Shown: positions 1-64,000 of the stretch, piece after piece
Numbering within the stretch: the stretch's first letter is position 1
How the letters are laid out: each line of letters opens with the position of its first letter
DNA from: Lachnospiraceae bacterium
GTDB taxonomy: Bacteria > Bacillota > Clostridia > Lachnospirales > Lachnospiraceae
Assembly (NCBI GenBank): GCA_015057555.1
Contig: SVEC01000001.1
Span: 1 to 64,000, forward strand
Direction: 5' to 3'
Length of the DNA: 64,000 nt
Translations under genes and position numbers: made by a program
Notes under the pieces: generated by a model
Seen by the model: the letters and a program-made list of their open reading frames with translations, nothing else
Database searches by the model: none
Told to the model about the DNA's origin: nothing

Positions 1-87
1 GAAATCCTGCAAATAAAAATAGGACAGCTAAAAACAACGAAAATATGCAGATTTCAGCCATAAAAAGTATGGAAAATACATCGAAAA

Positions 88-105
88 ACGCTATTCATAT
101 AGCGT
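88..105. repeat. Inverted repeat at the tuf truncation point
   Basis: Seven-base arms ACGCTAT and ATAGCGT flank a 4-base spacer TCAT. The right arm runs into the first surviving EF-Tu codon. GCTATTC within it also equals the codons that should precede the tail in an intact gene (Ala-Ile-Arg), as expected if this were a recombination core. It resembles a recombinase crossover site, but no integrase is visible in the window. Confidence 0.5.
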
Positions 106-156
106 GAAGGTGGTAGAACAGTAGGTTCAGGAAGAGTAGCATCTATCATCGAGTAG
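103..156 (+). pseudogene. tuf: 3' end of an elongation factor Tu gene, truncated on its 5' side
   Basis: The last 17 codons before the TAG at 154-156 read REGGRTVGSGRVASIIE, which matches the conserved C-terminus of bacterial EF-Tu. The codon directly upstream in frame is TAG (100-102) and nothing before it resembles EF-Tu, where FAI would be expected before REGG. So only the gene's tail lies here. It joins foreign DNA at an inverted repeat (88-105). It may be the right border of an element integrated into the end of tuf, a rearranged duplicate, or an assembly join. The EF-Tu identity is firm; the cause is inference. Confidence 0.8.
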
Positions 157-210
157 TCATAAGACTTGTTGTTGGTAGAACCATCTTAAGTTAATAACTT
201 AAATTATAAT

Positions 211-250
211 CCCGGAGAGTGCTTGCACTCTCCGGGTATTTTTTATTTGT
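211..250 (+). terminator. Intrinsic terminator after the tuf tail
   Basis: A perfect GC-rich hairpin (CCCGGAGAGTG...CACTCTCCGGG, arms about 11 bp) is followed by a T-rich run. It sits about 55 bp after the EF-Tu stop codon, as expected for the end of the tuf transcript. Confidence 0.9.
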
Positions 251-365
251 TTGTTTTAAGTCAAAAATGAACGCGAAAAGCAATTGATTCTAGACTAAAA
301 CTAGAAAAATTAGTCATTTCCTGATAAAACAAGCAAAAAAATGAACAAAATTGCTCGTTTTTTTA

Positions 366-394
366 TTGACAAGCTATAGTGGTTTAATTATAAT
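366..394 (+). promoter_or_regulatory. Sigma-A promoter of the ABC importer operon
   Basis: Consensus TTGACA (366-371) and TATAAT (389-394) are separated by 17 bp. A short inverted repeat GAAACC-AAT-GGTTTC (418-432) lies between the expected transcription start and the AAGGAGG at 439-445 and could be an operator. The rest of 237-365 holds no recognisable gene. Confidence 0.85.
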
Positions 395-451
395 AAAACT
401 GTTCAAAAACTACATAGAAACCAATGGTTTCGAACATTAAGGAGGATTAAT

Positions 452-1441
452 ATGAAATTCAAGGTGAAAAAGTTAGTTGTTATGCTTCTTTGCATAGTAC
501 TTTGCATGGGGATGATGACAGGTTGTGGAAAAGAAAAGGAAAAAATTATAATCTACTCAAGTGGAGAGGATTATAAGATAGAGTACATGAACAAGCGTCT
601 TAAGGAGCAATTCCCAGATTACGATATTACTGTTGAGTATGTGGCTTCTGGAAATCATGCGGCTAAGCTTATGTCAGAGGGAGAGGCATCAGATTGTGAT
701 ATCACACATGATTTAGAGTATGGATATATGGAACAGCTAGATAAGGCGGGTCTTCTGGCTGATTTATCTTCATATGACGCTAGTGTTTATGTAGAAGACA
801 CAATTAAGAGCTCAAATTATTTGGTTGAGTGTAGAGTTGGTGGAGCTATTATAGTTAATACTGAGGTATTAGAAGAAAAAGGATTAGCTATTCCAACTAG
901 CTATGAAGATCTTCTTAAGCCAGAGTACAAGGGCTTAATATCAATGCCAAATCCTAAGTCTTCAGGTACAGGTTATATTTTCTTAAAAGGCCTTGTAAAT
1001 GCATGGGGAGAGGATGCTGCTTTCGAATATTTTGATAAGTTGACACCAAATGTTTTGCAATATACCTCATCTGGCTCAGGTCCTGTTAATGCATTGATTC
1101 AGGGTGAGGTTGCAATCGGACTTGGTATGACAAGCCAGGCAGTTACGGAGATTAATAATGGTGCTCCATTGCAGATTATTTATTTTGAGGAAGGTTCACC
1201 TTATACTATGTACGGTATGGGTATTGTAAAGGGAAAAGAAGATAGTGAAATCGTTAATGAAGTATTTGACTTTATGGTAAATACACTTAACTATGAGACT
1301 GTTGAACTGTTCTATCCTGAAAAGATTTATAAGGATATTGACTATAAGATGGAGAATTTCCCAGAGAATATAAAGTATAGTGATATGAGTAACAATACAA
1401 GTGAAGAAAAAACAAGACTTTTAGAAAAGTGGAAGTACTAA
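452..1441 (+). CDS. ABC importer substrate-binding lipoprotein (ferric iron/2-aminoethylphosphonate type)
   Basis: Extracellular solute-binding lipoprotein that delivers its ligand to the importer encoded next. A signal peptide ends in a lipobox with Cys25 (MMTGC). The mature part has the periplasmic-binding fold of the iron/thiamine/AEP/polyamine group (SBP family 1/6), for example a start IIIYSSGED like FbpA/PhnS proteins. The start has AAGGAGG seven bases upstream. It is the first gene of an operon with the ATPase, a fused permease and a nucleotidyltransferase. The LicC/PntC-like enzyme downstream makes an organophosphonate or amino-alcohol ligand attractive, but the ligand cannot be read from sequence and iron stays possible. 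Confidence 0.85.
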   Translation: MKFKVKKLVVMLLCIVLCMGMMTGCGKEKEKIIIYSSGEDYKIEYMNKRLKEQFPDYDITVEYVASGNHAAKLMSEGEASDCDITHDLEYGYMEQLDKAGLLADLSSYDASVYVEDTIKSSNYLVECRVGGAIIVNTEVLEEKGLAIPTSYEDLLKPEYKGLISMPNPKSSGTGYIFLKGLVNAWGEDAAFEYFDKLTPNVLQYTSSGSGPVNALIQGEVAIGLGMTSQAVTEINNGAPLQIIYFEEGSPYTMYGMGIVKGKEDSEIVNEVFDFMVNTLNYETVELFYPEKIYKDIDYKMENFPENIKYSDMSNNTSEEKTRLLEKWKY

Positions 1442-1459
1442 ATAATTAGGTGTGTAATT

Positions 1460-2236
1460 ATGGAAAAAATCAAACTACAAGTGACAAATTTAGAAAAAGA
1501 ATATGATGGACAAAAGGTATTAGATAAGGTTAGTTTTTCAGTAAATGAAGGGGAATTTCTGTCGATTTTAGGACCATCAGGTTGTGGAAAAACTACTATA
1601 TTAAGAATTCTAATCGGACTTCTTAATCCAGATAGTGGAGTGGTGCTAAAGGATGGAGCTGACATTACTAACGCGCTTCCGTCTAATAGAGGTATGGGAA
1701 TTGTTTTCCAGAATTATGCACTATTCGAAAATATGACTGTTTTGGAAAATATAGAATATGCATTAAAGATAAAAAAAGAGAATAAGACACCTTCAAGAAA
1801 AAAGGAAATTCGTGAACAGGTTCTTAAAATGATAGAGCATATGGAATTAACAGAACATATTGATAAAAGACCAGCCCTACTTTCTGGTGGTCAGCAGCAA
1901 AGAGTAGCAATAGCTAGAACATTGGTTATGAATCCAGATGTTATTCTCTTTGATGAGCCTATGTCAGCACTTGATGTGGCAACCAGATTGTCTCTTCGTA
2001 AGGTTTTAAAAGATATTCAGAAAGAATTTGGTACAACAATGATATATATCACACATGATCAAGAGGAGGCCTTTGCGATGTCAGACAGAATTATGGTTAT
2101 GGATAAGGCTCAGATTGTGCAGATTGACACACCAGAGGGAATCGTTGGGTCACCTGCTAACGATTATGTGAAGGAATTCGTGGTTGATAATATTCAGATA
2201 AAAGTGGACTCTCTTGTGAAGTACGTAAGGGGATAA
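1460..2236 (+). CDS. ABC importer ATPase (PotA/FbpC type)
   Basis: Cytoplasmic ATPase that powers the importer. Walker A GPSGCGKTT (residues 38-46), Q-loop FQNYALFENM, signature [13 protein letters not shown] and Walker B ILFDEPMSALD with the switch His in YITHDQEEA are all intact. Its 258 residues lack the long C-terminal TOBE region of larger PotA/MalK ATPases. It begins 18 bp after the binding protein and ends 4 bp before the permease, so co-transcription is near certain. Closest types are the ferric, thiamine and 2-aminoethylphosphonate importers. Confidence 0.92.
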   Translation: MEKIKLQVTNLEKEYDGQKVLDKVSFSVNEGEFLSILGPSGCGKTTILRILIGLLNPDSGVVLKDGADITNALPSNRGMGIVFQNYALFENMTVLENIEYALKIKKENKTPSRKKEIREQVLKMIEHMELTEHIDKRPALLSGGQQQRVAIARTLVMNPDVILFDEPMSALDVATRLSLRKVLKDIQKEFGTTMIYITHDQEEAFAMSDRIMVMDKAQIVQIDTPEGIVGSPANDYVKEFVVDNIQIKVDSLVKYVRG

Positions 2237-2240
2237 GGTT

Positions 2241-3818
2241 ATGAATAAAATTAAAAAATCTGATGCTACAAAAGCGCTATTGGCATTTGTTTTTATTGCA
2301 CTCATCTTTATTCCTTTAATAAATATGTTTATGTATATGGATAAAGAGAGTATTAATAAGGTTGTTTCATCTGCGGTATTTGGAACTGCTATTAAAAACT
2401 CGCTGATATCAACAATTGTGTCTACAGTTATAACTGTAGTTTTAGCATTTGCTTTGGCTATGAGCATAGAACGTTCAAGCATTAAATTCAAAAAGATATT
2501 TTCGGTTATGTTTGCTTTACCTATGCTTGTTCCGTCTATATCCATAGGTATGGGATTAACTATACTTTTTGGCAATAATGGAATTCTTACCAAGGTTTTT
2601 GGTATGACACAGGGTATATATGGATTTTGGGGAATAGTAATGGGTTCTGTTCTCTATGCTTTTCCTGTAGCGTTCTTGATGTTATCTGACATAATTAGAT
2701 ATGAAGATAGCCTACCATATGAGGCAGCTAAGGTTTTGGGATTATCTAAATTTAGACAGTTTACAGCTATTATGTTTCCTTATTTAAAGAAACCTCTTAT
2801 AACAGTAATATTTGCTACCTTTACATTAATAGTAACTGATTATGGTGTGCCTTTGATGATAGGAGGAAAATACACAACAATTCCTGTAGTTATGTATCAG
2901 GAAGTAATAGGTCAGTTAGATTTTGGAAAAGGAAGTGTATATGGTTCATTACTTTTGATACCTGCAATTATTGCATTCATACTTGATGTACTGAATCGAG
3001 AGAAAAACACTAATTCATATGTACCTAAAAGATACATTCCTTCCAACCGCTTATTAAATAGAATATTGGCATACATTGTATGTTGCTTGGGTACAGTGTT
3101 TACATTGTTACCTATTTTATCATTTGTATTATTGTCATTTGCAAAAGACTATCCTAATAATATGACAGTATCACTAGACAACATAGAGAAGACGATGAAA
3201 CTTCATGCCGGTGAGTATTTGATAAATTCTATAGTAATAGCATTATTGGTATCCCTTGTGGGTATAGTGGTGGCTTTTTTTACGGCGTATTTGTCTGCAA
3301 GGATGAAGTCGAAAATGTCAAAATTTTTGCATCTGTCAGCTATGATATCTGCAGCTATTCCAGGATTGGTTTTAGGTTTGTCCTATGTTATTACCTTTAA
3401 GCGTTCACCTATGTATGGGACAATAATTATTTTGATAATGGTTAACTTGGTGCATTTTATTTCATCACCATATTTGATGATGTATAATTCTTTGTCAAAA
3501 GCAAACGGTAACCTAGAGGACGTTGGACACACTATGGGCATAAGTAGAGCCTATATGATTAAAGATGTATTTATACCTATGACAAAGAATACTATTATTG
3601 AAATGTTTTCGTATTTTTTTGTAAATTGTATGATGACAATATCTGCAGTATCTTTCCTTGCAAATACATCAAACAAGCCAATATCCCTGATGATTAATCA
3701 GTTTGAGGCTCAAATGCAGCTGGAAAGTGCAGCCGTTGTATCTCTTATGATACTAATGATTAACTTGATAATTAAAGGAGTATTCCATTTTATAAAACGA
3801 GAAAAACACGTATGCTAA
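2241..3818 (+). CDS. ABC importer permease, two fused domains (FbpB/ThiP type)
   Basis: Membrane channel of the importer. The 525 residues hold two homologous halves of about six membrane helices. Each half has a cytoplasmic coupling loop of the EAA type: LPYEAAKVLGLS in the first and LEDVGHTMGIS in the second. One polypeptide therefore supplies both permease halves, as in SfuB/FbpB, ThiP and some AEP transporters. It starts 4 bp after the ATPase and is followed after 12 bp by the nucleotidyltransferase gene, completing one transport operon. Confidence 0.9.
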   Translation: MNKIKKSDATKALLAFVFIALIFIPLINMFMYMDKESINKVVSSAVFGTAIKNSLISTIVSTVITVVLAFALAMSIERSSIKFKKIFSVMFALPMLVPSISIGMGLTILFGNNGILTKVFGMTQGIYGFWGIVMGSVLYAFPVAFLMLSDIIRYEDSLPYEAAKVLGLSKFRQFTAIMFPYLKKPLITVIFATFTLIVTDYGVPLMIGGKYTTIPVVMYQEVIGQLDFGKGSVYGSLLLIPAIIAFILDVLNREKNTNSYVPKRYIPSNRLLNRILAYIVCCLGTVFTLLPILSFVLLSFAKDYPNNMTVSLDNIEKTMKLHAGEYLINSIVIALLVSLVGIVVAFFTAYLSARMKSKMSKFLHLSAMISAAIPGLVLGLSYVITFKRSPMYGTIIILIMVNLVHFISSPYLMMYNSLSKANGNLEDVGHTMGISRAYMIKDVFIPMTKNTIIEMFSYFFVNCMMTISAVSFLANTSNKPISLMINQFEAQMQLESAAVVSLMILMINLIIKGVFHFIKREKHVC

Positions 3819-3830
3819 GTGAGGTAAAGA

Positions 3831-4754
3831 ATGAGTTCATTAAGCTTAACAAAAAAACAATTTGATGTATTGGTTGCTATGGAAGATGTAGAGGGAAAGG
3901 TTTCACAACGAGATATATCCGATATGACAGGCTATGGGTTGGGAACTATAAATAAAGTACTTAAGGAATTGTCTGAGCTAGGATGTGTGTTAGATGGTAA
4001 GATAACTTCTACTGCATATGATTATTTAGAACCTTATCGTGTAAAAAGAGCCGTTATAATTGCTGCAGGTTTTGGTACAAGGATGGTGCCAATTACTTTA
4101 AATACACCTAAACCGTTGGTTCGTGTTCATGGTAAGAGAATTATAGATAGTATATTGGATGCGATAGTTGCTGCTGGTATCGACGATATAGTTATTGTAA
4201 GAGGATATTTATCAGAACAATTTGATCAGCTATTATATCAGTATCCTATGATTAAATTTGTAGAGAATCCTTCTTATAATGAAGCAAACAATATTTCTTC
4301 GGCTATGTGTGTAAGATATTTATTAAAGAATGCGTATGTATTTGAAGCAGATTTGTTATTGCATAATCCAAAGCTTGTTACTAAATATCAATATAGCTCA
4401 AATGTACTCGGAATTCCTGTACAGCGATCTGATGACTGGTGTTTTACTACAACAAATGGAATTATTCAAAGTCAGCAGGTTGGCGGTGAAGTTAAGAATA
4501 ATAACTCCAAAACAGGCTTATATCAGCAAGTGGGAATATCCTATTGGTCCGAAAAAGATGGAGCAAAGCTTGCTGAGCATATAAAGGATGTTTATGCTAT
4601 GCCAGGTGGCAAGGAATGCTACTGGGATCAGGTAGTGTTTAAACATTTTAAGAAACAGTATCAGGTAGAAATAAGAGAGTGTTCCTTTGAGGATATTGTT
4701 GAAATTGATACTTTTAGAGAATTGAAGCAAATTGATAAAGTATATGATGTGTAG
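3831..4754 (+). CDS. Winged-helix domain fused to a LicC/PntC-like nucleotidyltransferase
   Basis: Residues 1-70 form a MarR/winged-helix-like DNA-binding segment (QRDISDMTGYGLGTINKVL as recognition region). Residues 72-307 form a sugar-phosphate-nucleotidyltransferase-type domain with AAGFGTRM (78-85) and PKP (93-95), as in LicC (CTP:phosphocholine cytidylyltransferase) and PntC (CTP:2-AEP cytidylyltransferase). Such enzymes make CMP-choline or CMP-AEP used to decorate surface glycans. Following an importer directly, it may activate the imported compound, and the helix-turn-helix could tie expression to its supply. The fold assignment is firm; substrate and regulatory role are inference. Confidence 0.8.
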   Translation: MSSLSLTKKQFDVLVAMEDVEGKVSQRDISDMTGYGLGTINKVLKELSELGCVLDGKITSTAYDYLEPYRVKRAVIIAAGFGTRMVPITLNTPKPLVRVHGKRIIDSILDAIVAAGIDDIVIVRGYLSEQFDQLLYQYPMIKFVENPSYNEANNISSAMCVRYLLKNAYVFEADLLLHNPKLVTKYQYSSNVLGIPVQRSDDWCFTTTNGIIQSQQVGGEVKNNNSKTGLYQQVGISYWSEKDGAKLAEHIKDVYAMPGGKECYWDQVVFKHFKKQYQVEIRECSFEDIVEIDTFRELKQIDKVYDV

Positions 4755-4763
4755 ATGATTATA

Positions 4764-4788
4764 GCCCGGAGAGTTGTTATCTTCGGGC
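4764..4788 (+). terminator. Hairpin at the end of the importer operon, weak T-run
   Basis: GCCCGGAGA and TCTTCGGGC can pair with one G-U. Only a short T-run follows, so termination here is plausible but imperfect. The remaining 100 bases before the next gene show no clear motif. Confidence 0.45.
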
Positions 4789-4893
4789 GTTTCAGTACAT
4801 TAACAGGAAAGTACTCTGTTTAGCAAATTCATAAAGAAGAAAGCTTGAGTAAGAGGGCATAGAGAAATAGATAAACACACAGGAGATAGAAAA

Positions 4894-5421
4894 ATGGTAC
4901 TATTGGTAGTTGATACACAGGAATTAATAACAACCCCAGAATTGTATAGATTTGATACATTTGAACATAACGTAAAAACCTTAATATCTGAAGCAAGAGC
5001 TAATGATGTGGAGGTTATCTATGTAAGACATGACGATGGTGTGGGAGCAGCATTGACGGAGGGAACTCCCGGATTTGAGATATATGAGGGTTTTACTCCA
5101 CAGCCAGAAGAGAAAATTTTTGATAAGTTCGTAAATAGCTCCTTTAGGGGTACGGGCTTGCTAGAGTATTTGCAGGAGAAAAATGTAAAAACAATAATGG
5201 TTGTGGGCTTACAGACAGATTACTGTATGGATGCAACAATTAAGTGTGGTTTCGAGCATGGATTCAGGATGATAGTGCCTGAATATACTAATTCCACATT
5301 TGATAATGAATTTATGACAGGCGAGCAGAGTTATAAGTATTATAACGAGTTTATGTGGAAGGGCAGATATGCTAAGTGTATACCTATAGATGAAGCTGTT
5401 GATGTGATAAATGGCAAGTAA
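4894..5421 (+). CDS. Isochorismatase-like cysteine hydrolase
   Basis: Small cytoplasmic hydrolase of the nicotinamidase/isochorismatase superfamily. The catalytic triad fits: Asp7 in LVVDTQ, Lys78 in DKFVNSSF and Cys111 in GLQTDYCMDATIK. The length of 175 residues is typical. GGAG precedes the ATG. The real substrate (an amide or vinyl-ether-like compound) cannot be deduced. It is a separate unit from the importer upstream, with a possible hairpin between them, and precedes an unrelated membrane protein by about 40 bp. Confidence 0.85.
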   Translation: MVLLVVDTQELITTPELYRFDTFEHNVKTLISEARANDVEVIYVRHDDGVGAALTEGTPGFEIYEGFTPQPEEKIFDKFVNSSFRGTGLLEYLQEKNVKTIMVVGLQTDYCMDATIKCGFEHGFRMIVPEYTNSTFDNEFMTGEQSYKYYNEFMWKGRYAKCIPIDEAVDVINGK

Positions 5422-5460
5422 TAGATAAAAGTTTAAGGGGGAAGTGAAAAAGGAGTACTA

Positions 5461-6183
5461 ATGGGGATGAATAAGATTAAGTATGATAAGCGGGATAGAA
5501 AGCGATTTTTATCGCTGGCAATAATCACAACTATAATAGTTATAATATGTCTCATTTTGATGAACACAGAGTGGCCAGAAAACTTAGAAGCCAGCGTGAT
5601 GGGAGTTCTAATAGTTATAGTTTTTACTGTATTTCCAGTGGTTGCACTTGCTACCTGGGTAATGTTTGCTGACAGTTATACGTACCTAAAGAGATTAGAG
5701 AAATATGGTTACATAGTTCCAAATAACAAGAAGGAATATGACAATAATCTAGAGAACATTGCCACGGGAGAACTTAAAGCCTTGGAGCAACCAAGCAGTG
5801 AAAGTGAGATACTGGCTATTATATCATGGATTGTTTCTGTTGCTATGGTAGGATATACTATATTCTTAAGCATTAGATTTTTCCATATGTTGGAAAATGT
5901 TGCGTTCTTTATAATAGTTACGGTAGTTTTAGTAATTTTTTGGCTAGTCTTTGGATTTAGCTTTTGGAAGCAGAGACTAAGAGATAAATACAAGGATGAT
6001 GTTGATTTTAATTCCCCTCTTAAGCCTAGAAAGCATTTGGTGGAAGGGATTGTCACAATAATTATACTGCTTACAATTAGTGTTGCAATAGCCGTAAATA
6101 TGTACACTATGTCAAGATATGTGGAGAGGTCTAAGGAGAATCCGGAAGATATAGTTAGAGTAGAAATCCCTAAAGAGATTTAG
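5461..6183 (+). CDS. Membrane protein of unknown function, five predicted helices
   Basis: I do not recognise this 240-residue protein. It has hydrophobic segments near residues 18-36, 45-68, 115-138, 144-165 and 190-212, with a charged cytoplasmic-looking loop between the second and third. No catalytic motif is visible. AAGGAG lies six bases before the chosen ATG; a second ATG two codons later is possible. Its final codons form the left arm of a terminator, so the gene probably ends its own short transcript. Confidence 0.7.
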   Translation: MGMNKIKYDKRDRKRFLSLAIITTIIVIICLILMNTEWPENLEASVMGVLIVIVFTVFPVVALATWVMFADSYTYLKRLEKYGYIVPNNKKEYDNNLENIATGELKALEQPSSESEILAIISWIVSVAMVGYTIFLSIRFFHMLENVAFFIIVTVVLVIFWLVFGFSFWKQRLRDKYKDDVDFNSPLKPRKHLVEGIVTIIILLTISVAIAVNMYTMSRYVERSKENPEDIVRVEIPKEI

Positions 6184-6196
6184 GGATTTATTTTTT
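6164..6196 (+). terminator. Terminator overlapping a stop codon
   Basis: AAATCCCTAAA and TTTAGGGATTT pair perfectly over 11 bp with loop GAGA, then a T-run. The stop codon of the membrane protein lies in the right arm. Confidence 0.85.
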
Positions 6197-6221
6197 GAAA
6201 AAAGTTTTATACAATATATCC

Positions 6222-6250
6222 GAACCTTTTTTATTCTCATGAAAATATAT
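6222..6250 (+). promoter_or_regulatory. Candidate ECF-sigma promoter before the sigma factor gene
   Basis: GAACCTTTTT starts 81 bases before the start codon. The block to about 6250 is closely repeated at 38075-38103, where it lies 84 bases before another start codon. GAACC resembles the -35 element of ECF sigma factors; the shared AATAT about 22 bases later could hold the -10. Autoregulation by the sigma factor downstream is inferred. Confidence 0.5.
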
Positions 6251-6302
6251 TAACGAAGGGCAATATTTGAGTCCTGTGAAGACGTCTACAAAGGAGATAA
6301 AT

Positions 6303-6821
6303 ATGGACCGAGAGATTATGCAAAAGTACATAGAGGAATATGGCAAAGATATATATTCCTTCTGCGTCTATCTCACTAGAAGTAGTGAAAAGGCTGATGA
6401 CTTATATCAGGATACCTTTTTGATTGCTATGGAAAAGGGAAGTATAGATGAGAACCAAAATCCGAAGTCCTATCTGATTACAATTGCAGCTAATCTCTGG
6501 AAGAACCAGAAGAAAAAATACGCTGTTCGTAAAAAGAAGGCCAACATAATATATTTTCATGATGAGAATCTAGAGCAGCTTGATGATGGTACTGAAAGTG
6601 TGGAGGAGAAGCTTGTTAGGGATGATGAAATACTGATGGTAAGAAATCTAGTAGATAAGCTTCCAGATAAGCTAAAAATGGTGATATTAATGTTTTATAT
6701 GGAAGAAATGTCACTAAATGAAATTTCAGATGCACTTAAGATTCCAGTGGGAACTGTAAAAAGCAGATTGCATCAGGCAAAAGCTAGATTAAAGGAAAGG
6801 ATGATTAGTTATGAAGAATAA
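6303..6821 (+). CDS. ECF-type RNA polymerase sigma factor
   Basis: Directs RNA polymerase to a small set of stress or envelope promoters. Region 2 is seen in DDLYQDTFLIAM and region 4 in MSLNEISDALKIPVGTVKSR; total 172 residues, usual for ECF factors. The start chosen is the ATG at 6303, which has AAGGAG six bases upstream; an in-frame TTG 36 bases earlier has no such site. It overlaps the next gene by 11 bp, the usual arrangement of an ECF factor with its membrane partner. A possible self-recognised promoter lies upstream. Confidence 0.92.
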   Translation: MDREIMQKYIEEYGKDIYSFCVYLTRSSEKADDLYQDTFLIAMEKGSIDENQNPKSYLITIAANLWKNQKKKYAVRKKKANIIYFHDENLEQLDDGTESVEEKLVRDDEILMVRNLVDKLPDKLKMVILMFYMEEMSLNEISDALKIPVGTVKSRLHQAKARLKERMISYEE

Positions 6822-7713
6822 TATAGATGATTTATTAAAGAAGGCAATGGCACCAGATATGGAGCCCTCAGCTGAGCTTAATGATAAAATTTTAAATGCT
6901 ACTGCAACTAAGAAAAAGAAGAAGCCATATTCTATGATTACTAAGGTGGCAGCAGTTGTATTTGGAATAGCTCTTGCTACACCGGTGGTTGCATTTGCAG
7001 CAGAACAAATTAAAGAGTATATAAAGGTAAGAGAGGCGTATATTTACGATGACTCAGTAGCTATGGGTAATCCGGAATATATGATTCCAGAAGATACAAG
7101 CACCACAGAGGAGGAGATTACTACAGAGACCCTTGGCAGAGTAGAAGGAACTGCTGATGATAATTGGCTTTACATGGAGGAAGTGCAGTTAAGTAATAGT
7201 GTGAAAAACACCTTTTACTATTATGATGATTACCAGGCGGCAATAGAGGATTCGGAACTTGACAAATGGTTTAACACAGATTATGAGGTGTGTTACGAGG
7301 GATATTTTGGAGGAGATGCAAGATACTGTATAGTAGATTGGGATGACTATCATTCCTATGAGGTTCAAGCAACACTTAAGTACAAAGAAGGATATTTTCA
7401 TGTAAACGAATCCAGGGCCGAAGGAAATGTGGCTGAGGATTATGCATTTACAGTACCTATTTCTAACAGAGATAATGTTAGAGAGTATGTGAATAAAGTA
7501 GGAATTGGCTTTGTGTTGGTTGATAGTACAAGAACTATGGGTGATGGAGAAGAACTGAAGTCAACAGTTGTTATTATCAGATACGGTTTATATTCAGGCT
7601 CTATCCAGTTCTATAACTTAAGTGAGGAAGAGATACATGAGATTCTTGATACAGTAATCGTAAGCAATGACAGCTATGAATCTAATGATGGTACCGACAC
7701 AGACGCAAATTAA
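6811..7713 (+). CDS. Putative membrane anti-sigma factor or sensor partner
   Basis: The N-terminal 45 residues are cytoplasmic and charged (DDLLKKAMAPDMEPS...), as in anti-sigma factors that hold an ECF factor. One membrane helix follows (about 48-68, ending VVAFAAEQ), then about 230 residues outside, acidic and rich in Tyr, Asp and Glu. The overlap with the sigma gene and the single-span layout suggest it binds that factor and senses something outside. No zinc-binding anti-sigma motif is visible, so the role rests on topology and position. Confidence 0.65.
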   Translation: MKNNIDDLLKKAMAPDMEPSAELNDKILNATATKKKKKPYSMITKVAAVVFGIALATPVVAFAAEQIKEYIKVREAYIYDDSVAMGNPEYMIPEDTSTTEEEITTETLGRVEGTADDNWLYMEEVQLSNSVKNTFYYYDDYQAAIEDSELDKWFNTDYEVCYEGYFGGDARYCIVDWDDYHSYEVQATLKYKEGYFHVNESRAEGNVAEDYAFTVPISNRDNVREYVNKVGIGFVLVDSTRTMGDGEELKSTVVIIRYGLYSGSIQFYNLSEEEIHEILDTVIVSNDSYESNDGTDTDAN

Positions 7714-7741
7714 ATAAGAACTAGCTATATCAGTGATTTAT

Positions 7742-7786
7742 GAACCCTTCTTGATGAATATGCATCAGGGAGGGTTCGTTATTATT
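7742..7786 (+). terminator. Terminator after the sigma/anti-sigma pair
   Basis: A 15-bp stem (GAACCCTTCTTGATG with CATCAGGGAGGGTTC, two G-U pairs) with loop AATATG is followed by a T-rich stretch. Confidence 0.8.
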
Positions 7787-7910
7787 AAAAATAAAATGGA
7801 AAGCTTCAAAGAGTATATATGCATTTTCCAATAATAATATTGATATGAAATAGTACAATGTGTTAGACTATAGTAAAAGAACCGAAAGATAATTGTAACG
7901 AGGTACATAT

Positions 7911-9317
7911 ATGAAGATGAGCAAACAAAAACGACCATTTATTGTAGTGATAGTGGCCATTTTGGTTACTATTTTATGTATGGTGTCAACAAGTGTATGG
8001 GTAAGTAAGCAGAACAATGAAACTAAGACTGCACATTTATCAGATGCAAAGCGTGATGGAGACAAATTTATCCTTAAGGATGTAGAGATAGAGATAAGAA
8101 CTAGAGGTGGAGACTCAGGTGCATGGCTTAAGGATCCAATATATGATGATGCGGGTAATGAACTTCATGGTAGCAGTGTAGGTACCATCTATGAGATAGT
8201 GGTTACTAATACCTCTAATGCAGTTCTCTCGGATTGGAAATTTGAGCTTTTTATGCCAGAGTATTTGTGGCTTAATAATGTGTGGAATGGTCATATGGAG
8301 ATACGCCAGACTACATCAGGAAGCTCGATAACTCAGGAAGTGGATTTAGGAGAGTATACTAAAACAGATATTATTCTTGATTATTATATAGATCATACAG
8401 GACCTATGGTTTCTATGAATCCAGGAGATAGTTTTGTGTATATTCCAAGTGAGGCAGATAATGAAAAGCCACTTGTTTCTTCTAAGAAGGAGGGGCAAGG
8501 AAAGTCCTATGCATTAACAGGCTTTATTACATATGTGCCAGATCAAACCATAGATTATGTGATTCCATTTGTGGATGGTAGCTTAGAGTATAATATACAG
8601 ATTACAGTATGGGATTTACCATCATTTATGATTCTTGTGGTGTTGCTGGCTACCTTTGTAGTTATATTAGTTGCACTTATTGTATCTCAGATTAGAATCA
8701 ACAAGCTTTTAGTGGAGCAAAAAAGGGATGCTAAGATTATCAAGCAGTCCATAAGTACATTCATTAATTTTATCGAAGCAAAGGATCCTCTTACAAAAGG
8801 ACACTCACAGAGAGTTGCAAAGTACTCAGTATTGTTGGCTAGGGAACTAGGGTATTCAGAGCTAGAGTGTAATAGAATTTCTTACATTGCACTGATGCAT
8901 GATTGTGGTAAGATTTCCATTCCGATTACAATACTTCAGAAAAAGGATAAACTTTCTGATGATGAGTATGAGGAAATCAAGAAGCATACCATCTATGGTG
9001 ATAGAATGCTTAGAGATTTCAACTCTATAGAAGGAATTAATCTAGGGGCTCTTTATCATCATGAAAGATATGATGGTAAGGGATATCCGAAGGGACTCTC
9101 GGGAGAGGATATTCCTAAAATTGCCAGAATTATATGTGTGGCTGATTCCCTAGATGCTATGAACAGTGATAGAGTATATCGTTCTAAGCTTTCTAAGGAT
9201 GTAATCATGAAAGAATTGATTGATAATAAGGGTAAGCAATTTGATCCTGAGATTATTGATTGTTTGATAAAGCTAATCGATAATGGGGAAATAATAATTG
9301 GAGAAACAGATTTATAA
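7911..9317 (+). CDS. Membrane HD-GYP c-di-GMP phosphodiesterase with a carbohydrate-binding-like outside domain
   Basis: Degrades cyclic di-GMP. A membrane helix (about 9-28) leads to an outside domain (about 40-240) and a second helix (about 243-265), then the HD-GYP domain with HSQRVAKYS, HD at 330-331 and HHERYDGKGYP (383-393), all canonical. The outside domain contains VTNTSNAVLSDWKFEL and VWNG, resembling family 2 carbohydrate-binding modules, so it may sense a polysaccharide or cell wall glycan and turn this into lower c-di-GMP. The enzymatic part is firm; the ligand is inference. It is a single-gene unit ending at a bidirectional terminator. Confidence 0.85.
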   Translation: MKMSKQKRPFIVVIVAILVTILCMVSTSVWVSKQNNETKTAHLSDAKRDGDKFILKDVEIEIRTRGGDSGAWLKDPIYDDAGNELHGSSVGTIYEIVVTNTSNAVLSDWKFELFMPEYLWLNNVWNGHMEIRQTTSGSSITQEVDLGEYTKTDIILDYYIDHTGPMVSMNPGDSFVYIPSEADNEKPLVSSKKEGQGKSYALTGFITYVPDQTIDYVIPFVDGSLEYNIQITVWDLPSFMILVVLLATFVVILVALIVSQIRINKLLVEQKRDAKIIKQSISTFINFIEAKDPLTKGHSQRVAKYSVLLARELGYSELECNRISYIALMHDCGKISIPITILQKKDKLSDDEYEEIKKHTIYGDRMLRDFNSIEGINLGALYHHERYDGKGYPKGLSGEDIPKIARIICVADSLDAMNSDRVYRSKLSKDVIMKELIDNKGKQFDPEIIDCLIKLIDNGEIIIGETDL

Positions 9318-9326
9318 GCACATAAT

Positions 9327-9360
9327 AACCGGTGATAGTCAGTATCACCGGTTTAATAAA
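9327..9360. terminator. Bidirectional terminator between convergent genes
   Basis: AACCGGTGATA and TATCACCGGTT pair over 11 bp with loop GTCAG, T-rich on both sides, between the HD-GYP gene and the opposite-strand permease gene. Confidence 0.85.
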
Positions 9361-9374
9361 TTTCATTGATATAA

Positions 9375-10055
9375 TTAGTATTCCTTTTTCATCATAATCT
9401 TATATGAAAATACATATGAGATAGCAAGAATAATAACTAATACTAAGAGGAATGCACCTGCGATTATTGCATCTTGTGCTGCCTGGTTTGAAGGAAGCTT
9501 TGAAAGTACATCCATAGCCATACCCTTTAAATCAACATGTAAAACCTCGGTTAAAAGCTTATAGCCACCAACTATTACCACAGCTATGGCTGCAACAGAA
9601 ATGAAGATAGCAGTTCTGCTTTTCTCTACACCATACTTAAACTCCAAAGGAATATTTACAGCTAACATAAGACCAACACCAACTGTAGAGCCTGCAGTAG
9701 ATGCAATTACTGTGCCAGTGTTAACATCGATGCCAAAGAGCTGACCCATTATCATACAAATGATTATTGATGCAACACATGAGCAAAGAAGGTTTAATGC
9801 AGTAAATAAGTACTTTTCTATTACATACAGCTTTCTTGTTGTAGGCAGTGAAAGTATGAATAGCATGCCACCATTTATGTCATCGTAGGAGATTGTTGTA
9901 AGAGCAAGCATTGACATTAAAATGACTATGTATGTTGCTGCAAATGTAACATCCTCGTTTGTGTATGCAAAAAATGCGCCGAATAAAATTGCTATTATAA
10001 ATAACTTCTTCTGATTCAATATAATCTTTAAATCCTTAATTAATAAACCCTTCAT
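9375..10055 (-). CDS. ABC-2 type transporter permease (YtrC-like)
   Basis: Membrane half of a two-gene ABC exporter. The 226 residues carry about six hydrophobic segments and the pattern IGYE/ISYDDINGGMLFILSLPTTRKLY seen in ABC-2 membrane proteins of GntR-controlled operons. Its ATG overlaps the stop codon of the ATPase gene (TAATG), so they are translationally coupled. With the ATPase and the GntR regulator it forms a YtrABC-like module, often induced by cell wall-active agents. The cargo is not known. Confidence 0.8.
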   Translation of the reverse strand: MKGLLIKDLKIILNQKKLFIIAILFGAFFAYTNEDVTFAATYIVILMSMLALTTISYDDINGGMLFILSLPTTRKLYVIEKYLFTALNLLCSCVASIIICMIMGQLFGIDVNTGTVIASTAGSTVGVGLMLAVNIPLEFKYGVEKSRTAIFISVAAIAVVIVGGYKLLTEVLHVDLKGMAMDVLSKLPSNQAAQDAIIAGAFLLVLVIILAISYVFSYKIMMKKEY

Positions 10056-10906
10056 TAGTTTCTATCCCCCTGTACCATTATTATAATAAAGTCGTCGATA
10101 TTTCCCTTTTCGATAGCTATCTGTGGATAATTCTCCTGATAATAATCCTTTTGGTTAGTAAGACAAAGATAGCCAAATTTCTCCCTCTTTGTAGCAATGA
10201 CGTATTGCTTATCTATAGTATCATACTGGTCATCGGTAAGCTTAAGTACTCCGTATTCTGAGAGAAGCACATCTGTCTCCTCATGGATGATAATCTTACC
10301 GTTTGATATCATATAAAAGTCATCGCAAAGACCTTCTAGGTCAGTTGAGATGTGAGAGCTTATTAGTATGCCACGTTTGTTGTCCTCCATATATTCTCTG
10401 AGCATATCAAGAAGCTCATTTCGCATAATAACGTCGAGACCTGCTGTTGGCTCGTCTAAGATAAGAAGCTCAGCGTCGTGAGATAGAGCGATGATAACCT
10501 TAAGCTTAGCCTTCATACCTGTTGAAAACTCTTTAATGGTTTTATTCAGTGGAACCTTGTACTGATTACATTTTGCGATGAAATATTCCTCTGAAAAGTT
10601 CTTATACATAGCCTTTAATATGCTTATGATGTCTTTGACCTTTAAGTAATCGAAGGTGTTTGCCTCAGTTAATACAACACCTAAGCGCTCCTTATCAACA
10701 GGTGTTATATCATCAAGCTTCTTGCCGAACATCTCAATGCTTCCGCTATCCGGAAAGATAAGTCCTAAGATTGACTTAAAGGTAGTACTTTTTCCCGCAC
10801 CGTTGCTACCTACAAGTCCTGTAACCTGTCCTTTCTTAACTTCTATGGAACAATCAAGGCAAAATGTTCCATAATTCTTTTTTACATTCTCCAATTTTAA
10901 TAACAT
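10055..10906 (-). CDS. ABC transporter ATPase (YtrB-like)
   Basis: ATPase of the exporter. It has Walker A GSNGAGKST, signature FSTGMKAKLKV (a relaxed form of LSGGQ common in this family) and Walker B LLILDEPTAGLD, followed by an unconserved C-terminal 80 residues. The ATG at 10906 is chosen because GGAGG lies seven bases upstream; an in-frame TTG five codons earlier would overlap that site. It lies between the regulator and the permease on the minus strand and is coupled to the permease by overlapping stop and start codons. Confidence 0.88.
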   Translation of the reverse strand: MLLKLENVKKNYGTFCLDCSIEVKKGQVTGLVGSNGAGKSTTFKSILGLIFPDSGSIEMFGKKLDDITPVDKERLGVVLTEANTFDYLKVKDIISILKAMYKNFSEEYFIAKCNQYKVPLNKTIKEFSTGMKAKLKVIIALSHDAELLILDEPTAGLDVIMRNELLDMLREYMEDNKRGILISSHISTDLEGLCDDFYMISNGKIIIHEETDVLLSEYGVLKLTDDQYDTIDKQYVIATKREKFGYLCLTNQKDYYQENYPQIAIEKGNIDDFIIIMVQGDRN

Positions 10907-10936
10907 AGATTTTTCCTCCAAGATTCATAAAGTGTT

Positions 10937-11314
10937 TTACTGGAAGTCACCTAACACAACCTGAAATAATTCTTCTGTGTCTTCCTTAGACATTCCACAT
11001 TCTCTGGCTTTTCGAATTCCCTGTTCGAAGAGCTGTTCAACTTCCTTTTGCTTTTCTTCTATGGCGATATTTGGGTTGATATTTGCCACGAAGCTGCCCT
11101 TGCCGTGGACTGTTACTATGTAACCCTCCTGTTCCATAGCATCGTAAGCCTTTTTTACTGTGAGAGCGCTTATTCTAAGATCCTTAGAAAGTGTTCTCAC
11201 AGAAGGAAGAATGGTGTCCGGCTTAAGCTGACCGGATATGATTTTGTCCTTCATCTGTACAACTATCTGCTCGTAGATAGGTGTCATAGACGAGTTGTTG
11301 ATTATTAAATTCAT
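10937..11314 (-). CDS. ytrA: GntR-family regulator, YtrA subfamily
   Basis: Short GntR regulator of 125 residues. The N-terminal winged helix reads YEQIVVQMKDKIISGQL, then LPSVRTLSKDLRISALTVKKAYDAMEQEGY and the GKGSFV wing; the C-terminal part is a short helical dimerisation tail, as in YtrA. It heads an operon with the ATPase and permease. A palindrome covering its promoter is the likely binding site, giving autorepression relieved by an effector. The family call is firm; the effector is unknown. Confidence 0.88.
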   Translation of the reverse strand: MNLIINNSSMTPIYEQIVVQMKDKIISGQLKPDTILPSVRTLSKDLRISALTVKKAYDAMEQEGYIVTVHGKGSFVANINPNIAIEEKQKEVEQLFEQGIRKARECGMSKEDTEELFQVVLGDFQ

Positions 11315-11336
11315 AGGTTGATCATCCTCCTGATGT

Positions 11337-11385
11337 AAACAGTATATAACAGTTTATAACTGTTGTCAACTGTTTTATACTGTTT
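11337..11385 (-). promoter_or_regulatory. Promoter inside a nested palindromic operator for the GntR/ABC operon
   Basis: On the minus strand TTGACA (11364-11369) and TATACT (11341-11346) lie 17 bp apart. The outer arms AAACAGTATA and TATACTGTTT form a 10-bp inverted repeat spanning both boxes, and inner ACAGT/ACTGT repeats fill the spacer. A bound GntR dimer would block the polymerase. Confidence 0.8.
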
Positions 11386-11447
11386 ATTTAAAAAATTAAG
11401 AAAAATGTAAAAATGCGCCAGAAAAAAGTTCTGACGCATCCTTGATT

Positions 11448-12491
11448 TTATAGGATTTCTTCTATAAATATTGTTCGTTCTTTTCCTAAATCAATAATTT
11501 TATCTTCGCTAATTGGTCGATTTACCCTGTTATAGTATATTTTTACTATCGGACGTGGTCCTTCATTTTTTCTGATATTTGATACAATACCGATTTCCTT
11601 AGTGGAAAGTCTAACCATCTCTCCAAGAGGGTAGATAGGTATATTGTTAACAAAGGCATTTACCACCTGTGGATCATAATAGATACCACTAGTTCCGTAA
11701 AGCTCCTCTACGGCCATATATGGTTGTACACCCTTGATTAGAGCGTCCGCATAGCTGGCGCATACGCTAATTATTCTAGCCAAGAGCGGTATATCCTCAC
11801 CAGTTAACTGCTTTGGATAACCAGAGCCATTCCAGCGCTCATGGTGGTACTGAATAATGCTTGCTATCATCTTGGGAATGTTGTGTTGTAGTGCAAAATA
11901 GTAGCCGTAGGTTGGATGCTCTAACCAAAGCTTTTCCTGCTGAGGGGTGAACTCATCCATCTTAACTAAGCTAGGCATCTCTGCTAAGCCAATATCATGA
12001 AGTAAACCGCCTATAACAGCAGCGATGATTTCTTCGTTGCTAAGCTTCATAGCACCTGCTACAAGACCGCTTAATACAGCGGTATATATGCTTGCATCAT
12101 ATAGTCTGGCCTTGTCTATGATTCTAAGCTGAACTAAAAAATCTAGAACATATTCGCTTTTGGCAATCTGGACTATGAATTTTTCTAGGTTAGAAGCAAT
12201 AATTACTATATTGTCGTTTTTGTTAGCTTCTGGATTTTTAGGAGCAGTCTCTCTAAGTTTGGCAATATAATCTGTTACAAGCATCTTCTGCATCTTATCT
12301 GAAGGAGATATAAATAAGGAATTGATGTCCTTTATACCTACATGTGTAATGTTTAGTTCCTTTAGCTTTTCAATGTTTTTAAGATTTAATATAGAACCAG
12401 CCTTAAGCAAGCATTGACCATTATCTGGTGATATAATAGCCTGCTCTAATTCCATTCCTGCCTTAACATTATTAATATTTACTATTCCCAT
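11448..12491 (-). CDS. Cytoplasmic HD-GYP phosphodiesterase
   Basis: Probable c-di-GMP phosphodiesterase of 347 residues without membrane helices. The first 60 residues (GMELEQAIISPDNGQCLL) resemble the small N-terminal domain often preceding HD-GYP. The metal site is HDIG and the signature reads HHERWNGSGYP, with Asn where Asp is usual; that change is common enough that activity is likely. It is divergent from the GGDEF protein across about 150 bp, pairing breakdown and synthesis of the same messenger. Confidence 0.85.
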   Translation of the reverse strand: MGIVNINNVKAGMELEQAIISPDNGQCLLKAGSILNLKNIEKLKELNITHVGIKDINSLFISPSDKMQKMLVTDYIAKLRETAPKNPEANKNDNIVIIASNLEKFIVQIAKSEYVLDFLVQLRIIDKARLYDASIYTAVLSGLVAGAMKLSNEEIIAAVIGGLLHDIGLAEMPSLVKMDEFTPQQEKLWLEHPTYGYYFALQHNIPKMIASIIQYHHERWNGSGYPKQLTGEDIPLLARIISVCASYADALIKGVQPYMAVEELYGTSGIYYDPQVVNAFVNNIPIYPLGEMVRLSTKEIGIVSNIRKNEGPRPIVKIYYNRVNRPISEDKIIDLGKERTIFIEEIL

Positions 12492-12530
12492 AAAATTACC
12501 TCGCTAGGTGAAAAATAATACCTACAAATA

Positions 12531-12559
12531 ATTATACATACATATAAAATGTAAGGCAA
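12531..12559 (-). promoter_or_regulatory. Promoter of the cytoplasmic HD-GYP gene
   Basis: Minus strand TTGCCT (12554-12559) and TATAAT (12531-12536), 17 bp apart, about 40 bp before the start codon. Confidence 0.65.
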
Positions 12560-12588
12560 TAGGAAAATGTTTGACTTTAAACCTTTTC

Positions 12589-12617
12589 TTGAAGAGAGCA
12601 TTATATGGTGGTATAAT
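12589..12617 (+). promoter_or_regulatory. Promoter of the GGDEF gene
   Basis: TTGAAG (12589-12594) and TATAAT (12612-12617) with 17 bp spacing. The expected start of the transcript near 12624 leaves room only for the downstream ATG at 12650, with its GGGGGAGGAGG site. Confidence 0.7.
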
Positions 12618-12649
12618 TTGTTTATACTATGGGGGAGGAGGCCGAGAAT

Positions 12650-14557
12650 ATGGCATGTAAAAATATTGCTGTGTTAATGACTGGACTAGATGCAAATGTT
12701 CAGGCTGAAACACTTAGAGGAATTGAAGATTATGGTAAAGCCTGTGGATATAACATTGCTGTATTCGTGTGGTTTACCGGGGCTTATGAAAGAGAAAAGC
12801 ATAATGTGGGGGAGTGTAATATTGCAAATCTCCCAGATTTGAACCTGTTTGATGGGGTCTTAGTATTTGCAAATACCCTACATGTGTCAGATAATAGAAT
12901 AATAGTTGAGAAACTGATTGAAAAATTGGATTGTCCGGTGGTTTGTATTGGTTGTAAGATTGGAGATAACTATAGTGTGCAAACCGACTGTTATTATGCT
13001 ATGAAAAAGCTGGTGGAGCATTTTATAGTAGAGCATAATATGGATAGAATACATTTTGTAAGAGGTGTTGAGGGAAATGCAGATGCAGAGGCAAGATATA
13101 AAGGATATAAGGATGCTTTAGCTGAACATAATATTCCTTTTGACATAGAAAGAGTTACCCAAGGAGATTTCTATGTTACAGGAGGCAGAAAGGCTGTTGA
13201 AGAAATTCTTAGCTCTGATTTGGAGTTTCCGCAGGCTATAGTATGTGCAAATGATATTATGGCCTTAACTGTGAGTGATTTGCTGACAACCAAGGGTTAT
13301 AGAGTTCCGGAGGATGTAGCGGTGTCAGGATATGATGACACAGAGGAGGGTAAATACCATATACCAAGCTTAACCACAGTAAGAAGTAGAATATATGATC
13401 TCGGTAGGACAGCTTGTACAATTCTTATAGATGTAGTTGATGGAAAAGAAAGAGAGAAAGAAGTTCTTTTAACAGACGAAATTGTATTAGGAGAGAGCTG
13501 TGGATGTAATAGGGGAGATAAATTATTTGTAGACCAGGTTAATAGGCTTAAGCATAGCGAGGATGTTGCTCAGAGAACGAAGATACACCAGCTTATTATG
13601 TTGGAAAAGGATATAATAGAAGGTCAGGACTATGATTCATGGAGCCAATCAATAAAGTCATTTATAGAAAGTATTAATCCAGAAGAATTTTATTGCTGTG
13701 TAAATGACAACTTTATAGACAACGTATTCGGTTCGGATGCAATGATTCATGATTCAACTGAAACAGAGGATTTGTTGCCTTATACAGATAATGTGCAATC
13801 CATTATCGTTTATAAAAATGGAAGCTTTAAAAGGGGAACTACCTTTGAATCAAAGTATGGCTTAGCTGAGTTATTTAAGGAGACAAAGACCCCAAAAACA
13901 TACTTGTTCACACCATTACATTATCTAGATAGAACCTTTGGATATTTTGTGTTTGTAGATGATGTTTTTGTGAGAAATTCTTCTATATTTATTTATTGGT
14001 TAATAAATATGGGCCATACCTTGGAGAATGTTCGTAGAAATACGCTTCTTAGAAATGTTACTAAACACTTGGACGAGCTTTATATTAGAGATTCTCTTAC
14101 TGGAGCGTATAATCGTTTCGGTATGGAAAGGTTCTTTGCGGATATTAAGAAGAAGTGCTTGATGTCAAGACTAAATATGCAGCTATCCTTCATTGACTTG
14201 GATAATCTTAAGAAGATAAACGACCAGTTTGGACATGAAGAGGGAGATAGGGTAATTAGTCAGGCTGCAAAGATATTGATGGCCAGTACCACCAAATTTT
14301 CAGTAGTGAGATATGGTGGAGATGAATTCATTGTAATGGGTAATATCAAAACCGAAAAAGAAGTAGAGGATTATTGGAAGCGAGTAAATAAAGAAGTAGA
14401 AGCCTATAATGCTTCTGGAAAGGGTAGGGCTGAGCTGTCTCTAACTATGGGTTACAAGATATTTGAGGTTGGGCCAGACACTTCCTTAGAGGAATGTATT
14501 AACGAAGCTGACAGTATTATGTATGAGAAGAAAAAGGCTAAGAAGAATAGGAGATAG
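12650..14557 (+). CDS. Diguanylate cyclase with a LacI-type sugar-binding sensor domain
   Basis: Makes cyclic di-GMP. Residues about 1-285 are a periplasmic-binding-protein-like domain of the LacI/GalR type (IAVLMTGLDANVQAETL, VSGYDDTEEGKYHIPSLTTV) without a DNA-binding head and without a signal peptide, so it senses its ligand in the cytoplasm. A middle segment of about 170 residues is unrecognised. The GGDEF domain starts at DSLTGAYNRFGMERF and keeps GGDEF (556-560). The ATG at 12650 is preferred over 12629 because the purine-rich site lies between them. A small lipoprotein gene follows at 4 bp. Confidence 0.85.
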   Translation: MACKNIAVLMTGLDANVQAETLRGIEDYGKACGYNIAVFVWFTGAYEREKHNVGECNIANLPDLNLFDGVLVFANTLHVSDNRIIVEKLIEKLDCPVVCIGCKIGDNYSVQTDCYYAMKKLVEHFIVEHNMDRIHFVRGVEGNADAEARYKGYKDALAEHNIPFDIERVTQGDFYVTGGRKAVEEILSSDLEFPQAIVCANDIMALTVSDLLTTKGYRVPEDVAVSGYDDTEEGKYHIPSLTTVRSRIYDLGRTACTILIDVVDGKEREKEVLLTDEIVLGESCGCNRGDKLFVDQVNRLKHSEDVAQRTKIHQLIMLEKDIIEGQDYDSWSQSIKSFIESINPEEFYCCVNDNFIDNVFGSDAMIHDSTETEDLLPYTDNVQSIIVYKNGSFKRGTTFESKYGLAELFKETKTPKTYLFTPLHYLDRTFGYFVFVDDVFVRNSSIFIYWLINMGHTLENVRRNTLLRNVTKHLDELYIRDSLTGAYNRFGMERFFADIKKKCLMSRLNMQLSFIDLDNLKKINDQFGHEEGDRVISQAAKILMASTTKFSVVRYGGDEFIVMGNIKTEKEVEDYWKRVNKEVEAYNASGKGRAELSLTMGYKIFEVGPDTSLEECINEADSIMYEKKKAKKNRR

Positions 14558-14561
14558 AAAT

Positions 14562-14762
14562 ATGAAGAAAAAAATATTATTATGTGCAGGTATTATGGTT
14601 TTAGCATTGGGACTTGTTGCTTGTGATAAGAAAAAAGAGGATGTGACAACTGCTACTAATCCGGTAGAACCATACTCTAATATGATAGATGATGTAAACA
14701 GCCAGGTTAGCGAGGATTATGAGGAAATGGAGAATGTGTTGGATAATCTGGATGAGTATTAA
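14562..14762 (+). CDS. Small acidic lipoprotein of unknown function
   Basis: A 66-residue lipoprotein: signal peptide with a lipobox ending LGLVAC (Cys21), then an acidic tail with no recognisable domain. AGGAG lies eight bases before the ATG at 14562. It follows the diguanylate cyclase by 4 bp and precedes a terminator, so it is part of that operon. A role as an envelope partner of the sensor is possible but not shown. Confidence 0.7.
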   Translation: MKKKILLCAGIMVLALGLVACDKKKEDVTTATNPVEPYSNMIDDVNSQVSEDYEEMENVLDNLDEY

Positions 14763-14799
14763 TAGTTAATTATATTTTAAAATTATAAAGTATATGCTT

Positions 14800-14832
14800 A
14801 GAACGCTACGGTAAGTGGCGTTCTATTTTTAT
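14800..14832 (+). terminator. Terminator after the GGDEF operon
   Basis: AGAACGCTAC and GTGGCGTTCT pair over 10 bp (one G-U) with loop GGTAA, followed by ATTTTTAT. Confidence 0.85.
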
Positions 14833-14844
14833 AAAATTATACAT

Positions 14845-14865
14845 TTTGTAGTGGCATTCTACAAA
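14845..14865. promoter_or_regulatory. Inverted repeat upstream of the aminotransferase gene
   Basis: TTTGTAG and CTACAAA flank a 7-base spacer. A TATACT (14875-14880) follows without a good -35 box, so the repeat could be an activator or repressor site. The ribosome site for the gene is GGAGG before 14932. Confidence 0.3.
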
Positions 14866-14931
14866 CATTTTTGATATACTACATTAAATGCTGAAAATTA
14901 GGGAGAAAATAAAGAAGATGGAGGTAACCAA

Positions 14932-16221
14932 ATGAAAGCATATAAAGATATGAGTAAGGAAGAACTTCTTACATTAAAGGCTGCCTTGGAGGAAGAGTTT
15001 AAAGAGGAAGAGGCTAAAGGCCACAACCTTAATATGGCTAGAGGTAAGCCGGGATTTTCACAGCTTGACCTTGCCATGCCTATGTTAGATGTGGTTAACA
15101 GTACTTCGGATATGAGAACAGTACTTGGTAACGACACTCGTAACTATGGTGATTTGGATGGTATCGGCGAGTGTAGAAGATTGATGGCTGATATGATGGG
15201 GGTTAAGAAGGACAATGTAGTTGTCTGCGGTAACTCAAGTCTTAATATTATGTACGATACAGTATCTCGTTCCATGACTAAGGGTGTAAATGGTTCAACA
15301 CCATGGTGCAAGCTTGATAAGGTTAAGTTTTTATGTCCTGTACCAGGATATGATAGACACTTTGCTATTACTGAGTTTTTCGGAATTGAGATGATTAATA
15401 TACCACTTTATGATGATGGTCCTGATATGGATTTGGTTGAGAAGTATGTAAGTGAGGATGCAGCAGTTAAGGGAATCTGGTGTGTGCCAAAGTACTCAAA
15501 CCCAACTGGTATCTCATATTCGGATGAGGTTGTAAAGCGTTTTGCAAATCTTAAGCCAGCGGCAGAGGATTTTAGAATTTATTGGGATAATGCATATTGC
15601 ATTCACCACTTATATGATGATATGCAGGATGAGATTTTAAATATACTTGATGAGTGTGAGAAGGCTGGTAACCCTGATATGGTTTATATCTTCTCATCAA
15701 CATCAAAGATTAGTTTTCCAGGCTCAGGTGTTTCTGCGGTAGCATCATCACAGGCAAATATTGACTTTATCGAGGCGCAGATGACTATTCAAACTATCGG
15801 ACACGATAAGATTAATCAGCTTAGACATTCAAGATTCTTTAAGAATATAGATGGCTTAAAGGCTCATATGAAGCTTCACGCTGAGCTTCTTAGACCAAAG
15901 TTTGAGGCAGTTCTAGATACATTGGAGTCAGAGCTTGCAGGTCTAGAGATTGGCACTTGGATAAAGCCTAGAGGTGGATATTTCGTATCCTTTGATGCAC
16001 TTCCAGGTTGTGCTAAGAACATCGTAGCTAAGTGTAAGGCACTTGGTGTGGTTCTTACTGGAGCAGGTGCAACCTTCCCATACGGTAAGGACCCACAGGA
16101 TTCAAATATCCGTATAGCACCATCCTTCCCAACACCGGAGGAGATGGCAGCAGCATCAAAGGTGTTTGTGCTTTGTGTTAAGCTTGCAAGTGTGGAGAAA
16201 TTATTAGAAGACATGAATTAG
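14932..16221 (+). CDS. PLP-dependent aminotransferase, aspartate aminotransferase Ic/MocR-like group
   Basis: Class I aminotransferase of 429 residues. The opening MARGKPGFSQLDLAMPML, the cofactor-binding YWDNAYCIHHLY and the lysine motif SSTSKISFPGSG match the group annotated as Aminotran_MocR, which contains aspartate aminotransferases of subgroup Ic. It likely interconverts aspartate/glutamate and their 2-oxo acids in the cytoplasm. It is a single-gene unit ending at a bidirectional terminator. Codon choice (CTT, GGT, AAG) suggests good expression. The exact substrate is not certain. Confidence 0.85.
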   Translation: MKAYKDMSKEELLTLKAALEEEFKEEEAKGHNLNMARGKPGFSQLDLAMPMLDVVNSTSDMRTVLGNDTRNYGDLDGIGECRRLMADMMGVKKDNVVVCGNSSLNIMYDTVSRSMTKGVNGSTPWCKLDKVKFLCPVPGYDRHFAITEFFGIEMINIPLYDDGPDMDLVEKYVSEDAAVKGIWCVPKYSNPTGISYSDEVVKRFANLKPAAEDFRIYWDNAYCIHHLYDDMQDEILNILDECEKAGNPDMVYIFSSTSKISFPGSGVSAVASSQANIDFIEAQMTIQTIGHDKINQLRHSRFFKNIDGLKAHMKLHAELLRPKFEAVLDTLESELAGLEIGTWIKPRGGYFVSFDALPGCAKNIVAKCKALGVVLTGAGATFPYGKDPQDSNIRIAPSFPTPEEMAAASKVFVLCVKLASVEKLLEDMN

Positions 16222-16232
16222 TGAATATACAA

Positions 16233-16258
16233 AAAAGGGCGAGTAAACTCGCCCTTTT
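16233..16258. terminator. Bidirectional terminator
   Basis: AAAAGGGCGAG and CTCGCCCTTTT pair perfectly around TAAA, serving the aminotransferase gene and the convergent luxC-like gene. Confidence 0.9.
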
Positions 16259-16265
16259 CTTGCGT

Positions 16266-17528
16266 CTAAGCTTCCCATTCCACGATGCGAGAGTACTCCC
16301 TTAGGGCGTAGGTTCCGTCGTGGGCTTCGCCACAAATGGTGCGGTTCATATTGCCAGCGGAGGTGATTCTTACAATTCCGGTTAGGGCAAGCTTTTTGGT
16401 AATTTCTTCTGCTTTAACTCTATCTGTAGTTAGGACAGCAGCAGTTTGTAAATGGTTCTTATATTTTTTCAAGGTGTGGATTTGATTCACAGCAAGTCTT
16501 TTTACCCACACATTTCTATACATATAGGAAAGCTCTAGGTTAGAGTCTTCCTTGGTAATTACACTTATACCATTATCTTGGAAAATTGTGTTGCCTGTAT
16601 TGTGCTTCTCAAGCTTTTCATTATATAGATTAATGGCATTCTTTGCCTTCATTCCGTAGTCCACAGGGGAGGATATTTCATTAACTTCTTTCAATATTCG
16701 GAAAAATTTCTCCGCGAATTCAAGCTGTACAGTTTTAGAATCAGTATCTACAAATATACCCTGACATGAGGAACATAGAAGCTGATTAGTATCGCAAATG
16801 GATTTGGCTAAGTCTTCTAACTGTTCATCGCTGGCATCAGGCTCGGCATATGCAAAGGACAGCTTATGTCCCCAGGTAATTATCTTGGTATCGATATCTA
16901 CCATACTTCTGGCAGCCCTAACAGCAGCATCCCCGCCCCATACAACCACACCGTCGCATAGCTTGGCTAATCTAGTTAAGGTTTCTGTCTCTGTGGATGG
17001 AACATCGAATACATATATGTAATCCCTAAGAATAGGTTCGATTTGAATTAACTCATATAAAAGCTTTACAGATAATCCTGAGTCACCCATAGGAAGCTTA
17101 AGTATATTTATATTACCACTGAGCAGACCCTCCACAACACTATATGCAGGTAGTATATCCACATTTCCTGCAGCAATGTGAAGTAATACACCTAGAGGGT
17201 ATCTTTTCCGAAAGATTTTGCCATCGATTACTTTATCTTCATCCCTAAGCTCTATAGAGCATTTGTATTCTAAGCCTTCTCTGGTAAATAGTTTAACCAT
17301 ATCTTCAAATTGCGTCTGGCTGATACCAAATATGGATAGAAATGGTTTTACAATGTTATTAAAGCTTCCGTTTGTAATTTTATTAGCAAGCTTGTCGCAA
17401 GCATTTATTACCACATTTGTTGATAAGCTATTACCTTCTTCTATAGGCTTATATAGCACATCACCTATGGAATTAATTAATTCCTCTTGACGACTGTTTT
17501 CTAATATTTCACCCTGATATAGAATCAT
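16266..17528 (-). CDS. luxC: LuxC-family acyl-CoA/acyl-protein reductase
   Basis: NAD(P)H-dependent reductase of the LuxC family, an aldehyde-dehydrogenase-like fold that reduces a thioester-bound acyl group to an aldehyde. Recognisable parts are RKRYPLGVLLHIAAGNV, PMGDSGLSVKLL near the cofactor site and the probable nucleophile region QLLCSSCQGIFVD. The length of 420 is normal for LuxC. It follows the luxE-like gene by about 10 bp with AGGAGG before its ATG. No luciferase genes are near, so the pair serves another acyl-reduction pathway. Confidence 0.85.
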   Translation of the reverse strand: MILYQGEILENSRQEELINSIGDVLYKPIEEGNSLSTNVVINACDKLANKITNGSFNNIVKPFLSIFGISQTQFEDMVKLFTREGLEYKCSIELRDEDKVIDGKIFRKRYPLGVLLHIAAGNVDILPAYSVVEGLLSGNINILKLPMGDSGLSVKLLYELIQIEPILRDYIYVFDVPSTETETLTRLAKLCDGVVVWGGDAAVRAARSMVDIDTKIITWGHKLSFAYAEPDASDEQLEDLAKSICDTNQLLCSSCQGIFVDTDSKTVQLEFAEKFFRILKEVNEISSPVDYGMKAKNAINLYNEKLEKHNTGNTIFQDNGISVITKEDSNLELSYMYRNVWVKRLAVNQIHTLKKYKNHLQTAAVLTTDRVKAEEITKKLALTGIVRITSAGNMNRTICGEAHDGTYALREYSRIVEWEA

Positions 17529-17538
17529 ATAATTCCTC

Positions 17539-18648
17539 CTATTTATTCAAATATTCATCAGCTCCAGCGGCACAGGTAACTATGTCGCTTACACCCACTC
17601 TTCCGATAATTTCAAGCCATGGAGAGCTTGCACCGCAAGAACATTTTTCATTATGTAGAATTCCTAAATCATCTGTCATAATGCTAAGCAGCGGTGCGCT
17701 ATTCATCATAGGTGACAGGAGGTTTACCAGACCAATCTTACCGTTTGGAACAGGTGTAAAGTCATCTGGGTCGCGAATTATTACACGGCTATATATTGGC
17801 ACGTGGAAATGATGACATTTACAATCAGTGTATAGTATAGGATGCTCTACTGCACCGAAAAATTCCACTATGTGATCCTCATCTATATCTAAGACCTCTT
17901 TGACTAATGCATAGAAATCCTGCTTGTCTACCTTTTCGGCGTAGAATTGTTTCCAGCCACCACCAAGAGTAATCATACTTCCCTTAGGCATCTTGTAGCG
18001 AATACCCTTCTCCTTTAGGTCTCTTAAGAAGAAATATGTATAGGCAGGGAATCCTATGGTACGCATAGGTAGCTTGGATTTTGAGTATTTGTCTAGTGCC
18101 TTAAGTACCTTGTCCCACAGTAGCTTGTAGCCACTATCTGTCATCTCTAAGGCGAAGGTTCTGCTTTTTGCCGGAGCAAAGAATGTAAAGCCATAGGCAG
18201 TTTTACTTACAGCAGTCTTATTCTCCTTAGTAGGCTGGTATCCAAATACGATATAATTTGTAGGCTTTATAGACCATAGCTTGTGGTGTTTTCCCACCTG
18301 AATAACCATGTCTAAGCCTCTAAGAAGAGTTTTTAGGTCAAAACCAATCTTTGACATAGAACCACTGGTACCGGAGGAGGTTGCCTTGATCAGCTGCTTC
18401 TTAGCGGGTACACTTTGCAGGTGATGATGCTTAAAGTATAGGGTAGGAAGAAAAGGTAGCTTTGCCAAATCATCCTTAGTATTAAGCTCATCAGGGTTAA
18501 AATCAAAATCATCCAGTATACGTTTGTAATCATCACAGTTTTTGTACTGGAAGGTTGCATTTTCCTTCATTGCACATACAAAGAGTTGGTCGGTTTTCTC
18601 AATGTTATATATATCCTTTTGTTTAAATAATTTCTTAGTATAGTTCAA
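17539..18648 (-). CDS. luxE: LuxE-family acyl-protein synthetase
   Basis: ATP-dependent enzyme that activates a carboxylic acid as acyl-AMP and loads it on a cysteine for the LuxC partner. It carries the ATP-binding motif TSSGTSGSMSKI (residues 90-101) and LuxE-like stretches KLPFLPTLYFK and VEFFGAVEHPILY. The start is TTG with AGGTG six bases upstream; no better ATG exists near. It comes first in a two-gene operon with luxC. In bioluminescent bacteria this complex makes tetradecanal; here the acid and product are unknown. Confidence 0.85.
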   Translation of the reverse strand: MNYTKKLFKQKDIYNIEKTDQLFVCAMKENATFQYKNCDDYKRILDDFDFNPDELNTKDDLAKLPFLPTLYFKHHHLQSVPAKKQLIKATSSGTSGSMSKIGFDLKTLLRGLDMVIQVGKHHKLWSIKPTNYIVFGYQPTKENKTAVSKTAYGFTFFAPAKSRTFALEMTDSGYKLLWDKVLKALDKYSKSKLPMRTIGFPAYTYFFLRDLKEKGIRYKMPKGSMITLGGGWKQFYAEKVDKQDFYALVKEVLDIDEDHIVEFFGAVEHPILYTDCKCHHFHVPIYSRVIIRDPDDFTPVPNGKIGLVNLLSPMMNSAPLLSIMTDDLGILHNEKCSCGASSPWLEIIGRVGVSDIVTCAAGADEYLNK

Positions 18649-18749
18649 AAAATCACCTCATTTTTATTATAACATATTATAAATGATTGTACAGTAAGGT
18701 GTTGTGTCGCAAAATCCTTCGAGTTTCACTTAAAAGAAGCTTTTATTCG

Positions 18750-18778
18750 TTGACAATATTTGACATATAAGTTACAAT
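18750..18778 (+). promoter_or_regulatory. Strong promoter of the 214-residue protein gene
   Basis: TTGACA (18750-18755) and TACAAT (18773-18778) with 17 bp spacing, followed by AGGAGG close to the start codon at 18828. Confidence 0.8.
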
Positions 18779-18827
18779 TAAGGTACAAATAGGCAAGTGT
18801 CTAATTTTGTAGCAGGAGGTTAGGAAT

Positions 18828-19472
18828 ATGGCAAATCTCATATCCAATTATTTGAATAACAATTCCATATATTCTGCTTTTACAACATCTGCTAAGCAGG
18901 CTGATAATAGTAGCAAGGTAACTCCTGTCAAGAAGGTAGCACCTGTTGATTCTAATGCAGCAGCTATCTACGTGAAGTCAGCTGAGGAGCCTGAGAAGAA
19001 GGCTACATATTCTATTAATAAGATGTCTAAGGAAGACAGGGCCGCTATTGCAGAGCAGCTTAAGGCTGATCAGGCATACAGACAGCAGCAGCTAACTGAT
19101 ATAGTTTCTAAGACTCTTACAGGACAGTCAAAGTCATTTGGTATAGCAACAGGTGATGAGTTCTGGAGAATGTTTGCAGACGGCAAGGTTACTGTAGATG
19201 CAGCAGCTAAGGCTAAGGCCCAGGAGGATATCTCAGAGGATGGATACTGGGGCGTTAAGCAGACATCAGAGAGACTTTTCGATTTCGCATCAGCTCTTGC
19301 AGGAGATAATGTAGAGATGATGGAGAAGATGCAGAAGGCTATGGAGAAGGGCTTTGGACAGGCTACTAAGACCTGGGGTAAAGAGCTTCCTAGCATAAGT
19401 AAGGATACATATGATGCAGCTAATAAGCTTTTCGAGGATTATTATGCATCAAAGAAGGAAGTCGAAGCATAA
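18828..19472 (+). CDS. Unknown soluble helical protein, probably abundant
   Basis: I do not recognise a named function. The 214 residues start with a Ser/Asn-rich tail (SNYLNNNSIYSAF), then a lysine/alanine-rich helical body. The C-terminal half (SEDGYWGVKQTSERLFDFA, GFGQATKTWGKELPSIS) recalls a family loosely annotated as hydrogenase-4 component G-like, a weak memory-based likeness. No signal peptide or membrane helix is seen. A consensus promoter, AGGAGG, biased codons (AAG, CAG, GCA) and an exceptionally long 3' hairpin suggest a stable, highly expressed message. Confidence 0.65.
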   Translation: MANLISNYLNNNSIYSAFTTSAKQADNSSKVTPVKKVAPVDSNAAAIYVKSAEEPEKKATYSINKMSKEDRAAIAEQLKADQAYRQQQLTDIVSKTLTGQSKSFGIATGDEFWRMFADGKVTVDAAAKAKAQEDISEDGYWGVKQTSERLFDFASALAGDNVEMMEKMQKAMEKGFGQATKTWGKELPSISKDTYDAANKLFEDYYASKKEVEA

Positions 19473-19530
19473 ATGCATAGTACATATTAAGGGGACTTAT
19501 ATAGGTCCCCTTAATATGTACTATGCATTT
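19471..19530 (+). terminator. Very long perfect hairpin, 26-bp arms
   Basis: The arms 19471-19496 and 19505-19530 are perfectly complementary (AAATGCATAG...GGGGAC with GTCCCC...CTATGCATTT) around an 8-base loop. The left arm begins inside the stop codon of the preceding gene. No long T-run follows, so it may protect the 3' end of the message as much as terminate transcription. Confidence 0.85.
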
Positions 19531-19537
19531 ATTTGTG

Positions 19538-19566
19538 TTGATATAGTTACAAAAGTGTGTTAAATA
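19538..19566 (+). promoter_or_regulatory. Possible promoter of the AEC transporter operon
   Basis: TTGATA (19538-19543) and TAAATA (19561-19566) lie 17 bp apart, about 50 bp before the start codon. Confidence 0.45.
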
Positions 19567-19617
19567 TAGTTTAGATAAATACAGACTTTACAGAATAAGA
19601 TAAAAGGAGTAGATACA

Positions 19618-20541
19618 TTGGAAACACTTATGATAGTTGCACCAGTATTGGTGATGATAATAATTGGAATGGCCTGCGATAAGTGGCAGATTATAACTCA
19701 GTCGGGAGTGGATAATATTAAGAAGTTTATAACTACTATAGCACTTCCGGTTTGTGTATTTAATGCGGTGTCTACGGCTGACTATAACAAAAATGTGATA
19801 ATAGTTTTGGCTATAATGATGATAGTTGCTATAGTAGGGTTTGTGCTGGGCTTTGCCCTAAAGGGCTTGGTGAAGGAACCTTATAGAAAGTATTTCCCAT
19901 ACCTTATGACTATATATGAGGGTGGTATGATGGCTTATCCTCTGTATCAAAGTCTTATGGGAGTGGAGAATATGTCTAATATAGCTCTTATTGATGTGTC
20001 CTGTGGAATATTCGCCTTTGGCGTGTATTTTGGAATGCTGACCATGACTGACCAAGGCATAAAGCCAAGTGGAAAGCAGCTAGCTAAGAATGCATTTAGC
20101 TCTCCTATATTTGTGGCACTTCTCCTAGGGCTTTTGATTGGCGTAATAGGAATAATGAAAGCTTTCGTGGTTACTAGTGCAGGTCAGGTGTATGTGTCTG
20201 TTAAGGATATGGTTACAGCTCCTGTTAGTGCCATGATACTTCTCTGTGTAGGCTATGAATTTAAACTGGAAAAGGATACCATAGGGGTATGCATAAAGAC
20301 TGTACTTATAAGATTTGTAGTGCAGGCAATTATGCTTGCGGGAGTGCTTTTCATAGCTATAAGCTTTGATTTTGAGAAACCGATGATAATTGGACTTGCT
20401 CTTTATATGATGACTATACCTAGTCTTTGCTTAAGCAGCTTTGTGAAGGACAAAGAGGCTAGTAAATTTTTTTCAACAACCTCGTCCTTGTATCTTATAA
20501 TTAATCTGATAGCCTATGTGGTTCTGGCAGGGATGGTGTAG
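19618..20541 (+). CDS. AEC (auxin efflux carrier)-family transporter
   Basis: Integral membrane carrier of 307 residues with about ten hydrophobic segments and the AEC pattern ITTIALPVCVFNAVS near the start and VTAPVSAMILLCVGYEF in the second half. Bacterial members move small organic acids such as malate, malonate or succinate, by a proton- or gradient-driven mechanism. It starts at TTG with AAGGAG eight bases upstream. A DUF4186 gene follows after 3 bp, so the two are co-transcribed. The substrate is unknown. Confidence 0.85.
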   Translation: METLMIVAPVLVMIIIGMACDKWQIITQSGVDNIKKFITTIALPVCVFNAVSTADYNKNVIIVLAIMMIVAIVGFVLGFALKGLVKEPYRKYFPYLMTIYEGGMMAYPLYQSLMGVENMSNIALIDVSCGIFAFGVYFGMLTMTDQGIKPSGKQLAKNAFSSPIFVALLLGLLIGVIGIMKAFVVTSAGQVYVSVKDMVTAPVSAMILLCVGYEFKLEKDTIGVCIKTVLIRFVVQAIMLAGVLFIAISFDFEKPMIIGLALYMMTIPSLCLSSFVKDKEASKFFSTTSSLYLIINLIAYVVLAGMV

Positions 20542-20544
20542 AGT

Positions 20545-20928
20545 ATGAATAAACCTACTGAGGAAGAATGGTTTGTAGGCCTGTTTTATAGACTGTCAAA
20601 GTCAAATTTTAGAAGTAAATTTAAGCTGAGCCAAAATGATAAAATGTATATAGAGGAAAAAGGACTAGATGCCATAGAAGCCCATGCTAGAGATTTTGTA
20701 GCTAAGCGATTGGCTCCGGCTCATCCAACAAATGATGGCAAACAAACACCCATGAAGGGACATCCAGTTTTTATCGCTCAGCATGCCACATCAACTTGTT
20801 GTAGAGGGTGCCTTGAAAAATGGCACAATATTGCTGGGGGCAAGGAACTTAATCAAAGACAGCAGGATTATGTGGTTAAGGTTATAATGACTTGGATAAA
20901 AAGAGAATATGATAATTGTGTTAGTTAA
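20545..20928 (+). CDS. DUF4186-family protein
   Basis: Small soluble protein of 127 residues of an uncharacterised family. Visible features are a basic N-terminal half (FYRLSKSNFRSKFKLS), PTNDGKQTPMKGHPVFIAQHAT and a CCRGC cluster followed by KWHNI, which could bind a metal or act in redox. It starts 3 bp after the transporter stop. Its own stop codon falls in the left arm of a terminator. Function is unknown; family recognition is by memory of the conserved HPVFIAQHAT...CCRGCLEKWH block. Confidence 0.75.
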   Translation: MNKPTEEEWFVGLFYRLSKSNFRSKFKLSQNDKMYIEEKGLDAIEAHARDFVAKRLAPAHPTNDGKQTPMKGHPVFIAQHATSTCCRGCLEKWHNIAGGKELNQRQQDYVVKVIMTWIKREYDNCVS

Positions 20929-20957
20929 GTTCAGTAGATTACTACTGAACTTTTTGT
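20927..20957 (+). terminator. Terminator overlapping the DUF4186 stop codon
   Basis: AAGTTCAGTAG and CTACTGAACTT pair perfectly over 11 bp with loop ATTA, followed by TTTGTTTG. Confidence 0.88.
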
Positions 20958-21045
20958 TTGGAAATTTGTATTATGGTTTGTATAAGTATAAGTGAATGGG
21001 TCAATAATTTTATCGTAATAATATTTTATAAAGGAGATAACCCAT

Positions 21046-21504
21046 ATGGTATTAAAGGAAAAAGAAATCACTGTAATCAAGGACCTTCAGACACAGGAGA
21101 AGTCATGTATCGAAAAGTACAGCAAGTACGCTCAGCAGGCAAAGGATCCGGAGCTAAAGAAATTATTTGAGACCTTATCTGGTAAGGAGCAGGAGCATTA
21201 TAACTCACTTCAGCAGGTGCTAGACGGTACAGTTCCTGAGGTGGATTGCAATGATTCAGATGGAGCAAATTACAACCCAACACCTACTTATGACGCTATG
21301 AATAACTCAGAGGATAAGAAGTCAGACTGCTTCCTTGCAACAGATTGCATCGGTACAGAGAAGCTTGTATCAACAGAGTACAATTCAGATGTATTCGTAT
21401 TTGGCAATTCAAAGATTAGAAAGCTTCTTGCTGATATCCAGATTGAAGAGCAGAATCATGCAGAGATGCTCTGGAAATATAAAACTGCCAATGGAATGGC
21501 GTAG
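21046..21504 (+). CDS. Ferritin-like/CotF-family protein
   Basis: Helical protein of 152 residues with two matching motifs: LSGKEQEHYNSL near residue 50 and IQIEEQNHAEML near residue 133. Paired E-x-x-H helices are typical of ferritin-like folds, and the arrangement resembles the spore coat F/rubrerythrin-like family widespread in Clostridia, including non-sporulating species. A di-metal role is possible but not proven, since other ligands are hard to place. AAGGAGATAACCCAT gives a good ribosome site. It is a single-gene unit with its own terminator. Confidence 0.7.
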   Translation: MVLKEKEITVIKDLQTQEKSCIEKYSKYAQQAKDPELKKLFETLSGKEQEHYNSLQQVLDGTVPEVDCNDSDGANYNPTPTYDAMNNSEDKKSDCFLATDCIGTEKLVSTEYNSDVFVFGNSKIRKLLADIQIEEQNHAEMLWKYKTANGMA

Positions 21505-21511
21505 ATAATTC

Positions 21512-21550
21512 TTCCACCTTATCGTGAGAATGATAGGGTGGAATTTTTTT
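21512..21550 (+). terminator. Terminator after the ferritin-like gene
   Basis: TTCCACCTTATC and GATAGGGTGGAA pair over 12 bp (one G-U) with an 8-base loop and a run of seven T. Confidence 0.9.
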
Positions 21551-21618
21551 ATAAAAATATTAAAAACACCCAAGAAAAATCAAAGCAGTTTTGTCTATAT
21601 ATGTGAGACGCAAAAGTA

Positions 21619-21647
21619 TTTACAATAATCTTGTGTCAAATTATAAT
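21619..21647 (+). promoter_or_regulatory. Promoter of an orphan signal-peptide ORF and sigma gene
   Basis: TTTACA (21619-21624) and TATAAT (21642-21647), 17 bp apart, followed at once by AAGGAGA (21653-21659). Confidence 0.75.
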
Positions 21648-21668
21648 AAAACAAGGAGATAAAAAGAG

Positions 21669-21734
21669 ATGAAGAAAAAATTATTAAAGGTATTGTTGGT
21701 AGCTTACAAACGGTATAACTCAAATCATAAATGA
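21669..21734 (+). pseudogene. Orphan 5' end of a probable lipoprotein gene
   Basis: A 21-codon frame with a good promoter and AAGGAG starts MKKKLLKVLLVA, the usual opening of a Lachnospiraceae lipoprotein signal peptide, then turns into YKRYNSNHK and stops. No lipobox follows in any frame. It looks like the start of a lipoprotein gene cut after codon 12. The start-less lipoprotein body on the opposite strand near 26070 is a candidate for its missing part. It might instead be a leader peptide for the sigma gene downstream. Confidence 0.5.
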
Positions 21735-21768
21735 TAGATAAAATGAATTAAAATGTACGAGGTGGATA

Positions 21769-23175
21769 ATGAAAGATAAACAAATAAAAAAACTAGTGGA
21801 AGCAATGTCGCAAGGTGATCACAAAGCCTTTGAAAAGCTTTATGAGGAAACAAGTAGAACAGTGTATTTTATATGCTTAAGCTTCCTTAATAATGAACAG
21901 GATGCTCAGGATGTTATGCAGGAAGTTTACATAACTGCATATAATAAGATATTGCAGCTTCAGGACAAGGAAAAGTTTGTGCCTTGGATTAATCAGATAG
22001 CTGTAAACAGGTGTAAGAATCAGTTGCTTAAGAATACTCCTATGCCTATGGATCCAGAGGACTATGTACAAATGCCTGTAGAACCGGGTGAGATATTCCT
22101 TCCAGAGGATTACATAGTGGATAAGGAGAAGAGAAAAATTATAATGGATATTATGAGAGGTAGCTTATCAGATATTCAGTATAAGACAGTAATTCTTTTC
22201 TATTTCAATGATCTTGGAATTAATGAGATAGCTGATATTATGGAGTGCCCTCCTGGAACAGTATCCTACAGACTTAGTGTGGCCAGGGGAAAGCTTAAGC
22301 AGGGAATTCTGAACTATGAGGGAGCTAATGATTACAGATTGCACGCATCAGCCGGAATACCATTTCTTGCAAGCATTCTTGCTGCAGAGGCAACGGGCTT
22401 GCAGGTGCCAAATATTTTCCCAAGCATAATGAATATACTTGCAAATGGTGTGGCAGCAGGGGCAGGTTATGCTATGAGTGGAGTGGCAGAGGCTACGGTT
22501 GGTGCCACAGGTTCTGCCGGAGCCACAGCAGGAGGCGTAGCTGGTGTTAGTGGAGCTACTGCAGGTGCAGTTGGAACGACTGTAGTAAAGGCTACGGCAG
22601 GTATGGCTCTTAAAGTTAAGATTGCTATAGCGGTGGCAGCAACTGTAGTTGTTGGTGGAGGAGCAGCTGTAGTAATACATAATCAAAATAAGGAAGAGCC
22701 AAAGGAAGTCGTGCAATATGAAGTATTAGCCCCTAGGTCGGCTGATGAACTAAAAGATTACTTTGTTGAGGAATATGGCTTTGTTCAACAGATGGATTAT
22801 GAAATAACAAATAAGGAAGAACCTATGATGGGATACACGCTTACACATGAAAATGAAAATGGTGGATTACGCATAGACATAGTGTATTATGTTGAGGGAA
22901 ATAGAGTAGATAATGTCCAATTATGGAACTATGAGCAGGAAGGAAAAAATAACCGTGATGCTTTTGTAGAAATGAGTAGTATATTTATAGATAACAGTGA
23001 AGAAAAGGAGCAGCTTGACAAGCTTATAGAAGCCAACTCTACTGAAAAGCAACAAATTGGAAATGAGGTATATTATATGGTTTTTCATGAAGGAGTTTAC
23101 TATGATAAATTTGTGGAAGGGTTTTCAGAAGCAGTTGATGATAGATATCTCTTAGTTATTATTGTAGATTGGTAA
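21769..23175 (+). CDS. ECF-like sigma factor fused to a membrane helix and extracellular domain
   Basis: Residues about 10-180 are a sigma-70 ECF protein: region 2 SFLNNEQDAQDVMQEVY, region 4 LGINEIADIMECPPGTVSYRL. A Gly/Ala-rich stretch (about 225-285, AGATAGGVAGVSGATAG) leads to one membrane helix (IAIAVAATVVVGGGAAVVI, about 285-304) and an outside domain of about 160 acidic residues. Sigma factor and membrane sensor are thus in one chain, with no separate anti-sigma gene beside it. How the sigma part is released (proteolysis or conformational change) is unknown. Several starts are possible; the ATG with GAGGTGG upstream is used. Confidence 0.82.
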   Translation: MKDKQIKKLVEAMSQGDHKAFEKLYEETSRTVYFICLSFLNNEQDAQDVMQEVYITAYNKILQLQDKEKFVPWINQIAVNRCKNQLLKNTPMPMDPEDYVQMPVEPGEIFLPEDYIVDKEKRKIIMDIMRGSLSDIQYKTVILFYFNDLGINEIADIMECPPGTVSYRLSVARGKLKQGILNYEGANDYRLHASAGIPFLASILAAEATGLQVPNIFPSIMNILANGVAAGAGYAMSGVAEATVGATGSAGATAGGVAGVSGATAGAVGTTVVKATAGMALKVKIAIAVAATVVVGGGAAVVIHNQNKEEPKEVVQYEVLAPRSADELKDYFVEEYGFVQQMDYEITNKEEPMMGYTLTHENENGGLRIDIVYYVEGNRVDNVQLWNYEQEGKNNRDAFVEMSSIFIDNSEEKEQLDKLIEANSTEKQQIGNEVYYMVFHEGVYYDKFVEGFSEAVDDRYLLVIIVDW

Positions 23176-23215
23176 AAATTATATTCAAACATTATATTTC
23201 AACGATTTGCAACTG

Positions 23216-23264
23216 GCAGTTGACAATTTTCCAAGGGTACTTGGTAGTTGTCAACTGCTTTTTT
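23216..23264 (+). terminator. Terminator after the fused sigma factor gene
   Basis: GCAGTTGACAA and TTGTCAACTGC pair over 11 bp, with an inner CCAAG/CTTGG helix, followed by six T. Confidence 0.88.
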
Positions 23265-23278
23265 GTGTAAACTATGAG

Positions 23279-23387
23279 CCAGATGAATTCATGCTTGCAT
23301 GGTGATTCATTTGGCGAATGTCCATCACTGAGCATGCTTTGCATGCGATGTGCATGGATTTATAATCGAGTATTTTTACTCGATTAT
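23279..23387. repeat. Cluster of three adjacent palindromes
   Basis: Three hairpin-forming units lie back to back: 23279-23314 (CCAGATGAAT...ATTCATTTGG with CATGC/GCATG inside), 23321-23358 (TCCAT...ATGGA around GCATGC-TTT-GCATGC) and 23362-23387 (ATAATCGAGTA/TACTCGATTAT). No gene is present. The arrangement resembles intergenic REP-like or MITE-like palindromic repeats. Confidence 0.6.
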
Positions 23388-23446
23388 GATTCACTCAAGT
23401 TAAATAGAAGCCGGCAACACTATTTGACAAGATTTGTTTAAAAATG

Positions 23447-23475
23447 TTGAAACAAAAAAATATAGGTAGTAAAAT
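23447..23475 (+). promoter_or_regulatory. Possible promoter of the XRE membrane regulator
   Basis: TTGAAA (23447-23452) and TAAAAT (23470-23475), 17 bp apart, just upstream of GGAGG at 23483-23487. Confidence 0.45.
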
Positions 23476-23497
23476 AGCATATGGAGGATTTCGTATT

Positions 23498-24502
23498 ATG
23501 ATTTTAGCAGACAAGATTATGAATTTAAGAAAACAGCAGGGCATGTCTCAGGAGGAGCTTGCACATCAGCTTGGCATAAGCAGACAGTCAGTGTCTAAAT
23601 GGGAGTCAGGAGCATCTATTCCTGATTTAGATAAGATACTTAAGCTTAGTGATTTGTTCGGAGTTAGTACAGATTACTTATTAAAGGATGAGATAGAGGA
23701 GATTTCATATTCAGAATCAAGTGCTTCACTGGATGAAAATATTGATTCGGAAATTGTGAAAAGTGTAAGTATAGAAGAGGCTAACGCCTTTATGGATTTG
23801 TATGAAAGGGTGTCAAAGAAGATAGCTTTGGGAGTAACTCTTTGTGTGTTATCACCTATTTTTATTATCCTAGCTGGAGGACTTTGTTCCTTTGCAGGTA
23901 TGGAAGATACTGCATCAGAGGATTTCTTGAGTGGTATAGGAGTGGCAGTACTGCTTTCCATAATTGCAGTTGCAGTAAGCTTATTTATAAGATATGGTAT
24001 GCAGCTTGATAAGTATGAGTATATGGAAAAGGAAAAGCTTGCACTTCAGTACGGAGTTCAGGGTATTGTAGAGAAGAAGAAGGAAGAATATGAGGAAACC
24101 TTTAGAGATACTATGGTGAGAAGCACACTTATGTGTATATTTGGTATTATACCGCTTATAGTAGGTGGAGCTCTTAACCTAGATGGTTTTATTCTTGTAT
24201 TATTAGTAGATTTACTTCTTGTTCTTATAGCTATAGCATGTTATGGTTTTGTTAGAGCAGGTATGATTCATTCCAGCTATCAGATGTTACTTCAGCAGGG
24301 AGATTATGATGTTAAAATCAAGAGAGGTAATAAGAAGGCTGAGGCTTGGTCAGGAGCTTATTGGTGTTTAGTAACTGCAATTTTCCTTGGGGTATCATTT
24401 ATTACAAAGGCTTGGGATATGACTTGGATTATCTGGGCAGTGGCAGGAGTATTATATGCAGGACTTTGCTGTGTATTTAGCGCTGTAAGCAAGGAAAAGT
24501 AA
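23498..24502 (+). CDS. XRE-type helix-turn-helix regulator with membrane helices
   Basis: Residues 1-60 are a Cro/CI-type DNA-binding domain ([27 protein letters not shown] in two overlapping parts). After a linker, four or more hydrophobic segments follow (about 105-128, 142-163, 205-225, 230-250, 290-330), so the regulator is membrane-anchored. This layout is common in Clostridia, next to or far from the genes controlled. The ATG at 23498 is chosen for its GGAGG ten bases upstream; an upstream in-frame start at 23444 lacks one. The target genes and signal are unknown. Confidence 0.82.
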
Positions 24503-24511
24503 TTATGAAAA

Positions 24512-24552
24512 CTAAAAAAAGAGTAGTTTTGATGAACTACTCTTTTTTTTAG
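24512..24552 (+). terminator. Terminator after the XRE regulator
   Basis: CTAAAAAAAGAGTAGTT and AACTACTC followed by eight T form a near-perfect hairpin with a 4-base loop. Confidence 0.88.
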
Positions 24553-24650
24553 TTAAGAATTGCTTGTTAATCATATTTGCTATTATAATTTCGGGTATAA
24601 TATGATAGAATATAAATGCTATATAATCTAAGATTAGAAAGGGGAATATT

Positions 24651-25025
24651 ATGGAACAGAAATTTTTAAAGTGTAATGTATGTGGTAATTTAGTGGAGCA
24701 GATTAATGCAACTGCAGTTCCTATTATGTGCTGTGGTCAGCCTATGATGGAGCTTAAGGCTGGAACAACTGATGGAGCAGCAGAAAAGCATGTGCCAGTT
24801 TATGAGGTGAATGGTAATGTTGTTACTGTTAAGGTAGGAAGTGTAGAGCATCCTATGACACCAGAGCACTACATTCAGTGGATTGATATTCAGACTACAG
24901 GTGGTATTCAGAGAGTAACTCTTACACCAAGTGACAAGCCTGAGGCTACATTTACCATTAATGAAGGTGATGAGGTTGTAGCAGTATATGAGTATTGTAA
25001 TCTTCATGGCTTGTGGAAGGCATAA
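24651..25025 (+). CDS. dfx: Desulfoferrodoxin (superoxide reductase)
   Basis: Reduces superoxide to hydrogen peroxide in anaerobes. Both iron centres are visible: the N-terminal desulforedoxin-like site has Cys8, Cys11 and the pair Cys27-Cys28; the catalytic centre has His47 (EKHVP), His67 (VEHPM), His73 (PEHYI), Cys116 and His119 (CNLHGLW). The length of 124 residues is typical. It is followed by a thioredoxin gene after 55 bp, forming an oxidative stress pair. AAAGGGG before the ATG fits a ribosome site. Confidence 0.95.
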   Translation: MEQKFLKCNVCGNLVEQINATAVPIMCCGQPMMELKAGTTDGAAEKHVPVYEVNGNVVTVKVGSVEHPMTPEHYIQWIDIQTTGGIQRVTLTPSDKPEATFTINEGDEVVAVYEYCNLHGLWKA

Positions 25026-25080
25026 ACAATGCTTATTACAGCCATACTTAGAATATGCTTAATTAATGGAGGTAATGGAT

Positions 25081-25389
25081 ATGGCAGCTATATTTGTAAG
25101 TAATGAGAACTTCGAAAGTGAAGTATTAAAAAGTGATGTGCCTGTTTTGGTTGACTTTTGGGCACCATGGTGTGGACCATGTCAGATGCTTGGACCAATA
25201 GTAGAGGACGTTGCTGAGGAAAATACAGACATTAAGGTTTGTAAGATTAATATCGATGAAAATCCTGATCTTGCCATGCAGTTTAAGATTATGAGTATAC
25301 CTACCCTTGTTGTATTTAAGAATGGAGAAGTATATAAGAAATCTGTAGGCGTTATCTCGAAGTCAGAGGTATTAGAGTTAGTAAAATAA
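25081..25389 (+). CDS. trxA: Thioredoxin
   Basis: Dithiol oxidoreductase of 102 residues. The active site WCGPC has Cys31 and Cys34, preceded by VLVDFWAP, and the cis-Pro motif SIPTLVVFKNG is intact. The ATG at 25081 is preferred: GGAGG lies eight bases upstream, whereas earlier in-frame ATGs at 25066 and 25075 overlap or crowd that site. It follows the superoxide reductase gene, so it likely supports repair of oxidised proteins or peroxidase activity. Confidence 0.93.
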   Translation: MAAIFVSNENFESEVLKSDVPVLVDFWAPWCGPCQMLGPIVEDVAEENTDIKVCKINIDENPDLAMQFKIMSIPTLVVFKNGEVYKKSVGVISKSEVLELVK

Positions 25390-25448
25390 AAATAAGTGCC
25401 AGGATTAGGAATCTCAGATGAGAAACAGTTAATCCTGGCACTTATTTT
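25389..25448. terminator. Long bidirectional terminator
   Basis: Perfect 19-bp arms (AAAATAAGTGCCAGGATTA and TAATCCTGGCACTTATTTT) around a 22-base loop, starting within the thioredoxin stop codon and serving the opposite-strand lipoprotein gene too. Confidence 0.9.
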
Positions 25449-25465
25449 ATATATAATAATTTGGA

Positions 25466-26074
25466 TTAGTTTACTTCTATAAATGAATCAAGGAATGCTT
25501 GCATATCGCTTTCGAGCTCAGGGAAGTATGTTAAAGTAATCATAACCATATAACCATTTTCCTTTTTCATAATCATCTTCTGGTTGTAGCCCTGATCTGT
25601 TTCAGCAGTAATACATACGTACTCCTCGCCACCATAGGTCTCTGTTGTTGTATCACCAAAGGTATATTTTGGTGTAGACATTGACTCTAACTGAGTTATA
25701 GAAAGCTCTGCATAGTCCTCTGCAGGGAGGGTAGCGTACATGCCAAGTCTGTCAAGACTTGAAAAAGTGATATTAGCATTTGACTGGCCATCTGAAAAAT
25801 AGAATACACAATCATATACTGTACCTGCAGTAGCAGCTTCGAACTGTTCTACTGTCATTGTGCCGTTTTCATCAACTGTATCTGCTGCAAGACCAACAAT
25901 CTGAGCTATTTCAGCATCACTACATACATACCAATCATCCTTTATAGGAAAGGAAATCTTAAATACGTTGTTTGTAAATACTCCGTTTTCAATTACGCCT
26001 CTCTCTGCCTCTGCAGTTTTCTCTGAAATATCCTGAGTTTCAGTAGTAGCTTCAGTAGTTGTTGTGATTCCGTG
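25466..26074 (-). pseudogene. Lipoprotein gene lacking its signal peptide (5'-truncated)
   Basis: The reading frame extends well upstream of the ATG at 25858. Codons from about 26074 read GITTTTEATTETQDIS, the Thr-rich linker that usually follows a lipobox Cys, then GVIENGVFTNNVFKISFPI and the body to LDSFIEVN. Further upstream in frame there is no start codon, signal peptide or ribosome site, only SSIILWKH and then the thiamine operon control region. So the 5' end seems lost. Starting at 25858 would cut into a continuous domain. A matching cut-off signal peptide is at 21669. An unrecognised non-ATG start cannot be excluded. Confidence 0.6.
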
Positions 26075-26096
26075 TTTCCATAATATTATACTACTA

Positions 26097-26125
26097 TTGA
26101 CAAAATTAACGATTTGTTGTACATT
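26097..26125 (+). promoter_or_regulatory. Promoter of the thiamine-precursor importer operon
   Basis: TTGACA (26097-26102) and TACATT (26120-26125), 17 bp apart; the transcript would begin just before the TPP riboswitch. Confidence 0.8.
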
Positions 26126-26140
26126 GACGATGACAATTAA

Positions 26141-26231
26141 AAGGGGCGCTGGTAAATCAACCGGCTGAGACGAGGTGTGGTCACCTTGAACCCAGGAACC
26201 TGATCCGGATAATGCCGGCGTAGGAATGGCT
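26141..26231 (+). ncRNA. TPP riboswitch (THI element)
   Basis: The conserved THI-box segments appear in order: GGGGCGC, GGCTGAGA, a short helix GGTGTGGTCACC, then GAACCTGATCCGGATAATGC and CGGCGTAGGAA. This aptamer binds thiamine pyrophosphate and lowers expression of the genes that follow. Bases 26232-26400 hold a short T-rich stretch after GCTCGGTC/GATCGAGC (a possible terminator stem near 26262-26286) and the approach to the first gene. Confidence 0.95.
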
Positions 26232-26400
26232 TTTATATTTATTTATAAAGTGTGTTTTTGTGCTCGGTCTATGATCGAGCTTTTTTATGTCCTTCTTAAG
26301 ATTAGTGCGCAAGGGATATGGAAAAAATCTGCGTCAAGTTATCCTTTCAAAAAAAGAGGAAAGGAGAGTGTGGGCTTTGTCACCCCATACAAATTATAAT

Positions 26401-26697
26401 ATGAATGCAAGTGTAGCAATTCAGGTGTTACCAAAATGCGAAAACGATGAGGAGCTAATAAGAATAGTAGATGAGGTTATTGACTACATAAAGAGTACAG
26501 ACCTTAATTACTATGTTGGTCCCTGTGAAACCTCTATTGAGGGAGATTATGATGAACTGATGGACATTATTAAGGAATGTCAGCACGTGGCTATAAAGGC
26601 TGGTGCAGCTGAGGTTTCAGCCTACGTAAAGATAAGCTATAGACCAGAGGGAGAGGTACTTACAATTGACAAAAAGGTTACAAAGCATCACCAATAA
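26401..26697 (+). CDS. Thiamine-binding protein, MTH1187/YkoF-like
   Basis: Small cytoplasmic protein of about 98 residues with the MTH1187 pattern NASVAIQVLPKCEN, YYVGPCETSIEGDYDELM and GAAEVSAYVKISYRP. Such proteins bind thiamine or its pyrimidine part and occur in thiamine-regulated transport operons. The ATG at 26401 begins the family's conserved region, but it has a poor ribosome site. AAGGAG at 26361 would suit an in-frame TTG at 26377. It is the first gene behind the riboswitch and overlaps the permease gene. Confidence 0.82.
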   Translation: MNASVAIQVLPKCENDEELIRIVDEVIDYIKSTDLNYYVGPCETSIEGDYDELMDIIKECQHVAIKAGAAEVSAYVKISYRPEGEVLTIDKKVTKHHQ

Positions 26698-27433
26698 AAT
26701 ATGGTCAATATCAGCAATTGTATTCTTAATTGTTATATGGCAGATAGTGTGTAGCTTAGGGCTAGTAGAAAGCTTTATGCTTCCATCCCCTGTGGATGTG
26801 GTAAAGGCATTTGTAGAGGAATTTGGTGAACTTATGCTACACCTCAGAGTGACCCTTACTGAGGCTGTGGTAGGTCTTATTATTGGTGTATTGTTAGGCT
26901 TTATTATAGCTGTAGTTATGGATGCATGGGATGGATTATACAGGGCATTTTATCCCATAATAGTACTTACACAAACTGTACCTACTGTAGCCATAGCACC
27001 ACTTCTTGTACTGTGGTTTGGATATGAAATGCTTCCTAAGGTTATACTTGTAGTTATGACTACATTTTTCCCTATAGCAGTGGGCTTGTTAAATGGCTTT
27101 AAGTCTGCCGATGCAGATGAGATAAAGCTACTTAAAGCTATGGGAGCCAGTAAGCTACAGATATTTGAGCATATCAAATTTCCGGGTGCCTTAGGTCAGT
27201 TTTTTGCAGGACTTAAGATATCAGCATCCTACGCTGTTGTGGGAGCGGTTATTTCCGAGTGGCTTGGTGGTTTTGAGGGACTTGGGGTTTATATGACAAG
27301 AGTTAAGAAAGCATTTGCCTTTGACAAGATGTTTGCAGTAATCATTTTGATTTCAATCATAAGTCTTTTGCTTATGAAGCTGGTAGAGATTATGCAGAAG
27401 AAATCTATGCCATGGATTGAGAAAGAAAAATAG
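26666..27433 (+). CDS. thiX: Thiamine-precursor ABC importer permease
   Basis: Inner-membrane channel of 255 residues with about six helices and the coupling loop DEIKLLKAMGASKLQIFEHI. It belongs to the SsuC/TauC-like permeases used for pyrimidine precursors. The TTG at 26666, with GAGAGG nine bases upstream, overlaps the preceding gene by 32 bp; no in-frame ATG suits better. Its position between a TPP riboswitch, a THI5-like binding protein and an ATPase identifies the system as ThiXYZ, importing a formylamino- or hydroxymethyl-pyrimidine. Confidence 0.88.
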   Translation: MTKRLQSITNKIWSISAIVFLIVIWQIVCSLGLVESFMLPSPVDVVKAFVEEFGELMLHLRVTLTEAVVGLIIGVLLGFIIAVVMDAWDGLYRAFYPIIVLTQTVPTVAIAPLLVLWFGYEMLPKVILVVMTTFFPIAVGLLNGFKSADADEIKLLKAMGASKLQIFEHIKFPGALGQFFAGLKISASYAVVGAVISEWLGGFEGLGVYMTRVKKAFAFDKMFAVIILISIISLLLMKLVEIMQKKSMPWIEKEK

Positions 27434-27470
27434 AACGAATTAGTAAATAGATTAGTTGGAGGATAGGATA

Positions 27471-28484
27471 ATGTTTAAGAATAGAAGCTTTAAAGCACTT
27501 GTTTTAGTGCTTGTTTTGATGATAAATTGTTTTGCTTTAGTAGGCTGTGGTAAGAATTTAGCCACTGGTAGTGATGAATCAAGAAAGATTACTCTGGTAC
27601 TTGACTGGACACCTAATACAAACCACACAGGCATCTATGTGGCTGTGGAAAAGGGATATTTTGCCCAAGAGGGTATTATAGTTGAGGTAGTTCAGCCACC
27701 AGAGGATGGAGCGGAGGTTTTAGTTGCCTCTGGAAAGGCAGAACTTGGAATATCATTTCAGGATACCTTGGCACCGGCTCTAATAGGAGAGGATGCACTG
27801 GAGGTTACTGCTGTAGCTGCTATAATTCAGCATAATACATCAGGTGTTATTTCCAGAAAAGGCGAGGGAATGGATAGGCCAAGTGGTATGGAGGGCAAGA
27901 GCTACTCCACATGGAATGGCTCCATAGAACTGGCAATGATTGAGAATGTTGTGGAGGCTGATGGAGGAGACTTCTCTAAGGTGGAGCTTATCCCTAGTAC
28001 TGTTACTGACGAGGTAAGTGCTCTTAACACTAAGACTACAGACTCAATCTGGATATTCTATGGCTGGGCTGGAGTTAAGATGGAGCTTGAGGGAATTGAG
28101 ACAGACTACTTTGCATTTAAGGATATTAATCCTGTGTTTGATTATTATAGCCCGGTTTTGATTGCTAATAATGATTTCCTTGCTGAAGAATCAGAATATG
28201 CGGAGGGCTTTCTTAGGGCTCTTAAGAAGGGCTACGAGTATGCTATAGAGCATCCAGAGGAGGCGGCACAGATTCTATGCGATAATGCCAGTGAGCTTGA
28301 TTATGACCTGGTTCTTGCCAGCCAGCAATATCTTGCAAATGAATACAAGGCAGAGGTAGATAGATGGGGTTACATAGATCCTGCAAGATGGAATGCATTT
28401 TACAACTGGTTAAGTCAGGAAGGTCTAGTAGAAGATACAATTCCTGAGAATACAGGATTTTCAAATGATTATCTACCAGAATAG
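27471..28484 (+). CDS. thiY: Pyrimidine-precursor binding lipoprotein (THI5/NMT1-like)
   Basis: Captures the thiamine pyrimidine precursor outside the cell. The signal peptide ends in a lipobox with Cys26 (ALVGC). The mature start TLVLDWTPNTNHTGIYVAVE and KGYFAQEGI are hallmark NMT1/THI5-like sequence. The ATG at 27471 is chosen because GGAGGA lies seven bases upstream; an in-frame TTG at 27456 would cover it. It lies between permease and ATPase genes of the same importer, all under the TPP riboswitch. Confidence 0.92.
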   Translation: MFKNRSFKALVLVLVLMINCFALVGCGKNLATGSDESRKITLVLDWTPNTNHTGIYVAVEKGYFAQEGIIVEVVQPPEDGAEVLVASGKAELGISFQDTLAPALIGEDALEVTAVAAIIQHNTSGVISRKGEGMDRPSGMEGKSYSTWNGSIELAMIENVVEADGGDFSKVELIPSTVTDEVSALNTKTTDSIWIFYGWAGVKMELEGIETDYFAFKDINPVFDYYSPVLIANNDFLAEESEYAEGFLRALKKGYEYAIEHPEEAAQILCDNASELDYDLVLASQQYLANEYKAEVDRWGYIDPARWNAFYNWLSQEGLVEDTIPENTGFSNDYLPE

Positions 28485-28537
28485 GATTAGTATATGATGA
28501 TTGGTGTTATGTAAACTCAAACGAGGTGTGATAAATT

Positions 28538-29278
28538 ATGTCACTATTAACTGTAAAAAATATTTCAAAAGCATTTGACCAAAATAAAATAATTGATAAT
28601 ATAGATATAGAGTTACATGAGGGTGAGATAGTTTCACTACTTGGAACAAGTGGAGGAGGAAAGACTACCCTGTTTAATATTATCGCGGGGTTATCAAAGC
28701 CGGATACTGGAAATGTATATCTAGAGGGTGAGGATATTACAGGTCGCACAGGAATCATAAGCTATATGCTACAGAAGGATATGCTACTTCCGTATAAGAC
28801 GGTTCTAGATAATGTGGCTCTTCCTCTTGTTATTAAGGGAATGAAGAAAAAGGAAGCCAGAGAAAAGGCCTTGCCATACTTTGAACAGTTTGGTATCAAG
28901 GGCTATGAGAACAAATATCCTATGGCTTTGTCAGGAGGTATGAGGCAGAGAGCAGCATTCCTTAGAACCTATCTTTTTTCAGGAAGAGTAGCAATATTAG
29001 ATGAGCCATTTTCGGCCCTTGACATGCTTACAAAGGCTGAGCTTCACAGCTGGTATATGGATATTATGAAGGATATTAAGCTATCAACCTTATTTATAAC
29101 TCACGATATTGATGAGGCGATTATGCTTTCGGATAGAATTTACATATTGACAGGTAAGCCGGGAACTATAACCAAGGAGATTGTTATAGCCGAGGGTAAG
29201 GATAAGCCGGAGGATTTCAACCTAACTAAGGAATTCTTGACATATAAGCAGGAAGTGGTTGAGGCATTAAAAATGTAA
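28538..29278 (+). CDS. thiZ: Thiamine-precursor ABC importer ATPase
   Basis: ATPase of 246 residues energising ThiXY. It has Walker A GTSGGGKTT, signature LSGGMRQRAAFLR, Walker B VAILDEPFSALD and the switch His in FITHDIDEA. It resembles SsuB/TauB and ThiZ ATPases. GAGGTG lies eight bases before the ATG. It is the last gene of the riboswitch-controlled operon. No clear terminator follows in the 105-base gap to the polymerase gene. Confidence 0.9.
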   Translation: MSLLTVKNISKAFDQNKIIDNIDIELHEGEIVSLLGTSGGGKTTLFNIIAGLSKPDTGNVYLEGEDITGRTGIISYMLQKDMLLPYKTVLDNVALPLVIKGMKKKEAREKALPYFEQFGIKGYENKYPMALSGGMRQRAAFLRTYLFSGRVAILDEPFSALDMLTKAELHSWYMDIMKDIKLSTLFITHDIDEAIMLSDRIYILTGKPGTITKEIVIAEGKDKPEDFNLTKEFLTYKQEVVEALKM

Positions 29279-29383
29279 TGCTTTGCCGGATGTAATGGTT
29301 AGAAAAATGTGTGATGTGTTAGTAAAACAACGAAATCCTATGCTAAAGCCTGTTGGGTGTGAATTCAAATAACATATAAGCAG

Positions 29384-30661
29384 GTGAGACCAATTAGTAA
29401 GGAAAGAGTATACATTTGCATAGATTTAAAATCATTTTTCGCATCTGTTGAGTGTGTGGAAAGGGGCTTAGACCCTATGACTACTAATCTTGTGGTGGCG
29501 GACCCGGACAGAAGCGAGAGAACCATTTGTCTTGCCATAACTCCCGCAATGAAAAAGCTTGGTATAAAAAATCGTTGCAGAGTATTCCAGATACCGGATT
29601 CCGTGGACTATCTTATGGCCACCCCTAGGATGCAGTACTATATAGATTATTCTGCTAGAATATATGGTGTATACCTGAAATATATAGCCAAGGAGGATAT
29701 TCACGTTTATTCCATAGATGAAGTATTTATGGATGTGACCAACTATCTTCATCTATATCAGATGACTCCTAAGGAGATAGCGGTAAGGATTATGAAGGAC
29801 GTATATGATACTACTGGTATTACAGCAACCTGTGGTATCGGAACAAATATGTATCTGGCTAAGATTGCCCTAGATATAACCGCAAAGCATGTAGTAGATA
29901 ATATTGGAACACTTGATGAGGAAACCTATCAAAAGCAGCTGTGGAATCATAAACCTATTACCGATTTTTGGAGAGTTGGACATGGAATCGCTAATAGACT
30001 TGAAAAGTACGGCATTTATACTATGGGAGATATAGCTAAGACTGATGAGGACTTTTTGTACAAGCTATTTGGCATAGATGCAGAGTTACTAATTGATCAT
30101 GCATGGGGTAGAGAAACCGCAACCATAGCGGATATCAAAAAATACAAATCTAACACTCATTCTCTATCAAGCGGGCAAGTTCTTATGCGTGATTATGGGT
30201 ACGATGAAGGAAGATTAATCGCTAAAGAAATGGCGGATTTGTTATGTCTGGAGTTAGTGGATAAGGAGCTTATTACAGATTCTATTACTATGAATATAGG
30301 TTACTCCGCCAGATATGAGGTGGATGGTGCTAGAGGAAGCATACGACTAGATTTTCCAACCTCATCTGCAAAGGTGATTATGACTTATATTGAGAGATTA
30401 TATAATCAGATTGCAGATGAAAATCTTAGCATAAGAAGGTTTAATATCTCTTTTAATAACGTGGTTCATGAGGCATATCATCAGTATGACATATTTACTG
30501 ACCCAGAGGAGCTAAAGAAAGAGCATGACCTTCAAAAGGCTATGATAGATATTAAGAACAAGTACGGCAAGAATGCAATCCTAAAGGGTATGAACCTTAG
30601 CAAGGAAGGCACAACCATGGAACGAAACAGGCAGATAGGAGGGCACAGAAGTGGCAGCTAG
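29384..30661 (+). CDS. Y-family DNA polymerase (UvrX/UmuC-like)
   Basis: Translesion DNA polymerase of 425 residues. The palm motifs CIDLKSFFASVEC and VYSIDEVFMDVT carry the catalytic acidic residues; GIGTNMYLAKIALD and the little-finger region follow. It is closer to the Firmicutes UvrX/YqjW group than to DinB, as its YolD-like partner supports. The start is GTG with a weak ribosome site, the only option after an in-frame stop at 29360. No LexA-like operator was recognised upstream. Confidence 0.9.
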   Translation: MRPISKERVYICIDLKSFFASVECVERGLDPMTTNLVVADPDRSERTICLAITPAMKKLGIKNRCRVFQIPDSVDYLMATPRMQYYIDYSARIYGVYLKYIAKEDIHVYSIDEVFMDVTNYLHLYQMTPKEIAVRIMKDVYDTTGITATCGIGTNMYLAKIALDITAKHVVDNIGTLDEETYQKQLWNHKPITDFWRVGHGIANRLEKYGIYTMGDIAKTDEDFLYKLFGIDAELLIDHAWGRETATIADIKKYKSNTHSLSSGQVLMRDYGYDEGRLIAKEMADLLCLELVDKELITDSITMNIGYSARYEVDGARGSIRLDFPTSSAKVIMTYIERLYNQIADENLSIRRFNISFNNVVHEAYHQYDIFTDPEELKKEHDLQKAMIDIKNKYGKNAILKGMNLSKEGTTMERNRQIGGHRSGS

Positions 30662-30830
30662 AACAAAGATGAGTAGAGAAGATAGAGCCAAGCAGTTTAT
30701 GCCATTTGCTGCCCTAAAGGGCTTTGATGAGGCGATTCGCAAGATGGAAGAAGAATGTGCAAAGAGTAATGCGGGCCTTATGTATGACCCCGATAAGATT
30801 AAACGAGATGAGGAAGAATATGATGAGTGA
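30651..30830 (+). CDS. YolD-like small protein
   Basis: Protein of 59 residues reading TKMSREDRAKQFMPFAALKG near the start, the conserved motif of YolD-family proteins found beside UvrX-type polymerases in Firmicutes. It starts at GTG with AGGAGGG seven bases upstream, overlaps the polymerase gene by 11 bp and is overlapped by tcdA. YolD proteins are thought to be accessory subunits of Y-family polymerases. The chain is shorter than usual, ending soon after a charged tail. Confidence 0.85.
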   Translation: MAARTKMSREDRAKQFMPFAALKGFDEAIRKMEEECAKSNAGLMYDPDKIKRDEEEYDE

Positions 30831-31521
30831 TAAATTTGTAAGAACTAGGAATTTAATAGGTGATGAAGCTATGGAAAAGCTTGCAAATTCCCGCGTGGCA
30901 GTATTCGGAATCGGTGGTGTAGGTGGACATGTAGTGGAGGCACTTGCTAGGAGCGGCGTTGGTGCCATAGATTTAATTGATAGAGATACTGTGGCAGAGA
31001 GTAACATTAATCGTCAGATAATAGCAACTATAAGCAATGTAGGGAAATATAAGGTGGATGCAATGAAGGAGAGAATCGCAGATATAAATCCTGATTGTAA
31101 GGTTGAAGCTTATCCTTGCTTTTATCTACCAGATACAAAGGATGAATTTGATTTTTCTAACTATGATTATGTAGTAGATGCAGTGGATACTGTAACTGCA
31201 AAGCTAACCCTAGTATGTGAGGCAAAGGAAAAGGGAGTTCCAATCATAAGCTCCATGGGCGCTGGCAACAAGCTAAACCCAGCTATGTTTGAAGTGGCAG
31301 ATATCTACAAAACCTCAGTTTGTCCACTAGCCAAGGTAATGCGTCGAGAGCTAAAAAAGCGTGGCATCGACAGCCTTAAGGTAGTGTATTCCAAGGAAGA
31401 AGCCATAAAACCATCAAATCTTGAAGGCGAAGAACGTGTACCAGGCTCCACAGCCTTCGTACCATCCGTAGCAGGACTAATCATGGCCTCTGAAGTAATC
31501 AAAGATTTAATTAAGGTATAA
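30820..31521 (+). CDS. tcdA: tRNA threonylcarbamoyladenosine dehydratase
   Basis: Converts t6A at position 37 of ANN-decoding tRNAs to its cyclic form, using ATP. This 233-residue E1-like/ThiF-family enzyme has the nucleotide motif GIGGVGGHVVEALARSGVG, NINRQI and DAVDTVTAKLTLV, then the TcdA-like KTSVCPLAKVMRRELKKRG. Tandem ATGs at 30820 and 30823 are both possible; GAGG six bases before the first favours it. It overlaps the YolD-like gene by 11 bp, so a tRNA modification gene is coupled to a DNA repair pair. Confidence 0.92.
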   Translation: MMSDKFVRTRNLIGDEAMEKLANSRVAVFGIGGVGGHVVEALARSGVGAIDLIDRDTVAESNINRQIIATISNVGKYKVDAMKERIADINPDCKVEAYPCFYLPDTKDEFDFSNYDYVVDAVDTVTAKLTLVCEAKEKGVPIISSMGAGNKLNPAMFEVADIYKTSVCPLAKVMRRELKKRGIDSLKVVYSKEEAIKPSNLEGEERVPGSTAFVPSVAGLIMASEVIKDLIKV

Positions 31522-31564
31522 GTGTAAGTAGGGAAATAAGTAATTGATATGTTTCAGTAGAACA

Positions 31565-31700
31565 GAAATCAAAAAATGGGCGAGATAATTTTTATTCCGG
31601 CCGCGACAGGGATGGGGGTAAGCTGACCGTTTTAAGTGTCAGCGGTGCCCCGCCCTAGGCAGGCCGGCCAAAAACTATCCTACGCCCATTTTTTGATTTC
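31565..31700 (+). ncRNA. Structured RNA-like element, copy 1
   Basis: An 18-bp outer helix (31565-31582 with 31683-31700) encloses helix 2 CCGGCC/GGCCGG, internal loop GCGA/GCA, helix 3 GGGATGGGG/CCCCGCCC resting on CAG/CTAG, and apical hairpin GCTGAC/GTCAGC with TTTTAAGT in the loop. The GC-rich core stands out from the AT-rich surroundings. Conserved single-stranded parts recur in the two other copies while helices 1 and 3 differ. It lies between tcdA and a convergent gene, so the outer helix with its six T may also terminate transcription. Confidence 0.75.
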
Positions 31701-31718
31701 GTACGGAATAAATTCCTA

Positions 31719-31922
31719 CTACACGTCTCTCTTTGCAAGAAGCCCATAGAAGGTGATGAGATACAAACCACAAAGACCTACTAAGTCATAAACAAGTCTG
31801 GTAAATACAGTACCTTCACCAAAGAGGGCTGATACAAGATTGAAATCGAAGAAACCTATGAGTCCCCAGTTAATTGCACCAATAATGGTAACAGTAAGGG
31901 CAAAGTAATTTAAAAATCTCAT
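31719..31922 (-). CDS. DUF378-family small membrane protein
   Basis: Protein of 67 residues with two hydrophobic helices: FALTVTIIGAINWGLIGFF, then LVYDLVGLCGLYLITFYGL. GAINWGLIG is the hallmark of the DUF378/YuzA family. The start at 31922 has GGAGG six bases upstream; the longer frame from 31979 lacks one. Function is unknown in the family. It converges on RNA element copy 1. Confidence 0.85.
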   Translation of the reverse strand: MRFLNYFALTVTIIGAINWGLIGFFDFNLVSALFGEGTVFTRLVYDLVGLCGLYLITFYGLLAKRDV

Positions 31923-32042
31923 ATTATACCTCCATAAACACATTTTTGTGCTTACAACTATGGTTGCCAATTTACACAATAATATGCAAAATAAAGATTA
32001 AAATTTGTTAAAAATTTCGACCATTCTAAAGGTTCATTTATA

Positions 32043-32070
32043 TTGAATTATTTTATTAATGTGTTATAAT
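32043..32070 (+). promoter_or_regulatory. Promoter of the PurF paralogue
   Basis: TTGAAT (32043-32048) and TATAAT (32065-32070), 16 bp apart. No purine riboswitch is visible in the short leader. Confidence 0.6.
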
Positions 32071-32124
32071 CAAACTTGCGAAAAATGTAGCTGATTGCGA
32101 AAGCAATATATGGAGGAAATAACA

Positions 32125-33531
32125 ATGGGCGGATATTTTGGAGTAGCCTCAAAAGAGGATTGTGTATTCGATTTATTTTTTGGAACAGATTACCACTCAC
32201 ATCTTGGAACCAGACGTGCCGGTATGGCAGTATATGATGATGAAAATGGATTTGATAAGGCAATCCATAACATAGAGAATTCACCATTTAGAACTAAGTT
32301 TACAAAGGAAGCTAATTCCATGAAGGGTAACCTTGGAATTGGTTGTATATCAGATTTTGAGGCACAGCCTATATTCGTGCGTTCACATCATGGTTCATTT
32401 GCAATTACCACAGTTGGTAAGATTAATAATGATGATGAAATTATAGATAAGATTTTAAAGGATAGAGTACATTTCTTTGAAATGTCAAATGGTGAGATTA
32501 ACGCTACAGAGCTTGTGGCTGCAATCATTAACCAGAAGGATAATTTTATCGATGGAATTAAGTACGCTCAGGAGGTTATTGATGGTTCTATTTCTATGCT
32601 GATACTTACTCCAAAGGGAGTTTATTGTGCCAGAGATAAATATGGTAAGACACCTGTTGTTATAGGTAAGAAGGATGGTGCTTATTGTGCCAGCTTTGAA
32701 TTTTTCGCATTTGTAAATCTTGGATATGAGAAAGAGAGAGAGCTTGGTCCTGGAGAGATAGTTGTTATGACTCCGGATGCTTGTAAGACCTTGGTTGCTC
32801 CTGGTAAGGATATGAAGATGTGTACCTTCCTCTGGGTATACTACGGCTATCCATCATCAGCTTACGAGGGTGTAAGCGTTGAGGAGATGCGTTACAGATG
32901 TGGACAGATGCTTGCGAAAAGAGATACTGAAGAGGTTGATATTGTAGCAGGTGTACCTGACTCTGGAACAGCCCACGCTATAGGCTACTCACATGCATCA
33001 GGAAAGCCATTTACCAGACCATTTATCAAATATACACCAGCTTGGGCCAGATCATTTATGCCAACTATCCAAAGTAAGCGTAAGATGATAGCTAAGATGA
33101 AGCTTATCCCTGTAGAGGACATTATTAGAGGTAAGAGAATGCTTCTTATCGACGACTCTATCGTAAGAGGAACTCAGCTTCAGGAGACTTCAGATTTCTT
33201 GTATGAGAAGGGGGCTAAGGAGGTTCATATTAGACCAGCTTGTCCACCTATATTATATGGTTGTAAATATCTTAACTTCTCCCGTTCAAATTCAGAGATG
33301 GATTTGATAACTAGAAGAGTTATCGCAGAGCTTGAGGGCGATAATGTAAGTCAGGAGACATTGGATAAGTATGCCGACCACAACACTCCAGAGTATGCAA
33401 ATATGGTGGAGAAGATTAGAGAAAAATTAGGATTCACATCCCTTCGTTTTCAGAGACTTGACGATATGCTTGATTCTGTTGGAATTGATAAATGTAAGCT
33501 TTGTACTTACTGTTGGGATGGAAAACAGTAG
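32125..33531 (+). CDS. PurF-like amidophosphoribosyltransferase lacking the N-terminal cysteine
   Basis: Resembles glutamine PRPP amidotransferase, the first enzyme of purine synthesis. The phosphoribosyltransferase half is intact with the PRPP motif LLIDDSIVRGTQL, and the C-terminus keeps CKLCTYCW. The glutaminase half begins MGGYFGVASKEDC instead of the usual MCGIFG-type start, so the Cys that hydrolyses glutamine is absent. GGAGG eight bases before the ATG confirms this start. It may use free ammonia, or have a regulatory or different role. It has its own promoter and terminator, with no pur genes beside it. Confidence 0.85.
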   Translation: MGGYFGVASKEDCVFDLFFGTDYHSHLGTRRAGMAVYDDENGFDKAIHNIENSPFRTKFTKEANSMKGNLGIGCISDFEAQPIFVRSHHGSFAITTVGKINNDDEIIDKILKDRVHFFEMSNGEINATELVAAIINQKDNFIDGIKYAQEVIDGSISMLILTPKGVYCARDKYGKTPVVIGKKDGAYCASFEFFAFVNLGYEKERELGPGEIVVMTPDACKTLVAPGKDMKMCTFLWVYYGYPSSAYEGVSVEEMRYRCGQMLAKRDTEEVDIVAGVPDSGTAHAIGYSHASGKPFTRPFIKYTPAWARSFMPTIQSKRKMIAKMKLIPVEDIIRGKRMLLIDDSIVRGTQLQETSDFLYEKGAKEVHIRPACPPILYGCKYLNFSRSNSEMDLITRRVIAELEGDNVSQETLDKYADHNTPEYANMVEKIREKLGFTSLRFQRLDDMLDSVGIDKCKLCTYCWDGKQ

Positions 33532-33550
33532 AAATTAATATAAAAATATA

Positions 33551-33597
33551 ATATAACCTAGCGTCAGGTATTGCTTGTGACGCTAGGTTATATTGTA
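33551..33597 (+). terminator. Terminator after the PurF paralogue
   Basis: ATATAACCTAGCGTCA and TGACGCTAGGTTATAT form a perfect 16-bp stem with an 11-base loop. Confidence 0.88.
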
Positions 33598-33648
33598 TTA
33601 TGGGAGAAAATAATATAGAATTATACTATCTAAAGGGGAGGAAACACT

Positions 33649-34374
33649 ATGCTAAAAATTCAAAATCTAACAAAATGCTACAAGGGTAGTGATAAGGGAG
33701 TACATAGATTAGATATACATATAAATCATGGGGATATCTTTGCCTTTATAGGTCATAATGGAGCTGGAAAAACAACAACCCTAAAATGTGTAACTGGAAT
33801 TCACGACTTTGACGAGGGTGAGATAATTATAGATGGAATTAACCTAAGGGAGAATCCCTTGGAGTGTAAGAGAAGGTTTGCCTATATCCCTGATAATCCG
33901 GATTTGTATGAGTATCTGACTGGTATACAGTACCTTAACTTTGTGGCTGATGTATTTCAGGTGGGAGCTAAGGAGAGAAGAGATAAGATAGAAAAGTATG
34001 CAGGTGCCTTTGAGATAACTGAATCACTGGGTGATTTGATATCAACATATTCTCATGGTATGAAGCAAAAGCTGGCTATAATATCAGCCTTGGTTCATGA
34101 GCCTAAGCTTCTTATATTAGACGAGCCATTTGTAGGTTTAGACCCTAAGGCAGCAGTGATACTTAAGGATATTATGAGAGAAATCTGCCAAGATGGTGGT
34201 GCAGTATTCTTTTCAACCCATGTCCTTGATGTGGCGGAGAAGCTTTGTAACAAGGTGGCTATTATTAAGGATGGAAAGCTCCTTGCCAGTGGAAATATGG
34301 ACGACATAGTTAAGGATAATAAGTCCTTAGAGGATATCTTTATGGAGGCGGTAAATGATGGTGAAACAGATTAA
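33649..34374 (+). CDS. ABC exporter ATPase
   Basis: ATPase of 241 residues of the ABC-2/drug-type exporters: Walker A GHNGAGKTT, signature YSHGMKQKLAII, Walker B LLILDEPFVGLD and the switch His in FFSTHVLDVAE. GGGGAGG precedes the ATG. The permease gene starts inside its last codons (20-bp overlap), so the two are made together. The cargo is unknown. Confidence 0.88.
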   Translation: MLKIQNLTKCYKGSDKGVHRLDIHINHGDIFAFIGHNGAGKTTTLKCVTGIHDFDEGEIIIDGINLRENPLECKRRFAYIPDNPDLYEYLTGIQYLNFVADVFQVGAKERRDKIEKYAGAFEITESLGDLISTYSHGMKQKLAIISALVHEPKLLILDEPFVGLDPKAAVILKDIMREICQDGGAVFFSTHVLDVAEKLCNKVAIIKDGKLLASGNMDDIVKDNKSLEDIFMEAVNDGETD

Positions 34375-35950
34375 GACATTGTCAAAGCTAGAGCTTGCTA
34401 ATATATTCTCCTTAAATGTTATTCGCCACACTAAGGATAAGAAGTCTAGAAATACTGGTGTTGCTCTTGGTATTACTATAGGCATTCTTATGGTAATGGC
34501 TATAACGTATGTAGGTGGTATGTGTTATGGCTTTATAAAGCTTGGGGCGACGGAAATAGTACCTGCTTATATAGTTTTTATGAGTAGTATATTTGCACTT
34601 GTTTTTTGTGCTTTTAAAGCAGGAAAGATAATGTTCAAAGAAAACTGCTATGATATCCTCACTTCCATGCCTATAAGAAAGTCTGCTTTTGTTATAAGCA
34701 GATACATTAGGCTTTATGTGGATGGACTGATTGTGACATGCCTTGTTATGGTACCTGGTATAGCTGTGTATGTTGCTATGGTTAATCCAGGAGTAGTAGC
34801 TGTAGTGTTAGGACTTTTATCAGTGCTTATAGTCCCTATTATACCAATAACTTTGTCAGTTCTATTAGGGCTTGTAATTACAGGTATATCCTCAAGGATG
34901 AAGAATAAGGTTCTTTTTGAGACTGTTTTTGTGGTGGCAATAGTAGTAGCGATGTTTGGCCTTACAGCGGTAGTTCCAACTGAGGAGACAGAAGGCTTTG
35001 ATTTGCAGGCATTAGAAGGTATAGCTAAGAGCTTGTTGGATAAGCTCTATAAGTTCTATCCGCCAACAGCCTGGTTTGGAAAGACTTTAGGTGAGGGAAA
35101 TATACTTGGACTTGTAATTGGAACTATTGTATCAGTGGGAATTTTAGTATTAGTACTATCGATTACAACTATAAACTTTGAGAAGATTAATACAGGACTT
35201 TATACTAACACAGCTAAGCATGATTACAAGCTTGGAAATTTAGAAAAAAGATCGTTGATGAAGTCCCTTGTTTTTAGGGAAGCAAAGAGATATTTTTCCT
35301 CAGGAACCTATGTTACAAATACTATAATAGGACCTGTTATGGCTGTGATATTTGCATGTAGTTTGTTATTTGTGGATATGAATGATGCATTTAAGGGATT
35401 ACCCCTTACTATAGATATAAATGCAGCCATACCAGTTTTATTTGCAGGGATATTAGTACTTAATGCGCCTATAGCTACATCGGTATCTATGGAGGGTAAG
35501 GAGTTTTGGATTATTAGAACCCTGCCTGTGCTAAACAGAGATATTCTTAAATGTAAGCTTATGTTTAGTATTATGTTGCTTGCACCATTTTATATAGTGG
35601 GTGAGGTAATTATGATAATAGCATTAAGACCATCTATTATGGAACTTATTTGGATGATAGCACTTCCTGTGGCTATAATGATATGTACTTTAGAGGTTGG
35701 CTTGGCTGTTAATCTTAAATTCCCTAAGTTAAAGTGGGATAGTGAGGTAGAAGTTGTAAAGCAAAGCGCATCAACCATGATAGGGGGATTAGACGGATTC
35801 TTGATAGCCTTGGTAGCTGCCATACCTCTTGTTTTGGTATCTGAAATGTATTATGGTTTAGCGGCATGTATAGAGTTTTCTATAGTTGTATCAATAACGC
35901 TATGGGTGAATTCTTGGAATAACAAATTCAATTTAGACAGTTTGTCTTAA
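34355..35950 (+). CDS. ABC exporter permease, large
   Basis: Membrane protein of 531 residues with about 12 hydrophobic segments (for example ITIGILMVMAITYVGGMCYG and PIIPITLSVLLGLVITGI), similar to large ABC-2-like permeases paired with a single ATPase in Firmicutes. GGAGG lies six bases before the ATG at 34355; a second ATG follows at once. It overlaps the ATPase gene by 20 bp and ends at a bidirectional terminator. Size suggests both membrane halves may lie in one chain. Substrate unknown. Confidence 0.78.
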   Translation: MMVKQIKTLSKLELANIFSLNVIRHTKDKKSRNTGVALGITIGILMVMAITYVGGMCYGFIKLGATEIVPAYIVFMSSIFALVFCAFKAGKIMFKENCYDILTSMPIRKSAFVISRYIRLYVDGLIVTCLVMVPGIAVYVAMVNPGVVAVVLGLLSVLIVPIIPITLSVLLGLVITGISSRMKNKVLFETVFVVAIVVAMFGLTAVVPTEETEGFDLQALEGIAKSLLDKLYKFYPPTAWFGKTLGEGNILGLVIGTIVSVGILVLVLSITTINFEKINTGLYTNTAKHDYKLGNLEKRSLMKSLVFREAKRYFSSGTYVTNTIIGPVMAVIFACSLLFVDMNDAFKGLPLTIDINAAIPVLFAGILVLNAPIATSVSMEGKEFWIIRTLPVLNRDILKCKLMFSIMLLAPFYIVGEVIMIIALRPSIMELIWMIALPVAIMICTLEVGLAVNLKFPKLKWDSEVEVVKQSASTMIGGLDGFLIALVAAIPLVLVSEMYYGLAACIEFSIVVSITLWVNSWNNKFNLDSLS

Positions 35951-35963
35951 TAAAAATTTTATA

Positions 35964-35996
35964 GAAAAAAGGGGGATGGAAATCCCCCTTTTCTTA
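35964..35996. terminator. Bidirectional terminator
   Basis: AAAAGGGGGAT and ATCCCCCTTTT pair perfectly around GGAA, between the exporter permease and the convergent DUF3137 gene. Confidence 0.9.
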
Positions 35997-36977
35997 AAAT
36001 AAATTATCCTTTGCTAGTATCTCATCAACCACAGCAAGGATACGATTTAATTCCCCTCTCATCTGCTGGCGACTATTATCAAGAGATTTTTTACTAATAA
36101 CAGTCTTTGTAATCTCAAAAGAATCTCGTCCAGTATTAAGTGCTATAAAAGCGTTCTGACCTCTGAATTCAATATTTGTATACCCATATGCAAATTCATC
36201 AGCCTTAATAATGTTTTCCATAAACTGAGGCGTTAATATGTAAAATGACATTTGCTGGTTGCTAGTTCTGATTTCAAACTGATTATTGAAAACTTCATTT
36301 TCTACCTCTATAGTTTCATCCTTAGTTTTGATGCCTAGAACATCTGCTGCACCACTAAATACATTTGATAAAAATTCTTTTTCTTTACGAGGATTCTTAC
36401 GCTCCTTAATCTTTACAAATCCTTCTATCTTCTGCTTTAACCCAAGATTAATAAGGTGTCCCTTAAATACAGTTCGATAAGTGGTGTTAGTGTGTCCATC
36501 ATCATCGGTATCTGTATCCTCCTGTTCAAGGTGTAAATCGCAGTAGGAAAGCGCAACACCCCTATATGTACCCTTTATGTAATCGCTGATGGTTATTCTA
36601 TCGTATTTTGGAATAATAGTACATTTTTTTATAATATCTAAAGTGTCTTTTGGGCTTGGAGTGTACTGGGTAACCTCAAGTCTTTCGGCTAATACATCCT
36701 TTACCACATACTCACCTACAAAGGTCTTAAGCTTGCTAGCTTGTTTACTACTTATCTTAGAACAGATAATGGCTACAGGAATACTAACAACACCGACAAT
36801 GGTTATTGTTTTCCACATACCTCTGCCACCTAGGGCATAGTTAAATAAAAGTCCTAGTGGGAACCAAATAATACAGAAATAACTAATCACACAAATAAAC
36901 TTACATAGCTTCATAGTTGTTTGGTAACTTCTTATTTTGCTTACAATTTGATTATCGCTCAATCCTGTATTGCTCAT
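35994..36977 (-). CDS. DUF3137-family membrane protein
   Basis: Protein of 327 residues with two membrane helices near the N-terminus (about 25-50 and 55-75), then a soluble domain of about 240 residues. The layout and YRGVALSYCDLHLEQ, FKGHLINLGL and FEIRTSNQQMSFYILTPQ suggest DUF3137, a family of unknown function. The start at 36977 has GGAGG upstream; an in-frame ATG five codons earlier overlaps it. A second member lies divergently at 37170. Confidence 0.75.
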   Translation of the reverse strand: MSNTGLSDNQIVSKIRSYQTTMKLCKFICVISYFCIIWFPLGLLFNYALGGRGMWKTITIVGVVSIPVAIICSKISSKQASKLKTFVGEYVVKDVLAERLEVTQYTPSPKDTLDIIKKCTIIPKYDRITISDYIKGTYRGVALSYCDLHLEQEDTDTDDDGHTNTTYRTVFKGHLINLGLKQKIEGFVKIKERKNPRKEKEFLSNVFSGAADVLGIKTKDETIEVENEVFNNQFEIRTSNQQMSFYILTPQFMENIIKADEFAYGYTNIEFRGQNAFIALNTGRDSFEITKTVISKKSLDNSRQQMRGELNRILAVVDEILAKDNLF

Positions 36978-37169
36978 AGTTTTCCTCCACATTGTAATAT
37001 ATTATCCATTACATTTTACACAGATTCATCATTATAAAAGGGTCTAATGTAGAAAAAATACAATGATATATAATCATATAGGGCAATTTGTTGGCTTGTG
37101 TAGAAAGCTTAGCTATGTTAGTATTTTTTATATGATTAAACTCAAAAGATGAGGATTAGGAGGTAGAGT

Positions 37170-38057
37170 ATGGGGGCGTACGAATTAATGAAACAGCTTA
37201 ATGCATTGAGGAGTAGGATAATATTTCAAGAATATTTTCCACTTATTGCATATGGGATTGCTTTTCTATTAACTATACTAGGAGTACAAAAAGATGTAAA
37301 AACAGGAATTAGTATGACGTTTTTCTTTTTTGTAATTGCCACTGTAGCTGTAGCTGTTATATGTTCGGGTAGAAATAAACTAAAAAGACGATTCGTTGAA
37401 TTATATAAGGAGTCCTTTGTCACTACTGTGGTTAGTTCCTTTTTGGAGGGTACAACCTACAGAGATTATAGAGGTTTTTCACAAATGGATGTTGCCACCT
37501 TTGGTCTTGTAAAGGTGGGAAATGTATTTAACTCAGAAGACTTGATCTGTGGTAGTTATAAGGGCGTTGATTTTCGTCAAGCCGATGCGACTATTTTGAA
37601 TGTGACTGAGGTTGATGGAGAAAAGCATATTGAACAGTACTTTTCGGGAAGATTGTTTGAGTTTACCTACCCTGGGAAATATGTTCAAAATGTAAAGGTG
37701 TTTTCTCATAATTTCAAGATATCTTTAAATTTAGATGCTCCAATTATTGACTTGGAAAGTGTGGATTTTAATAATGCCTTTGATGTATATACCATAGAGC
37801 CTGTAGATGCATTTTACATACTTACTCCTCAGGTAATGGAGAGATTAGTAAAGCTTCAGAGAAGATATAATAATATAGGATTTAGATTTGGAGATAAAAG
37901 GGTTTGTGTAGCTATTGATGGAATAAATTCCTTTGAGCCGGATTACAGAAAGAAGATATCCTACCTTGAAGAGAAGGAAAGACTAAAAGGGGAATTCAAT
38001 GTGATTACTGAAATGATAGAACTTCTAGGTTTGATTCCAGAGGATGATAAGGAATAA
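37170..38057 (+). CDS. Second DUF3137-like membrane protein
   Basis: Protein of 295 residues built like its divergent neighbour: two N-terminal membrane helices (about 20-60), then a soluble domain with CGSYKGVDFRQADA, FSGRLFEFTYPG, FDVYTIEPVDAFYILTPQVME and GFRFGDKRVCVAIDG that aligns by eye with YKGTYRGVALSYCD and FYILTPQFME of the other protein. AGGAGG precedes the ATG. The two are diverged paralogues sharing one 190-bp intergenic region, possibly co-regulated. Function unknown. Confidence 0.72.
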   Translation: MGAYELMKQLNALRSRIIFQEYFPLIAYGIAFLLTILGVQKDVKTGISMTFFFFVIATVAVAVICSGRNKLKRRFVELYKESFVTTVVSSFLEGTTYRDYRGFSQMDVATFGLVKVGNVFNSEDLICGSYKGVDFRQADATILNVTEVDGEKHIEQYFSGRLFEFTYPGKYVQNVKVFSHNFKISLNLDAPIIDLESVDFNNAFDVYTIEPVDAFYILTPQVMERLVKLQRRYNNIGFRFGDKRVCVAIDGINSFEPDYRKKISYLEEKERLKGEFNVITEMIELLGLIPEDDKE

Positions 38058-38074
38058 TTTTTAGAATAAAATAT

Positions 38075-38103
38075 GAACCTTTTTCCTTTTCAGGACAATA
38101 TTT
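38075..38103 (+). promoter_or_regulatory. Candidate ECF-sigma promoter before the metalloprotease gene
   Basis: GAACCTTTTT begins 84 bases before the start codon. Roughly 20 of 27 positions match the block at 6222, which lies 81 bases before the ECF sigma gene. No consensus sigma-A boxes are apparent in this gap. Confidence 0.5.
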
Positions 38104-38158
38104 ATTAAGAGGCTAAGGTATTGATAAAACTGTTGTGTTGAATATTAGGAGGAAGCAG

Positions 38159-39625
38159 ATGAAAAAGGTAAGGTTATTAATAACTATTATGATTTGCACG
38201 TTATTGCTAGGTGGCTGTGGAGAATCACTTAATAAAAAGGAAGCAAAGCAATTAAAGGAAAATGCTAAAATATACTGTGATGAGGTACATAAACGTCTGG
38301 CTCAGGAGGAAAAGTATGGCAATGCAGTATTGCTAGAAGCATTTGTTTATTATATTGATATCTACGATAATTCAGAGAGACCGGATGCTGCAAATGTATA
38401 TTCAAAGTATCAGCTAGAGGATGGTTCAATTATATACTTTAATACCATGATTTCTGATATGAAGGGATTAGGAGAATTAACAGATAAATCTTTCTATTTT
38501 CTGCCTTTTGAAGAACGTGAAGAACAGTATTTAGTATATAGGGAGGCTGCAGAGACTGGAAACCTTCGTGGGGATAAGTTAAAATCAGTAGGTGAAGGTG
38601 TATATGCTAGGGAAAGTGAAACAGGTGCTTCATATTATTTTATGGTAGATATAGATAATATTGACACAGCTTCAACTGCCGAAGCTAGCGCAACCACTGA
38701 AGTAAGCACAATCACAGAAGTAAGCACAACCACCGAAATGGAAGTTTCAAAACCAGTGCAGGAACCACTAAAACTTAGTGGAAATCCTGAGGATGAGTAT
38801 GTTATGACAAAGCCTGAATATGTTGAGACTGAGAAGTACATTTTATTTCTAGATGAGGGTATTAAAATATATGGTAATACTCCAGAATTGATAGCTTATG
38901 TAATGGAACTAACAGAAACGGAGGCTGGACTTACCTTAAATAATGATTACGGATATGAATCTTGGGGGACCTCAGGACCGCAGTATTATTATGATGGTAC
39001 TAATTTTGAAGGAGTTGATCCTAACTGCGAGAAATTTCACATATATGTAGTTCCTGATGAGATAAGTGTTCCATGTAGTATGCCAAGCGCGGTTGTACTA
39101 AATAACATAGATTTAGAATTGGCAGCAGGAGAAGGCTGGACCTTGGTGCACGAGTATACTCATAGTCTGCATGCTTCCAATGGAGTGAATTTAGGTAGAA
39201 TAATGGAAGAAGGCTTTGCAACGTATGTTTGTGGCAAAGTAACACGTAAAGATGCAGGGATTCCATTTAATTTTAATGCAAACCTAAACTATTCTTCTTA
39301 CGATAGAGAAATTACAAGGGATAATGCGGAGGAAGTGTTCAAAGAAGAATTTGAAGATGGTTGGGAAAATTACTTGTATGGATATCGATTTATGACATTT
39401 TTATATGAGGAGTATGGAGAGGACATATTCCATGATATATTAAAGGATGCAACCTTAAATCCACCAGAGGGTGTAGACCATTTCGAAAATAAGGATGCTA
39501 TACCATATATAAAAAAGCACACTTCAGAGGATGTGTTTATAAAATATGGTGATTGGCTAGTAGATAATAAGGAAATGTTTGAAGCCTGGAATACGGTAGA
39601 TGTAGAATCCTTAGAAGATAACTAG
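38159..39625 (+). CDS. Lipoprotein with a gluzincin-type metalloprotease domain
   Basis: Surface lipoprotein of 488 residues. The signal peptide ends at Cys20 (LLLGGC). After an N-terminal domain of about 160 residues comes a Thr/Ser/Glu-rich linker (ASATTEVSTITEVSTTTE), then a protease-like domain with zinc motif HEYTH (331-335) and a downstream EEGFA (350-354) that can supply the third ligand, as in gluzincins. It likely cuts proteins or peptides at the cell surface. The start at 38159 has AGGAGG six bases upstream. The shared promoter-like block suggests ECF control. Confidence 0.8.
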   Translation: MKKVRLLITIMICTLLLGGCGESLNKKEAKQLKENAKIYCDEVHKRLAQEEKYGNAVLLEAFVYYIDIYDNSERPDAANVYSKYQLEDGSIIYFNTMISDMKGLGELTDKSFYFLPFEEREEQYLVYREAAETGNLRGDKLKSVGEGVYARESETGASYYFMVDIDNIDTASTAEASATTEVSTITEVSTTTEMEVSKPVQEPLKLSGNPEDEYVMTKPEYVETEKYILFLDEGIKIYGNTPELIAYVMELTETEAGLTLNNDYGYESWGTSGPQYYYDGTNFEGVDPNCEKFHIYVVPDEISVPCSMPSAVVLNNIDLELAAGEGWTLVHEYTHSLHASNGVNLGRIMEEGFATYVCGKVTRKDAGIPFNFNANLNYSSYDREITRDNAEEVFKEEFEDGWENYLYGYRFMTFLYEEYGEDIFHDILKDATLNPPEGVDHFENKDAIPYIKKHTSEDVFIKYGDWLVDNKEMFEAWNTVDVESLEDN

Positions 39626-39637
39626 ATGATACATAAT

Positions 39638-39668
39638 AAAACGCGAAGTGATTTACTTCGCGTTTTTA
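39638..39668. terminator. Bidirectional terminator
   Basis: AAAACGCGAAGT and ACTTCGCGTTTT pair perfectly around GATTT, T-rich on both sides, between convergent lipoprotein genes. Confidence 0.88.
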
Positions 39669-39708
39669 TTAAATCCATTTATGCTGGTATGTGGAAATAT
39701 GTAAATTG

Positions 39709-40092
39709 CTATTGCTTTTTAAATCTAAAGTGTACATCAAGACTTTCAACGGTAATAGTTAAAGTATTACCATCATCTGATAATTTAGCAACCATTGGTT
39801 TTCTGGAATCATTAGGGAAGGTGATGTTGTAGCAATCCTCAGCCGCCTCAACTACGCCATAGTAGGTATTTTTTCCATTAATAGAAAAAGTTATAGAGTC
39901 ATCAGAAAATGATGCACTAGGCTCCCTTGACTCAAAGCCAGGCGTATGTGGAGTTACTTCTCCTGCAGTTTCAACCTCTACAAATTGCCAATCATGCTGA
40001 AGATCAGCCAAATCTAAAGTTTCCTTTTTACAACCTACTAAAAATACCATCAACATAAGTGATGCAATGCATAATAATTTTTTCATTTTCAT
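39709..40092 (-). CDS. Small lipoprotein of unknown function
   Basis: Lipoprotein of 127 residues: signal peptide with lipobox FLVGC (Cys21), then a compact beta-rich-looking domain (ASFSDDSITFSINGKNTYY, NITFPND, TLTITVESLDVHFRF) of the type seen in small lipocalin-like or META-like proteins. No family was recognised. Two ATGs (residues 1 and 3) are equally possible. The DUF202 gene lies upstream on the same strand at about 40 bp, so co-transcription is possible. Confidence 0.7.
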   Translation of the reverse strand: MKMKKLLCIASLMLMVFLVGCKKETLDLADLQHDWQFVEVETAGEVTPHTPGFESREPSASFSDDSITFSINGKNTYYGVVEAAEDCYNITFPNDSRKPMVAKLSDDGNTLTITVESLDVHFRFKKQ

Positions 40093-40134
40093 TTTAATAA
40101 TCCCTTTCTAATTCATTTATTTCTCCATATGTAT

Positions 40135-40593
40135 TTATATATCCCCATTTAGCTTAAATGTACTGCTTTCAGCCTTTTTAGCCAGTTCACTGGCTTCATT
40201 TTCCATTCTTTGAAGATGCTTCTTCATAGTAGGATATGTGGTTACATCCTTGTATATGAAATATAAAGCAGCTACAAACAAGAAGGTAGATATTCCTATG
40301 GTAAACGCCATAGAGATTCCAAACAGTGGCAGTGCCTTTATAAGTGTAGCACCTGTACCTATAAGTGAAACGATGGTTCTAAGATAGGAGAGATGTGTCT
40401 GCTCCACAGCCAGTTTACTGTTGGTAAATGCAAGGTCTGTTCTGATCTTAGAAAGCTCAGTTCGCTCCACGGCTAATGCATTCTGATTATGTGCATAAGC
40501 CTGCTTTGGTTTCATCTTCTCAGGAAGCTCTCTAGGCTCTCCTGATGCAATTTCAGCTGTAAATTCTATTTTATCCTTTGTTTTATTTCCCAT
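40135..40593 (-). CDS. DUF202-like membrane protein
   Basis: Protein of 152 residues. The central NALAVERTELSKIRTDLAFT and VEQTHLSYLRTIVSLIG resemble the DUF202/YidH motif (RTxLAxxRT), followed by two hydrophobic helices (about 78-92 and 94-112). The N-terminal 30 and C-terminal 30 residues are charged and cytoplasmic. Function is not known for the family. It lies between the amino-acid importer operon and a small lipoprotein gene on the same strand. Confidence 0.65.
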   Translation of the reverse strand: MGNKTKDKIEFTAEIASGEPRELPEKMKPKQAYAHNQNALAVERTELSKIRTDLAFTNSKLAVEQTHLSYLRTIVSLIGTGATLIKALPLFGISMAFTIGISTFLFVAALYFIYKDVTTYPTMKKHLQRMENEASELAKKAESSTFKLNGDI

Positions 40594-40643
40594 AAGCCAC
40601 CTCGATACTTTTATATGAAGACTGTCAAACCAGTCAACGCAAG

Positions 40644-41417
40644 TTAGTGTGAAACCTTTCCTAAGAATTCCCTCATTCTTTCGTTATCCGAACCAAATAC
40701 ATCCTCAGGACTTCCACTTAATGCTACCACACCCTTATCCATAAATACAACCCTATCGGATATATTCTTGGCGAAATTCATCTCGTGGGTAACGATAACC
40801 ATAGTCATCTTTTGCTCAGCCAGAGACTTAATGACCTTCAGTACTTCACCGGTAAGCTCAGGATCTAGGGCACTGGTTGGCTCATCGAAGAACAATACAT
40901 TTGGCTTTAAAGCAAGTGCTCTTGCGATGGCAACTCTCTGCTGCTGACCACCGGAAAGCTGTGAAGGATAGCTGTTTGCCTTATCCTCTAAGCCCATCTT
41001 CTTAAGTAGGTCCATAGCCTCGGCCATAACCTCACTCTTGTCTCGCTTTTGAACTGATACAGGTGCGTCTATAATATTCTGCATTACTGTAAAATGTGGA
41101 AATAGATTAAAATTTTGGAATACAAGTCCAAAGTTCTTCTTGATTTCCTTTAGCTTGGCAGGCTTTGCATAAACTGACTTACCGTCGACTATGCTAACTG
41201 CCTTTTCTCCCATATAGCTCATATCACCATAATCCATGGTTTCAAGCATAGTAGCGATACGAAGAAGTGTTGACTTTCCAGAACCGGATGGACCGATAAT
41301 AGAAAGCACATCACCCTCATATACGCTAATTGAAATATCATCTAATACCTGAAGGTCACCAAATGATTTCTTAATATTATTCATCTCAAAGTATATTTCT
41401 TTTTGAATACCTGACAT
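40644..41417 (-). CDS. Polar amino-acid ABC importer ATPase (GlnQ/HisP type)
   Basis: ATPase of 257 residues: Walker [11 protein letters not shown]-loop [15 protein letters not shown], signature [15 protein letters not shown] and Walker [16 protein letters not shown], all diagnostic of the polar amino-acid family. A short insertion ([20 protein letters not shown]) is usual in Clostridia. It is the third gene of an importer operon (binding protein, permease, ATPase) on the minus strand; the permease ends 13 bp upstream. Confidence 0.93.
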
Positions 41418-41430
41418 CAGCTATGACCTC

Positions 41431-42078
41431 CTAACTGTAATAACTCATTTTCTTCTCTAAGCGACCCATTACAAAGGCAACTAAAGCATTGAAGATGTAA
41501 TAGAATACTGCAGCAATTACAAATGGCATCATGCTGGTTTCTGCGGCAGCTATCTGCTTTGCCAAAGTAAACATCTCTATGTAGGTAATAGAGAATGCAA
41601 GAGATGTATCCTTAACTAATGTGATAACCTCGTTAGTTATGGCTGGAAGGATAATCTTAATAACCTGTGGGAGAATAATCTTGAAGAAGCTTTGAGCCTT
41701 AGAATAACCAAGAATCTGACCTGCCTCATACTGTCCCTTGGGAATAGCCTCTATACCTGAACGGTAAATCTCAGCAAAGTATGCAGCGTAGTTAATGGAA
41801 AATCCAACTATAACTGCAGGGAATCTCCATCCACTTATAGACCAGCCAAAAAGGTAAAATGGAAAGAAATACCATACCATAAGCTGTAGCATAAGAGGAG
41901 TACCTCTTAGTACGGATATAATAACGCTGACAAAACCGCTTATTAACTTGTTCTTAGACATTCTTCCAAAGGCAATAACTAAACCTAATGGTAATGAGAA
42001 GAGCAGTGTAAGGAAGAATATTCCCATAGTGCTCAACATACCGGAAGAAAGCTGCTGTAGCATAACCTGAAAACTCAT
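41431..42078 (-). CDS. Polar amino-acid ABC importer permease
   Basis: Membrane channel of 215 residues with about five helices and the HisM/GlnP-type motif PLMLQLMVWYF and YFAEIYRSGIEAIPKGQYEA followed by the EAA-like loop GQILGYSKAQSF. It belongs with the flanking ATPase and binding protein. A stable hairpin separates it from the binding protein gene, a common way to make the binding protein in excess. Confidence 0.92.
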   Translation of the reverse strand: MSFQVMLQQLSSGMLSTMGIFFLTLLFSLPLGLVIAFGRMSKNKLISGFVSVIISVLRGTPLMLQLMVWYFFPFYLFGWSISGWRFPAVIVGFSINYAAYFAEIYRSGIEAIPKGQYEAGQILGYSKAQSFFKIILPQVIKIILPAITNEVITLVKDTSLAFSITYIEMFTLAKQIAAAETSMMPFVIAAVFYYIFNALVAFVMGRLEKKMSYYS

Positions 42079-42123
42079 GTCTTATGTAACTCCTGTATAT
42101 AGTTCAAATTTTATCAAATAATC

Positions 42124-42156
42124 AAATCAACTGGAGAATTGCTCCCCAGTTGATTT
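42124..42156 (-). promoter_or_regulatory. Intra-operon hairpin between binding protein and permease genes
   Basis: On the minus strand AAATCAACTGG...CCAGTTGATTT forms an 11-bp stem topped by GGAG/CTCC. No T-run follows, so it is more likely a message-stabilising or partial termination element than a full terminator. Confidence 0.65.
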
Positions 42157-42173
42157 CTAGTAATTAGTAAAGC

Positions 42174-42974
42174 CTACTCGAATGAAAGGCAAGTCATATC
42201 CTCTAAGCCATACTTCTTAGCTAATTCGTCAAACTTACCGTTCTCCTTAAGTGTCTTAAGAGCCTTCTCAACATCGTTCTTAAGCTCTGTGTTACCAAGC
42301 TTAAAGCCGATACCATACTGCTCAGCATTTAAGTGCTCATCAAGGATGATGAACTTTCCATCATCACGGCTCTCAATCTGGTACTTAGCAACACCGATAT
42401 CCATAGCGATAGCATCAACTGCGCCAGCCTCAAGCTCAAGGAATGCAGTGTTGTAATCGCTGAACTCATTAAGCTCTGCAAATGTATCTGCAAGGGCCTT
42501 CTGAGCCTCTGGGTCTGAGAGAACATCAAGGGCAGCAGAAGCAGCCTGAACACCAACCTTCTTACCGCTAAGACCTGCAAAATCAGTAATACCTGAATCA
42601 GCAGCTACAACAATAACCTGGCTGTTATCTACATAAGGAACTGACCACTCATATAAGTCCTCACGTCCATTGATTGTAAAACCATTCCAGATACAGTCGA
42701 TAGAACCTGAATTAAGCTCATTATCCTTGTTGTCCCAAGCGATAGGCTGCTTTACAAGCTCCCAGCCATTAAGCTTACAAACCTCTTCAGCGAGCTCAAG
42801 GTCAAAGCCTGTGTACTCGCCATTCTCATCCATGTAACCATATGGTGGATACTCAGCGTCAAAGCCAACTGTAAATGTATCCTTCTTCTCACCACAGCCT
42901 GTAAGTGTAGTTGCCATCATTGCTACTGCGAGAAGACCTACGCTAAGATTCTTAACAAATTTTTTGATTTTCAT
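42174..42974 (-). CDS. Amino-acid ABC importer substrate-binding lipoprotein
   Basis: Extracellular binding protein of 266 residues (SBP family 3). Signal peptide and lipobox TLTGC (Cys27), then the standard order: FTVGFDAEYPPYGYMDENGE, the hinge region, and the C-terminal LNAEQYGIGFKLGNTELKND...ENGKFDELAKKYG. The ligand is probably a polar amino acid or cystine-like compound, not definable from sequence. First gene of the operon, with its own promoter and a palindrome in the leader. It gives a useful contrast with the permuted protein at 48861. Confidence 0.9.
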   Translation of the reverse strand: MKIKKFVKNLSVGLLAVAMMATTLTGCGEKKDTFTVGFDAEYPPYGYMDENGEYTGFDLELAEEVCKLNGWELVKQPIAWDNKDNELNSGSIDCIWNGFTINGREDLYEWSVPYVDNSQVIVVAADSGITDFAGLSGKKVGVQAASAALDVLSDPEAQKALADTFAELNEFSDYNTAFLELEAGAVDAIAMDIGVAKYQIESRDDGKFIILDEHLNAEQYGIGFKLGNTELKNDVEKALKTLKENGKFDELAKKYGLEDMTCLSFE

Positions 42975-43008
42975 AATATGATTCTCCTTTATGTAAAAAT
43001 GTAAATTA

Positions 43009-43035
43009 CTTTAGTAATATATTAGCATACTAAAG
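43009..43035. promoter_or_regulatory. Inverted repeat in the leader of the amino-acid importer operon
   Basis: CTTTAGTA and TACTAAAG (nine-base arms if A43008/T43036 are included) flank an 11-base spacer, between the promoter and the ATG of the binding protein gene. A candidate repressor site. Confidence 0.4.
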
Positions 43036-43052
43036 TGCTTAAATCCTTTGGT

Positions 43053-43081
43053 ATCGTACCATATTCCACATTTTTAGTCAA
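43053..43081 (-). promoter_or_regulatory. Promoter of the amino-acid importer operon
   Basis: Minus strand TTGACT (43076-43081) and TACGAT (43053-43058), 17 bp apart. Confidence 0.65.
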
Positions 43082-43204
43082 TGAAAGATGGGTGTTAGTA
43101 GGTATAATTTGAGTTTTTGGAGGATATAATGTGATAATTGGATTTATGGATGTGAAAATCTTATGGATGGTTAAGATTTAGTTAAGAAAATTGCTAAATT
43201 CTGT

Positions 43205-43233
43205 TTGTATATATCAATTTAATGTGATAGACT
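43205..43233 (+). promoter_or_regulatory. Possible promoter of the AGCS symporter gene
   Basis: TTGTAT (43205-43210) and TAGACT (43228-43233), 17 bp apart, with TGTGA just before the -10 (extended -10-like). Confidence 0.45.
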
Positions 43234-43285
43234 AATAAAGGTTTTAAATTTAACTATATAACAAAAGAAAGGACGAGAGATTTTT

Positions 43286-44716
43286 ATGGAAAAGTTTAAT
43301 GAAATTTTAACTGCCATCGATGACTTTGTCTGGGGAGTACCTCTTATGGTTCTTATTATGGCAGGTGGACTCTTACTCACAATTAGAGTAGGACTTCTTC
43401 AGGTTAGAAAGCTTCCTCTTGCGCTTAAGTGGATGGTTAAGAACGAGGAGGGTGCAGAAGGAGAGGTTTCTTCCTTCGCAGCTCTTTGTACTGCTTTGTC
43501 GGCTACAATAGGTACAGGTAACATCGTAGGTGTTGCTACAGCTATACTTTTAGGTGGACCTGGAGCACTTTTCTGGATGGTAGTTGCAGCATTCTTTGGA
43601 ATGGCAACTAAGTACGCAGAGGGACTTCTTGCAGTTAAGTATCGTGTTATTGATGAAAGTGGTCACTCATTAGGTGGACCTTTCTATTACATAGAGAAGG
43701 GTATGGGCGACAAGTGGAAATGGCTTGCTAAGTTCTTCGCCTTCTTCGGAGTATGTGCCGGCTTACTTGGTATCGGTACATTTACACAGGTAAATGGTAT
43801 CTCATCAGCTGTTAATACATTCTTTGATCCAACTAACAGCTCAACAGTTAAGATTCCTGGTATTGGTGAGTATTCATGGTCAGTAGTTATTGCATCACTT
43901 GTTCTTGCAATAGTTGTTGCTCTTGTACTTATCGGAGGAATTAAGAGTATATCAAAGGTATCACAGATAGTAGTTCCATTTATGGCTATTCTCTATGTAT
44001 TAGCTGCTCTTATTCTTATTATCAGAAATATTACTGAGGTACCTGATGCAGTTGTTACTATTGTAAAGGGTGCATTTAATCCACAGGCGGTTGCAGGTGG
44101 TGTAACAGGTAGCTTCCTTGTAGCTATGCAGAAGGGTGTTGCAAGAGGTATCTTCTCTAATGAGGCTGGTCTTGGTTCTGCACCTATCGCAGCTGCAGCA
44201 GCTCAGACTAAGGAGCCTGTAAGACAGGGTCTCGTTTCTATGACAGGTACATTCCTTGATACAATTGTTATCTGTACTATGACAGGTATTTCAGTTGTTC
44301 TTACAGGAGCTAATGAATATGCTGCTCTCAATGGACTTGAGGGTGTAGATGTAACAATTCACGCATTTAAGCAGGGGCTTCCATTCCCAGAGCAGGTATC
44401 AGCAGCTATCCTTATGCTTTGCCTTGTATTCTTCGCGTTTACTACAATCCTTGGATGGGATTACTACTCAGAGAGATGTCTTGAGTACTTAAATGGTGGA
44501 AACAAGAAGGGAATCATGGTATTCAGATGGTTATACATCCTTGCAGTATTCATCGGACCATATATGACAGTTTCAGCAGTTTGGACTATCGCAGATATCT
44601 TCAACGGTATGATGGCACTTCCAAATATGATTGCCCTCTTCGCACTTAGCGGAATTGTTGCTAAGGAAACTAAGGACTTCTTTAAGAGACGTAAGGCTGG
44701 AGAAGTAGAAGAGTAA
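43286..44716 (+). CDS. AGCS-family sodium:alanine/glycine symporter
   Basis: Membrane carrier of 476 residues with 10-11 helices, importing alanine, glycine or a related amino acid with sodium. Family motifs are clear: FAALCTALSATIGTGNIVGV, MATKYAEGLLAVKYR, GGPFYYIEKGMG and RGIFSNEAGLGSAPIAAAAA. GGACGAG precedes the ATG and codon choice suggests strong expression. Single-gene unit; a terminator and RNA element copy 2 follow. Confidence 0.93.
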   Translation: MEKFNEILTAIDDFVWGVPLMVLIMAGGLLLTIRVGLLQVRKLPLALKWMVKNEEGAEGEVSSFAALCTALSATIGTGNIVGVATAILLGGPGALFWMVVAAFFGMATKYAEGLLAVKYRVIDESGHSLGGPFYYIEKGMGDKWKWLAKFFAFFGVCAGLLGIGTFTQVNGISSAVNTFFDPTNSSTVKIPGIGEYSWSVVIASLVLAIVVALVLIGGIKSISKVSQIVVPFMAILYVLAALILIIRNITEVPDAVVTIVKGAFNPQAVAGGVTGSFLVAMQKGVARGIFSNEAGLGSAPIAAAAAQTKEPVRQGLVSMTGTFLDTIVICTMTGISVVLTGANEYAALNGLEGVDVTIHAFKQGLPFPEQVSAAILMLCLVFFAFTTILGWDYYSERCLEYLNGGNKKGIMVFRWLYILAVFIGPYMTVSAVWTIADIFNGMMALPNMIALFALSGIVAKETKDFFKRRKAGEVEE

Positions 44717-44791
44717 GGTGAGGTAAGGTTGAGTAAGGCTTAGCCCCTCCCATACTGTAGAACACAAAAATTTTATAATAATGAATTATTA

Positions 44792-44844
44792 AGGCATTAA
44801 TCGTACAAAATATTCTTAAATTATTGTATGATTAATGTCTTTTT
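44792..44844 (+). terminator. Terminator after the AGCS symporter gene
   Basis: AGGCATTAATCGTACAA and TTGTATGATTAATGTCT pair over 17 bp (two G-U) with a 15-base loop and a short T-run. The gap 44717-45016 holds this, then RNA element copy 2. Confidence 0.82.
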
Positions 44845-44856
44845 AATTATGCGTAA

Positions 44857-44983
44857 AACAGGATGCGCCAATAAACTTTATTCCGGCCGCGACAGTGGTC
44901 GGGACTAAGCTGACATTTTTTAAGTGTCAGCGTGGACCGACCCTAGGCAGGCCAGCCAGTAAAATAAATTCGCGCATCCTGTT
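44857..44983 (+). ncRNA. Structured RNA-like element, copy 2
   Basis: Same architecture as copy 1. Outer helix AACAGGATGCGC/GCGCATCCTGTT (12 bp, unlike copy 1), helix 2 GGCC/GGCC, loop GCGA/GCA, helix 3 GGTCGG/CCGACC (different bases, same pairing) and apical GCTGACA/TGTCAGC with TTTTTTAAG. It lies 33 bases before the PTS gene start, so it is in the likely 5' leader of that message and could act as a cis-regulator; it may also be read as part of the 3' side of the upstream gene. Confidence 0.75.
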
Positions 44984-45016
44984 GTTGTATGAATTGAAGG
45001 TAAAAAGGAGAATAAT

Positions 45017-47203
45017 ATGAAAGATAAAATTTTTGGTGTTCTACAGCGTGTAGGAAGAAGCTTTATGCTTCCAATTGCAATCTTACCTGTTGCAGGACTT
45101 CTGCTTGGTATAGGTGGCTCTCTGACTAACCTCACTATGCTTGAGACGTATAGCCTTATGGGGATTATGGGACCTGGTACTGTGCTAAATGCAGTATTTC
45201 AGGTTATGAGTAAGGCGGGAGATATAGTATTTGCAAATCTTCCAATATTATTTGCCATAGGTGTAGCCATTGGTATGGCAAAACGAGAGAGGGAGGTTGC
45301 TGCTTTAGCTGCGGTTATAGCTTTTCTTATTATGCACGCATCTATCAGTGCACTTATAGTAATTAATGGTGGTTCAGACAACCTGCTAGAGGGAGCAGTT
45401 ACCTCTGTGGTAGGTATAGAGTCACTGCAGATGGGTGTATTTGGTGGTATTATCGTAGGTCTTGGTGTGGCGGCATTACACAACAAATTTTATAAGATAG
45501 AGCTTCCTCAGGTGCTTTCCTTCTTTGGAGGAACTAGATTTGTGCCAATAATAAGTGCACTGGTATTTACATTTGTGGGAATATTGATGTACTTTATCTG
45601 GCCACCTATCCAGGCGGGAATATATGCTGTGGGCGATGTGGTACTTCGTTCAGGATATGCAGGAACCTGGGTGTATGGTCTTATGGAAAGGGCGCTTATT
45701 CCATTTGGCCTTCATCACGTGTTTTATCTACCTTTCTGGCAGACGGCTGTAGGAGGAACCTTGGAGGTGGGAGGACAGCTTATAGAGGGAGCTCAGAATA
45801 TATTCTTTGCCCAGCTGGCAGACTCAAATGTGGAGCAGTTTGCAGTATCAGCAACTAGATTTATGTCAGGTAAGTTCCCGCTTATGATATTTGGTCTTCC
45901 AGGAGCAGCCTACGCTATGTACAGATGTGCCAAAGCGGAGAATAGAAAAAAGGTTGGTGGATTATTACTTTCTGCAGCCTTAACGTCTATGTTAACGGGA
46001 ATAACTGAACCTATAGAGTTCACCTTTTTGTTCGTAGCACCACTACTGTATGTAATTCACTGTGTATTTGCAGGTCTAGCATATATGCTGATGCACGTGT
46101 TCAATGTAGGTGTGGGAATGACCTTCTCTGGAGGTCTCATAGACTTATTCCTCTTCGGTATACTTCAGGGAAATGATAAGACTAATTGGATATGGGTTGT
46201 AATTGTTGGTGTATTCTACTTTATTGTTTACTATCTCTTGTTCTCGTTCCTTATAAAGAAATTTAACTACAAGACTCCGGGTCGTGGAGAGGATGAAGAG
46301 GTTAAGCTCTACACTAGAAATGATGTTGAAGCAAGAAAGAATGGTGGAGCTGGAGTAGTAGATGTTGGTGTAGCTGGTGGGAATAGCTCTCGTCAGATGT
46401 CAGACACCGACCGAGTATCAGCAGGAATCCTAATTGGTCTTGGTGGTAGAGATAATATTTCTGATATAGATTGTTGCGCCACAAGACTTAGATGTACGGT
46501 GTTTAATCCGGATTTAGTTAATCAGGATAGGCTTAAGTCCACAGGAGCATCAGGAGTAATAGTCAAGGGTCAGGGAGTGCAAATAATTTACGGACCAAGG
46601 GTATCAGTTATTAAATCAAACCTTGAGGATTATATGGATAGAAATATATCCGAGGACCTAAATGATTATAGCTTTGGGGATGCAGATAGTACCGTAAGCT
46701 TTCATGATTTAGAAAATATAAAGCCTGATGAGGATGATGATAGAACACATAAGGTAGTAACCATATCATCACCTTTAGCTGGACTTGTAAGAAAACTGGA
46801 GGACACACCAGACGAGGTGTTCTCTCGAAAAATGCTAGGTGACGGTGTAATCATAGAACCAACAGAGGGAACTGTATATGCTCCTGAGGATGGAACAGTA
46901 GCCATGTTATTTGACACCAAGCATGCAGTAGGCTTTGAAACAGACTCAGGTATAGAACTTTTAATTCATGTGGGAATCGATACAGTAAATCTTGGCGGGA
47001 AGGGCTTTAACCCAGTAGTTAAAGTGGGCCAACATCTTAAGAAGGGTGAAATTATAATGAACTTTGACCTAGAACAGATACGCTCTACAGCCAAGGCTAT
47101 GTCCACACCAGTAATATGCACAAATCTAGCTGAAGGACAGAAAGTCAAGGTGTTAAGGTATGGAGATGTCAAAGTTGGAGAACAACTGATGAGTATAGAA
47201 TAA
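45017..47203 (+). CDS. PTS glucose/N-acetylglucosamine-type transporter, EIICBA in one chain
   Basis: Imports and phosphorylates a sugar. Residues about 1-400 are the IIC membrane channel (PIAILPVAGLLLGIGG, GLHHVFYLPFWQTAVGG, GITEPIEFTFLFVAP); IIB follows with the phosphocysteine in DIDCCATRLR (Cys486 or 487); IIA at the C-terminus carries the phosphohistidine in LLIHVGIDTV (His651). All three domains in one 728-residue chain resemble NagE/PtsG-type proteins. The sugar (glucose, GlcNAc or an alpha-glucoside) is not certain. Flanked on both sides by the structured RNA element. Confidence 0.92.
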   Translation: MKDKIFGVLQRVGRSFMLPIAILPVAGLLLGIGGSLTNLTMLETYSLMGIMGPGTVLNAVFQVMSKAGDIVFANLPILFAIGVAIGMAKREREVAALAAVIAFLIMHASISALIVINGGSDNLLEGAVTSVVGIESLQMGVFGGIIVGLGVAALHNKFYKIELPQVLSFFGGTRFVPIISALVFTFVGILMYFIWPPIQAGIYAVGDVVLRSGYAGTWVYGLMERALIPFGLHHVFYLPFWQTAVGGTLEVGGQLIEGAQNIFFAQLADSNVEQFAVSATRFMSGKFPLMIFGLPGAAYAMYRCAKAENRKKVGGLLLSAALTSMLTGITEPIEFTFLFVAPLLYVIHCVFAGLAYMLMHVFNVGVGMTFSGGLIDLFLFGILQGNDKTNWIWVVIVGVFYFIVYYLLFSFLIKKFNYKTPGRGEDEEVKLYTRNDVEARKNGGAGVVDVGVAGGNSSRQMSDTDRVSAGILIGLGGRDNISDIDCCATRLRCTVFNPDLVNQDRLKSTGASGVIVKGQGVQIIYGPRVSVIKSNLEDYMDRNISEDLNDYSFGDADSTVSFHDLENIKPDEDDDRTHKVVTISSPLAGLVRKLEDTPDEVFSRKMLGDGVIIEPTEGTVYAPEDGTVAMLFDTKHAVGFETDSGIELLIHVGIDTVNLGGKGFNPVVKVGQHLKKGEIIMNFDLEQIRSTAKAMSTPVICTNLAEGQKVKVLRYGDVKVGEQLMSIE

Positions 47204-47220
47204 ATTCCAAGTGGATAAAA

Positions 47221-47348
47221 AAGGGGGCTGTGCCAGTAAACTATATTTCGACCGCGACAGGGTGATGCGTAGCTGACCGTTTTAAGTGTCAGCGAAGCAT
47301 TATCCCTAGGCAGGTCGGCCGATAAAGTTTGTTTTGCACAGCCCCCTT
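47221..47348 (+). ncRNA. Structured RNA-like element, copy 3
   Basis: Outer helix AAGGGGGCTGTGC/GCACAGCCCCCTT (13 bp), helix 2 CGACC/GGTCG (changed on both strands relative to copies 1 and 2), loop GCGA/GCA, helix 3 GGGTGATGC with GCATTATCCC, apical GCTGAC/GTCAGC with TTTTAAGT. It begins 17 bases after the PTS stop and ends 12 bases before the end of the convergent gene, so the outer helix can terminate both. Confidence 0.75.
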
Positions 47349-47359
47349 ATGAAATTCAT

Positions 47360-48148
47360 TTACAACACTTTAGACAAGAATTCCTTAAGTCTTGGATGCT
47401 TAGGATTTCCGAAAAACTCCTCAGGTGTGCCACTCTCAAGAATCTTACCCTCATCGATAAATAGAATCTTGTTGGCAACCTCTCTTGCGAAGCCCATCTC
47501 ATGGGTAACTATAATCATAGTCATACCTTCTTCTGCCAGGGACTTCATAAGGTCTAAAACCTCTCCAACCATCTCTGGGTCAAGAGCACTTGTTGGCTCA
47601 TCGAAGAGTATAACATCAGGGTTCATAGCAAGAGCACGAACTATTGCAACTCTTTGCTTCTGACCACCGGACAGGGTAGAAGGATAAACATCTGCCTTGT
47701 CAGCAAGTCCTATACGTTCTAGAAGTTTCATAGCATTCTCACGAGCGTTATTTACGATTTCTGCCTTAGTAGTGTTATAGGCAGGATCATCTTTAAGCTT
47801 CTTTCGTTTTGCTCTCTTCATATCCCTAACCTGGACGTGAATAGGAGCAAGCATAATATTTTCTATAACAGTCTTATTATTAAACAGATTAAAATGCTGG
47901 AAAACCATACCCATCTTACGACGGTGAATGTTGATATCTACCTTTGTGTCAGCTATGTCTACACCATTGAAGATAATTTGACCACCACTTGGGTCCTCCA
48001 TACAGTTTAAGCATCTAAGGAAGGTACTTTTGCCTGAGCCGGAAGGTCCGATTACGCAAATGATATCTCCCTTATTAATCTTAACGTCGATGCCATTTAA
48101 AACATCTAAGTCATTGAATTTTTTAGTAAGATTAATTACGTCTATCAC
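47360..48148 (-). CDS. Amino-acid ABC importer ATPase, second system
   Basis: ATPase of 262 residues of the polar amino-acid family: Walker [11 protein letters not shown]-loop [15 protein letters not shown], signature [15 protein letters not shown] and Walker [17 protein letters not shown] 25-residue charged insertion ([20 protein letters not shown]) sits before the signature. Its start overlaps the permease gene by 17 bp. Last gene of the operon, ending near RNA element copy 3. Confidence 0.92.
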
Positions 48149-48842
48149 TTTTTCTCAGGCTCCTTTCCATAAGCTTAATACCTAAGCTAATTAATAATAC
48201 AAGAACGATATAAATCATCGCCATAACTAGGTAAGGCACCATGAATTCATAGCTGTTGCTACCAATATAGTTAAATGCTACATAAAGGTCAGCAGCACCT
48301 ACAAAGCTTACAACTGAAGTCTCCTTGATAAGAGCGATAAACTCGTTACCTAGGGTAGGAAGGATGTTCTTAACCGCCTGTGGAATAACAATCTTCATCA
48401 TAGTAGTTCCAAAGCTTAAGCCTACAGCACGTCCTGCCTCCATCTGGCCTGGGTCTACAGAAAGGATACCGCTTCGCATAATCTCTGAAATGTATGCTCC
48501 CGAATTAAGACCAAATACCCATATAGCTACCTGAACACCAGTCATATGTAATCCCATAAGAGGAAGTGCAACATAGTAAAAAACCAGAAGCTGAACCACT
48601 ATAGGAGTGCCACGGAATAAGCCTACGTAAAAGCTACAGAAACCATTTAGAATACGAGGAAGAACCTTGTACTTAGGAATAACTCTAACTGTAGCTATAA
48701 GAGTACCTATAACTATACCGATTAGAAGACCAAGTATAGCTATAATAAGAGTATTCTTTAGACCCTCTAAAACAGTAACATAACCATTCTGCTCTATAAA
48801 AATTTCTAAGAATCTGTCAATCTTTTGTCCGAAATTGCCCAT
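48132..48842 (-). CDS. Amino-acid ABC importer permease, second system
   Basis: Membrane channel of 236 residues, HisM/GlnP type, with the motif [36 protein letters not shown] and [14 protein letters not shown] as coupling loop. It lies between the binding protein (18 bp) and ATPase (17-bp overlap) genes, making one importer. Substrate follows the binding protein and is unknown. Confidence 0.92.
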
Positions 48843-48860
48843 AATTACCTCGCGTTAAAA

Positions 48861-49712
48861 TTACTGAACCTCATTAATTGATTCTGTAATGCACTTAGCT
48901 GGTGCTGAATCGATAATAACATAATCGATATTCTTATTTAATAAATCCTGAACTGCTAAAGCACCATTCTTGTAACCAACAGTTGTACACTTGAAACCAG
49001 TGAAGCCCCAATCAGCATCACCCTCACAGTAGAACTGACCGGTAGTACCTGTCTGAACACCTATCTTAACAGAAGAATCCTTTGCATTTAAGATAGCTTC
49101 AACATCTGCTACAGTTTTACAAGCATTAAACTCAGTGTCTGTAGACTTAACGATAAGCTTCTGTGAAGCGCTGTAGTAAGAGTTAGTAAATGTTACGTAC
49201 TCCTCACGGTCTGGCTTAACTGTAAGACCTGCCATAGCGATATCACACTTGTGCTGACCAACAGAAAGACAAACTGCATCGAAATCCATATTCTGGATAA
49301 CAAGCTCTACACCAAGGTACTCAGCAAATTTAGCTGCGATTTCCATATCGATACCGTAGTAATCTTCCCCCTGCATATACTCAAATGGCTCAAATGCTGC
49401 ATTTGTAGCAACTACAAGCTGGTCCTTTGACTCATCAAACTTAGCAGACTTAACAGCTACTGGTGTACCATCGCCGAAGTAGTTATTACAAATCTCATCA
49501 AATGTACCATTTGACTTAATCTCGGCGATAAATGCATTAGCCTTCTCTAAAAGCTCTGGCTGATCTTTGTCAACACCAAATGCATACTCCTCGCTAGTAA
49601 GGTCAATCTCGATAACTTTAGCCTTTACAGCTTCCTTTTCCTTTTCACCACAGCCTGTAAGGCAAGATAAAGCCATAACAAGTGTAAGCATTAAAACTAA
49701 AAGCTTTTTCAT
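48861..49712 (-). CDS. Amino-acid binding lipoprotein with permuted domain order
   Basis: Binding lipoprotein of 283 residues, lipobox CLTGC (Cys21). The segment IDLTSEEYAFGVDKDQPELL...SNGTFDEICNNYFG stands at about residues 36-82, right after the signal peptide, though in family 3 proteins it closes the chain. The usual N-terminal start, LVVATNAAFEPFEYMQGE, follows at about 98, and the protein stops at YVIIDSAPAKCITESINEVQ, where the moved part should come. This is a circular permutation of the fold. It heads the operon with permease and ATPase. Confidence 0.88.
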   Translation of the reverse strand: MKKLLVLMLTLVMALSCLTGCGEKEKEAVKAKVIEIDLTSEEYAFGVDKDQPELLEKANAFIAEIKSNGTFDEICNNYFGDGTPVAVKSAKFDESKDQLVVATNAAFEPFEYMQGEDYYGIDMEIAAKFAEYLGVELVIQNMDFDAVCLSVGQHKCDIAMAGLTVKPDREEYVTFTNSYYSASQKLIVKSTDTEFNACKTVADVEAILNAKDSSVKIGVQTGTTGQFYCEGDADWGFTGFKCTTVGYKNGALAVQDLLNKNIDYVIIDSAPAKCITESINEVQ

Positions 49713-49853
49713 TAATATTTCCTCCTAAAATATATAAATAATCATTTGCATAATATACCACGATATTAAGAAAAAAGCAATGAAAATAAAGGTGTAGTAG
49801 GGCTTTTGAGAAAAAGGTTTAATAAATAAAGTTTAATTTTATACTATTTTAAC

Positions 49854-49883
49854 TTGTCTTTTCCTGACAGAATGTGATAAAAT
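49854..49883 (+). promoter_or_regulatory. Possible promoter of the acyltransferase gene
   Basis: TTGTCT (49854-49859) and TAAAAT (49878-49883), 18 bp apart, upstream of GAGAGGG (49904-49910). The rest of 49713-49915 shows nothing clear. Confidence 0.45.
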
Positions 49884-49915
49884 TCTATCTGGGAGAAAAA
49901 ATAGAGAGGGATAAT

Positions 49916-50680
49916 ATGTTAAGATTAGCTTTTGTAGTGCTGGTATCGATTCCGCATATTATACTTTTATACACAAGATCGGCTTACATGGATAAGCATA
50001 ATGAGAAGTATACAGAGGAACAAAGATACGATTTTGCAAAATGGATAGTAAGAAAGATTAAGAGTCACTCCTTTTTAGAGACAGATGTGTTCGGTAAGGA
50101 AAATCTGCCTGAGGAGGGTGGTTATGTTATGTACTCCAATCATCAGGGGAAGTATGATACGGTTAGTATTATGTCAGGACATGACAAGCCTTGTACTGTG
50201 GTTATGGACGAGATTAGATCAAAGATACCTATTATGAAACCGTTTCTTGCATTGGTTCAGGGTAGCACTTTAGATAGAAGTGATATGAGAAGTCAGGCCA
50301 AGACCATGAAGAAGCTTGTGGAAGAGGTTAAAGCAGGTAGAAAGTATATTATTTTTCCAGAGGGTGGATATACTGATAACGGAAACAATCTTCAGGAATT
50401 TAAGGCAGGGTCATTTAAGATATCTGTTAGAACGAAAACTCCTGTTGTACCTGTGGCCATAATAGATTCCTATGTTGCATATATGTATAATTCCCTTAGA
50501 AAGGTAACCTCAGAGGTTCATTATCTAGAGCCTATATTATATGAAGAGTATAAGGATTTGTCTACTGAGGAGTTAGCCCTTATGACAAGAGATAGGATAG
50601 AAGCAAAGATAAAGGAACGATTACCTCAGAAGAAGCGTATGAAATTTTACGACAAGAATGTACGCAAAGTTGAAGCTTAG
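49916..50680 (+). CDS. plsC: 1-acyl-glycerol-3-phosphate acyltransferase-like
   Basis: Membrane-associated acyltransferase of 254 residues for phospholipid synthesis. An N-terminal hydrophobic helix (FVVLVSIPHIILL) is followed by the catalytic NHQGKYD (HX4D) and the substrate motif FPEGGYTDN, both standard for PlsC. The ATG at 49916 is preferred because GAGAGGG lies just upstream; the in-frame start at 49874 lacks one. Single-gene unit with a terminator. Confidence 0.87.
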   Translation: MLRLAFVVLVSIPHIILLYTRSAYMDKHNEKYTEEQRYDFAKWIVRKIKSHSFLETDVFGKENLPEEGGYVMYSNHQGKYDTVSIMSGHDKPCTVVMDEIRSKIPIMKPFLALVQGSTLDRSDMRSQAKTMKKLVEEVKAGRKYIIFPEGGYTDNGNNLQEFKAGSFKISVRTKTPVVPVAIIDSYVAYMYNSLRKVTSEVHYLEPILYEEYKDLSTEELALMTRDRIEAKIKERLPQKKRMKFYDKNVRKVEA

Positions 50681-50697
50681 AACTAAAAAAGTATTTC

Positions 50698-50733
50698 AAA
50701 AGCAGGATGCACAAAATGTATTCTGCTTTTTTA
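50698..50733 (+). terminator. Terminator after the acyltransferase gene
   Basis: AAAAGCAGGAT and ATTCTGCTTTT pair with one G-U, followed by a T-run. Confidence 0.8.
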
Positions 50734-50793
50734 CTAGGAATAATTAAACAAATAATGTATAATAATAAAGATTATGAACCCTAGGAGGATATT

Positions 50794-51387
50794 ATGAAGA
50801 AATTAGGAATATTAGGATTATCGATGATATTAGTTTTATCAATGACCGCCTGTGGTAAGGATGCAGGTGAGGGAAACACTACTGCTGATGTAACTACAGA
50901 GGTAGCAGTAGAAATAACAGATTCTCTTGAAATATTTACCACAGTATGGGGAACTTATGGTGATGATGAGAAGTTTGCCATCGCAGGTGGAGATTATAAC
51001 AACTCAGTTATGGATGCACCAGGAAAGTTTAATGTGGCAGATGTAGAGAGCCTAGACGCCATGCTTGGCGTACCGGCAGATGCAGCAGCTTACATTGATG
51101 ATGCAGCATCTATGATGCATATGATGAATGCAAATACATTTACAGCAGGTGCATACCATGTGGCAGATCCTGCAAATCAGCAGACCTTCTGCGATAGCTT
51201 AAAGAATAACATAATGAACAGACAGTGGATGTGTGGTTTCCCTGACACCTTAATAGTGGTAAGTATAGGAGATTCCTATGTGGTGTCAGCCTTTGGAAAT
51301 GCAGAAATTATAGAGAATTTTAAGACTAAGCTTACTACAGAGTACCCTGTGGCTGCAGTAGTATACGAGGAAAGCTTGGTTCAGTAG
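50794..51387 (+). CDS. DUF4358-like lipoprotein of the MBOAT operon
   Basis: Lipoprotein of 197 residues, lipobox SMTAC (Cys20), Thr-rich linker, then a domain with DSLEIFTTVWGTY, FNVADVESLDAMLGVP and a run MMHMMNANTF. It resembles DUF4358 proteins found in front of MBOAT and DHHW genes in Lachnospiraceae. GGAGG precedes the ATG and the MBOAT gene follows after 9 bp, so it is likely an outer partner of the acylation system; its role is unknown. Confidence 0.72.
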   Translation: MKKLGILGLSMILVLSMTACGKDAGEGNTTADVTTEVAVEITDSLEIFTTVWGTYGDDEKFAIAGGDYNNSVMDAPGKFNVADVESLDAMLGVPADAAAYIDDAASMMHMMNANTFTAGAYHVADPANQQTFCDSLKNNIMNRQWMCGFPDTLIVVSIGDSYVVSAFGNAEIIENFKTKLTTEYPVAAVVYEESLVQ

Positions 51388-51396
51388 GAGCAATAT

Positions 51397-52797
51397 ATGG
51401 TATTTTCCAGTATGACATTTTTATATTACTTTCTTCCGGTGGTGCTACTAGTGTATCTAGTGGCACCAAGGGCGATGAAGAATAGCGTGCTGCTTTTGGC
51501 TAGTCTATTCTTCTATGGGTGGGGAGAGCCTAAGTATCTTGTGCTTATGGTGACAACTATAATCATAGGATATGTAAGTGGACTTCTCATAGAAAAGTAT
51601 AGAGATAAGGTGCAAGGAAGGATAATACTTATACTTGCTCTTTTTTGTTGCCTAGGTTTTCTGGCAGTATTTAAGTATGCAGACTTTTTCGTGGAAAGCT
51701 TTAACCAGGCTACAGGACTATCTGTAAAGCTACTTAATTTGGCACTTCCAGTGGGGATTAGCTTTTATACATTTCAGCTAATCAGCTATATAGTTGATGT
51801 GTATAGAGGAAAGGTTAAAGCTCAGAAAAACCTACTAAATCTAGCCACCTATGTGGTAATGTTCCCGCAGCTTATCGCAGGTCCTATAGTTCGTTATGAG
51901 CAGGTGGAGCAGGAGCTAACTGCCAGAACCCATAGTATCCCGATGATAAGGGAGGGTATAGTTAGATTTATTATAGGTTTGGGTAAAAAGGTTCTTATAG
52001 CTAATCAGCTGGGAGAACTGGCAGATACCTATTATAAGGTGCAGGAAAATTCTGTGACATTTGCTTGGGTATGTGCTGTGGCAGCAGCACTGCAGATATA
52101 TTTTGACTTCGCAGGATATAGTGATATGGCTATAGGTTTGGGACGTATGCTGGGCTTCAAATTCCCAGAAAACTTTGATTATCCATATATCTCTAGAAGT
52201 ATAACTGAATTCTGGAGAAGGTGGCACATGACTCTGGGCGCATGGTTTAGAGACTATGTTTATATTCCTATGGGTGGAAGCAGAGTAAAGTCTGGTAGAC
52301 TTGTGATAAATCTATTGGTGGTGTGGATGCTTACAGGACTTTGGCATGGAGCATCCTGGAATTTTATCCTGTGGGGATTATTCTTCGGAGTACTACTTAT
52401 CATAGAAAAGCTATGGATGCTAAGATATATAGAGAATGCAAAGGGTATAAATCATATATATGTACTGTTTGCGACGATAATAAGCTTTGTAATATTCAGT
52501 GGTGAAACCTTAATGGATGCTGGACTTATGTTAACCAATATGTTTGGCCTGGGAGGTATAGAACTGATAACAGAGGAAACCTTGTACTACACAGCCAGCT
52601 ATGGATTCACACTGTTCGTAGCTATATTAGGAGCAACACCGCTTGTTAAAAATCTTGGTACAAGAGCTATGAAGGTGGCGGAAAAGTATAAGCTTGACAC
52701 AGTGTTAGAATCAGTGGTTTTGGCACTTATATTGATACTATCAACTGCACATATAGTGGACGGGTCCTTTAATCCCTTCCTGTACTTTAGATTCTAG
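51397..52797 (+). CDS. MBOAT O-acyltransferase (AlgI-like)
   Basis: Membrane O-acyltransferase of 466 residues with about ten helices, moving an acyl (usually acetyl) group to a polymer outside. Signature parts: FYFLPVVLLVYLV near the start, FWRRWHMTLGAWFRDYVYIPMG in two adjacent pieces, and TGLWHGASWNF with the conserved catalytic His. Lying between a DUF4358 lipoprotein and a DHHW/AlgJ-like protein, it matches alginate-acetylation-type modules. The acceptor could be the exopolysaccharide made by the operon downstream, or a wall polymer. Confidence 0.92.
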   Translation: MVFSSMTFLYYFLPVVLLVYLVAPRAMKNSVLLLASLFFYGWGEPKYLVLMVTTIIIGYVSGLLIEKYRDKVQGRIILILALFCCLGFLAVFKYADFFVESFNQATGLSVKLLNLALPVGISFYTFQLISYIVDVYRGKVKAQKNLLNLATYVVMFPQLIAGPIVRYEQVEQELTARTHSIPMIREGIVRFIIGLGKKVLIANQLGELADTYYKVQENSVTFAWVCAVAAALQIYFDFAGYSDMAIGLGRMLGFKFPENFDYPYISRSITEFWRRWHMTLGAWFRDYVYIPMGGSRVKSGRLVINLLVVWMLTGLWHGASWNFILWGLFFGVLLIIEKLWMLRYIENAKGINHIYVLFATIISFVIFSGETLMDAGLMLTNMFGLGGIELITEETLYYTASYGFTLFVAILGATPLVKNLGTRAMKVAEKYKLDTVLESVVLALILILSTAHIVDGSFNPFLYFRF

Positions 52798-52808
52798 GAG
52801 GTAGGAAG

Positions 52809-53915
52809 ATGGATATAAATGAAAGAAAGACCAAGGGAATACTGACAGTGATAATCATAGGCATAATCTTCTACGTATACTCCATCCTGTGTTTTCTTAA
52901 GCCGGCAGAGGAAATGTCTGAAAGTGAGAGAAGACCACTAGCACAACGGCCAGACATTAGCCAAGAGGCTATAATTAACGGAGAATACATGAAGGACTTT
53001 GAGGAGTATGCAGTGGACCAGGCTCCAGGTAGGCAGCTACTTAGGGGAACTAAGGTATTCTATCAGACGGTGGTTATGCGTAAGCTTGACAATGATGGTA
53101 TGTACCTGAGTAACGGATATATTTCCAAGTTGGATTATCCACTGAATGATAAATCCATAGAATACGCTACAAACAAATTTGGATATATCTATGACAATTA
53201 TCTGGCAAACACGGATGCCAGTGTGTATATGTCTATAATTCCAGATAAAAATTATTACAACGAGAAGATACTGTACCCTAGCTATGATTACAATGAACTA
53301 GTTGTGAAAATGTGCGAAGGTATGGAATATGCCAGCTATATAGATATAATGGATAAGCTTACTATGGAGGATTATTATCAAACCGACACACATCTAAGAC
53401 AGGAGAGGATAGTAGAAGCATCAACTCATCTAGGTGAGGAGATGGGTGCTAGCTTAGATGAAGATTTTGAAGAAGTCCAAGTTACTGAGGACTTTAGAGG
53501 AGTGTATTACAGACAATTTGGGATGCCGATGAGTGGTGAAGAGATGTACTATCTTACCAACTCTGTTATAGAGAACTGTACGGTGTATGACCATGAGAAT
53601 AACAGAACTATAACTATGTACAATCTGCAGGCCCTAGACAGTGCAGACCCTTATGAGATGTATCTTCATGGGTCTTTGTCCCTGGTAACCATAGAAAATC
53701 CTAGAGCAACAACTGACAAGGAGCTTATTATATTTAGGGATTCCTTCGGAAGCTCCTTTGCACCAATCCTAGCCACAGGATATGCCAAGGTGACTTTGGT
53801 GGATATCAGATACCTTCCTGCAAATATGTTAGGAAACTTTGTAGACTTTGATAATCAGGATGTGCTGTTCTTGTATAGCGCATCAGTGTTAAATAATAGT
53901 GAGACGTTGAAGTAG
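52809..53915 (+). CDS. DHHW/AlgJ-like acyl-transfer partner protein
   Basis: Protein of 368 residues with one N-terminal membrane anchor (GILTVIIIGIIFYVYSILCF) and an extracellular SGNH-like domain. YYQTDTHLRQE carries the Asp-x-His pair usual in DHHW/AlgJ proteins and IFRDSFGSSFAPIL resembles the Ser motif, so it probably completes acyl transfer started by the MBOAT protein. GGAGG precedes the ATG, 11 bp after the MBOAT stop. Family call good; acceptor unknown. Confidence 0.82.
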   Translation: MDINERKTKGILTVIIIGIIFYVYSILCFLKPAEEMSESERRPLAQRPDISQEAIINGEYMKDFEEYAVDQAPGRQLLRGTKVFYQTVVMRKLDNDGMYLSNGYISKLDYPLNDKSIEYATNKFGYIYDNYLANTDASVYMSIIPDKNYYNEKILYPSYDYNELVVKMCEGMEYASYIDIMDKLTMEDYYQTDTHLRQERIVEASTHLGEEMGASLDEDFEEVQVTEDFRGVYYRQFGMPMSGEEMYYLTNSVIENCTVYDHENNRTITMYNLQALDSADPYEMYLHGSLSLVTIENPRATTDKELIIFRDSFGSSFAPILATGYAKVTLVDIRYLPANMLGNFVDFDNQDVLFLYSASVLNNSETLK

Positions 53916-53942
53916 GTCGAAATTATATTATTGAGGTGCATT

Positions 53943-54596
53943 ATGAAGAAATTTAAAGCAGTAGTATTTGATATGGATGGTGTAATATTCGACTCGGAGA
54001 AAAGGGTAGTAGAATGCTGGCAGGTTATAGCCGATAAGTATGGTGTACCTGACATAGAACTAGCTTGTAGAGAATGCTTTGGTTGTAATCAAACTGTTGC
54101 TAAGGAACGATTTCTAAAGCGATATGGCGAGGATTTTCCTTATGTGGAGTATAAGAAGGAGATGTCTGACCTATTTCACGAGAGATATGATAATGGAAAT
54201 TTACCTATGCTACCAGGAGTACTGGAAATATTGAATTACCTAAAGGAAAACAATATTAAGATTGCATTAGCAACTTCTACTAGAAAGGCTTCTGTGGTGC
54301 AGGGGTTAACTTGGGCAGGAATAATTAATTATTTTGATGCTATTATATGTGGAGATATGGTAGAACGCAGTAAGCCGGAACCAGATATATTTATTAAGGC
54401 ATGTGAGACTCTTGGTATTGAACCTGGGGAGGCTTATGCCATAGAGGATTCCTATAATGGAATTATAGCGGCATACAAAGGAGGATTAATGCCTATTATG
54501 GTTCCAGATATGATGGAACCTAATTCTCAGATGAGAGAACTTTGCGTCACCATAGAGGATAGCCTGCTAGAGGTTATAGAGTATTTTGAAAGATGA
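53943..54596 (+). CDS. HAD-family phosphatase (beta-phosphoglucomutase-like)
   Basis: Soluble phosphatase or phosphomutase of 217 residues. Motif 1 FDMDGVIFDSE holds the nucleophile Asp, motif 2 ALATSTRK the Ser/Thr, Lys sits in RSKPEPDIF and motif 4 AIEDSYNGI the acidic pair. The helical cap between motifs 1 and 2 puts it in subfamily IA. The ATG at 53943 has GAGGTG upstream. It follows the DHHW gene by 28 bp and ends at a terminator. Substrate unknown. Confidence 0.87.
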   Translation: MKKFKAVVFDMDGVIFDSEKRVVECWQVIADKYGVPDIELACRECFGCNQTVAKERFLKRYGEDFPYVEYKKEMSDLFHERYDNGNLPMLPGVLEILNYLKENNIKIALATSTRKASVVQGLTWAGIINYFDAIICGDMVERSKPEPDIFIKACETLGIEPGEAYAIEDSYNGIIAAYKGGLMPIMVPDMMEPNSQMRELCVTIEDSLLEVIEYFER

Positions 54597-54602
54597 AAAT
54601 AC

Positions 54603-54639
54603 AGACGGTGTGGATATAATAATCCAACCGTCTTTTTTT
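54603..54639 (+). terminator. Terminator after the HAD gene
   Basis: AGACGGTGTGGA and TCCAACCGTCT pair with a one-base bulge, followed by seven T. Confidence 0.87.
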
Positions 54640-54668
54640 GTTGAAAAATAGTAGTAATTAATAATTAC

Positions 54669-54686
54669 ACCACAATATATAGTGGT
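54669..54686. promoter_or_regulatory. Inverted repeat in front of the exopolysaccharide promoter
   Basis: ACCAC and GTGGT flank an 8-base AT spacer, ending six bases before the -35 box. A candidate activator or repressor site. Confidence 0.35.
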
Positions 54687-54692
54687 AAATTG

Positions 54693-54721
54693 TTGACACG
54701 AATATTGTTGAATTGTATAAT
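54693..54721 (+). promoter_or_regulatory. Promoter of the exopolysaccharide operon
   Basis: Consensus TTGACA (54693-54698) and TATAAT (54716-54721) with 17 bp spacing, about 40 bp before the first gene. Confidence 0.9.
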
Positions 54722-54761
54722 TAAATGGATAGTATTCAATTTTAGAAATAGTGGAAAATTT

Positions 54762-55499
54762 ATGATTAATATTAAAATTTGTGACATTCATTGCCACCTG
54801 CTATTTGGAGTGGATGATGGGGCAAAAACTATGGAGCAAGCCGGCAATATGCTGGAAATAGCTTATGAAGAAGGAATTAGAAATATTATAATTACTCCCC
54901 ATTATAATAGTAGAATTTGGCCAGTGGATGAATCTGAAATTAAAAGAAAATATAATGAATTAGTAAGGTTTGCTAGGGACTATTACCCAAATCTTAATAT
55001 TTTTTTGGGTAGAGAGATTTACTATTGTAGTGATGCTATGGATGCCCTTAGAGACGAACAGCCTATTACAATGGCGGGTGGTCAATACGTTTTGATGGAA
55101 TTTGATATCTCCATTAGATATGAACAGCTGACCCAAGCAATAATGGAAATTATTCAATTTGGTTACATACCTATTATTGCTCACGTAGAAAGATACGAAT
55201 GCATTATGAAAGATTACTCTAGGGCATTTCAACTTAAGGAACTAGGTGCATATATCCAGGTTAATGTATCAGGGGTTATGGGACATTATGGAAAAGGTGA
55301 GAAGAAGTGCGTGAAGATGCTTCTAAAAAACCGGCTAGTAGAGTTTGTGGCCACTGATGCACATAGAGATGACAAGCGTACACCACACATAAAAAAATGT
55401 GTTGAATATATAACAAAAAAATATGGAATGGATTATGCTAGAAGGTTATTTGAAATTAATCCGTCCCTGGTAATTGAAAATAAGAATATAGAGGAGTAG
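54762..55499 (+). CDS. cpsB: CpsB/YwqE-type PHP-domain protein tyrosine phosphatase
   Basis: Metal-dependent tyrosine phosphatase of 245 residues that removes phosphate from the BY-kinase encoded downstream. The PHP motif DIHCHLLFGVDDGAKT starts at residue 8, with further metal ligands in ITPHYNS, IIAHVERYE and ATDAHR. The ATG at 54762 is the first after the promoter region; its ribosome site (GTGGA) is weak, and an in-frame start at 54690 lies upstream of the promoter. First gene of the exopolysaccharide operon. Confidence 0.88.
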   Translation: MINIKICDIHCHLLFGVDDGAKTMEQAGNMLEIAYEEGIRNIIITPHYNSRIWPVDESEIKRKYNELVRFARDYYPNLNIFLGREIYYCSDAMDALRDEQPITMAGGQYVLMEFDISIRYEQLTQAIMEIIQFGYIPIIAHVERYECIMKDYSRAFQLKELGAYIQVNVSGVMGHYGKGEKKCVKMLLKNRLVEFVATDAHRDDKRTPHIKKCVEYITKKYGMDYARRLFEINPSLVIENKNIEE

Positions 55500-55501
55500 C
55501 T

Positions 55502-56326
55502 ATGGAAAGAGAAGAAATTGAAATTGATTTACGAGAGGTTTTTTTATACTTGCTTAGTAATGCACTAATAATAATTTTGGCAACCATTGCGGGAGGCCTT
55601 GCAATGTATTTGACAAGTAATGTACTGATGGATAAGAAATTTGAATCAAGCACTAAAATATATGTATTGAATCAGCAGGAGAACCAATCTGTTACATACA
55701 CAGATTTGCAGACTGGTACTCAGCTGACTAAGGACTATGCAGTGCTTGTAAAAAGTAGAACTGTTACAACACAGGTTATAGCTGAGTTAAATCTTCAAAA
55801 CAAATACAAGGATATGGAGGATATAACCTCTGATGACTTGGAGGAGATGATAACTGTAACTACAGCCCAAGACACTCGAATTATAACAATAACTGTAAGA
55901 GATACTAATCCAACTAGAGCTCAAGATATTGCAAATGCAGTGAGAGCTGCTGCATCAAAGCATATATATGAGGTTATGGATATAGAGGCAGTAAATGTGG
56001 TTGATTATGCAAATCTTCCTGAAAAGCCAGTTAGTCCAAATGTATTAAAGACCACTATATTGGGTGCAATAGCAGCCTTATTTTTAGTAGTTGTTATTTT
56101 AGTAGTGTCTTTCCTTTTAGATGATACTATTAAAACACCAGACGATGTTGAGATGCATTTGGGGTTATCGGTGTTAGCATCTATACCATATGATGACACT
56201 ATGGAGGATAATTTAGGTAAGAAAAAGAAAAAGAAAAAGAGAAAATCTAGCATGCCAATATACTCCAATAGACCGACGTTAGATAACAGTTCAATTCCTG
56301 TTATTAATCTTGATGATGGAGTGTAA
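55502..56326 (+). CDS. Polysaccharide chain-length/export protein (Wzz/YveK-like)
   Basis: Membrane activator of the BY-kinase, 274 residues. Two helices (about 14-37 and 178-202) enclose an outside domain rich in Thr/Asp. KPVSPNVLKTTILGA before the second helix is the usual Pro-rich Wzz motif. The cytoplasmic tail has an unusual basic run (nine Lys/Arg, GKKKKKKKRK) and then NRPTLDNSS, likely the kinase contact. It starts 2 bp after the phosphatase stop. Confidence 0.88.
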   Translation: MEREEIEIDLREVFLYLLSNALIIILATIAGGLAMYLTSNVLMDKKFESSTKIYVLNQQENQSVTYTDLQTGTQLTKDYAVLVKSRTVTTQVIAELNLQNKYKDMEDITSDDLEEMITVTTAQDTRIITITVRDTNPTRAQDIANAVRAAASKHIYEVMDIEAVNVVDYANLPEKPVSPNVLKTTILGAIAALFLVVVILVVSFLLDDTIKTPDDVEMHLGLSVLASIPYDDTMEDNLGKKKKKKKRKSSMPIYSNRPTLDNSSIPVINLDDGV

Positions 56327-56338
56327 GGAGGTTAAATT

Positions 56339-57043
56339 ATGCAAAATATCATTATCGGAAAACTAAAGAAACCAAATTATTCTTCAGAGGAAGCTTATAA
56401 AAGCTTAAGAACAAATCTTCAATTTTGTGGTAAGGATGTTAGAGTAATAGCCATTACAAGCTGTATACCAAATGAAGGAAAATCCAGTGTGACAATTAAT
56501 ATTGCACGTTCTATGGCTGAAACAGGAAAAAGGATACTAGTAATTGACGCAGATATGCGCAAATCAGTTTTGGTTGGAAGGCACCGCATTAGCAAAGGAA
56601 TAAATGGTTTGTCACATTTTCTATCAGGCTATAGAGAGATAGAGGATGTATTGTGTGTAACGAACGTTACAAATTTATATATGATACTTGCTGGCCCTGT
56701 TCCACCAAATCCATCAGAGCTTTTAGGTTCAAAGAGATTTAGAAATCTGATTATGGCCTGCAAAGAAAAATTTGATTATATATTTATAGATACACCACCA
56801 TTAGGAAGCGTTATTGATTCTGCAGTTGTAGCCCAGGTTAGTGATGGAATGTGTCTTGTAATGACTCCTAGTGAAATAAGTTATAGATTTGCTCAAAATG
56901 TAAAGGAACAGATGGAAAAAACCAATTGTCGTATTTTGGGAGTAATATTAAATAAAGTTCAACTTAAGAAGAATGGATATTATGGAAAATATTATGGTAG
57001 ATATTATGGCAAGTATTATGGTAAAGGGGAGGGCAACAAATAA
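56339..57043 (+). CDS. cpsD: CpsD/CapB-type bacterial tyrosine kinase
   Basis: Cytoplasmic BY-kinase of 234 residues controlling polysaccharide assembly. It has Walker A CIPNEGKSS (42-50), Walker A' VIDADMRKS and Walker B FIDTPPLGS. The C-terminus is a tyrosine repeat, YYGKYYGRYYGKYYGKG, four YYGK/R units, the usual autophosphorylation tail in unusually regular form. Partners are the upstream Wzz-like protein and the phosphatase. Confidence 0.93.
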   Translation: MQNIIIGKLKKPNYSSEEAYKSLRTNLQFCGKDVRVIAITSCIPNEGKSSVTINIARSMAETGKRILVIDADMRKSVLVGRHRISKGINGLSHFLSGYREIEDVLCVTNVTNLYMILAGPVPPNPSELLGSKRFRNLIMACKEKFDYIFIDTPPLGSVIDSAVVAQVSDGMCLVMTPSEISYRFAQNVKEQMEKTNCRILGVILNKVQLKKNGYYGKYYGRYYGKYYGKGEGNK

Positions 57044-57045
57044 TT

Positions 57046-57783
57046 ATGAAGACTAAAGTTACAATAATTTTAAGTGTTGCAGTGTTGGCCTTGGGTATAC
57101 TTGGTGTCTTGTCCTTTGTGGGAGAGGATAGAAAACCTCCTGTTATAACTGTGCCAGAACAGGATATGACATATTATCAGTCTCAGGATGAATCTGTATT
57201 GCTGGCTGGCGTAAGAGCTTATGATAATCAGGATGGGGATGTATCCTCAAGGGTTAGAATATATGATGTGGCTGTTATTTCAGGGGAAAAGCAGGCCTTG
57301 GTTACCTATGCAGTGTATGATAATAATTATAATTTGGGAAAGGCTACAAAACTGGTTTGGTACGTTCCTCTGGGTGATGTGGGTGCTTCTGAAATTACTG
57401 CAACAGGAGAAGTTGCTGAAATAGAAGATACAACTGAGGTTACAACTGAGGATACTACAGAGACAACAACGGAGGAACCTGAAGAGGGCTTTGATGATCC
57501 GGAATTGGTAAGTGATGGAAGCCCAGTAATTAGATTAAAAACTCATTATGTAAATATTCAAGTAGGTGATGATTTCTACTCCATGGATTATGTAGAGGAC
57601 ATCGTAGATGATGAAGATGATAGAAATTATCTCTTCCGGTTTACATATTTGGATGGAGACTATGATGTAGATGAGGAAGGGGAATATGAGCTTACCTATT
57701 ACTGTGTAGATTCCGATGGAAATAAAAGTAATATTGCTAAGCTAATTCTTACTGTTGGGGATGAAAAGGATGAAGAAGAGTAG
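57046..57783 (+). CDS. Membrane-anchored Ig-like/DUF5011-type extracellular protein
   Basis: Protein of 245 residues with an N-terminal membrane helix (VTIILSVAVLALGILGVLSF) and two beta-rich repeats (PPVITVPEQDMTYYQ, RAYDNQDGDVSSRVR; SPVIRLKTHYVNIQVGDDF) joined by an acidic Thr/Glu linker (TTEVTTEDTTETTTEEPEE). The repeats resemble DUF5011/HYR domains. It starts 2 bp after the kinase, so it belongs to the exopolysaccharide machinery, perhaps binding glycan or other envelope parts. No named function. Confidence 0.7.
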   Translation: MKTKVTIILSVAVLALGILGVLSFVGEDRKPPVITVPEQDMTYYQSQDESVLLAGVRAYDNQDGDVSSRVRIYDVAVISGEKQALVTYAVYDNNYNLGKATKLVWYVPLGDVGASEITATGEVAEIEDTTEVTTEDTTETTTEEPEEGFDDPELVSDGSPVIRLKTHYVNIQVGDDFYSMDYVEDIVDDEDDRNYLFRFTYLDGDYDVDEEGEYELTYYCVDSDGNKSNIAKLILTVGDEKDEEE

Positions 57784-58867
57784 CAAGAAAAGCTTAGGCA
57801 AAATTGTATTTACTATATTTGTGATTTTGTTTGTGCTTGCTGTGACAGTTTTAATATTTGGAAGAATAATGTTTCATCAATATTACGAGAAACTGCATTA
57901 TGATGATGGAAAAGGTAGCTTGGGTATTGAAGCTATGACCACGGAATATGCAGTTGAAGAGGATCCTGATGTGGACCCTACTGCAACAGACTCAGATGCA
58001 GAGCTTATTATATCTGTTGAGGAGCAACTAAGGAAGAATTTAGAGGACAAAAGTAGTCCGATTAAGTTTTCTGAGGACGTATATAACATACTTCTTATAG
58101 GCCATGATTCCAGGTATAGAGAGTACTTGGGAAATTCAGACAGTATGATAATAGTGTCAATTAATAAGAAGACTAAGGAAATAGTTATGACCTCCATTAT
58201 GAGAGATTGTTACATATTAAGGCCAGGATATGGTTATGGTAGAATAAATGGTGCATTTGCTATGGGTGGACCAGACCTTCTTATAGATACTATTGAGGAA
58301 AATTTCAAAATACAAATTGATGGTTATGTGGCAGTGAATTTTTACGCGTTTATGGATATTGTAGATGCTTTAGGTGGTGTGGAAATAACTGTAAAGGACG
58401 AAGAGGTTTGGGTAGTAAATTATTATATGGATGAGTTAAATAAGCTTGAGGGAGATCCACCGGATACTGACAAGCTGACTGCTGGTGGTACTTATTTGCT
58501 CAATGGAAAGCAAACTCTAGGATATGCGCGAATAAGATATGTGGGAAATGCGGACTATGAGAGAACCCAACGTCAGAGACTAGTTCTAGAAACAGTGTTT
58601 AACAAGCTTAAGGATTGTAGCTTAACAGAGCTTAATGGTGTTCTTAATGCAGTGCTTCCAAATGTTATAACGGACATAGAAGAAGGTGAGATGTTTTCTC
58701 TTTTGCTAGGAACAACTACAGACTACAAAAATTATGAAATAAAGCAGTGCAGGGTGCCTTATGACGGTACAGTAGAACATCTCAATATAGGTGGGGCAGC
58801 AGTATTGGGAATAGATATACAAGCTAACATAGAATATATGCATAGAGATATTTACGGGGATGAGTAG
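57770..58867 (+). CDS. LytR-CpsA-Psr (LCP) family glycopolymer ligase
   Basis: Extracellular phosphotransferase of 365 residues that joins the finished polysaccharide to peptidoglycan. A membrane anchor (about 10-33) is followed by a Glu/Asp-rich stretch and the LCP domain: NILLIGHDSR, DSMIIVSINKKTKEIVMTSIMRDCYI in two parts, RINGAFAMGGPDLL, and ARIRYVGNADYERTQRQRL with the conserved Arg residues. The start is uncertain: ATG at 57770 or 57761, or TTG at 57755, all inside the preceding gene's last codons. Confidence 0.9.
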   Translation: MKKSSKKSLGKIVFTIFVILFVLAVTVLIFGRIMFHQYYEKLHYDDGKGSLGIEAMTTEYAVEEDPDVDPTATDSDAELIISVEEQLRKNLEDKSSPIKFSEDVYNILLIGHDSRYREYLGNSDSMIIVSINKKTKEIVMTSIMRDCYILRPGYGYGRINGAFAMGGPDLLIDTIEENFKIQIDGYVAVNFYAFMDIVDALGGVEITVKDEEVWVVNYYMDELNKLEGDPPDTDKLTAGGTYLLNGKQTLGYARIRYVGNADYERTQRQRLVLETVFNKLKDCSLTELNGVLNAVLPNVITDIEEGEMFSLLLGTTTDYKNYEIKQCRVPYDGTVEHLNIGGAAVLGIDIQANIEYMHRDIYGDE

Positions 58868-58911
58868 ATATCCTGAGATGACTTAGGATAATGTGGAGAG
58901 ATACATAAGCA

Positions 58912-60309
58912 ATGAGCGAAAAGAGAACAAGTAGAAGTAAACATATTGATTTTATAATCCTGGATTTGATTTGTGTCGAGGCTTCGTTTTTGTTGGCATA
59001 TTTTATAAGATTAGGTGATATAAGAGACATGGGGGAGGACTATGCCCTTATGAATGTAATAATGCTATTGGTACATATATCAGTAGCATTTTTTATGGAA
59101 AGATATTCTGGAATCCTAAGAAGAGGATTCGTAAAGGAATTAAAGGAGGTTATTGTACATAATTGTGCAATATCTGCTTTGATATTTACAATTCTTTTCC
59201 TGGTAAAGCAATCATCTACATATTCTAGAATTATGCTTGTAATGTTCTTTGGAATTAACACTATACTTATGTATCTGGTTAGAAGTGTTAGAAAACGATA
59301 TCTGTTAAAAAATAAGGTTAATATAAAAAACAAGAGAAGAATGTTGTTGGTGGCTTATACTCACGAGGTAGAGGAAGTACTGTCCAAGCTACTTAAGTTT
59401 CAATATGCCGGGTATACAGTTGCTGGTGTTGTGGTGCTTGATGAGGATATGACAGGACGAAGCATTAGTGGAATACCAGTGGTAGCAAATGGTGAACAGG
59501 TTATAGAATATGTTAAAAATAATATTATAGATGAGGTATTCTTAAAATGTATAGACCAAGCCGACAGGTACGTGGACAGCTTGATTACTATGGGAGTTGC
59601 GGTGCATATAAGTGTGGAAAACTTTATGAGAAGCATGCCGAATGCTAATATAAAAAATGTAAGCGATTATACGGTAATAACATCAAGTATTAATAGTCCA
59701 AGTTTTAAGCAAAGAGTAATAAAACGTGCTATGGATATTGTGGGTGCATTGGTGGGATTGGTTATAACAGCTATTTTGTTTATTATATTTGCACCTATTA
59801 TTTATATACAATCCCCGGGACCAGTGTTCTTTAAGCAGGATAGAGTGGGTAAGAATGGTAGAATATTCAAGATAAGAAAGTTTCGCTCAATGTACTTAGA
59901 TGCAGAGGAGCGTAAGAAAGAGCTTATGGAGCAAAACAAGATGTCAGGTCATATGTTTAAGATGGACAATGACCCAAGAATCATACCTATAGGACGGTTT
60001 ATAAGAAGAACCAGTATAGATGAGTTTCCACAGTTTTGGAACGTGCTAATGGGAGATATGAGCTTGGTTGGAACCAGACCGCCAACGCTAGATGAGGTGG
60101 AAAAGTATGACCTGCACCATAAGAGTAGATTGGCAATAAAACCAGGTCTTACAGGTATGTGGCAGGTGTCAGGTAGAAGTGATATTACTGATTTTGAGGA
60201 AGTTGTTAGACTAGATAATGAGTACATAAAGAATTTTAGTTTGAGTTTGGATGTTAAGCTGTTGTGGAAGACAGTGTGGATTGTGTTAGGTAGGAAAGGA
60301 TCGGTGTAG
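58912..60309 (+). CDS. Polyprenyl glycosylphosphotransferase (first sugar transferase)
   Basis: Starts each repeat unit by moving a sugar phosphate to undecaprenyl phosphate. About four N-terminal helices and a Rossmann-like domain (RMLLVAYTHEVEEVL) precede the catalytic part: GPVFFKQDRVGKNGR, RKFRSMYLDAEE, RIIPIGRFIRRTSIDEFPQ and LTGMWQVSGRS, all standard for WbaP/CpsE-type enzymes. 465 residues, ATG with GGAGAG upstream. The sugar (glucose- or galactose-1-phosphate) is not decided. Confidence 0.92.
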   Translation: MSEKRTSRSKHIDFIILDLICVEASFLLAYFIRLGDIRDMGEDYALMNVIMLLVHISVAFFMERYSGILRRGFVKELKEVIVHNCAISALIFTILFLVKQSSTYSRIMLVMFFGINTILMYLVRSVRKRYLLKNKVNIKNKRRMLLVAYTHEVEEVLSKLLKFQYAGYTVAGVVVLDEDMTGRSISGIPVVANGEQVIEYVKNNIIDEVFLKCIDQADRYVDSLITMGVAVHISVENFMRSMPNANIKNVSDYTVITSSINSPSFKQRVIKRAMDIVGALVGLVITAILFIIFAPIIYIQSPGPVFFKQDRVGKNGRIFKIRKFRSMYLDAEERKKELMEQNKMSGHMFKMDNDPRIIPIGRFIRRTSIDEFPQFWNVLMGDMSLVGTRPPTLDEVEKYDLHHKSRLAIKPGLTGMWQVSGRSDITDFEEVVRLDNEYIKNFSLSLDVKLLWKTVWIVLGRKGSV

Positions 60310-60341
60310 ATCTTTATTAGAGATATTATTGAATTATTGGG

Positions 60342-60833
60342 ATGATATGGTATATGAGACGACATAAAAAAGAAATGGATAATTTAACAATTTGTTTGGT
60401 TGGTTCAAGTGGAGGACATTTGACTCATTTGTATATGCTGAAGGAACTCTGGGAAAGTAAGAAACGTTTTTGGGTAACTTTTGATAAGGTTGATGCCAAT
60501 AGTATTCTAGCTGATGAAAAAGTTTATCATTGTTATTATCCGACAAATAGAAATATAAAAAATTTAATAAAGAATACATTTCTTGCTATAAAAGTTTTAC
60601 ACAAAGAAAAACCAGATTTGATAATTTCTTCAGGTGCAGCTGTTGCGGTTCCCTTTTTCTGGTTAGGGAAAATAAGAGGAGCCAAGACAGTTTATATTGA
60701 GGTGTTTGATAGAATCGATAGGCACACAGTAACTGGAAAACTTGTATATCCAGTTACTGATAAATTCATAGTTCAGTGGGAAGAAATGAAAAAAGTATAT
60801 CCTAAGTCGATTAATTTAGGAAGTATATTTTAG
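60342..60833 (+). CDS. Glycosyltransferase membrane subunit (PssD/Cps14F, Alg14-like)
   Basis: Membrane-recruiting half of a two-part glycosyltransferase, 163 residues from the first ATG. The body starts LTICLVGSSGGHLTHLYML and ends VYPKSINLGSIF, as in PssD/Cps14F (Alg14-like). The start is ambiguous: ATGs at 60342, 60354 and 60375 all lack a good ribosome site; the family start fits 60375 best. It is followed after 11 bp by its partner, PssE. Confidence 0.85.
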   Translation: MIWYMRRHKKEMDNLTICLVGSSGGHLTHLYMLKELWESKKRFWVTFDKVDANSILADEKVYHCYYPTNRNIKNLIKNTFLAIKVLHKEKPDLIISSGAAVAVPFFWLGKIRGAKTVYIEVFDRIDRHTVTGKLVYPVTDKFIVQWEEMKKVYPKSINLGSIF

Positions 60834-60844
60834 GTGGTGGTGTC

Positions 60845-61339
60845 ATGATTTTTATTACTGTAGGTACCCATGAGCAACCATTTGATAGGTTGTTAAGATG
60901 TATAGATAAAATAATAGAAGAAGGTTATATAAGTGAAGAAATAATTTGTCAAAAGGGTTTTACTGAATATGAGCCTAAAAATTATGCGTCACAAAAACTG
61001 ATGCCATATGTAGAAATTCAAAAAAATATAGCTGATGCTAGAATTGTTGTTACACATGGGGGACCAGCCAGCTTTATTGCGCCCCTGTCAATTGGAAAAA
61101 TACCAATAGTTGTGCCTAGAAAAAAAGAGTATAACGAACATGTAAATAACCATCAGGTTGATTTTTGTAGAGAGGTGGAGCTGAGAAATAGAAACATAAT
61201 AGTTGCAGAAAACGATGAAGAAATATTGGATGCTATCATAAATTATGATTCTATAATTTCAAAGTTAAATGTAGAGAACTATTCAAATAATAAAAAGTTC
61301 GTTGGAGATTTAGTTAAAGAGATAGAGAGTTTATTTTAA
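60845..61339 (+). CDS. Glycosyltransferase catalytic subunit (PssE/Cps14G, Alg13-like)
   Basis: Catalytic half of the two-part transferase, 164 residues. IFITVGTHEQPFDRLL at the start and THGGPASFIAPLSIGKIPIVVPR, the nucleotide-sugar site, match Cps14G/PssE (GT28, Alg13-like). With the preceding subunit it typically adds galactose as the second sugar of a repeat. Start with GGTGGTG upstream. Confidence 0.9.
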   Translation: MIFITVGTHEQPFDRLLRCIDKIIEEGYISEEIICQKGFTEYEPKNYASQKLMPYVEIQKNIADARIVVTHGGPASFIAPLSIGKIPIVVPRKKEYNEHVNNHQVDFCREVELRNRNIIVAENDEEILDAIINYDSIISKLNVENYSNNKKFVGDLVKEIESLF

Positions 61340-61355
61340 AAGGAGTGAAAGGTAA

Positions 61356-62066
61356 ATGATTCCTAAAAAGATACATTATTGTTGGTTTGGTGGAAATAAA
61401 CTCCCAGCAGAAGCAGAAAAATGCATAGAATCTTGGAAAAAATATTGTCCGGATTATGAAATAATTCAATGGAATGAGTCGAATTATGATTTGGAGAAAA
61501 ATGAATACGTGAAATATACATATAACAATAAGAAATATGCTTTTTTGAGTGATTACGTAAGGTTAGATGTTATTTACAATGAGGGTGGAGTATATCTAGA
61601 TACAGATGTGGAATTGATTAGGCCATTGGACGCGTTGCTAGATGACGATGGCTATATAGGGATGGAACAGGTTGGGACAATTAATACTGGCCAGGGCTTT
61701 GGAGCAATAGCCAAGCATCCATTTGTTAAAGAAAATAAGGAATTCTATGAAAATCATAGTTTTTTAGATGAAGAAGGTAGATTCAAGAAAATTATATGTG
61801 TACCTGTATCAACATCAATTATGGAAGCTAAAGGATTAAAGAAGGAAAATATTATCCAAATGATATATGATATGAAAATATATCCCGTTGATTATTTTTG
61901 TCCTAAGGTTCTTGGAACAAATAAAATCAAACTTACAGACAATACATATTCAATACACCATTTTGAATCTAGTTGGAAGGGAAGTAGTAGAGTTGCTAGA
62001 AAAGTAGGATACTATTTAATTCCATTAAAACAAAGAATAAAAAGAATTCTTGGAGTGAAACCATGA
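61356..62066 (+). CDS. GT32-type glycosyltransferase
   Basis: Cytoplasmic glycosyltransferase of 236 residues with the DXD-containing motif SDYVRLDVIYNEGGVYLDTD typical of GT32 (OCH1/capsular transferase) and the opening IPKKIHYCWFGGNKLP. It adds a sugar to the repeat unit, donor unknown. AAGGAG precedes the ATG. The last bases overlap the next start (ATGA). Confidence 0.9.
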   Translation: MIPKKIHYCWFGGNKLPAEAEKCIESWKKYCPDYEIIQWNESNYDLEKNEYVKYTYNNKKYAFLSDYVRLDVIYNEGGVYLDTDVELIRPLDALLDDDGYIGMEQVGTINTGQGFGAIAKHPFVKENKEFYENHSFLDEEGRFKKIICVPVSTSIMEAKGLKKENIIQMIYDMKIYPVDYFCPKVLGTNKIKLTDNTYSIHHFESSWKGSSRVARKVGYYLIPLKQRIKRILGVKP

Positions 62067-63190
62067 ATGTAATTATTAAATTAGATACATTTGTATATTT
62101 GTTTTTCTTTTTAATATCATTTTGCAAGGGATTAAGTTTAGAGTTTGATTCCAAGCTTTATTTATTAATTTACACATTAGGATTAATATTGGCCTGTTTC
62201 AGATTAATAAAGCTAAAATACCAGAAAAGAGAAATTATTAATGTTGGTATTTTGCTTGTTGTAGGAATGTTAGTCTTCTTTGTTAGTAACGAAACTACAG
62301 TGCTTTTTACAGCAATTGCCTTGATGTTTTTGAAAAATATAGACATAAAGAAACTTATAAGTACATTATTTCTATCAAGATTAATGGCTTTTATATTAAT
62401 GTTAGTTGCTTCAATCATAGGGATTATAGATATGAATGAGGTGTCGTTTTATAGGTCATCCATAGGAGGATTTGTTACTAGATATTCTTTTGGTTATAGC
62501 ACACCGAATCTAACTCATTCTACATTTAATCTTATTGTTATGATGTATTTATATTTGTTTTTTGAAAAAATAAATATTAAGACAATAATTGTTGTGTTTT
62601 TTATGAACATAATGCTATATAGATTTACTGATTCTAGAACAGGTTTCTATGTGCTAATTATCATAGTGGTATTGTTTTACTTTGTAAAAAAATTAAAGAA
62701 GGTTCGAGAAAAAATACCAACCATATTAAATGTACTTTTTCTAGTGTTAATTTTAATCAGTTTCCTTGTGACATATATGTATGGTAAGGTTAATTGGGTG
62801 TACAATCTAGATGAGTTATTGACAGGACGTATTAGATACATGAGTATAACCTTTAATAATTACCAACCAGGTTTGATAAACAAAAATGACTATTCTAGAA
62901 TAATTTTTGATAATGGATTTTTTGATCTGATATATAAAAGTGGAATCCTAGCATTTATATGGTTTGTTGTAGTTCAAATTAAAACAAATAATTATATTAA
63001 GAGCAACAAGTTATACAAAGAGGCAATTTTAACATGCACCTTTTTTATATATTCGTTTTTTGAAAGCTATTACGCAAGCTCTATTATGAATATTAGCTTG
63101 ATTTTCTTTATGTATGTTTTGTTTTCACAAAAGAATAAAATGGGAGAAGTGAAAAGTGAAAAAAGTATCGATAATAATTCCAGTTTATAA
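62063..63190 (+). CDS. Polysaccharide repeat-unit polymerase (Wzy/EpsG-like)
   Basis: Membrane protein of 375 residues with about ten helices and no soluble domain, the typical layout of Wzy-like polymerases that link repeat units outside the membrane. No fixed sequence motif defines the family; a central outside loop (YMYGKVNWVYNLDELLTGR) with GR residues fits. Position in the operon supports the call. Base composition is more AT-rich than upstream genes, common in polysaccharide clusters. 4-bp overlap with the GT32 gene, 35-bp with the next. Confidence 0.75.
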   Translation: MNVIIKLDTFVYLFFFLISFCKGLSLEFDSKLYLLIYTLGLILACFRLIKLKYQKREIINVGILLVVGMLVFFVSNETTVLFTAIALMFLKNIDIKKLISTLFLSRLMAFILMLVASIIGIIDMNEVSFYRSSIGGFVTRYSFGYSTPNLTHSTFNLIVMMYLYLFFEKINIKTIIVVFFMNIMLYRFTDSRTGFYVLIIIVVLFYFVKKLKKVREKIPTILNVLFLVLILISFLVTYMYGKVNWVYNLDELLTGRIRYMSITFNNYQPGLINKNDYSRIIFDNGFFDLIYKSGILAFIWFVVVQIKTNNYIKSNKLYKEAILTCTFFIYSFFESYYASSIMNISLIFFMYVLFSQKNKMGEVKSEKSIDNNSSL

Positions 63191-64000
63191 TGCTGAATTG
63201 TATTTAGAAAAATGTTTGAATAGTGCCTTTTCTCAGACTTACAAAAATATTGAGGTTATTGTAGTAAATGATGGCTCAAAAGATGATAGTGAGAGAATTT
63301 GTTTTAAGTATAAAAGAAATAATAATTTTATATATACATACATTGAAAATTCAGGAGTCTCTAATGCAAGAAATGCTGGAATCGAAATGTCAACAGGGGA
63401 TTATCTGTTCTTTTTGGATGGAGATGATTATATAGATGAAAATACAATAGAAGAATTAGTGAGTCATGACTTTGGAGAAAAGTTAGTAGGAGTTTCTATT
63501 TCTGGATATACATATGACAGTAATTTAAGCAAAGAAGAGTTAATAAAAAAAATTATGCTTAATAAAATGCTTGGTAGTGCATGTGGATATCTGTTTAAAC
63601 GAGAAAAATTAAAAGATTTAAGATTTGATACGAACACGTCATATATGGAAGATACATTGTTTTTGATTTCATATTTGGATTCGAATGAGAAAATAGAATA
63701 TGTGACTGGTCCCATATATCATTATGTGTCAAATGATAATAGTACAACAAAAAGCAACGATTATGATAAAATTATTAAAAATATAGAATTCTTTTTATAT
63801 TCTATAAATAAAATTCAAGAGAATAATAGTGGGCTATCAAAATATTATGACTACAAAAGAATAAAACTGATAGAATCAGAATTTATAAAAGTAAAAAGCA
63901 TAGATATTATAAAGAAGTTATGTAATGAGTATATTGTGGTAAGCGAAATGAAAACATGTTCTATCGAAAATCACATTTTGAAGCTATTTCAGCGCAATAT
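63156..64000 (+). CDS. GT2 glycosyltransferase, incomplete at the right edge
   Basis: Partial, at least 281 residues, running off the window. The start GTG at 63156 has GGGAG nine bases upstream and overlaps the polymerase gene. VSIIIPVYNAELYLEKCL, VIVVNDGSKDDS and the DXD motif FLDGDDYI are the standard GT2 signature (SpsA/family 2). It adds another sugar to the repeat. Donor and acceptor unknown; the rest of the operon lies to the right. Confidence 0.92.
   Translation, partial: MKKVSIIIPVYNAELYLEKCLNSAFSQTYKNIEVIVVNDGSKDDSERICFKYKRNNNFIYTYIENSGVSNARNAGIEMSTGDYLFFLDGDDYIDENTIEELVSHDFGEKLVGVSISGYTYDSNLSKEELIKKIMLNKMLGSACGYLFKREKLKDLRFDTNTSYMEDTLFLISYLDSNEKIEYVTGPIYHYVSNDNSTTKSNDYDKIIKNIEFFLYSINKIQENNSGLSKYYDYKRIKLIESEFIKVKSIDIIKKLCNEYIVVSEMKTCSIENHILKLFQRN

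Follow-up and report, generated by a model that had tools for sequence, protein, structure and literature searches.

A structured element of about 130 bases occurs three times in the 64,000-nucleotide stretch of Lachnospiraceae DNA analysed here (contig SVEC01000001.1, hereafter the window) and tens of times in the genome from which the window comes. It is probably a structured repeat, dispersed between genes, that fills the apical portion of intrinsic terminator hairpins; its outer helix, judged from its sequence, resembles the stem of a bidirectional terminator. An earlier note, made from the letters of the window, had described three copies in the same order and orientation with GCGACAG, a GCTGAC hairpin and CCCTAGGCAG in common. 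All three copies and all of these shared parts are present in the sequence, and the observation is thus confirmed, and is larger than stated. The interpretation given with it, an unnamed RNA element, is partly supported: the element is indeed structured and conserved, but it was overlooked that it is a genome-wide dispersed repeat with a terminator-like outer helix.

All features of the three copies are given on the forward strand. Copy A (31565..31700; covariance model (CM) match 31569-31698, 120.7 bits) lies between convergent ThiF-family and DUF378 genes, as identified by Pfam. Its outer helix, P1, is a perfect inverted repeat of 18 nt (5' arm 31565..31582, 3' arm 31683..31700), and the arms enclose the conserved internal-loop strands GCGACAG (31603..31609) and CTAGGCAG (31655..31662), the latter located by sequence and by column counts over 98 copies, and the apical hairpin P4 (31622..31643), which is evident in both sequence and fold. 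Copy B (44857..44983; CM match 44856-44986, 139.4 bits) has same-strand genes on either side, for a Na:alanine symporter and for PTS EIIC/EIIB/EIIA; it ends about 30 nt upstream of the PTS start and its U-tract is weak. Fold and inverted repeat both give its P1 arms (44857..44868 and 44972..44983), and these perfect 12-bp arms form part of a 24-nt arm pair that matches at 83%. The GCGACAG strand of this copy is at 44889..44895 and the CTAGGCAG strand at 44943..44950. Copy C (47221..47348; CM match 47221-47350, 118.1 bits) is flanked by convergent PTS and ABC-transporter ATPase genes (Pfam), with P1 arms at 47221..47233 and 47336..47348, found as an inverted repeat, and loop strands at 47254..47260 (GCGACAG) and 47306..47313 (CTAGGCAG). 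The outer helix is therefore perfect over 18, 12 and 13 bp in copies A, B and C, as had been noted. Each copy folds far better than expected (z = -8.1, -8.3 and -8.4 for A, B and C), none of 200 dinucleotide shuffles equalling them, and the reverse strands fold about equally well (z = -10.4, -8.3 and -7.0).

The anatomy of the family was derived from an alignment of 98 copies, comprising 40 from the source genome (G000), 39 from G012, 6 from G008, 7 from G018, 5 from G031 and 1 from G032, with copies of other genomes only partly taken in. P1 varies in sequence from site to site with nearly perfect pairing, and between convergent genes it often has A- and U-rich tracts on its flanks. Inward of P1 come an AT-rich linker helix and then P2, of CGGCC/GGCCG type, followed by an asymmetric and almost invariant internal loop (GCGRCAG / CTAGRCAG), a fast-changing helix P3 and the capping hairpin P4. 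Across the alignment pairing holds in 96.3% of cells, against 74.8% in shuffles; two-sided changes affect 26 of 29 pairs, double-change cells number 571 compared with 133 after shuffling, and the covariation score is 0.565, against 0.142 for shuffles and 0.042-0.111 for slid registers. Every P1 pair is represented by four to six standard pair types.

Two-sided changes are found in all four helices. The earlier remark that helix 3 changes its sequence while remaining paired holds across all 98 copies. The description of the outer bases as entirely different is too strong for the whole family, in which TGTGC/GCACA is common in the inner portion of the outer stem. Selection on structure had also been proposed, and the covariation is real; since paired, compensatory switches are a known mode of evolution in terminator stems (PMC5381666), covariation in P1 by itself need not signify a new non-coding RNA. 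A portion of P1 seems to move together with the element, because GGCTGT/GGATGT-type stems recur among the copies and in none of 31 other hairpins in the carrier loci (in non-carrier loci GGCTGT appears in 2/48 hairpins and GGATGT in 1/48). In line with this, orthologous P1 helices of G000 and G012 are only somewhat more alike (mean likeness 0.60) than all G000 by G012 pairs (0.47) or copies within G000 (0.54).

The core raises the question of function. Columns of the internal loop are nearly invariant in the 98 copies, with one exception position on each strand, and these two positions covary (A.G 74, C-G 10, G.A 9, A-U 3, C.A 1, A.A 1). An A/G exchange at the same positions is also found in seven copies of a divergent form, type II, and in some orthologous copies P3 has been swapped as a block with its pairing kept. 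G.U cells outnumber A.C cells by 52 to 30 (p 0.02, relatedness between copies ignored), a mild excess and a weak discriminator of strand. Of the alternative offered earlier, RNA or single-stranded DNA, neither is clearly favoured, both strands folding well. The invariant loop with its covarying positions, the type II exchange, the block changes of P3 and the G.U excess favour an unlikely alternative, that a functional RNA domain came first, the conserved loop binding a protein or ligand and acting at mRNA 3' ends (through stability, processing or release of a 3' sRNA), with duplication and gene conversion spreading copies that are kept for this function. Against it stand the equal folding of the reverse strand, the occurrence of the element in both orientations beside unrelated genes (Pfam, window neighbours), and its patchiness within the genus, where the type I model has no match in 31 of 36 congeners.

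The CM search of the 2.5-Mb source genome returned 52 matches, of which 40 exceeded 70 bits and are counted as strong copies, 11 were weak opposite-strand echoes and 1 was a weak extra. Three congeners carry tens of copies and a fourth 13, counts that may include echoes, and type II, a long-hairpin form, is present as seven copies in two further congeners. As far as searched, the family is confined to one genus. A search for the core pattern in 392 genomes of the order, which besides G000 included one congener only (G026), yielded 15 matches in G000 and a single one in each of 15 other genomes, against 13 for the reversed control; none of these 15 single matches, as printed, was element-like by eye. 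Within the genus the core pattern gave one match in G014, which was not element-like by appearance. The type II model had no match in 397 genomes of the family, an empty answer that in itself shows nothing, the printed rows from the genus being G000 and G026 only, with G032 and G011 absent. A phage or plasmid origin was considered and rejected: the type I and type II core patterns had no exact match in viral_contigs, and copy B had no blastn match in plasmids or phages.

Comparison of four sites between species showed the element to be missing from some species at every one. At site A it is present in G000 and G031, with plain terminators in its place in G008, whose arms are those of the G031 P1, and in G012 and G018, whose arms are unrelated; the non-carrier G009, called near on sequence identity alone, has no hairpin there. 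The loop of the G008 hairpin resembles, by eye, the linker sequence of the element, so this hairpin may be what a deletion left behind and not an empty target. At site B, G031 lacks the element before the same PTS gene, and at site C it is lacking in G008; the plain hairpins at these two sites have arms unlike the element P1, indicating that terminators also turn over wholesale. Site D is in the window, a plain terminator-like hairpin at 16233..16258 (strand undefined) with 11-bp arms and the loop TAAA. G000 has no element here, whereas G008, G012, G031 and, at contig ends, G018 do, and the arms of the G000 hairpin are identical to those of one G008 copy (a second G008 contig, C112, matches the left gene and was left out of this comparison). 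Thus at sites A and D the arms of a plain terminator in one species recur on either side of the element in a second. The change at these sites may have been a gain or a deletion. Two copies (L064 and L148) are each nested inside an older copy, and tandem and inverted pairs (the latter at L149 and L077) also occur.

Such differences between species are the behaviour of a mobile or turning-over repeat. They come near to an outcome that the earlier note had set against its own reading, a transposon end, although none was identified. Dispersal, species variability, nesting and paired copies could likewise come from a conventional MITE or REP-like element that a host transposase mobilises, with a preference for gene ends because other insertions were lost; a convergent gene-end bias is reported for pneumococcal BOX, RUP, SPRITE and IS (PMC3049150). 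This explanation is improbable in view of the ends, whose arms pair but are not conserved in sequence between copies, and of the lack of any target duplication by eye at sites A-D, four sites compared across different species. The Y1 transposase family PF01797, the only family searched, has no match in G000, G008, G012 or G018 and one partial match, a 43-residue open frame, in G031; the lack of a match in the four copy-rich genomes, which are incomplete (G000 to 87%), argues against REP/RAYT mobilisation.

The position of the copies relative to genes is far from random. Neighbours were taken from a crude longest-ORF caller (at least 70 residues for copies; at least 90, and gaps no shorter than 30 nt, for control pairs), and 3 of the 98 copies were excluded for a missing neighbour. 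The remaining 95 comprise 55 between convergent genes, 25 co-directional in the sense orientation, 14 antisense and 1 divergent, whereas 144 control gene pairs without the element, some counted twice where fetched loci overlap, comprise 15 convergent, 90 co-directional and 39 divergent (Fisher, convergent excess p 3e-15, divergent deficit p 6e-9). The median distance from stop codon to element is 28 nt (152 distances). At least 6 T in the 8 nt after the stem, a predicted U-tract only, is found in 31/55 convergent, 8/25 sense and 3/14 antisense copies, and on the other strand in 32/55, 9/25 and 7/14, respectively; the mean T content of the 8 nt after P1 (5.11) is in mild excess over shuffled ends (4.65). 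Among the sense co-directional copies such a tract occurs in 1/16 where the next gene is within 45 nt and 7/9 where it is farther (p 0.0005, for a split picked after the list was seen and copies that include orthologues). Just upstream of start codons, most copies have no strong U-tract and would be read through. A riboswitch or attenuator of the downstream gene, which the position of those 16 of 25 copies (copy B included) at or within 45 nt of a predicted start codon might suggest, is disfavoured and very improbable given the majority between convergent genes, the one strong U-tract among these 16 leaders, the absence of copy B ahead of the same PTS gene in G031, and the lack of a constant position upstream of a related gene set.

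For a repeat housed in terminator hairpins, P1 would terminate transcription and the core would spread by inserting itself into the loops of hairpins, or through recombination among copies, the spreading activity presumably being supplied in trans. Hosts may tolerate or keep copies since P1 would still work as a terminator, and the fold perhaps also shields mRNA 3' ends. The unconserved ends of the element, the lack of a target duplication by eye and the lack of a mobilising enzyme in the Y1 search count against this reading, as do the stems that recur among copies, the wholesale turnover of terminators at sites B and C and the mildness of the T excess after P1. A more specific proposal, which we offer tentatively as a possibility, is a mobile element of a new class, able to recognise the single-stranded apical loops of terminators, its own included, and to insert its structured core there, borrowing the outer stem from the target and leaving termination intact; P3 would then diversify, perhaps limiting recombination among copies. 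If loop-targeting is true, it would let a genomic parasite spread harmlessly, carried within a signal that its host cannot do without. In this family, tens of near-replicate gene-end hairpins with different stems and a little-changed core occur naturally, which would allow termination, 3'-end protection and mobility to be told apart.

The remark that the element resembles no named non-coding RNA family is supported for Rfam: at Rfam 15 gathering thresholds the only match in the whole window is a TPP riboswitch (26132-26243), and permissive scans of the three copies yielded nothing beyond matches with E values of 1.8 to 8.5. The literature listings searched showed no description of it. The skipping-rope RNA motif, itself among the Rfam families, has a long stem, similar to a terminator, whose inner portion is conserved; the element differs in that none of the 4227 Rfam families searched matches it. 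Of 3161 structured-RNA candidates from human microbiomes, 250 are palindromic and 230 of these predicted to be terminator-like (PMC8040213); overlap with the element is possible. REP/BIME repeats with RAYT are likewise extragenic, structured and found, as here, in inverted pairs, but the element has a longer and more complex fold and its four copy-rich genomes gave no match to the Y1 transposase. With intrinsic, bidirectional terminators it shares the P1 stem, the flanking A/U tracts and the gene-end position; the loop of an ordinary terminator is short, whereas the one seen here is a structured module of about 100 nt, conserved across tens of copies. The pneumococcal repeats SPRITE, BOX and RUP appear to be the closest in kind. 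As described in PMC3049150, they are short, dispersed, structured and mutually inserted, and are enriched between convergent genes, as the element is (55/95 copies against 15/144 control pairs). SPRITE is also terminator-like, as is the outer stem here; compared by description, SPRITE has an 18-bp duplex that precedes a uridine-rich tract, whereas the element combines a variable, covarying outer stem with a conserved multi-helix core.

The three copies of the structured repeat of ~130 bases in the window (copy A, 31565-31700; copy B, 44857-44983; copy C, 47221-47348) are present and fold as the earlier note had claimed, as judged by fold and inverted-repeat computation. The note had tied this element to no named RNA family, and an Rfam scan likewise gave no match to it; the scan was judged to be working because a TPP riboswitch scored in it (26132-26243, + strand, above the gathering score). 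By eye, the genes downstream of this riboswitch resemble ABC transporter genes, with a thiamin precursor as the substrate. An inverted repeat of 28 bp, perfect and closed by a loop of 8 nt, lies at 19469-19532 in the window and is longer than the other hairpins listed there.

The proposed covariation was borne out in 98 aligned copies, which include related ones and are hence not independent, with both-side changes in 26 of 29 pairs. Pairing cells amounted to 96.3%, against 74.8% after shuffling, in an alignment fitted to the model and so favouring pairing, and pairing fell to 33-43% when partners were slid by 1-3 columns. Within the outer helix, P1, 93.5% of cells pair, each pair occurring as four to six standard pair types. 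Base 4 of the first strand of the internal loop that follows helix P2 (GCGACAG/CTAGGCAG) covaries with base 5 of the second (A.G 74, C-G 10, G.A 9, A-U 3, C.A 1, A.A 1), and the remaining loop columns are alike in at least 95 of the 98 copies. The earlier note had read the helix covariation as selection on RNA or single-stranded DNA structure; structure is indeed kept, and the excess of G.U over A.C cells (52 versus 30) gives no more than a mild indication that the selected form is RNA of the + strand, on which copies A-C are drawn. The capping hairpin, P4, has an extra mini-stem such as TTGCGAAGCA instead of the usual CGTTTTAAGT-like loop at loci L049, L050, L051, L053, L060, L114 and L120. 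Its loop tends to vary by species: G012 mostly has CGTTTTAAGT, G018 often CGTTTTAGT, and the window's own genome (G000) CGTCTTAAGT, CGTTGTAGT or others, which hints that the copies in one genome evolve in concert.

Places resembling the element in G000 numbered 18 by pattern search and 23 by blastn; with covariance model R1, built from 26 of these copies, 40 copies scored above 70 bits across the assembly of 2.5 Mb. Model searches that covered 36 congeners together with 24 species from elsewhere in the order matched five of the congeners (G008, 31; G012, 47; G018, 45; G031, 13; G032, 2), counts that possibly include opposite-strand echoes. One exact core pattern occurred in 35 stretches of a named genome collection, which may leave out records close to G000, all within three Lachnospiraceae MAGs, RGIG4033 (roe deer cecum), RGIG6221 (sheep rectum) and SIG302; these are G018, G012 and G008, not additional carriers. 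A divergent type II, found six times in G032 (L336, L338-L342) and once in G011 (L337), has the P2 and internal loop of the usual type I and a single long P3, capped by a TTTCA-like loop, replacing P3 and P4; the A/G exchange in the internal loop recurs in these seven copies. Neither type was found in 30 of the 36 congeners by methods that lose weak matches, and searches of phages, plasmids and viral contigs found nothing matching the element at the sensitivity reached. No Y1 transposase was found in the four copy-rich genomes (G000, G008, G012 and G018).

Ninety-five of the 98 copies had neighbours on both sides, 55 lying between convergent genes, 25 in co-directional sense, 14 in antisense and 1 in divergent context; gene pairs that lack an element, drawn from the window plus 60 fetched loci, numbered 15 in convergent, 90 in co-directional and 39 in divergent arrangement. 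The median distance from stop codon to element was 28 nt (152 distances). At least six T in eight were found near the P1 end in 31 of the 55 convergent copies, and, among sense copies, in 1 of the 16 whose end lies no more than 45 nt from a start codon versus 7 of 9 with a farther start, a cut-off picked after the list was seen, with orthologues counted among the copies. This pattern fits a stem that would terminate where termination is useful, the strong U-tract missing where the next gene would be silenced; copy B, before a PTS gene, is an example lacking such a tract. An imperfect hairpin at ~44790-44845 (GGCATTAATCGTACA...TGTATGATTAATGTC, followed by a run of T) immediately precedes copy B. 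It is found in all five aligned carrier species, including G031, which is without copy B, and may be the terminator of the upstream symporter gene or a site of PTS control.

At the place of copy A (site A), G000 and G031 have the element, G008, G012 and G018 have plain terminators, and G009 has no hairpin. The arms of the G008 terminator (AAAAAATATGGGC / GCCCATATTTTTT) resemble those flanking the element in G031, and its loop, which by eye looks like linker sequence of the element, may be what is left of a copy. Site B carries the element in G000, G008, G012 and G018 and only a short hairpin in G031; site C carries it in G000, G012, G018 and G031, with a plain terminator of other arms in G008. 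At site D (16233-16258), G000 has a plain terminator; G008, with two inverted copies, G012 and G031 carry the element there, and G018 does so at contig ends; one G008 copy and the G000 terminator have arms GGGCGAG / CTCGCCC in common. By eye, at least six of the nine non-carriers listed for site D (G033, G009, G004, G036, G001 and G021) have a plain hairpin of other arms. These species differences, with arms common to both states at two sites, indicate from sequence comparison that the element and a plain terminator substitute for each other.

At L064 (G000) and L148 (G008) one complete element is nested inside the core of a second, of which the outer halves are left, decayed in L148; L107 (G012) has two head-to-tail copies and L149 (G008) two inverted ones. 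Half-copies of the 3' side lie just downstream of complete copies at L075 (1656-1669), L118 (2662-2675) and L148 (2646-2659), of which only L148 has a decayed 5' half as well. Some orthologous copies retain P1 but differ in P3, which has changed as a paired block: L132/L085, L133/L093, L075/L135 and L147/L061 have identities of 0.92-1.0 in P1 and 0.46-0.65 in P3. Both helices are retained in L146/L080, L145/L043, L150/L140 (copy C), L152/L047 and L044/L114 (P1 0.92-1.0, P3 0.87-1.0), and P1 identity is below 0.9 in the other orthologous pairs compared. Over 17 G000-G012 comparisons assigned by flanks, with a single G000 copy compared with each of two tandem copies, mean identity of orthologues was 0.60 in P1 and 0.69 in P3, compared with 0.47 and 0.61 over every G000 x G012 pair and 0.54 and 0.62 within G000.

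The bolder reading, a mobility that targets terminator loops, seems rather unlikely. The simplest account, which we favour with moderate confidence, is that of a structured repeat occupying terminator loops, a confidence lowered slightly since P1 is only slightly more similar between orthologues than between copies of one genome. As described in PMC3049150 and the review PMC10969869, the pneumococcal SPRITE is terminator-like, and SPRITE, BOX and RUP are nested and over-represented between convergent genes. SPRITE, with BOX and RUP, is the nearest published kind that we found; however, the outer stem of the present element itself varies and covaries and its inner core is conserved, and we therefore class it beside SPRITE, BOX and RUP as a putative distinct variant.
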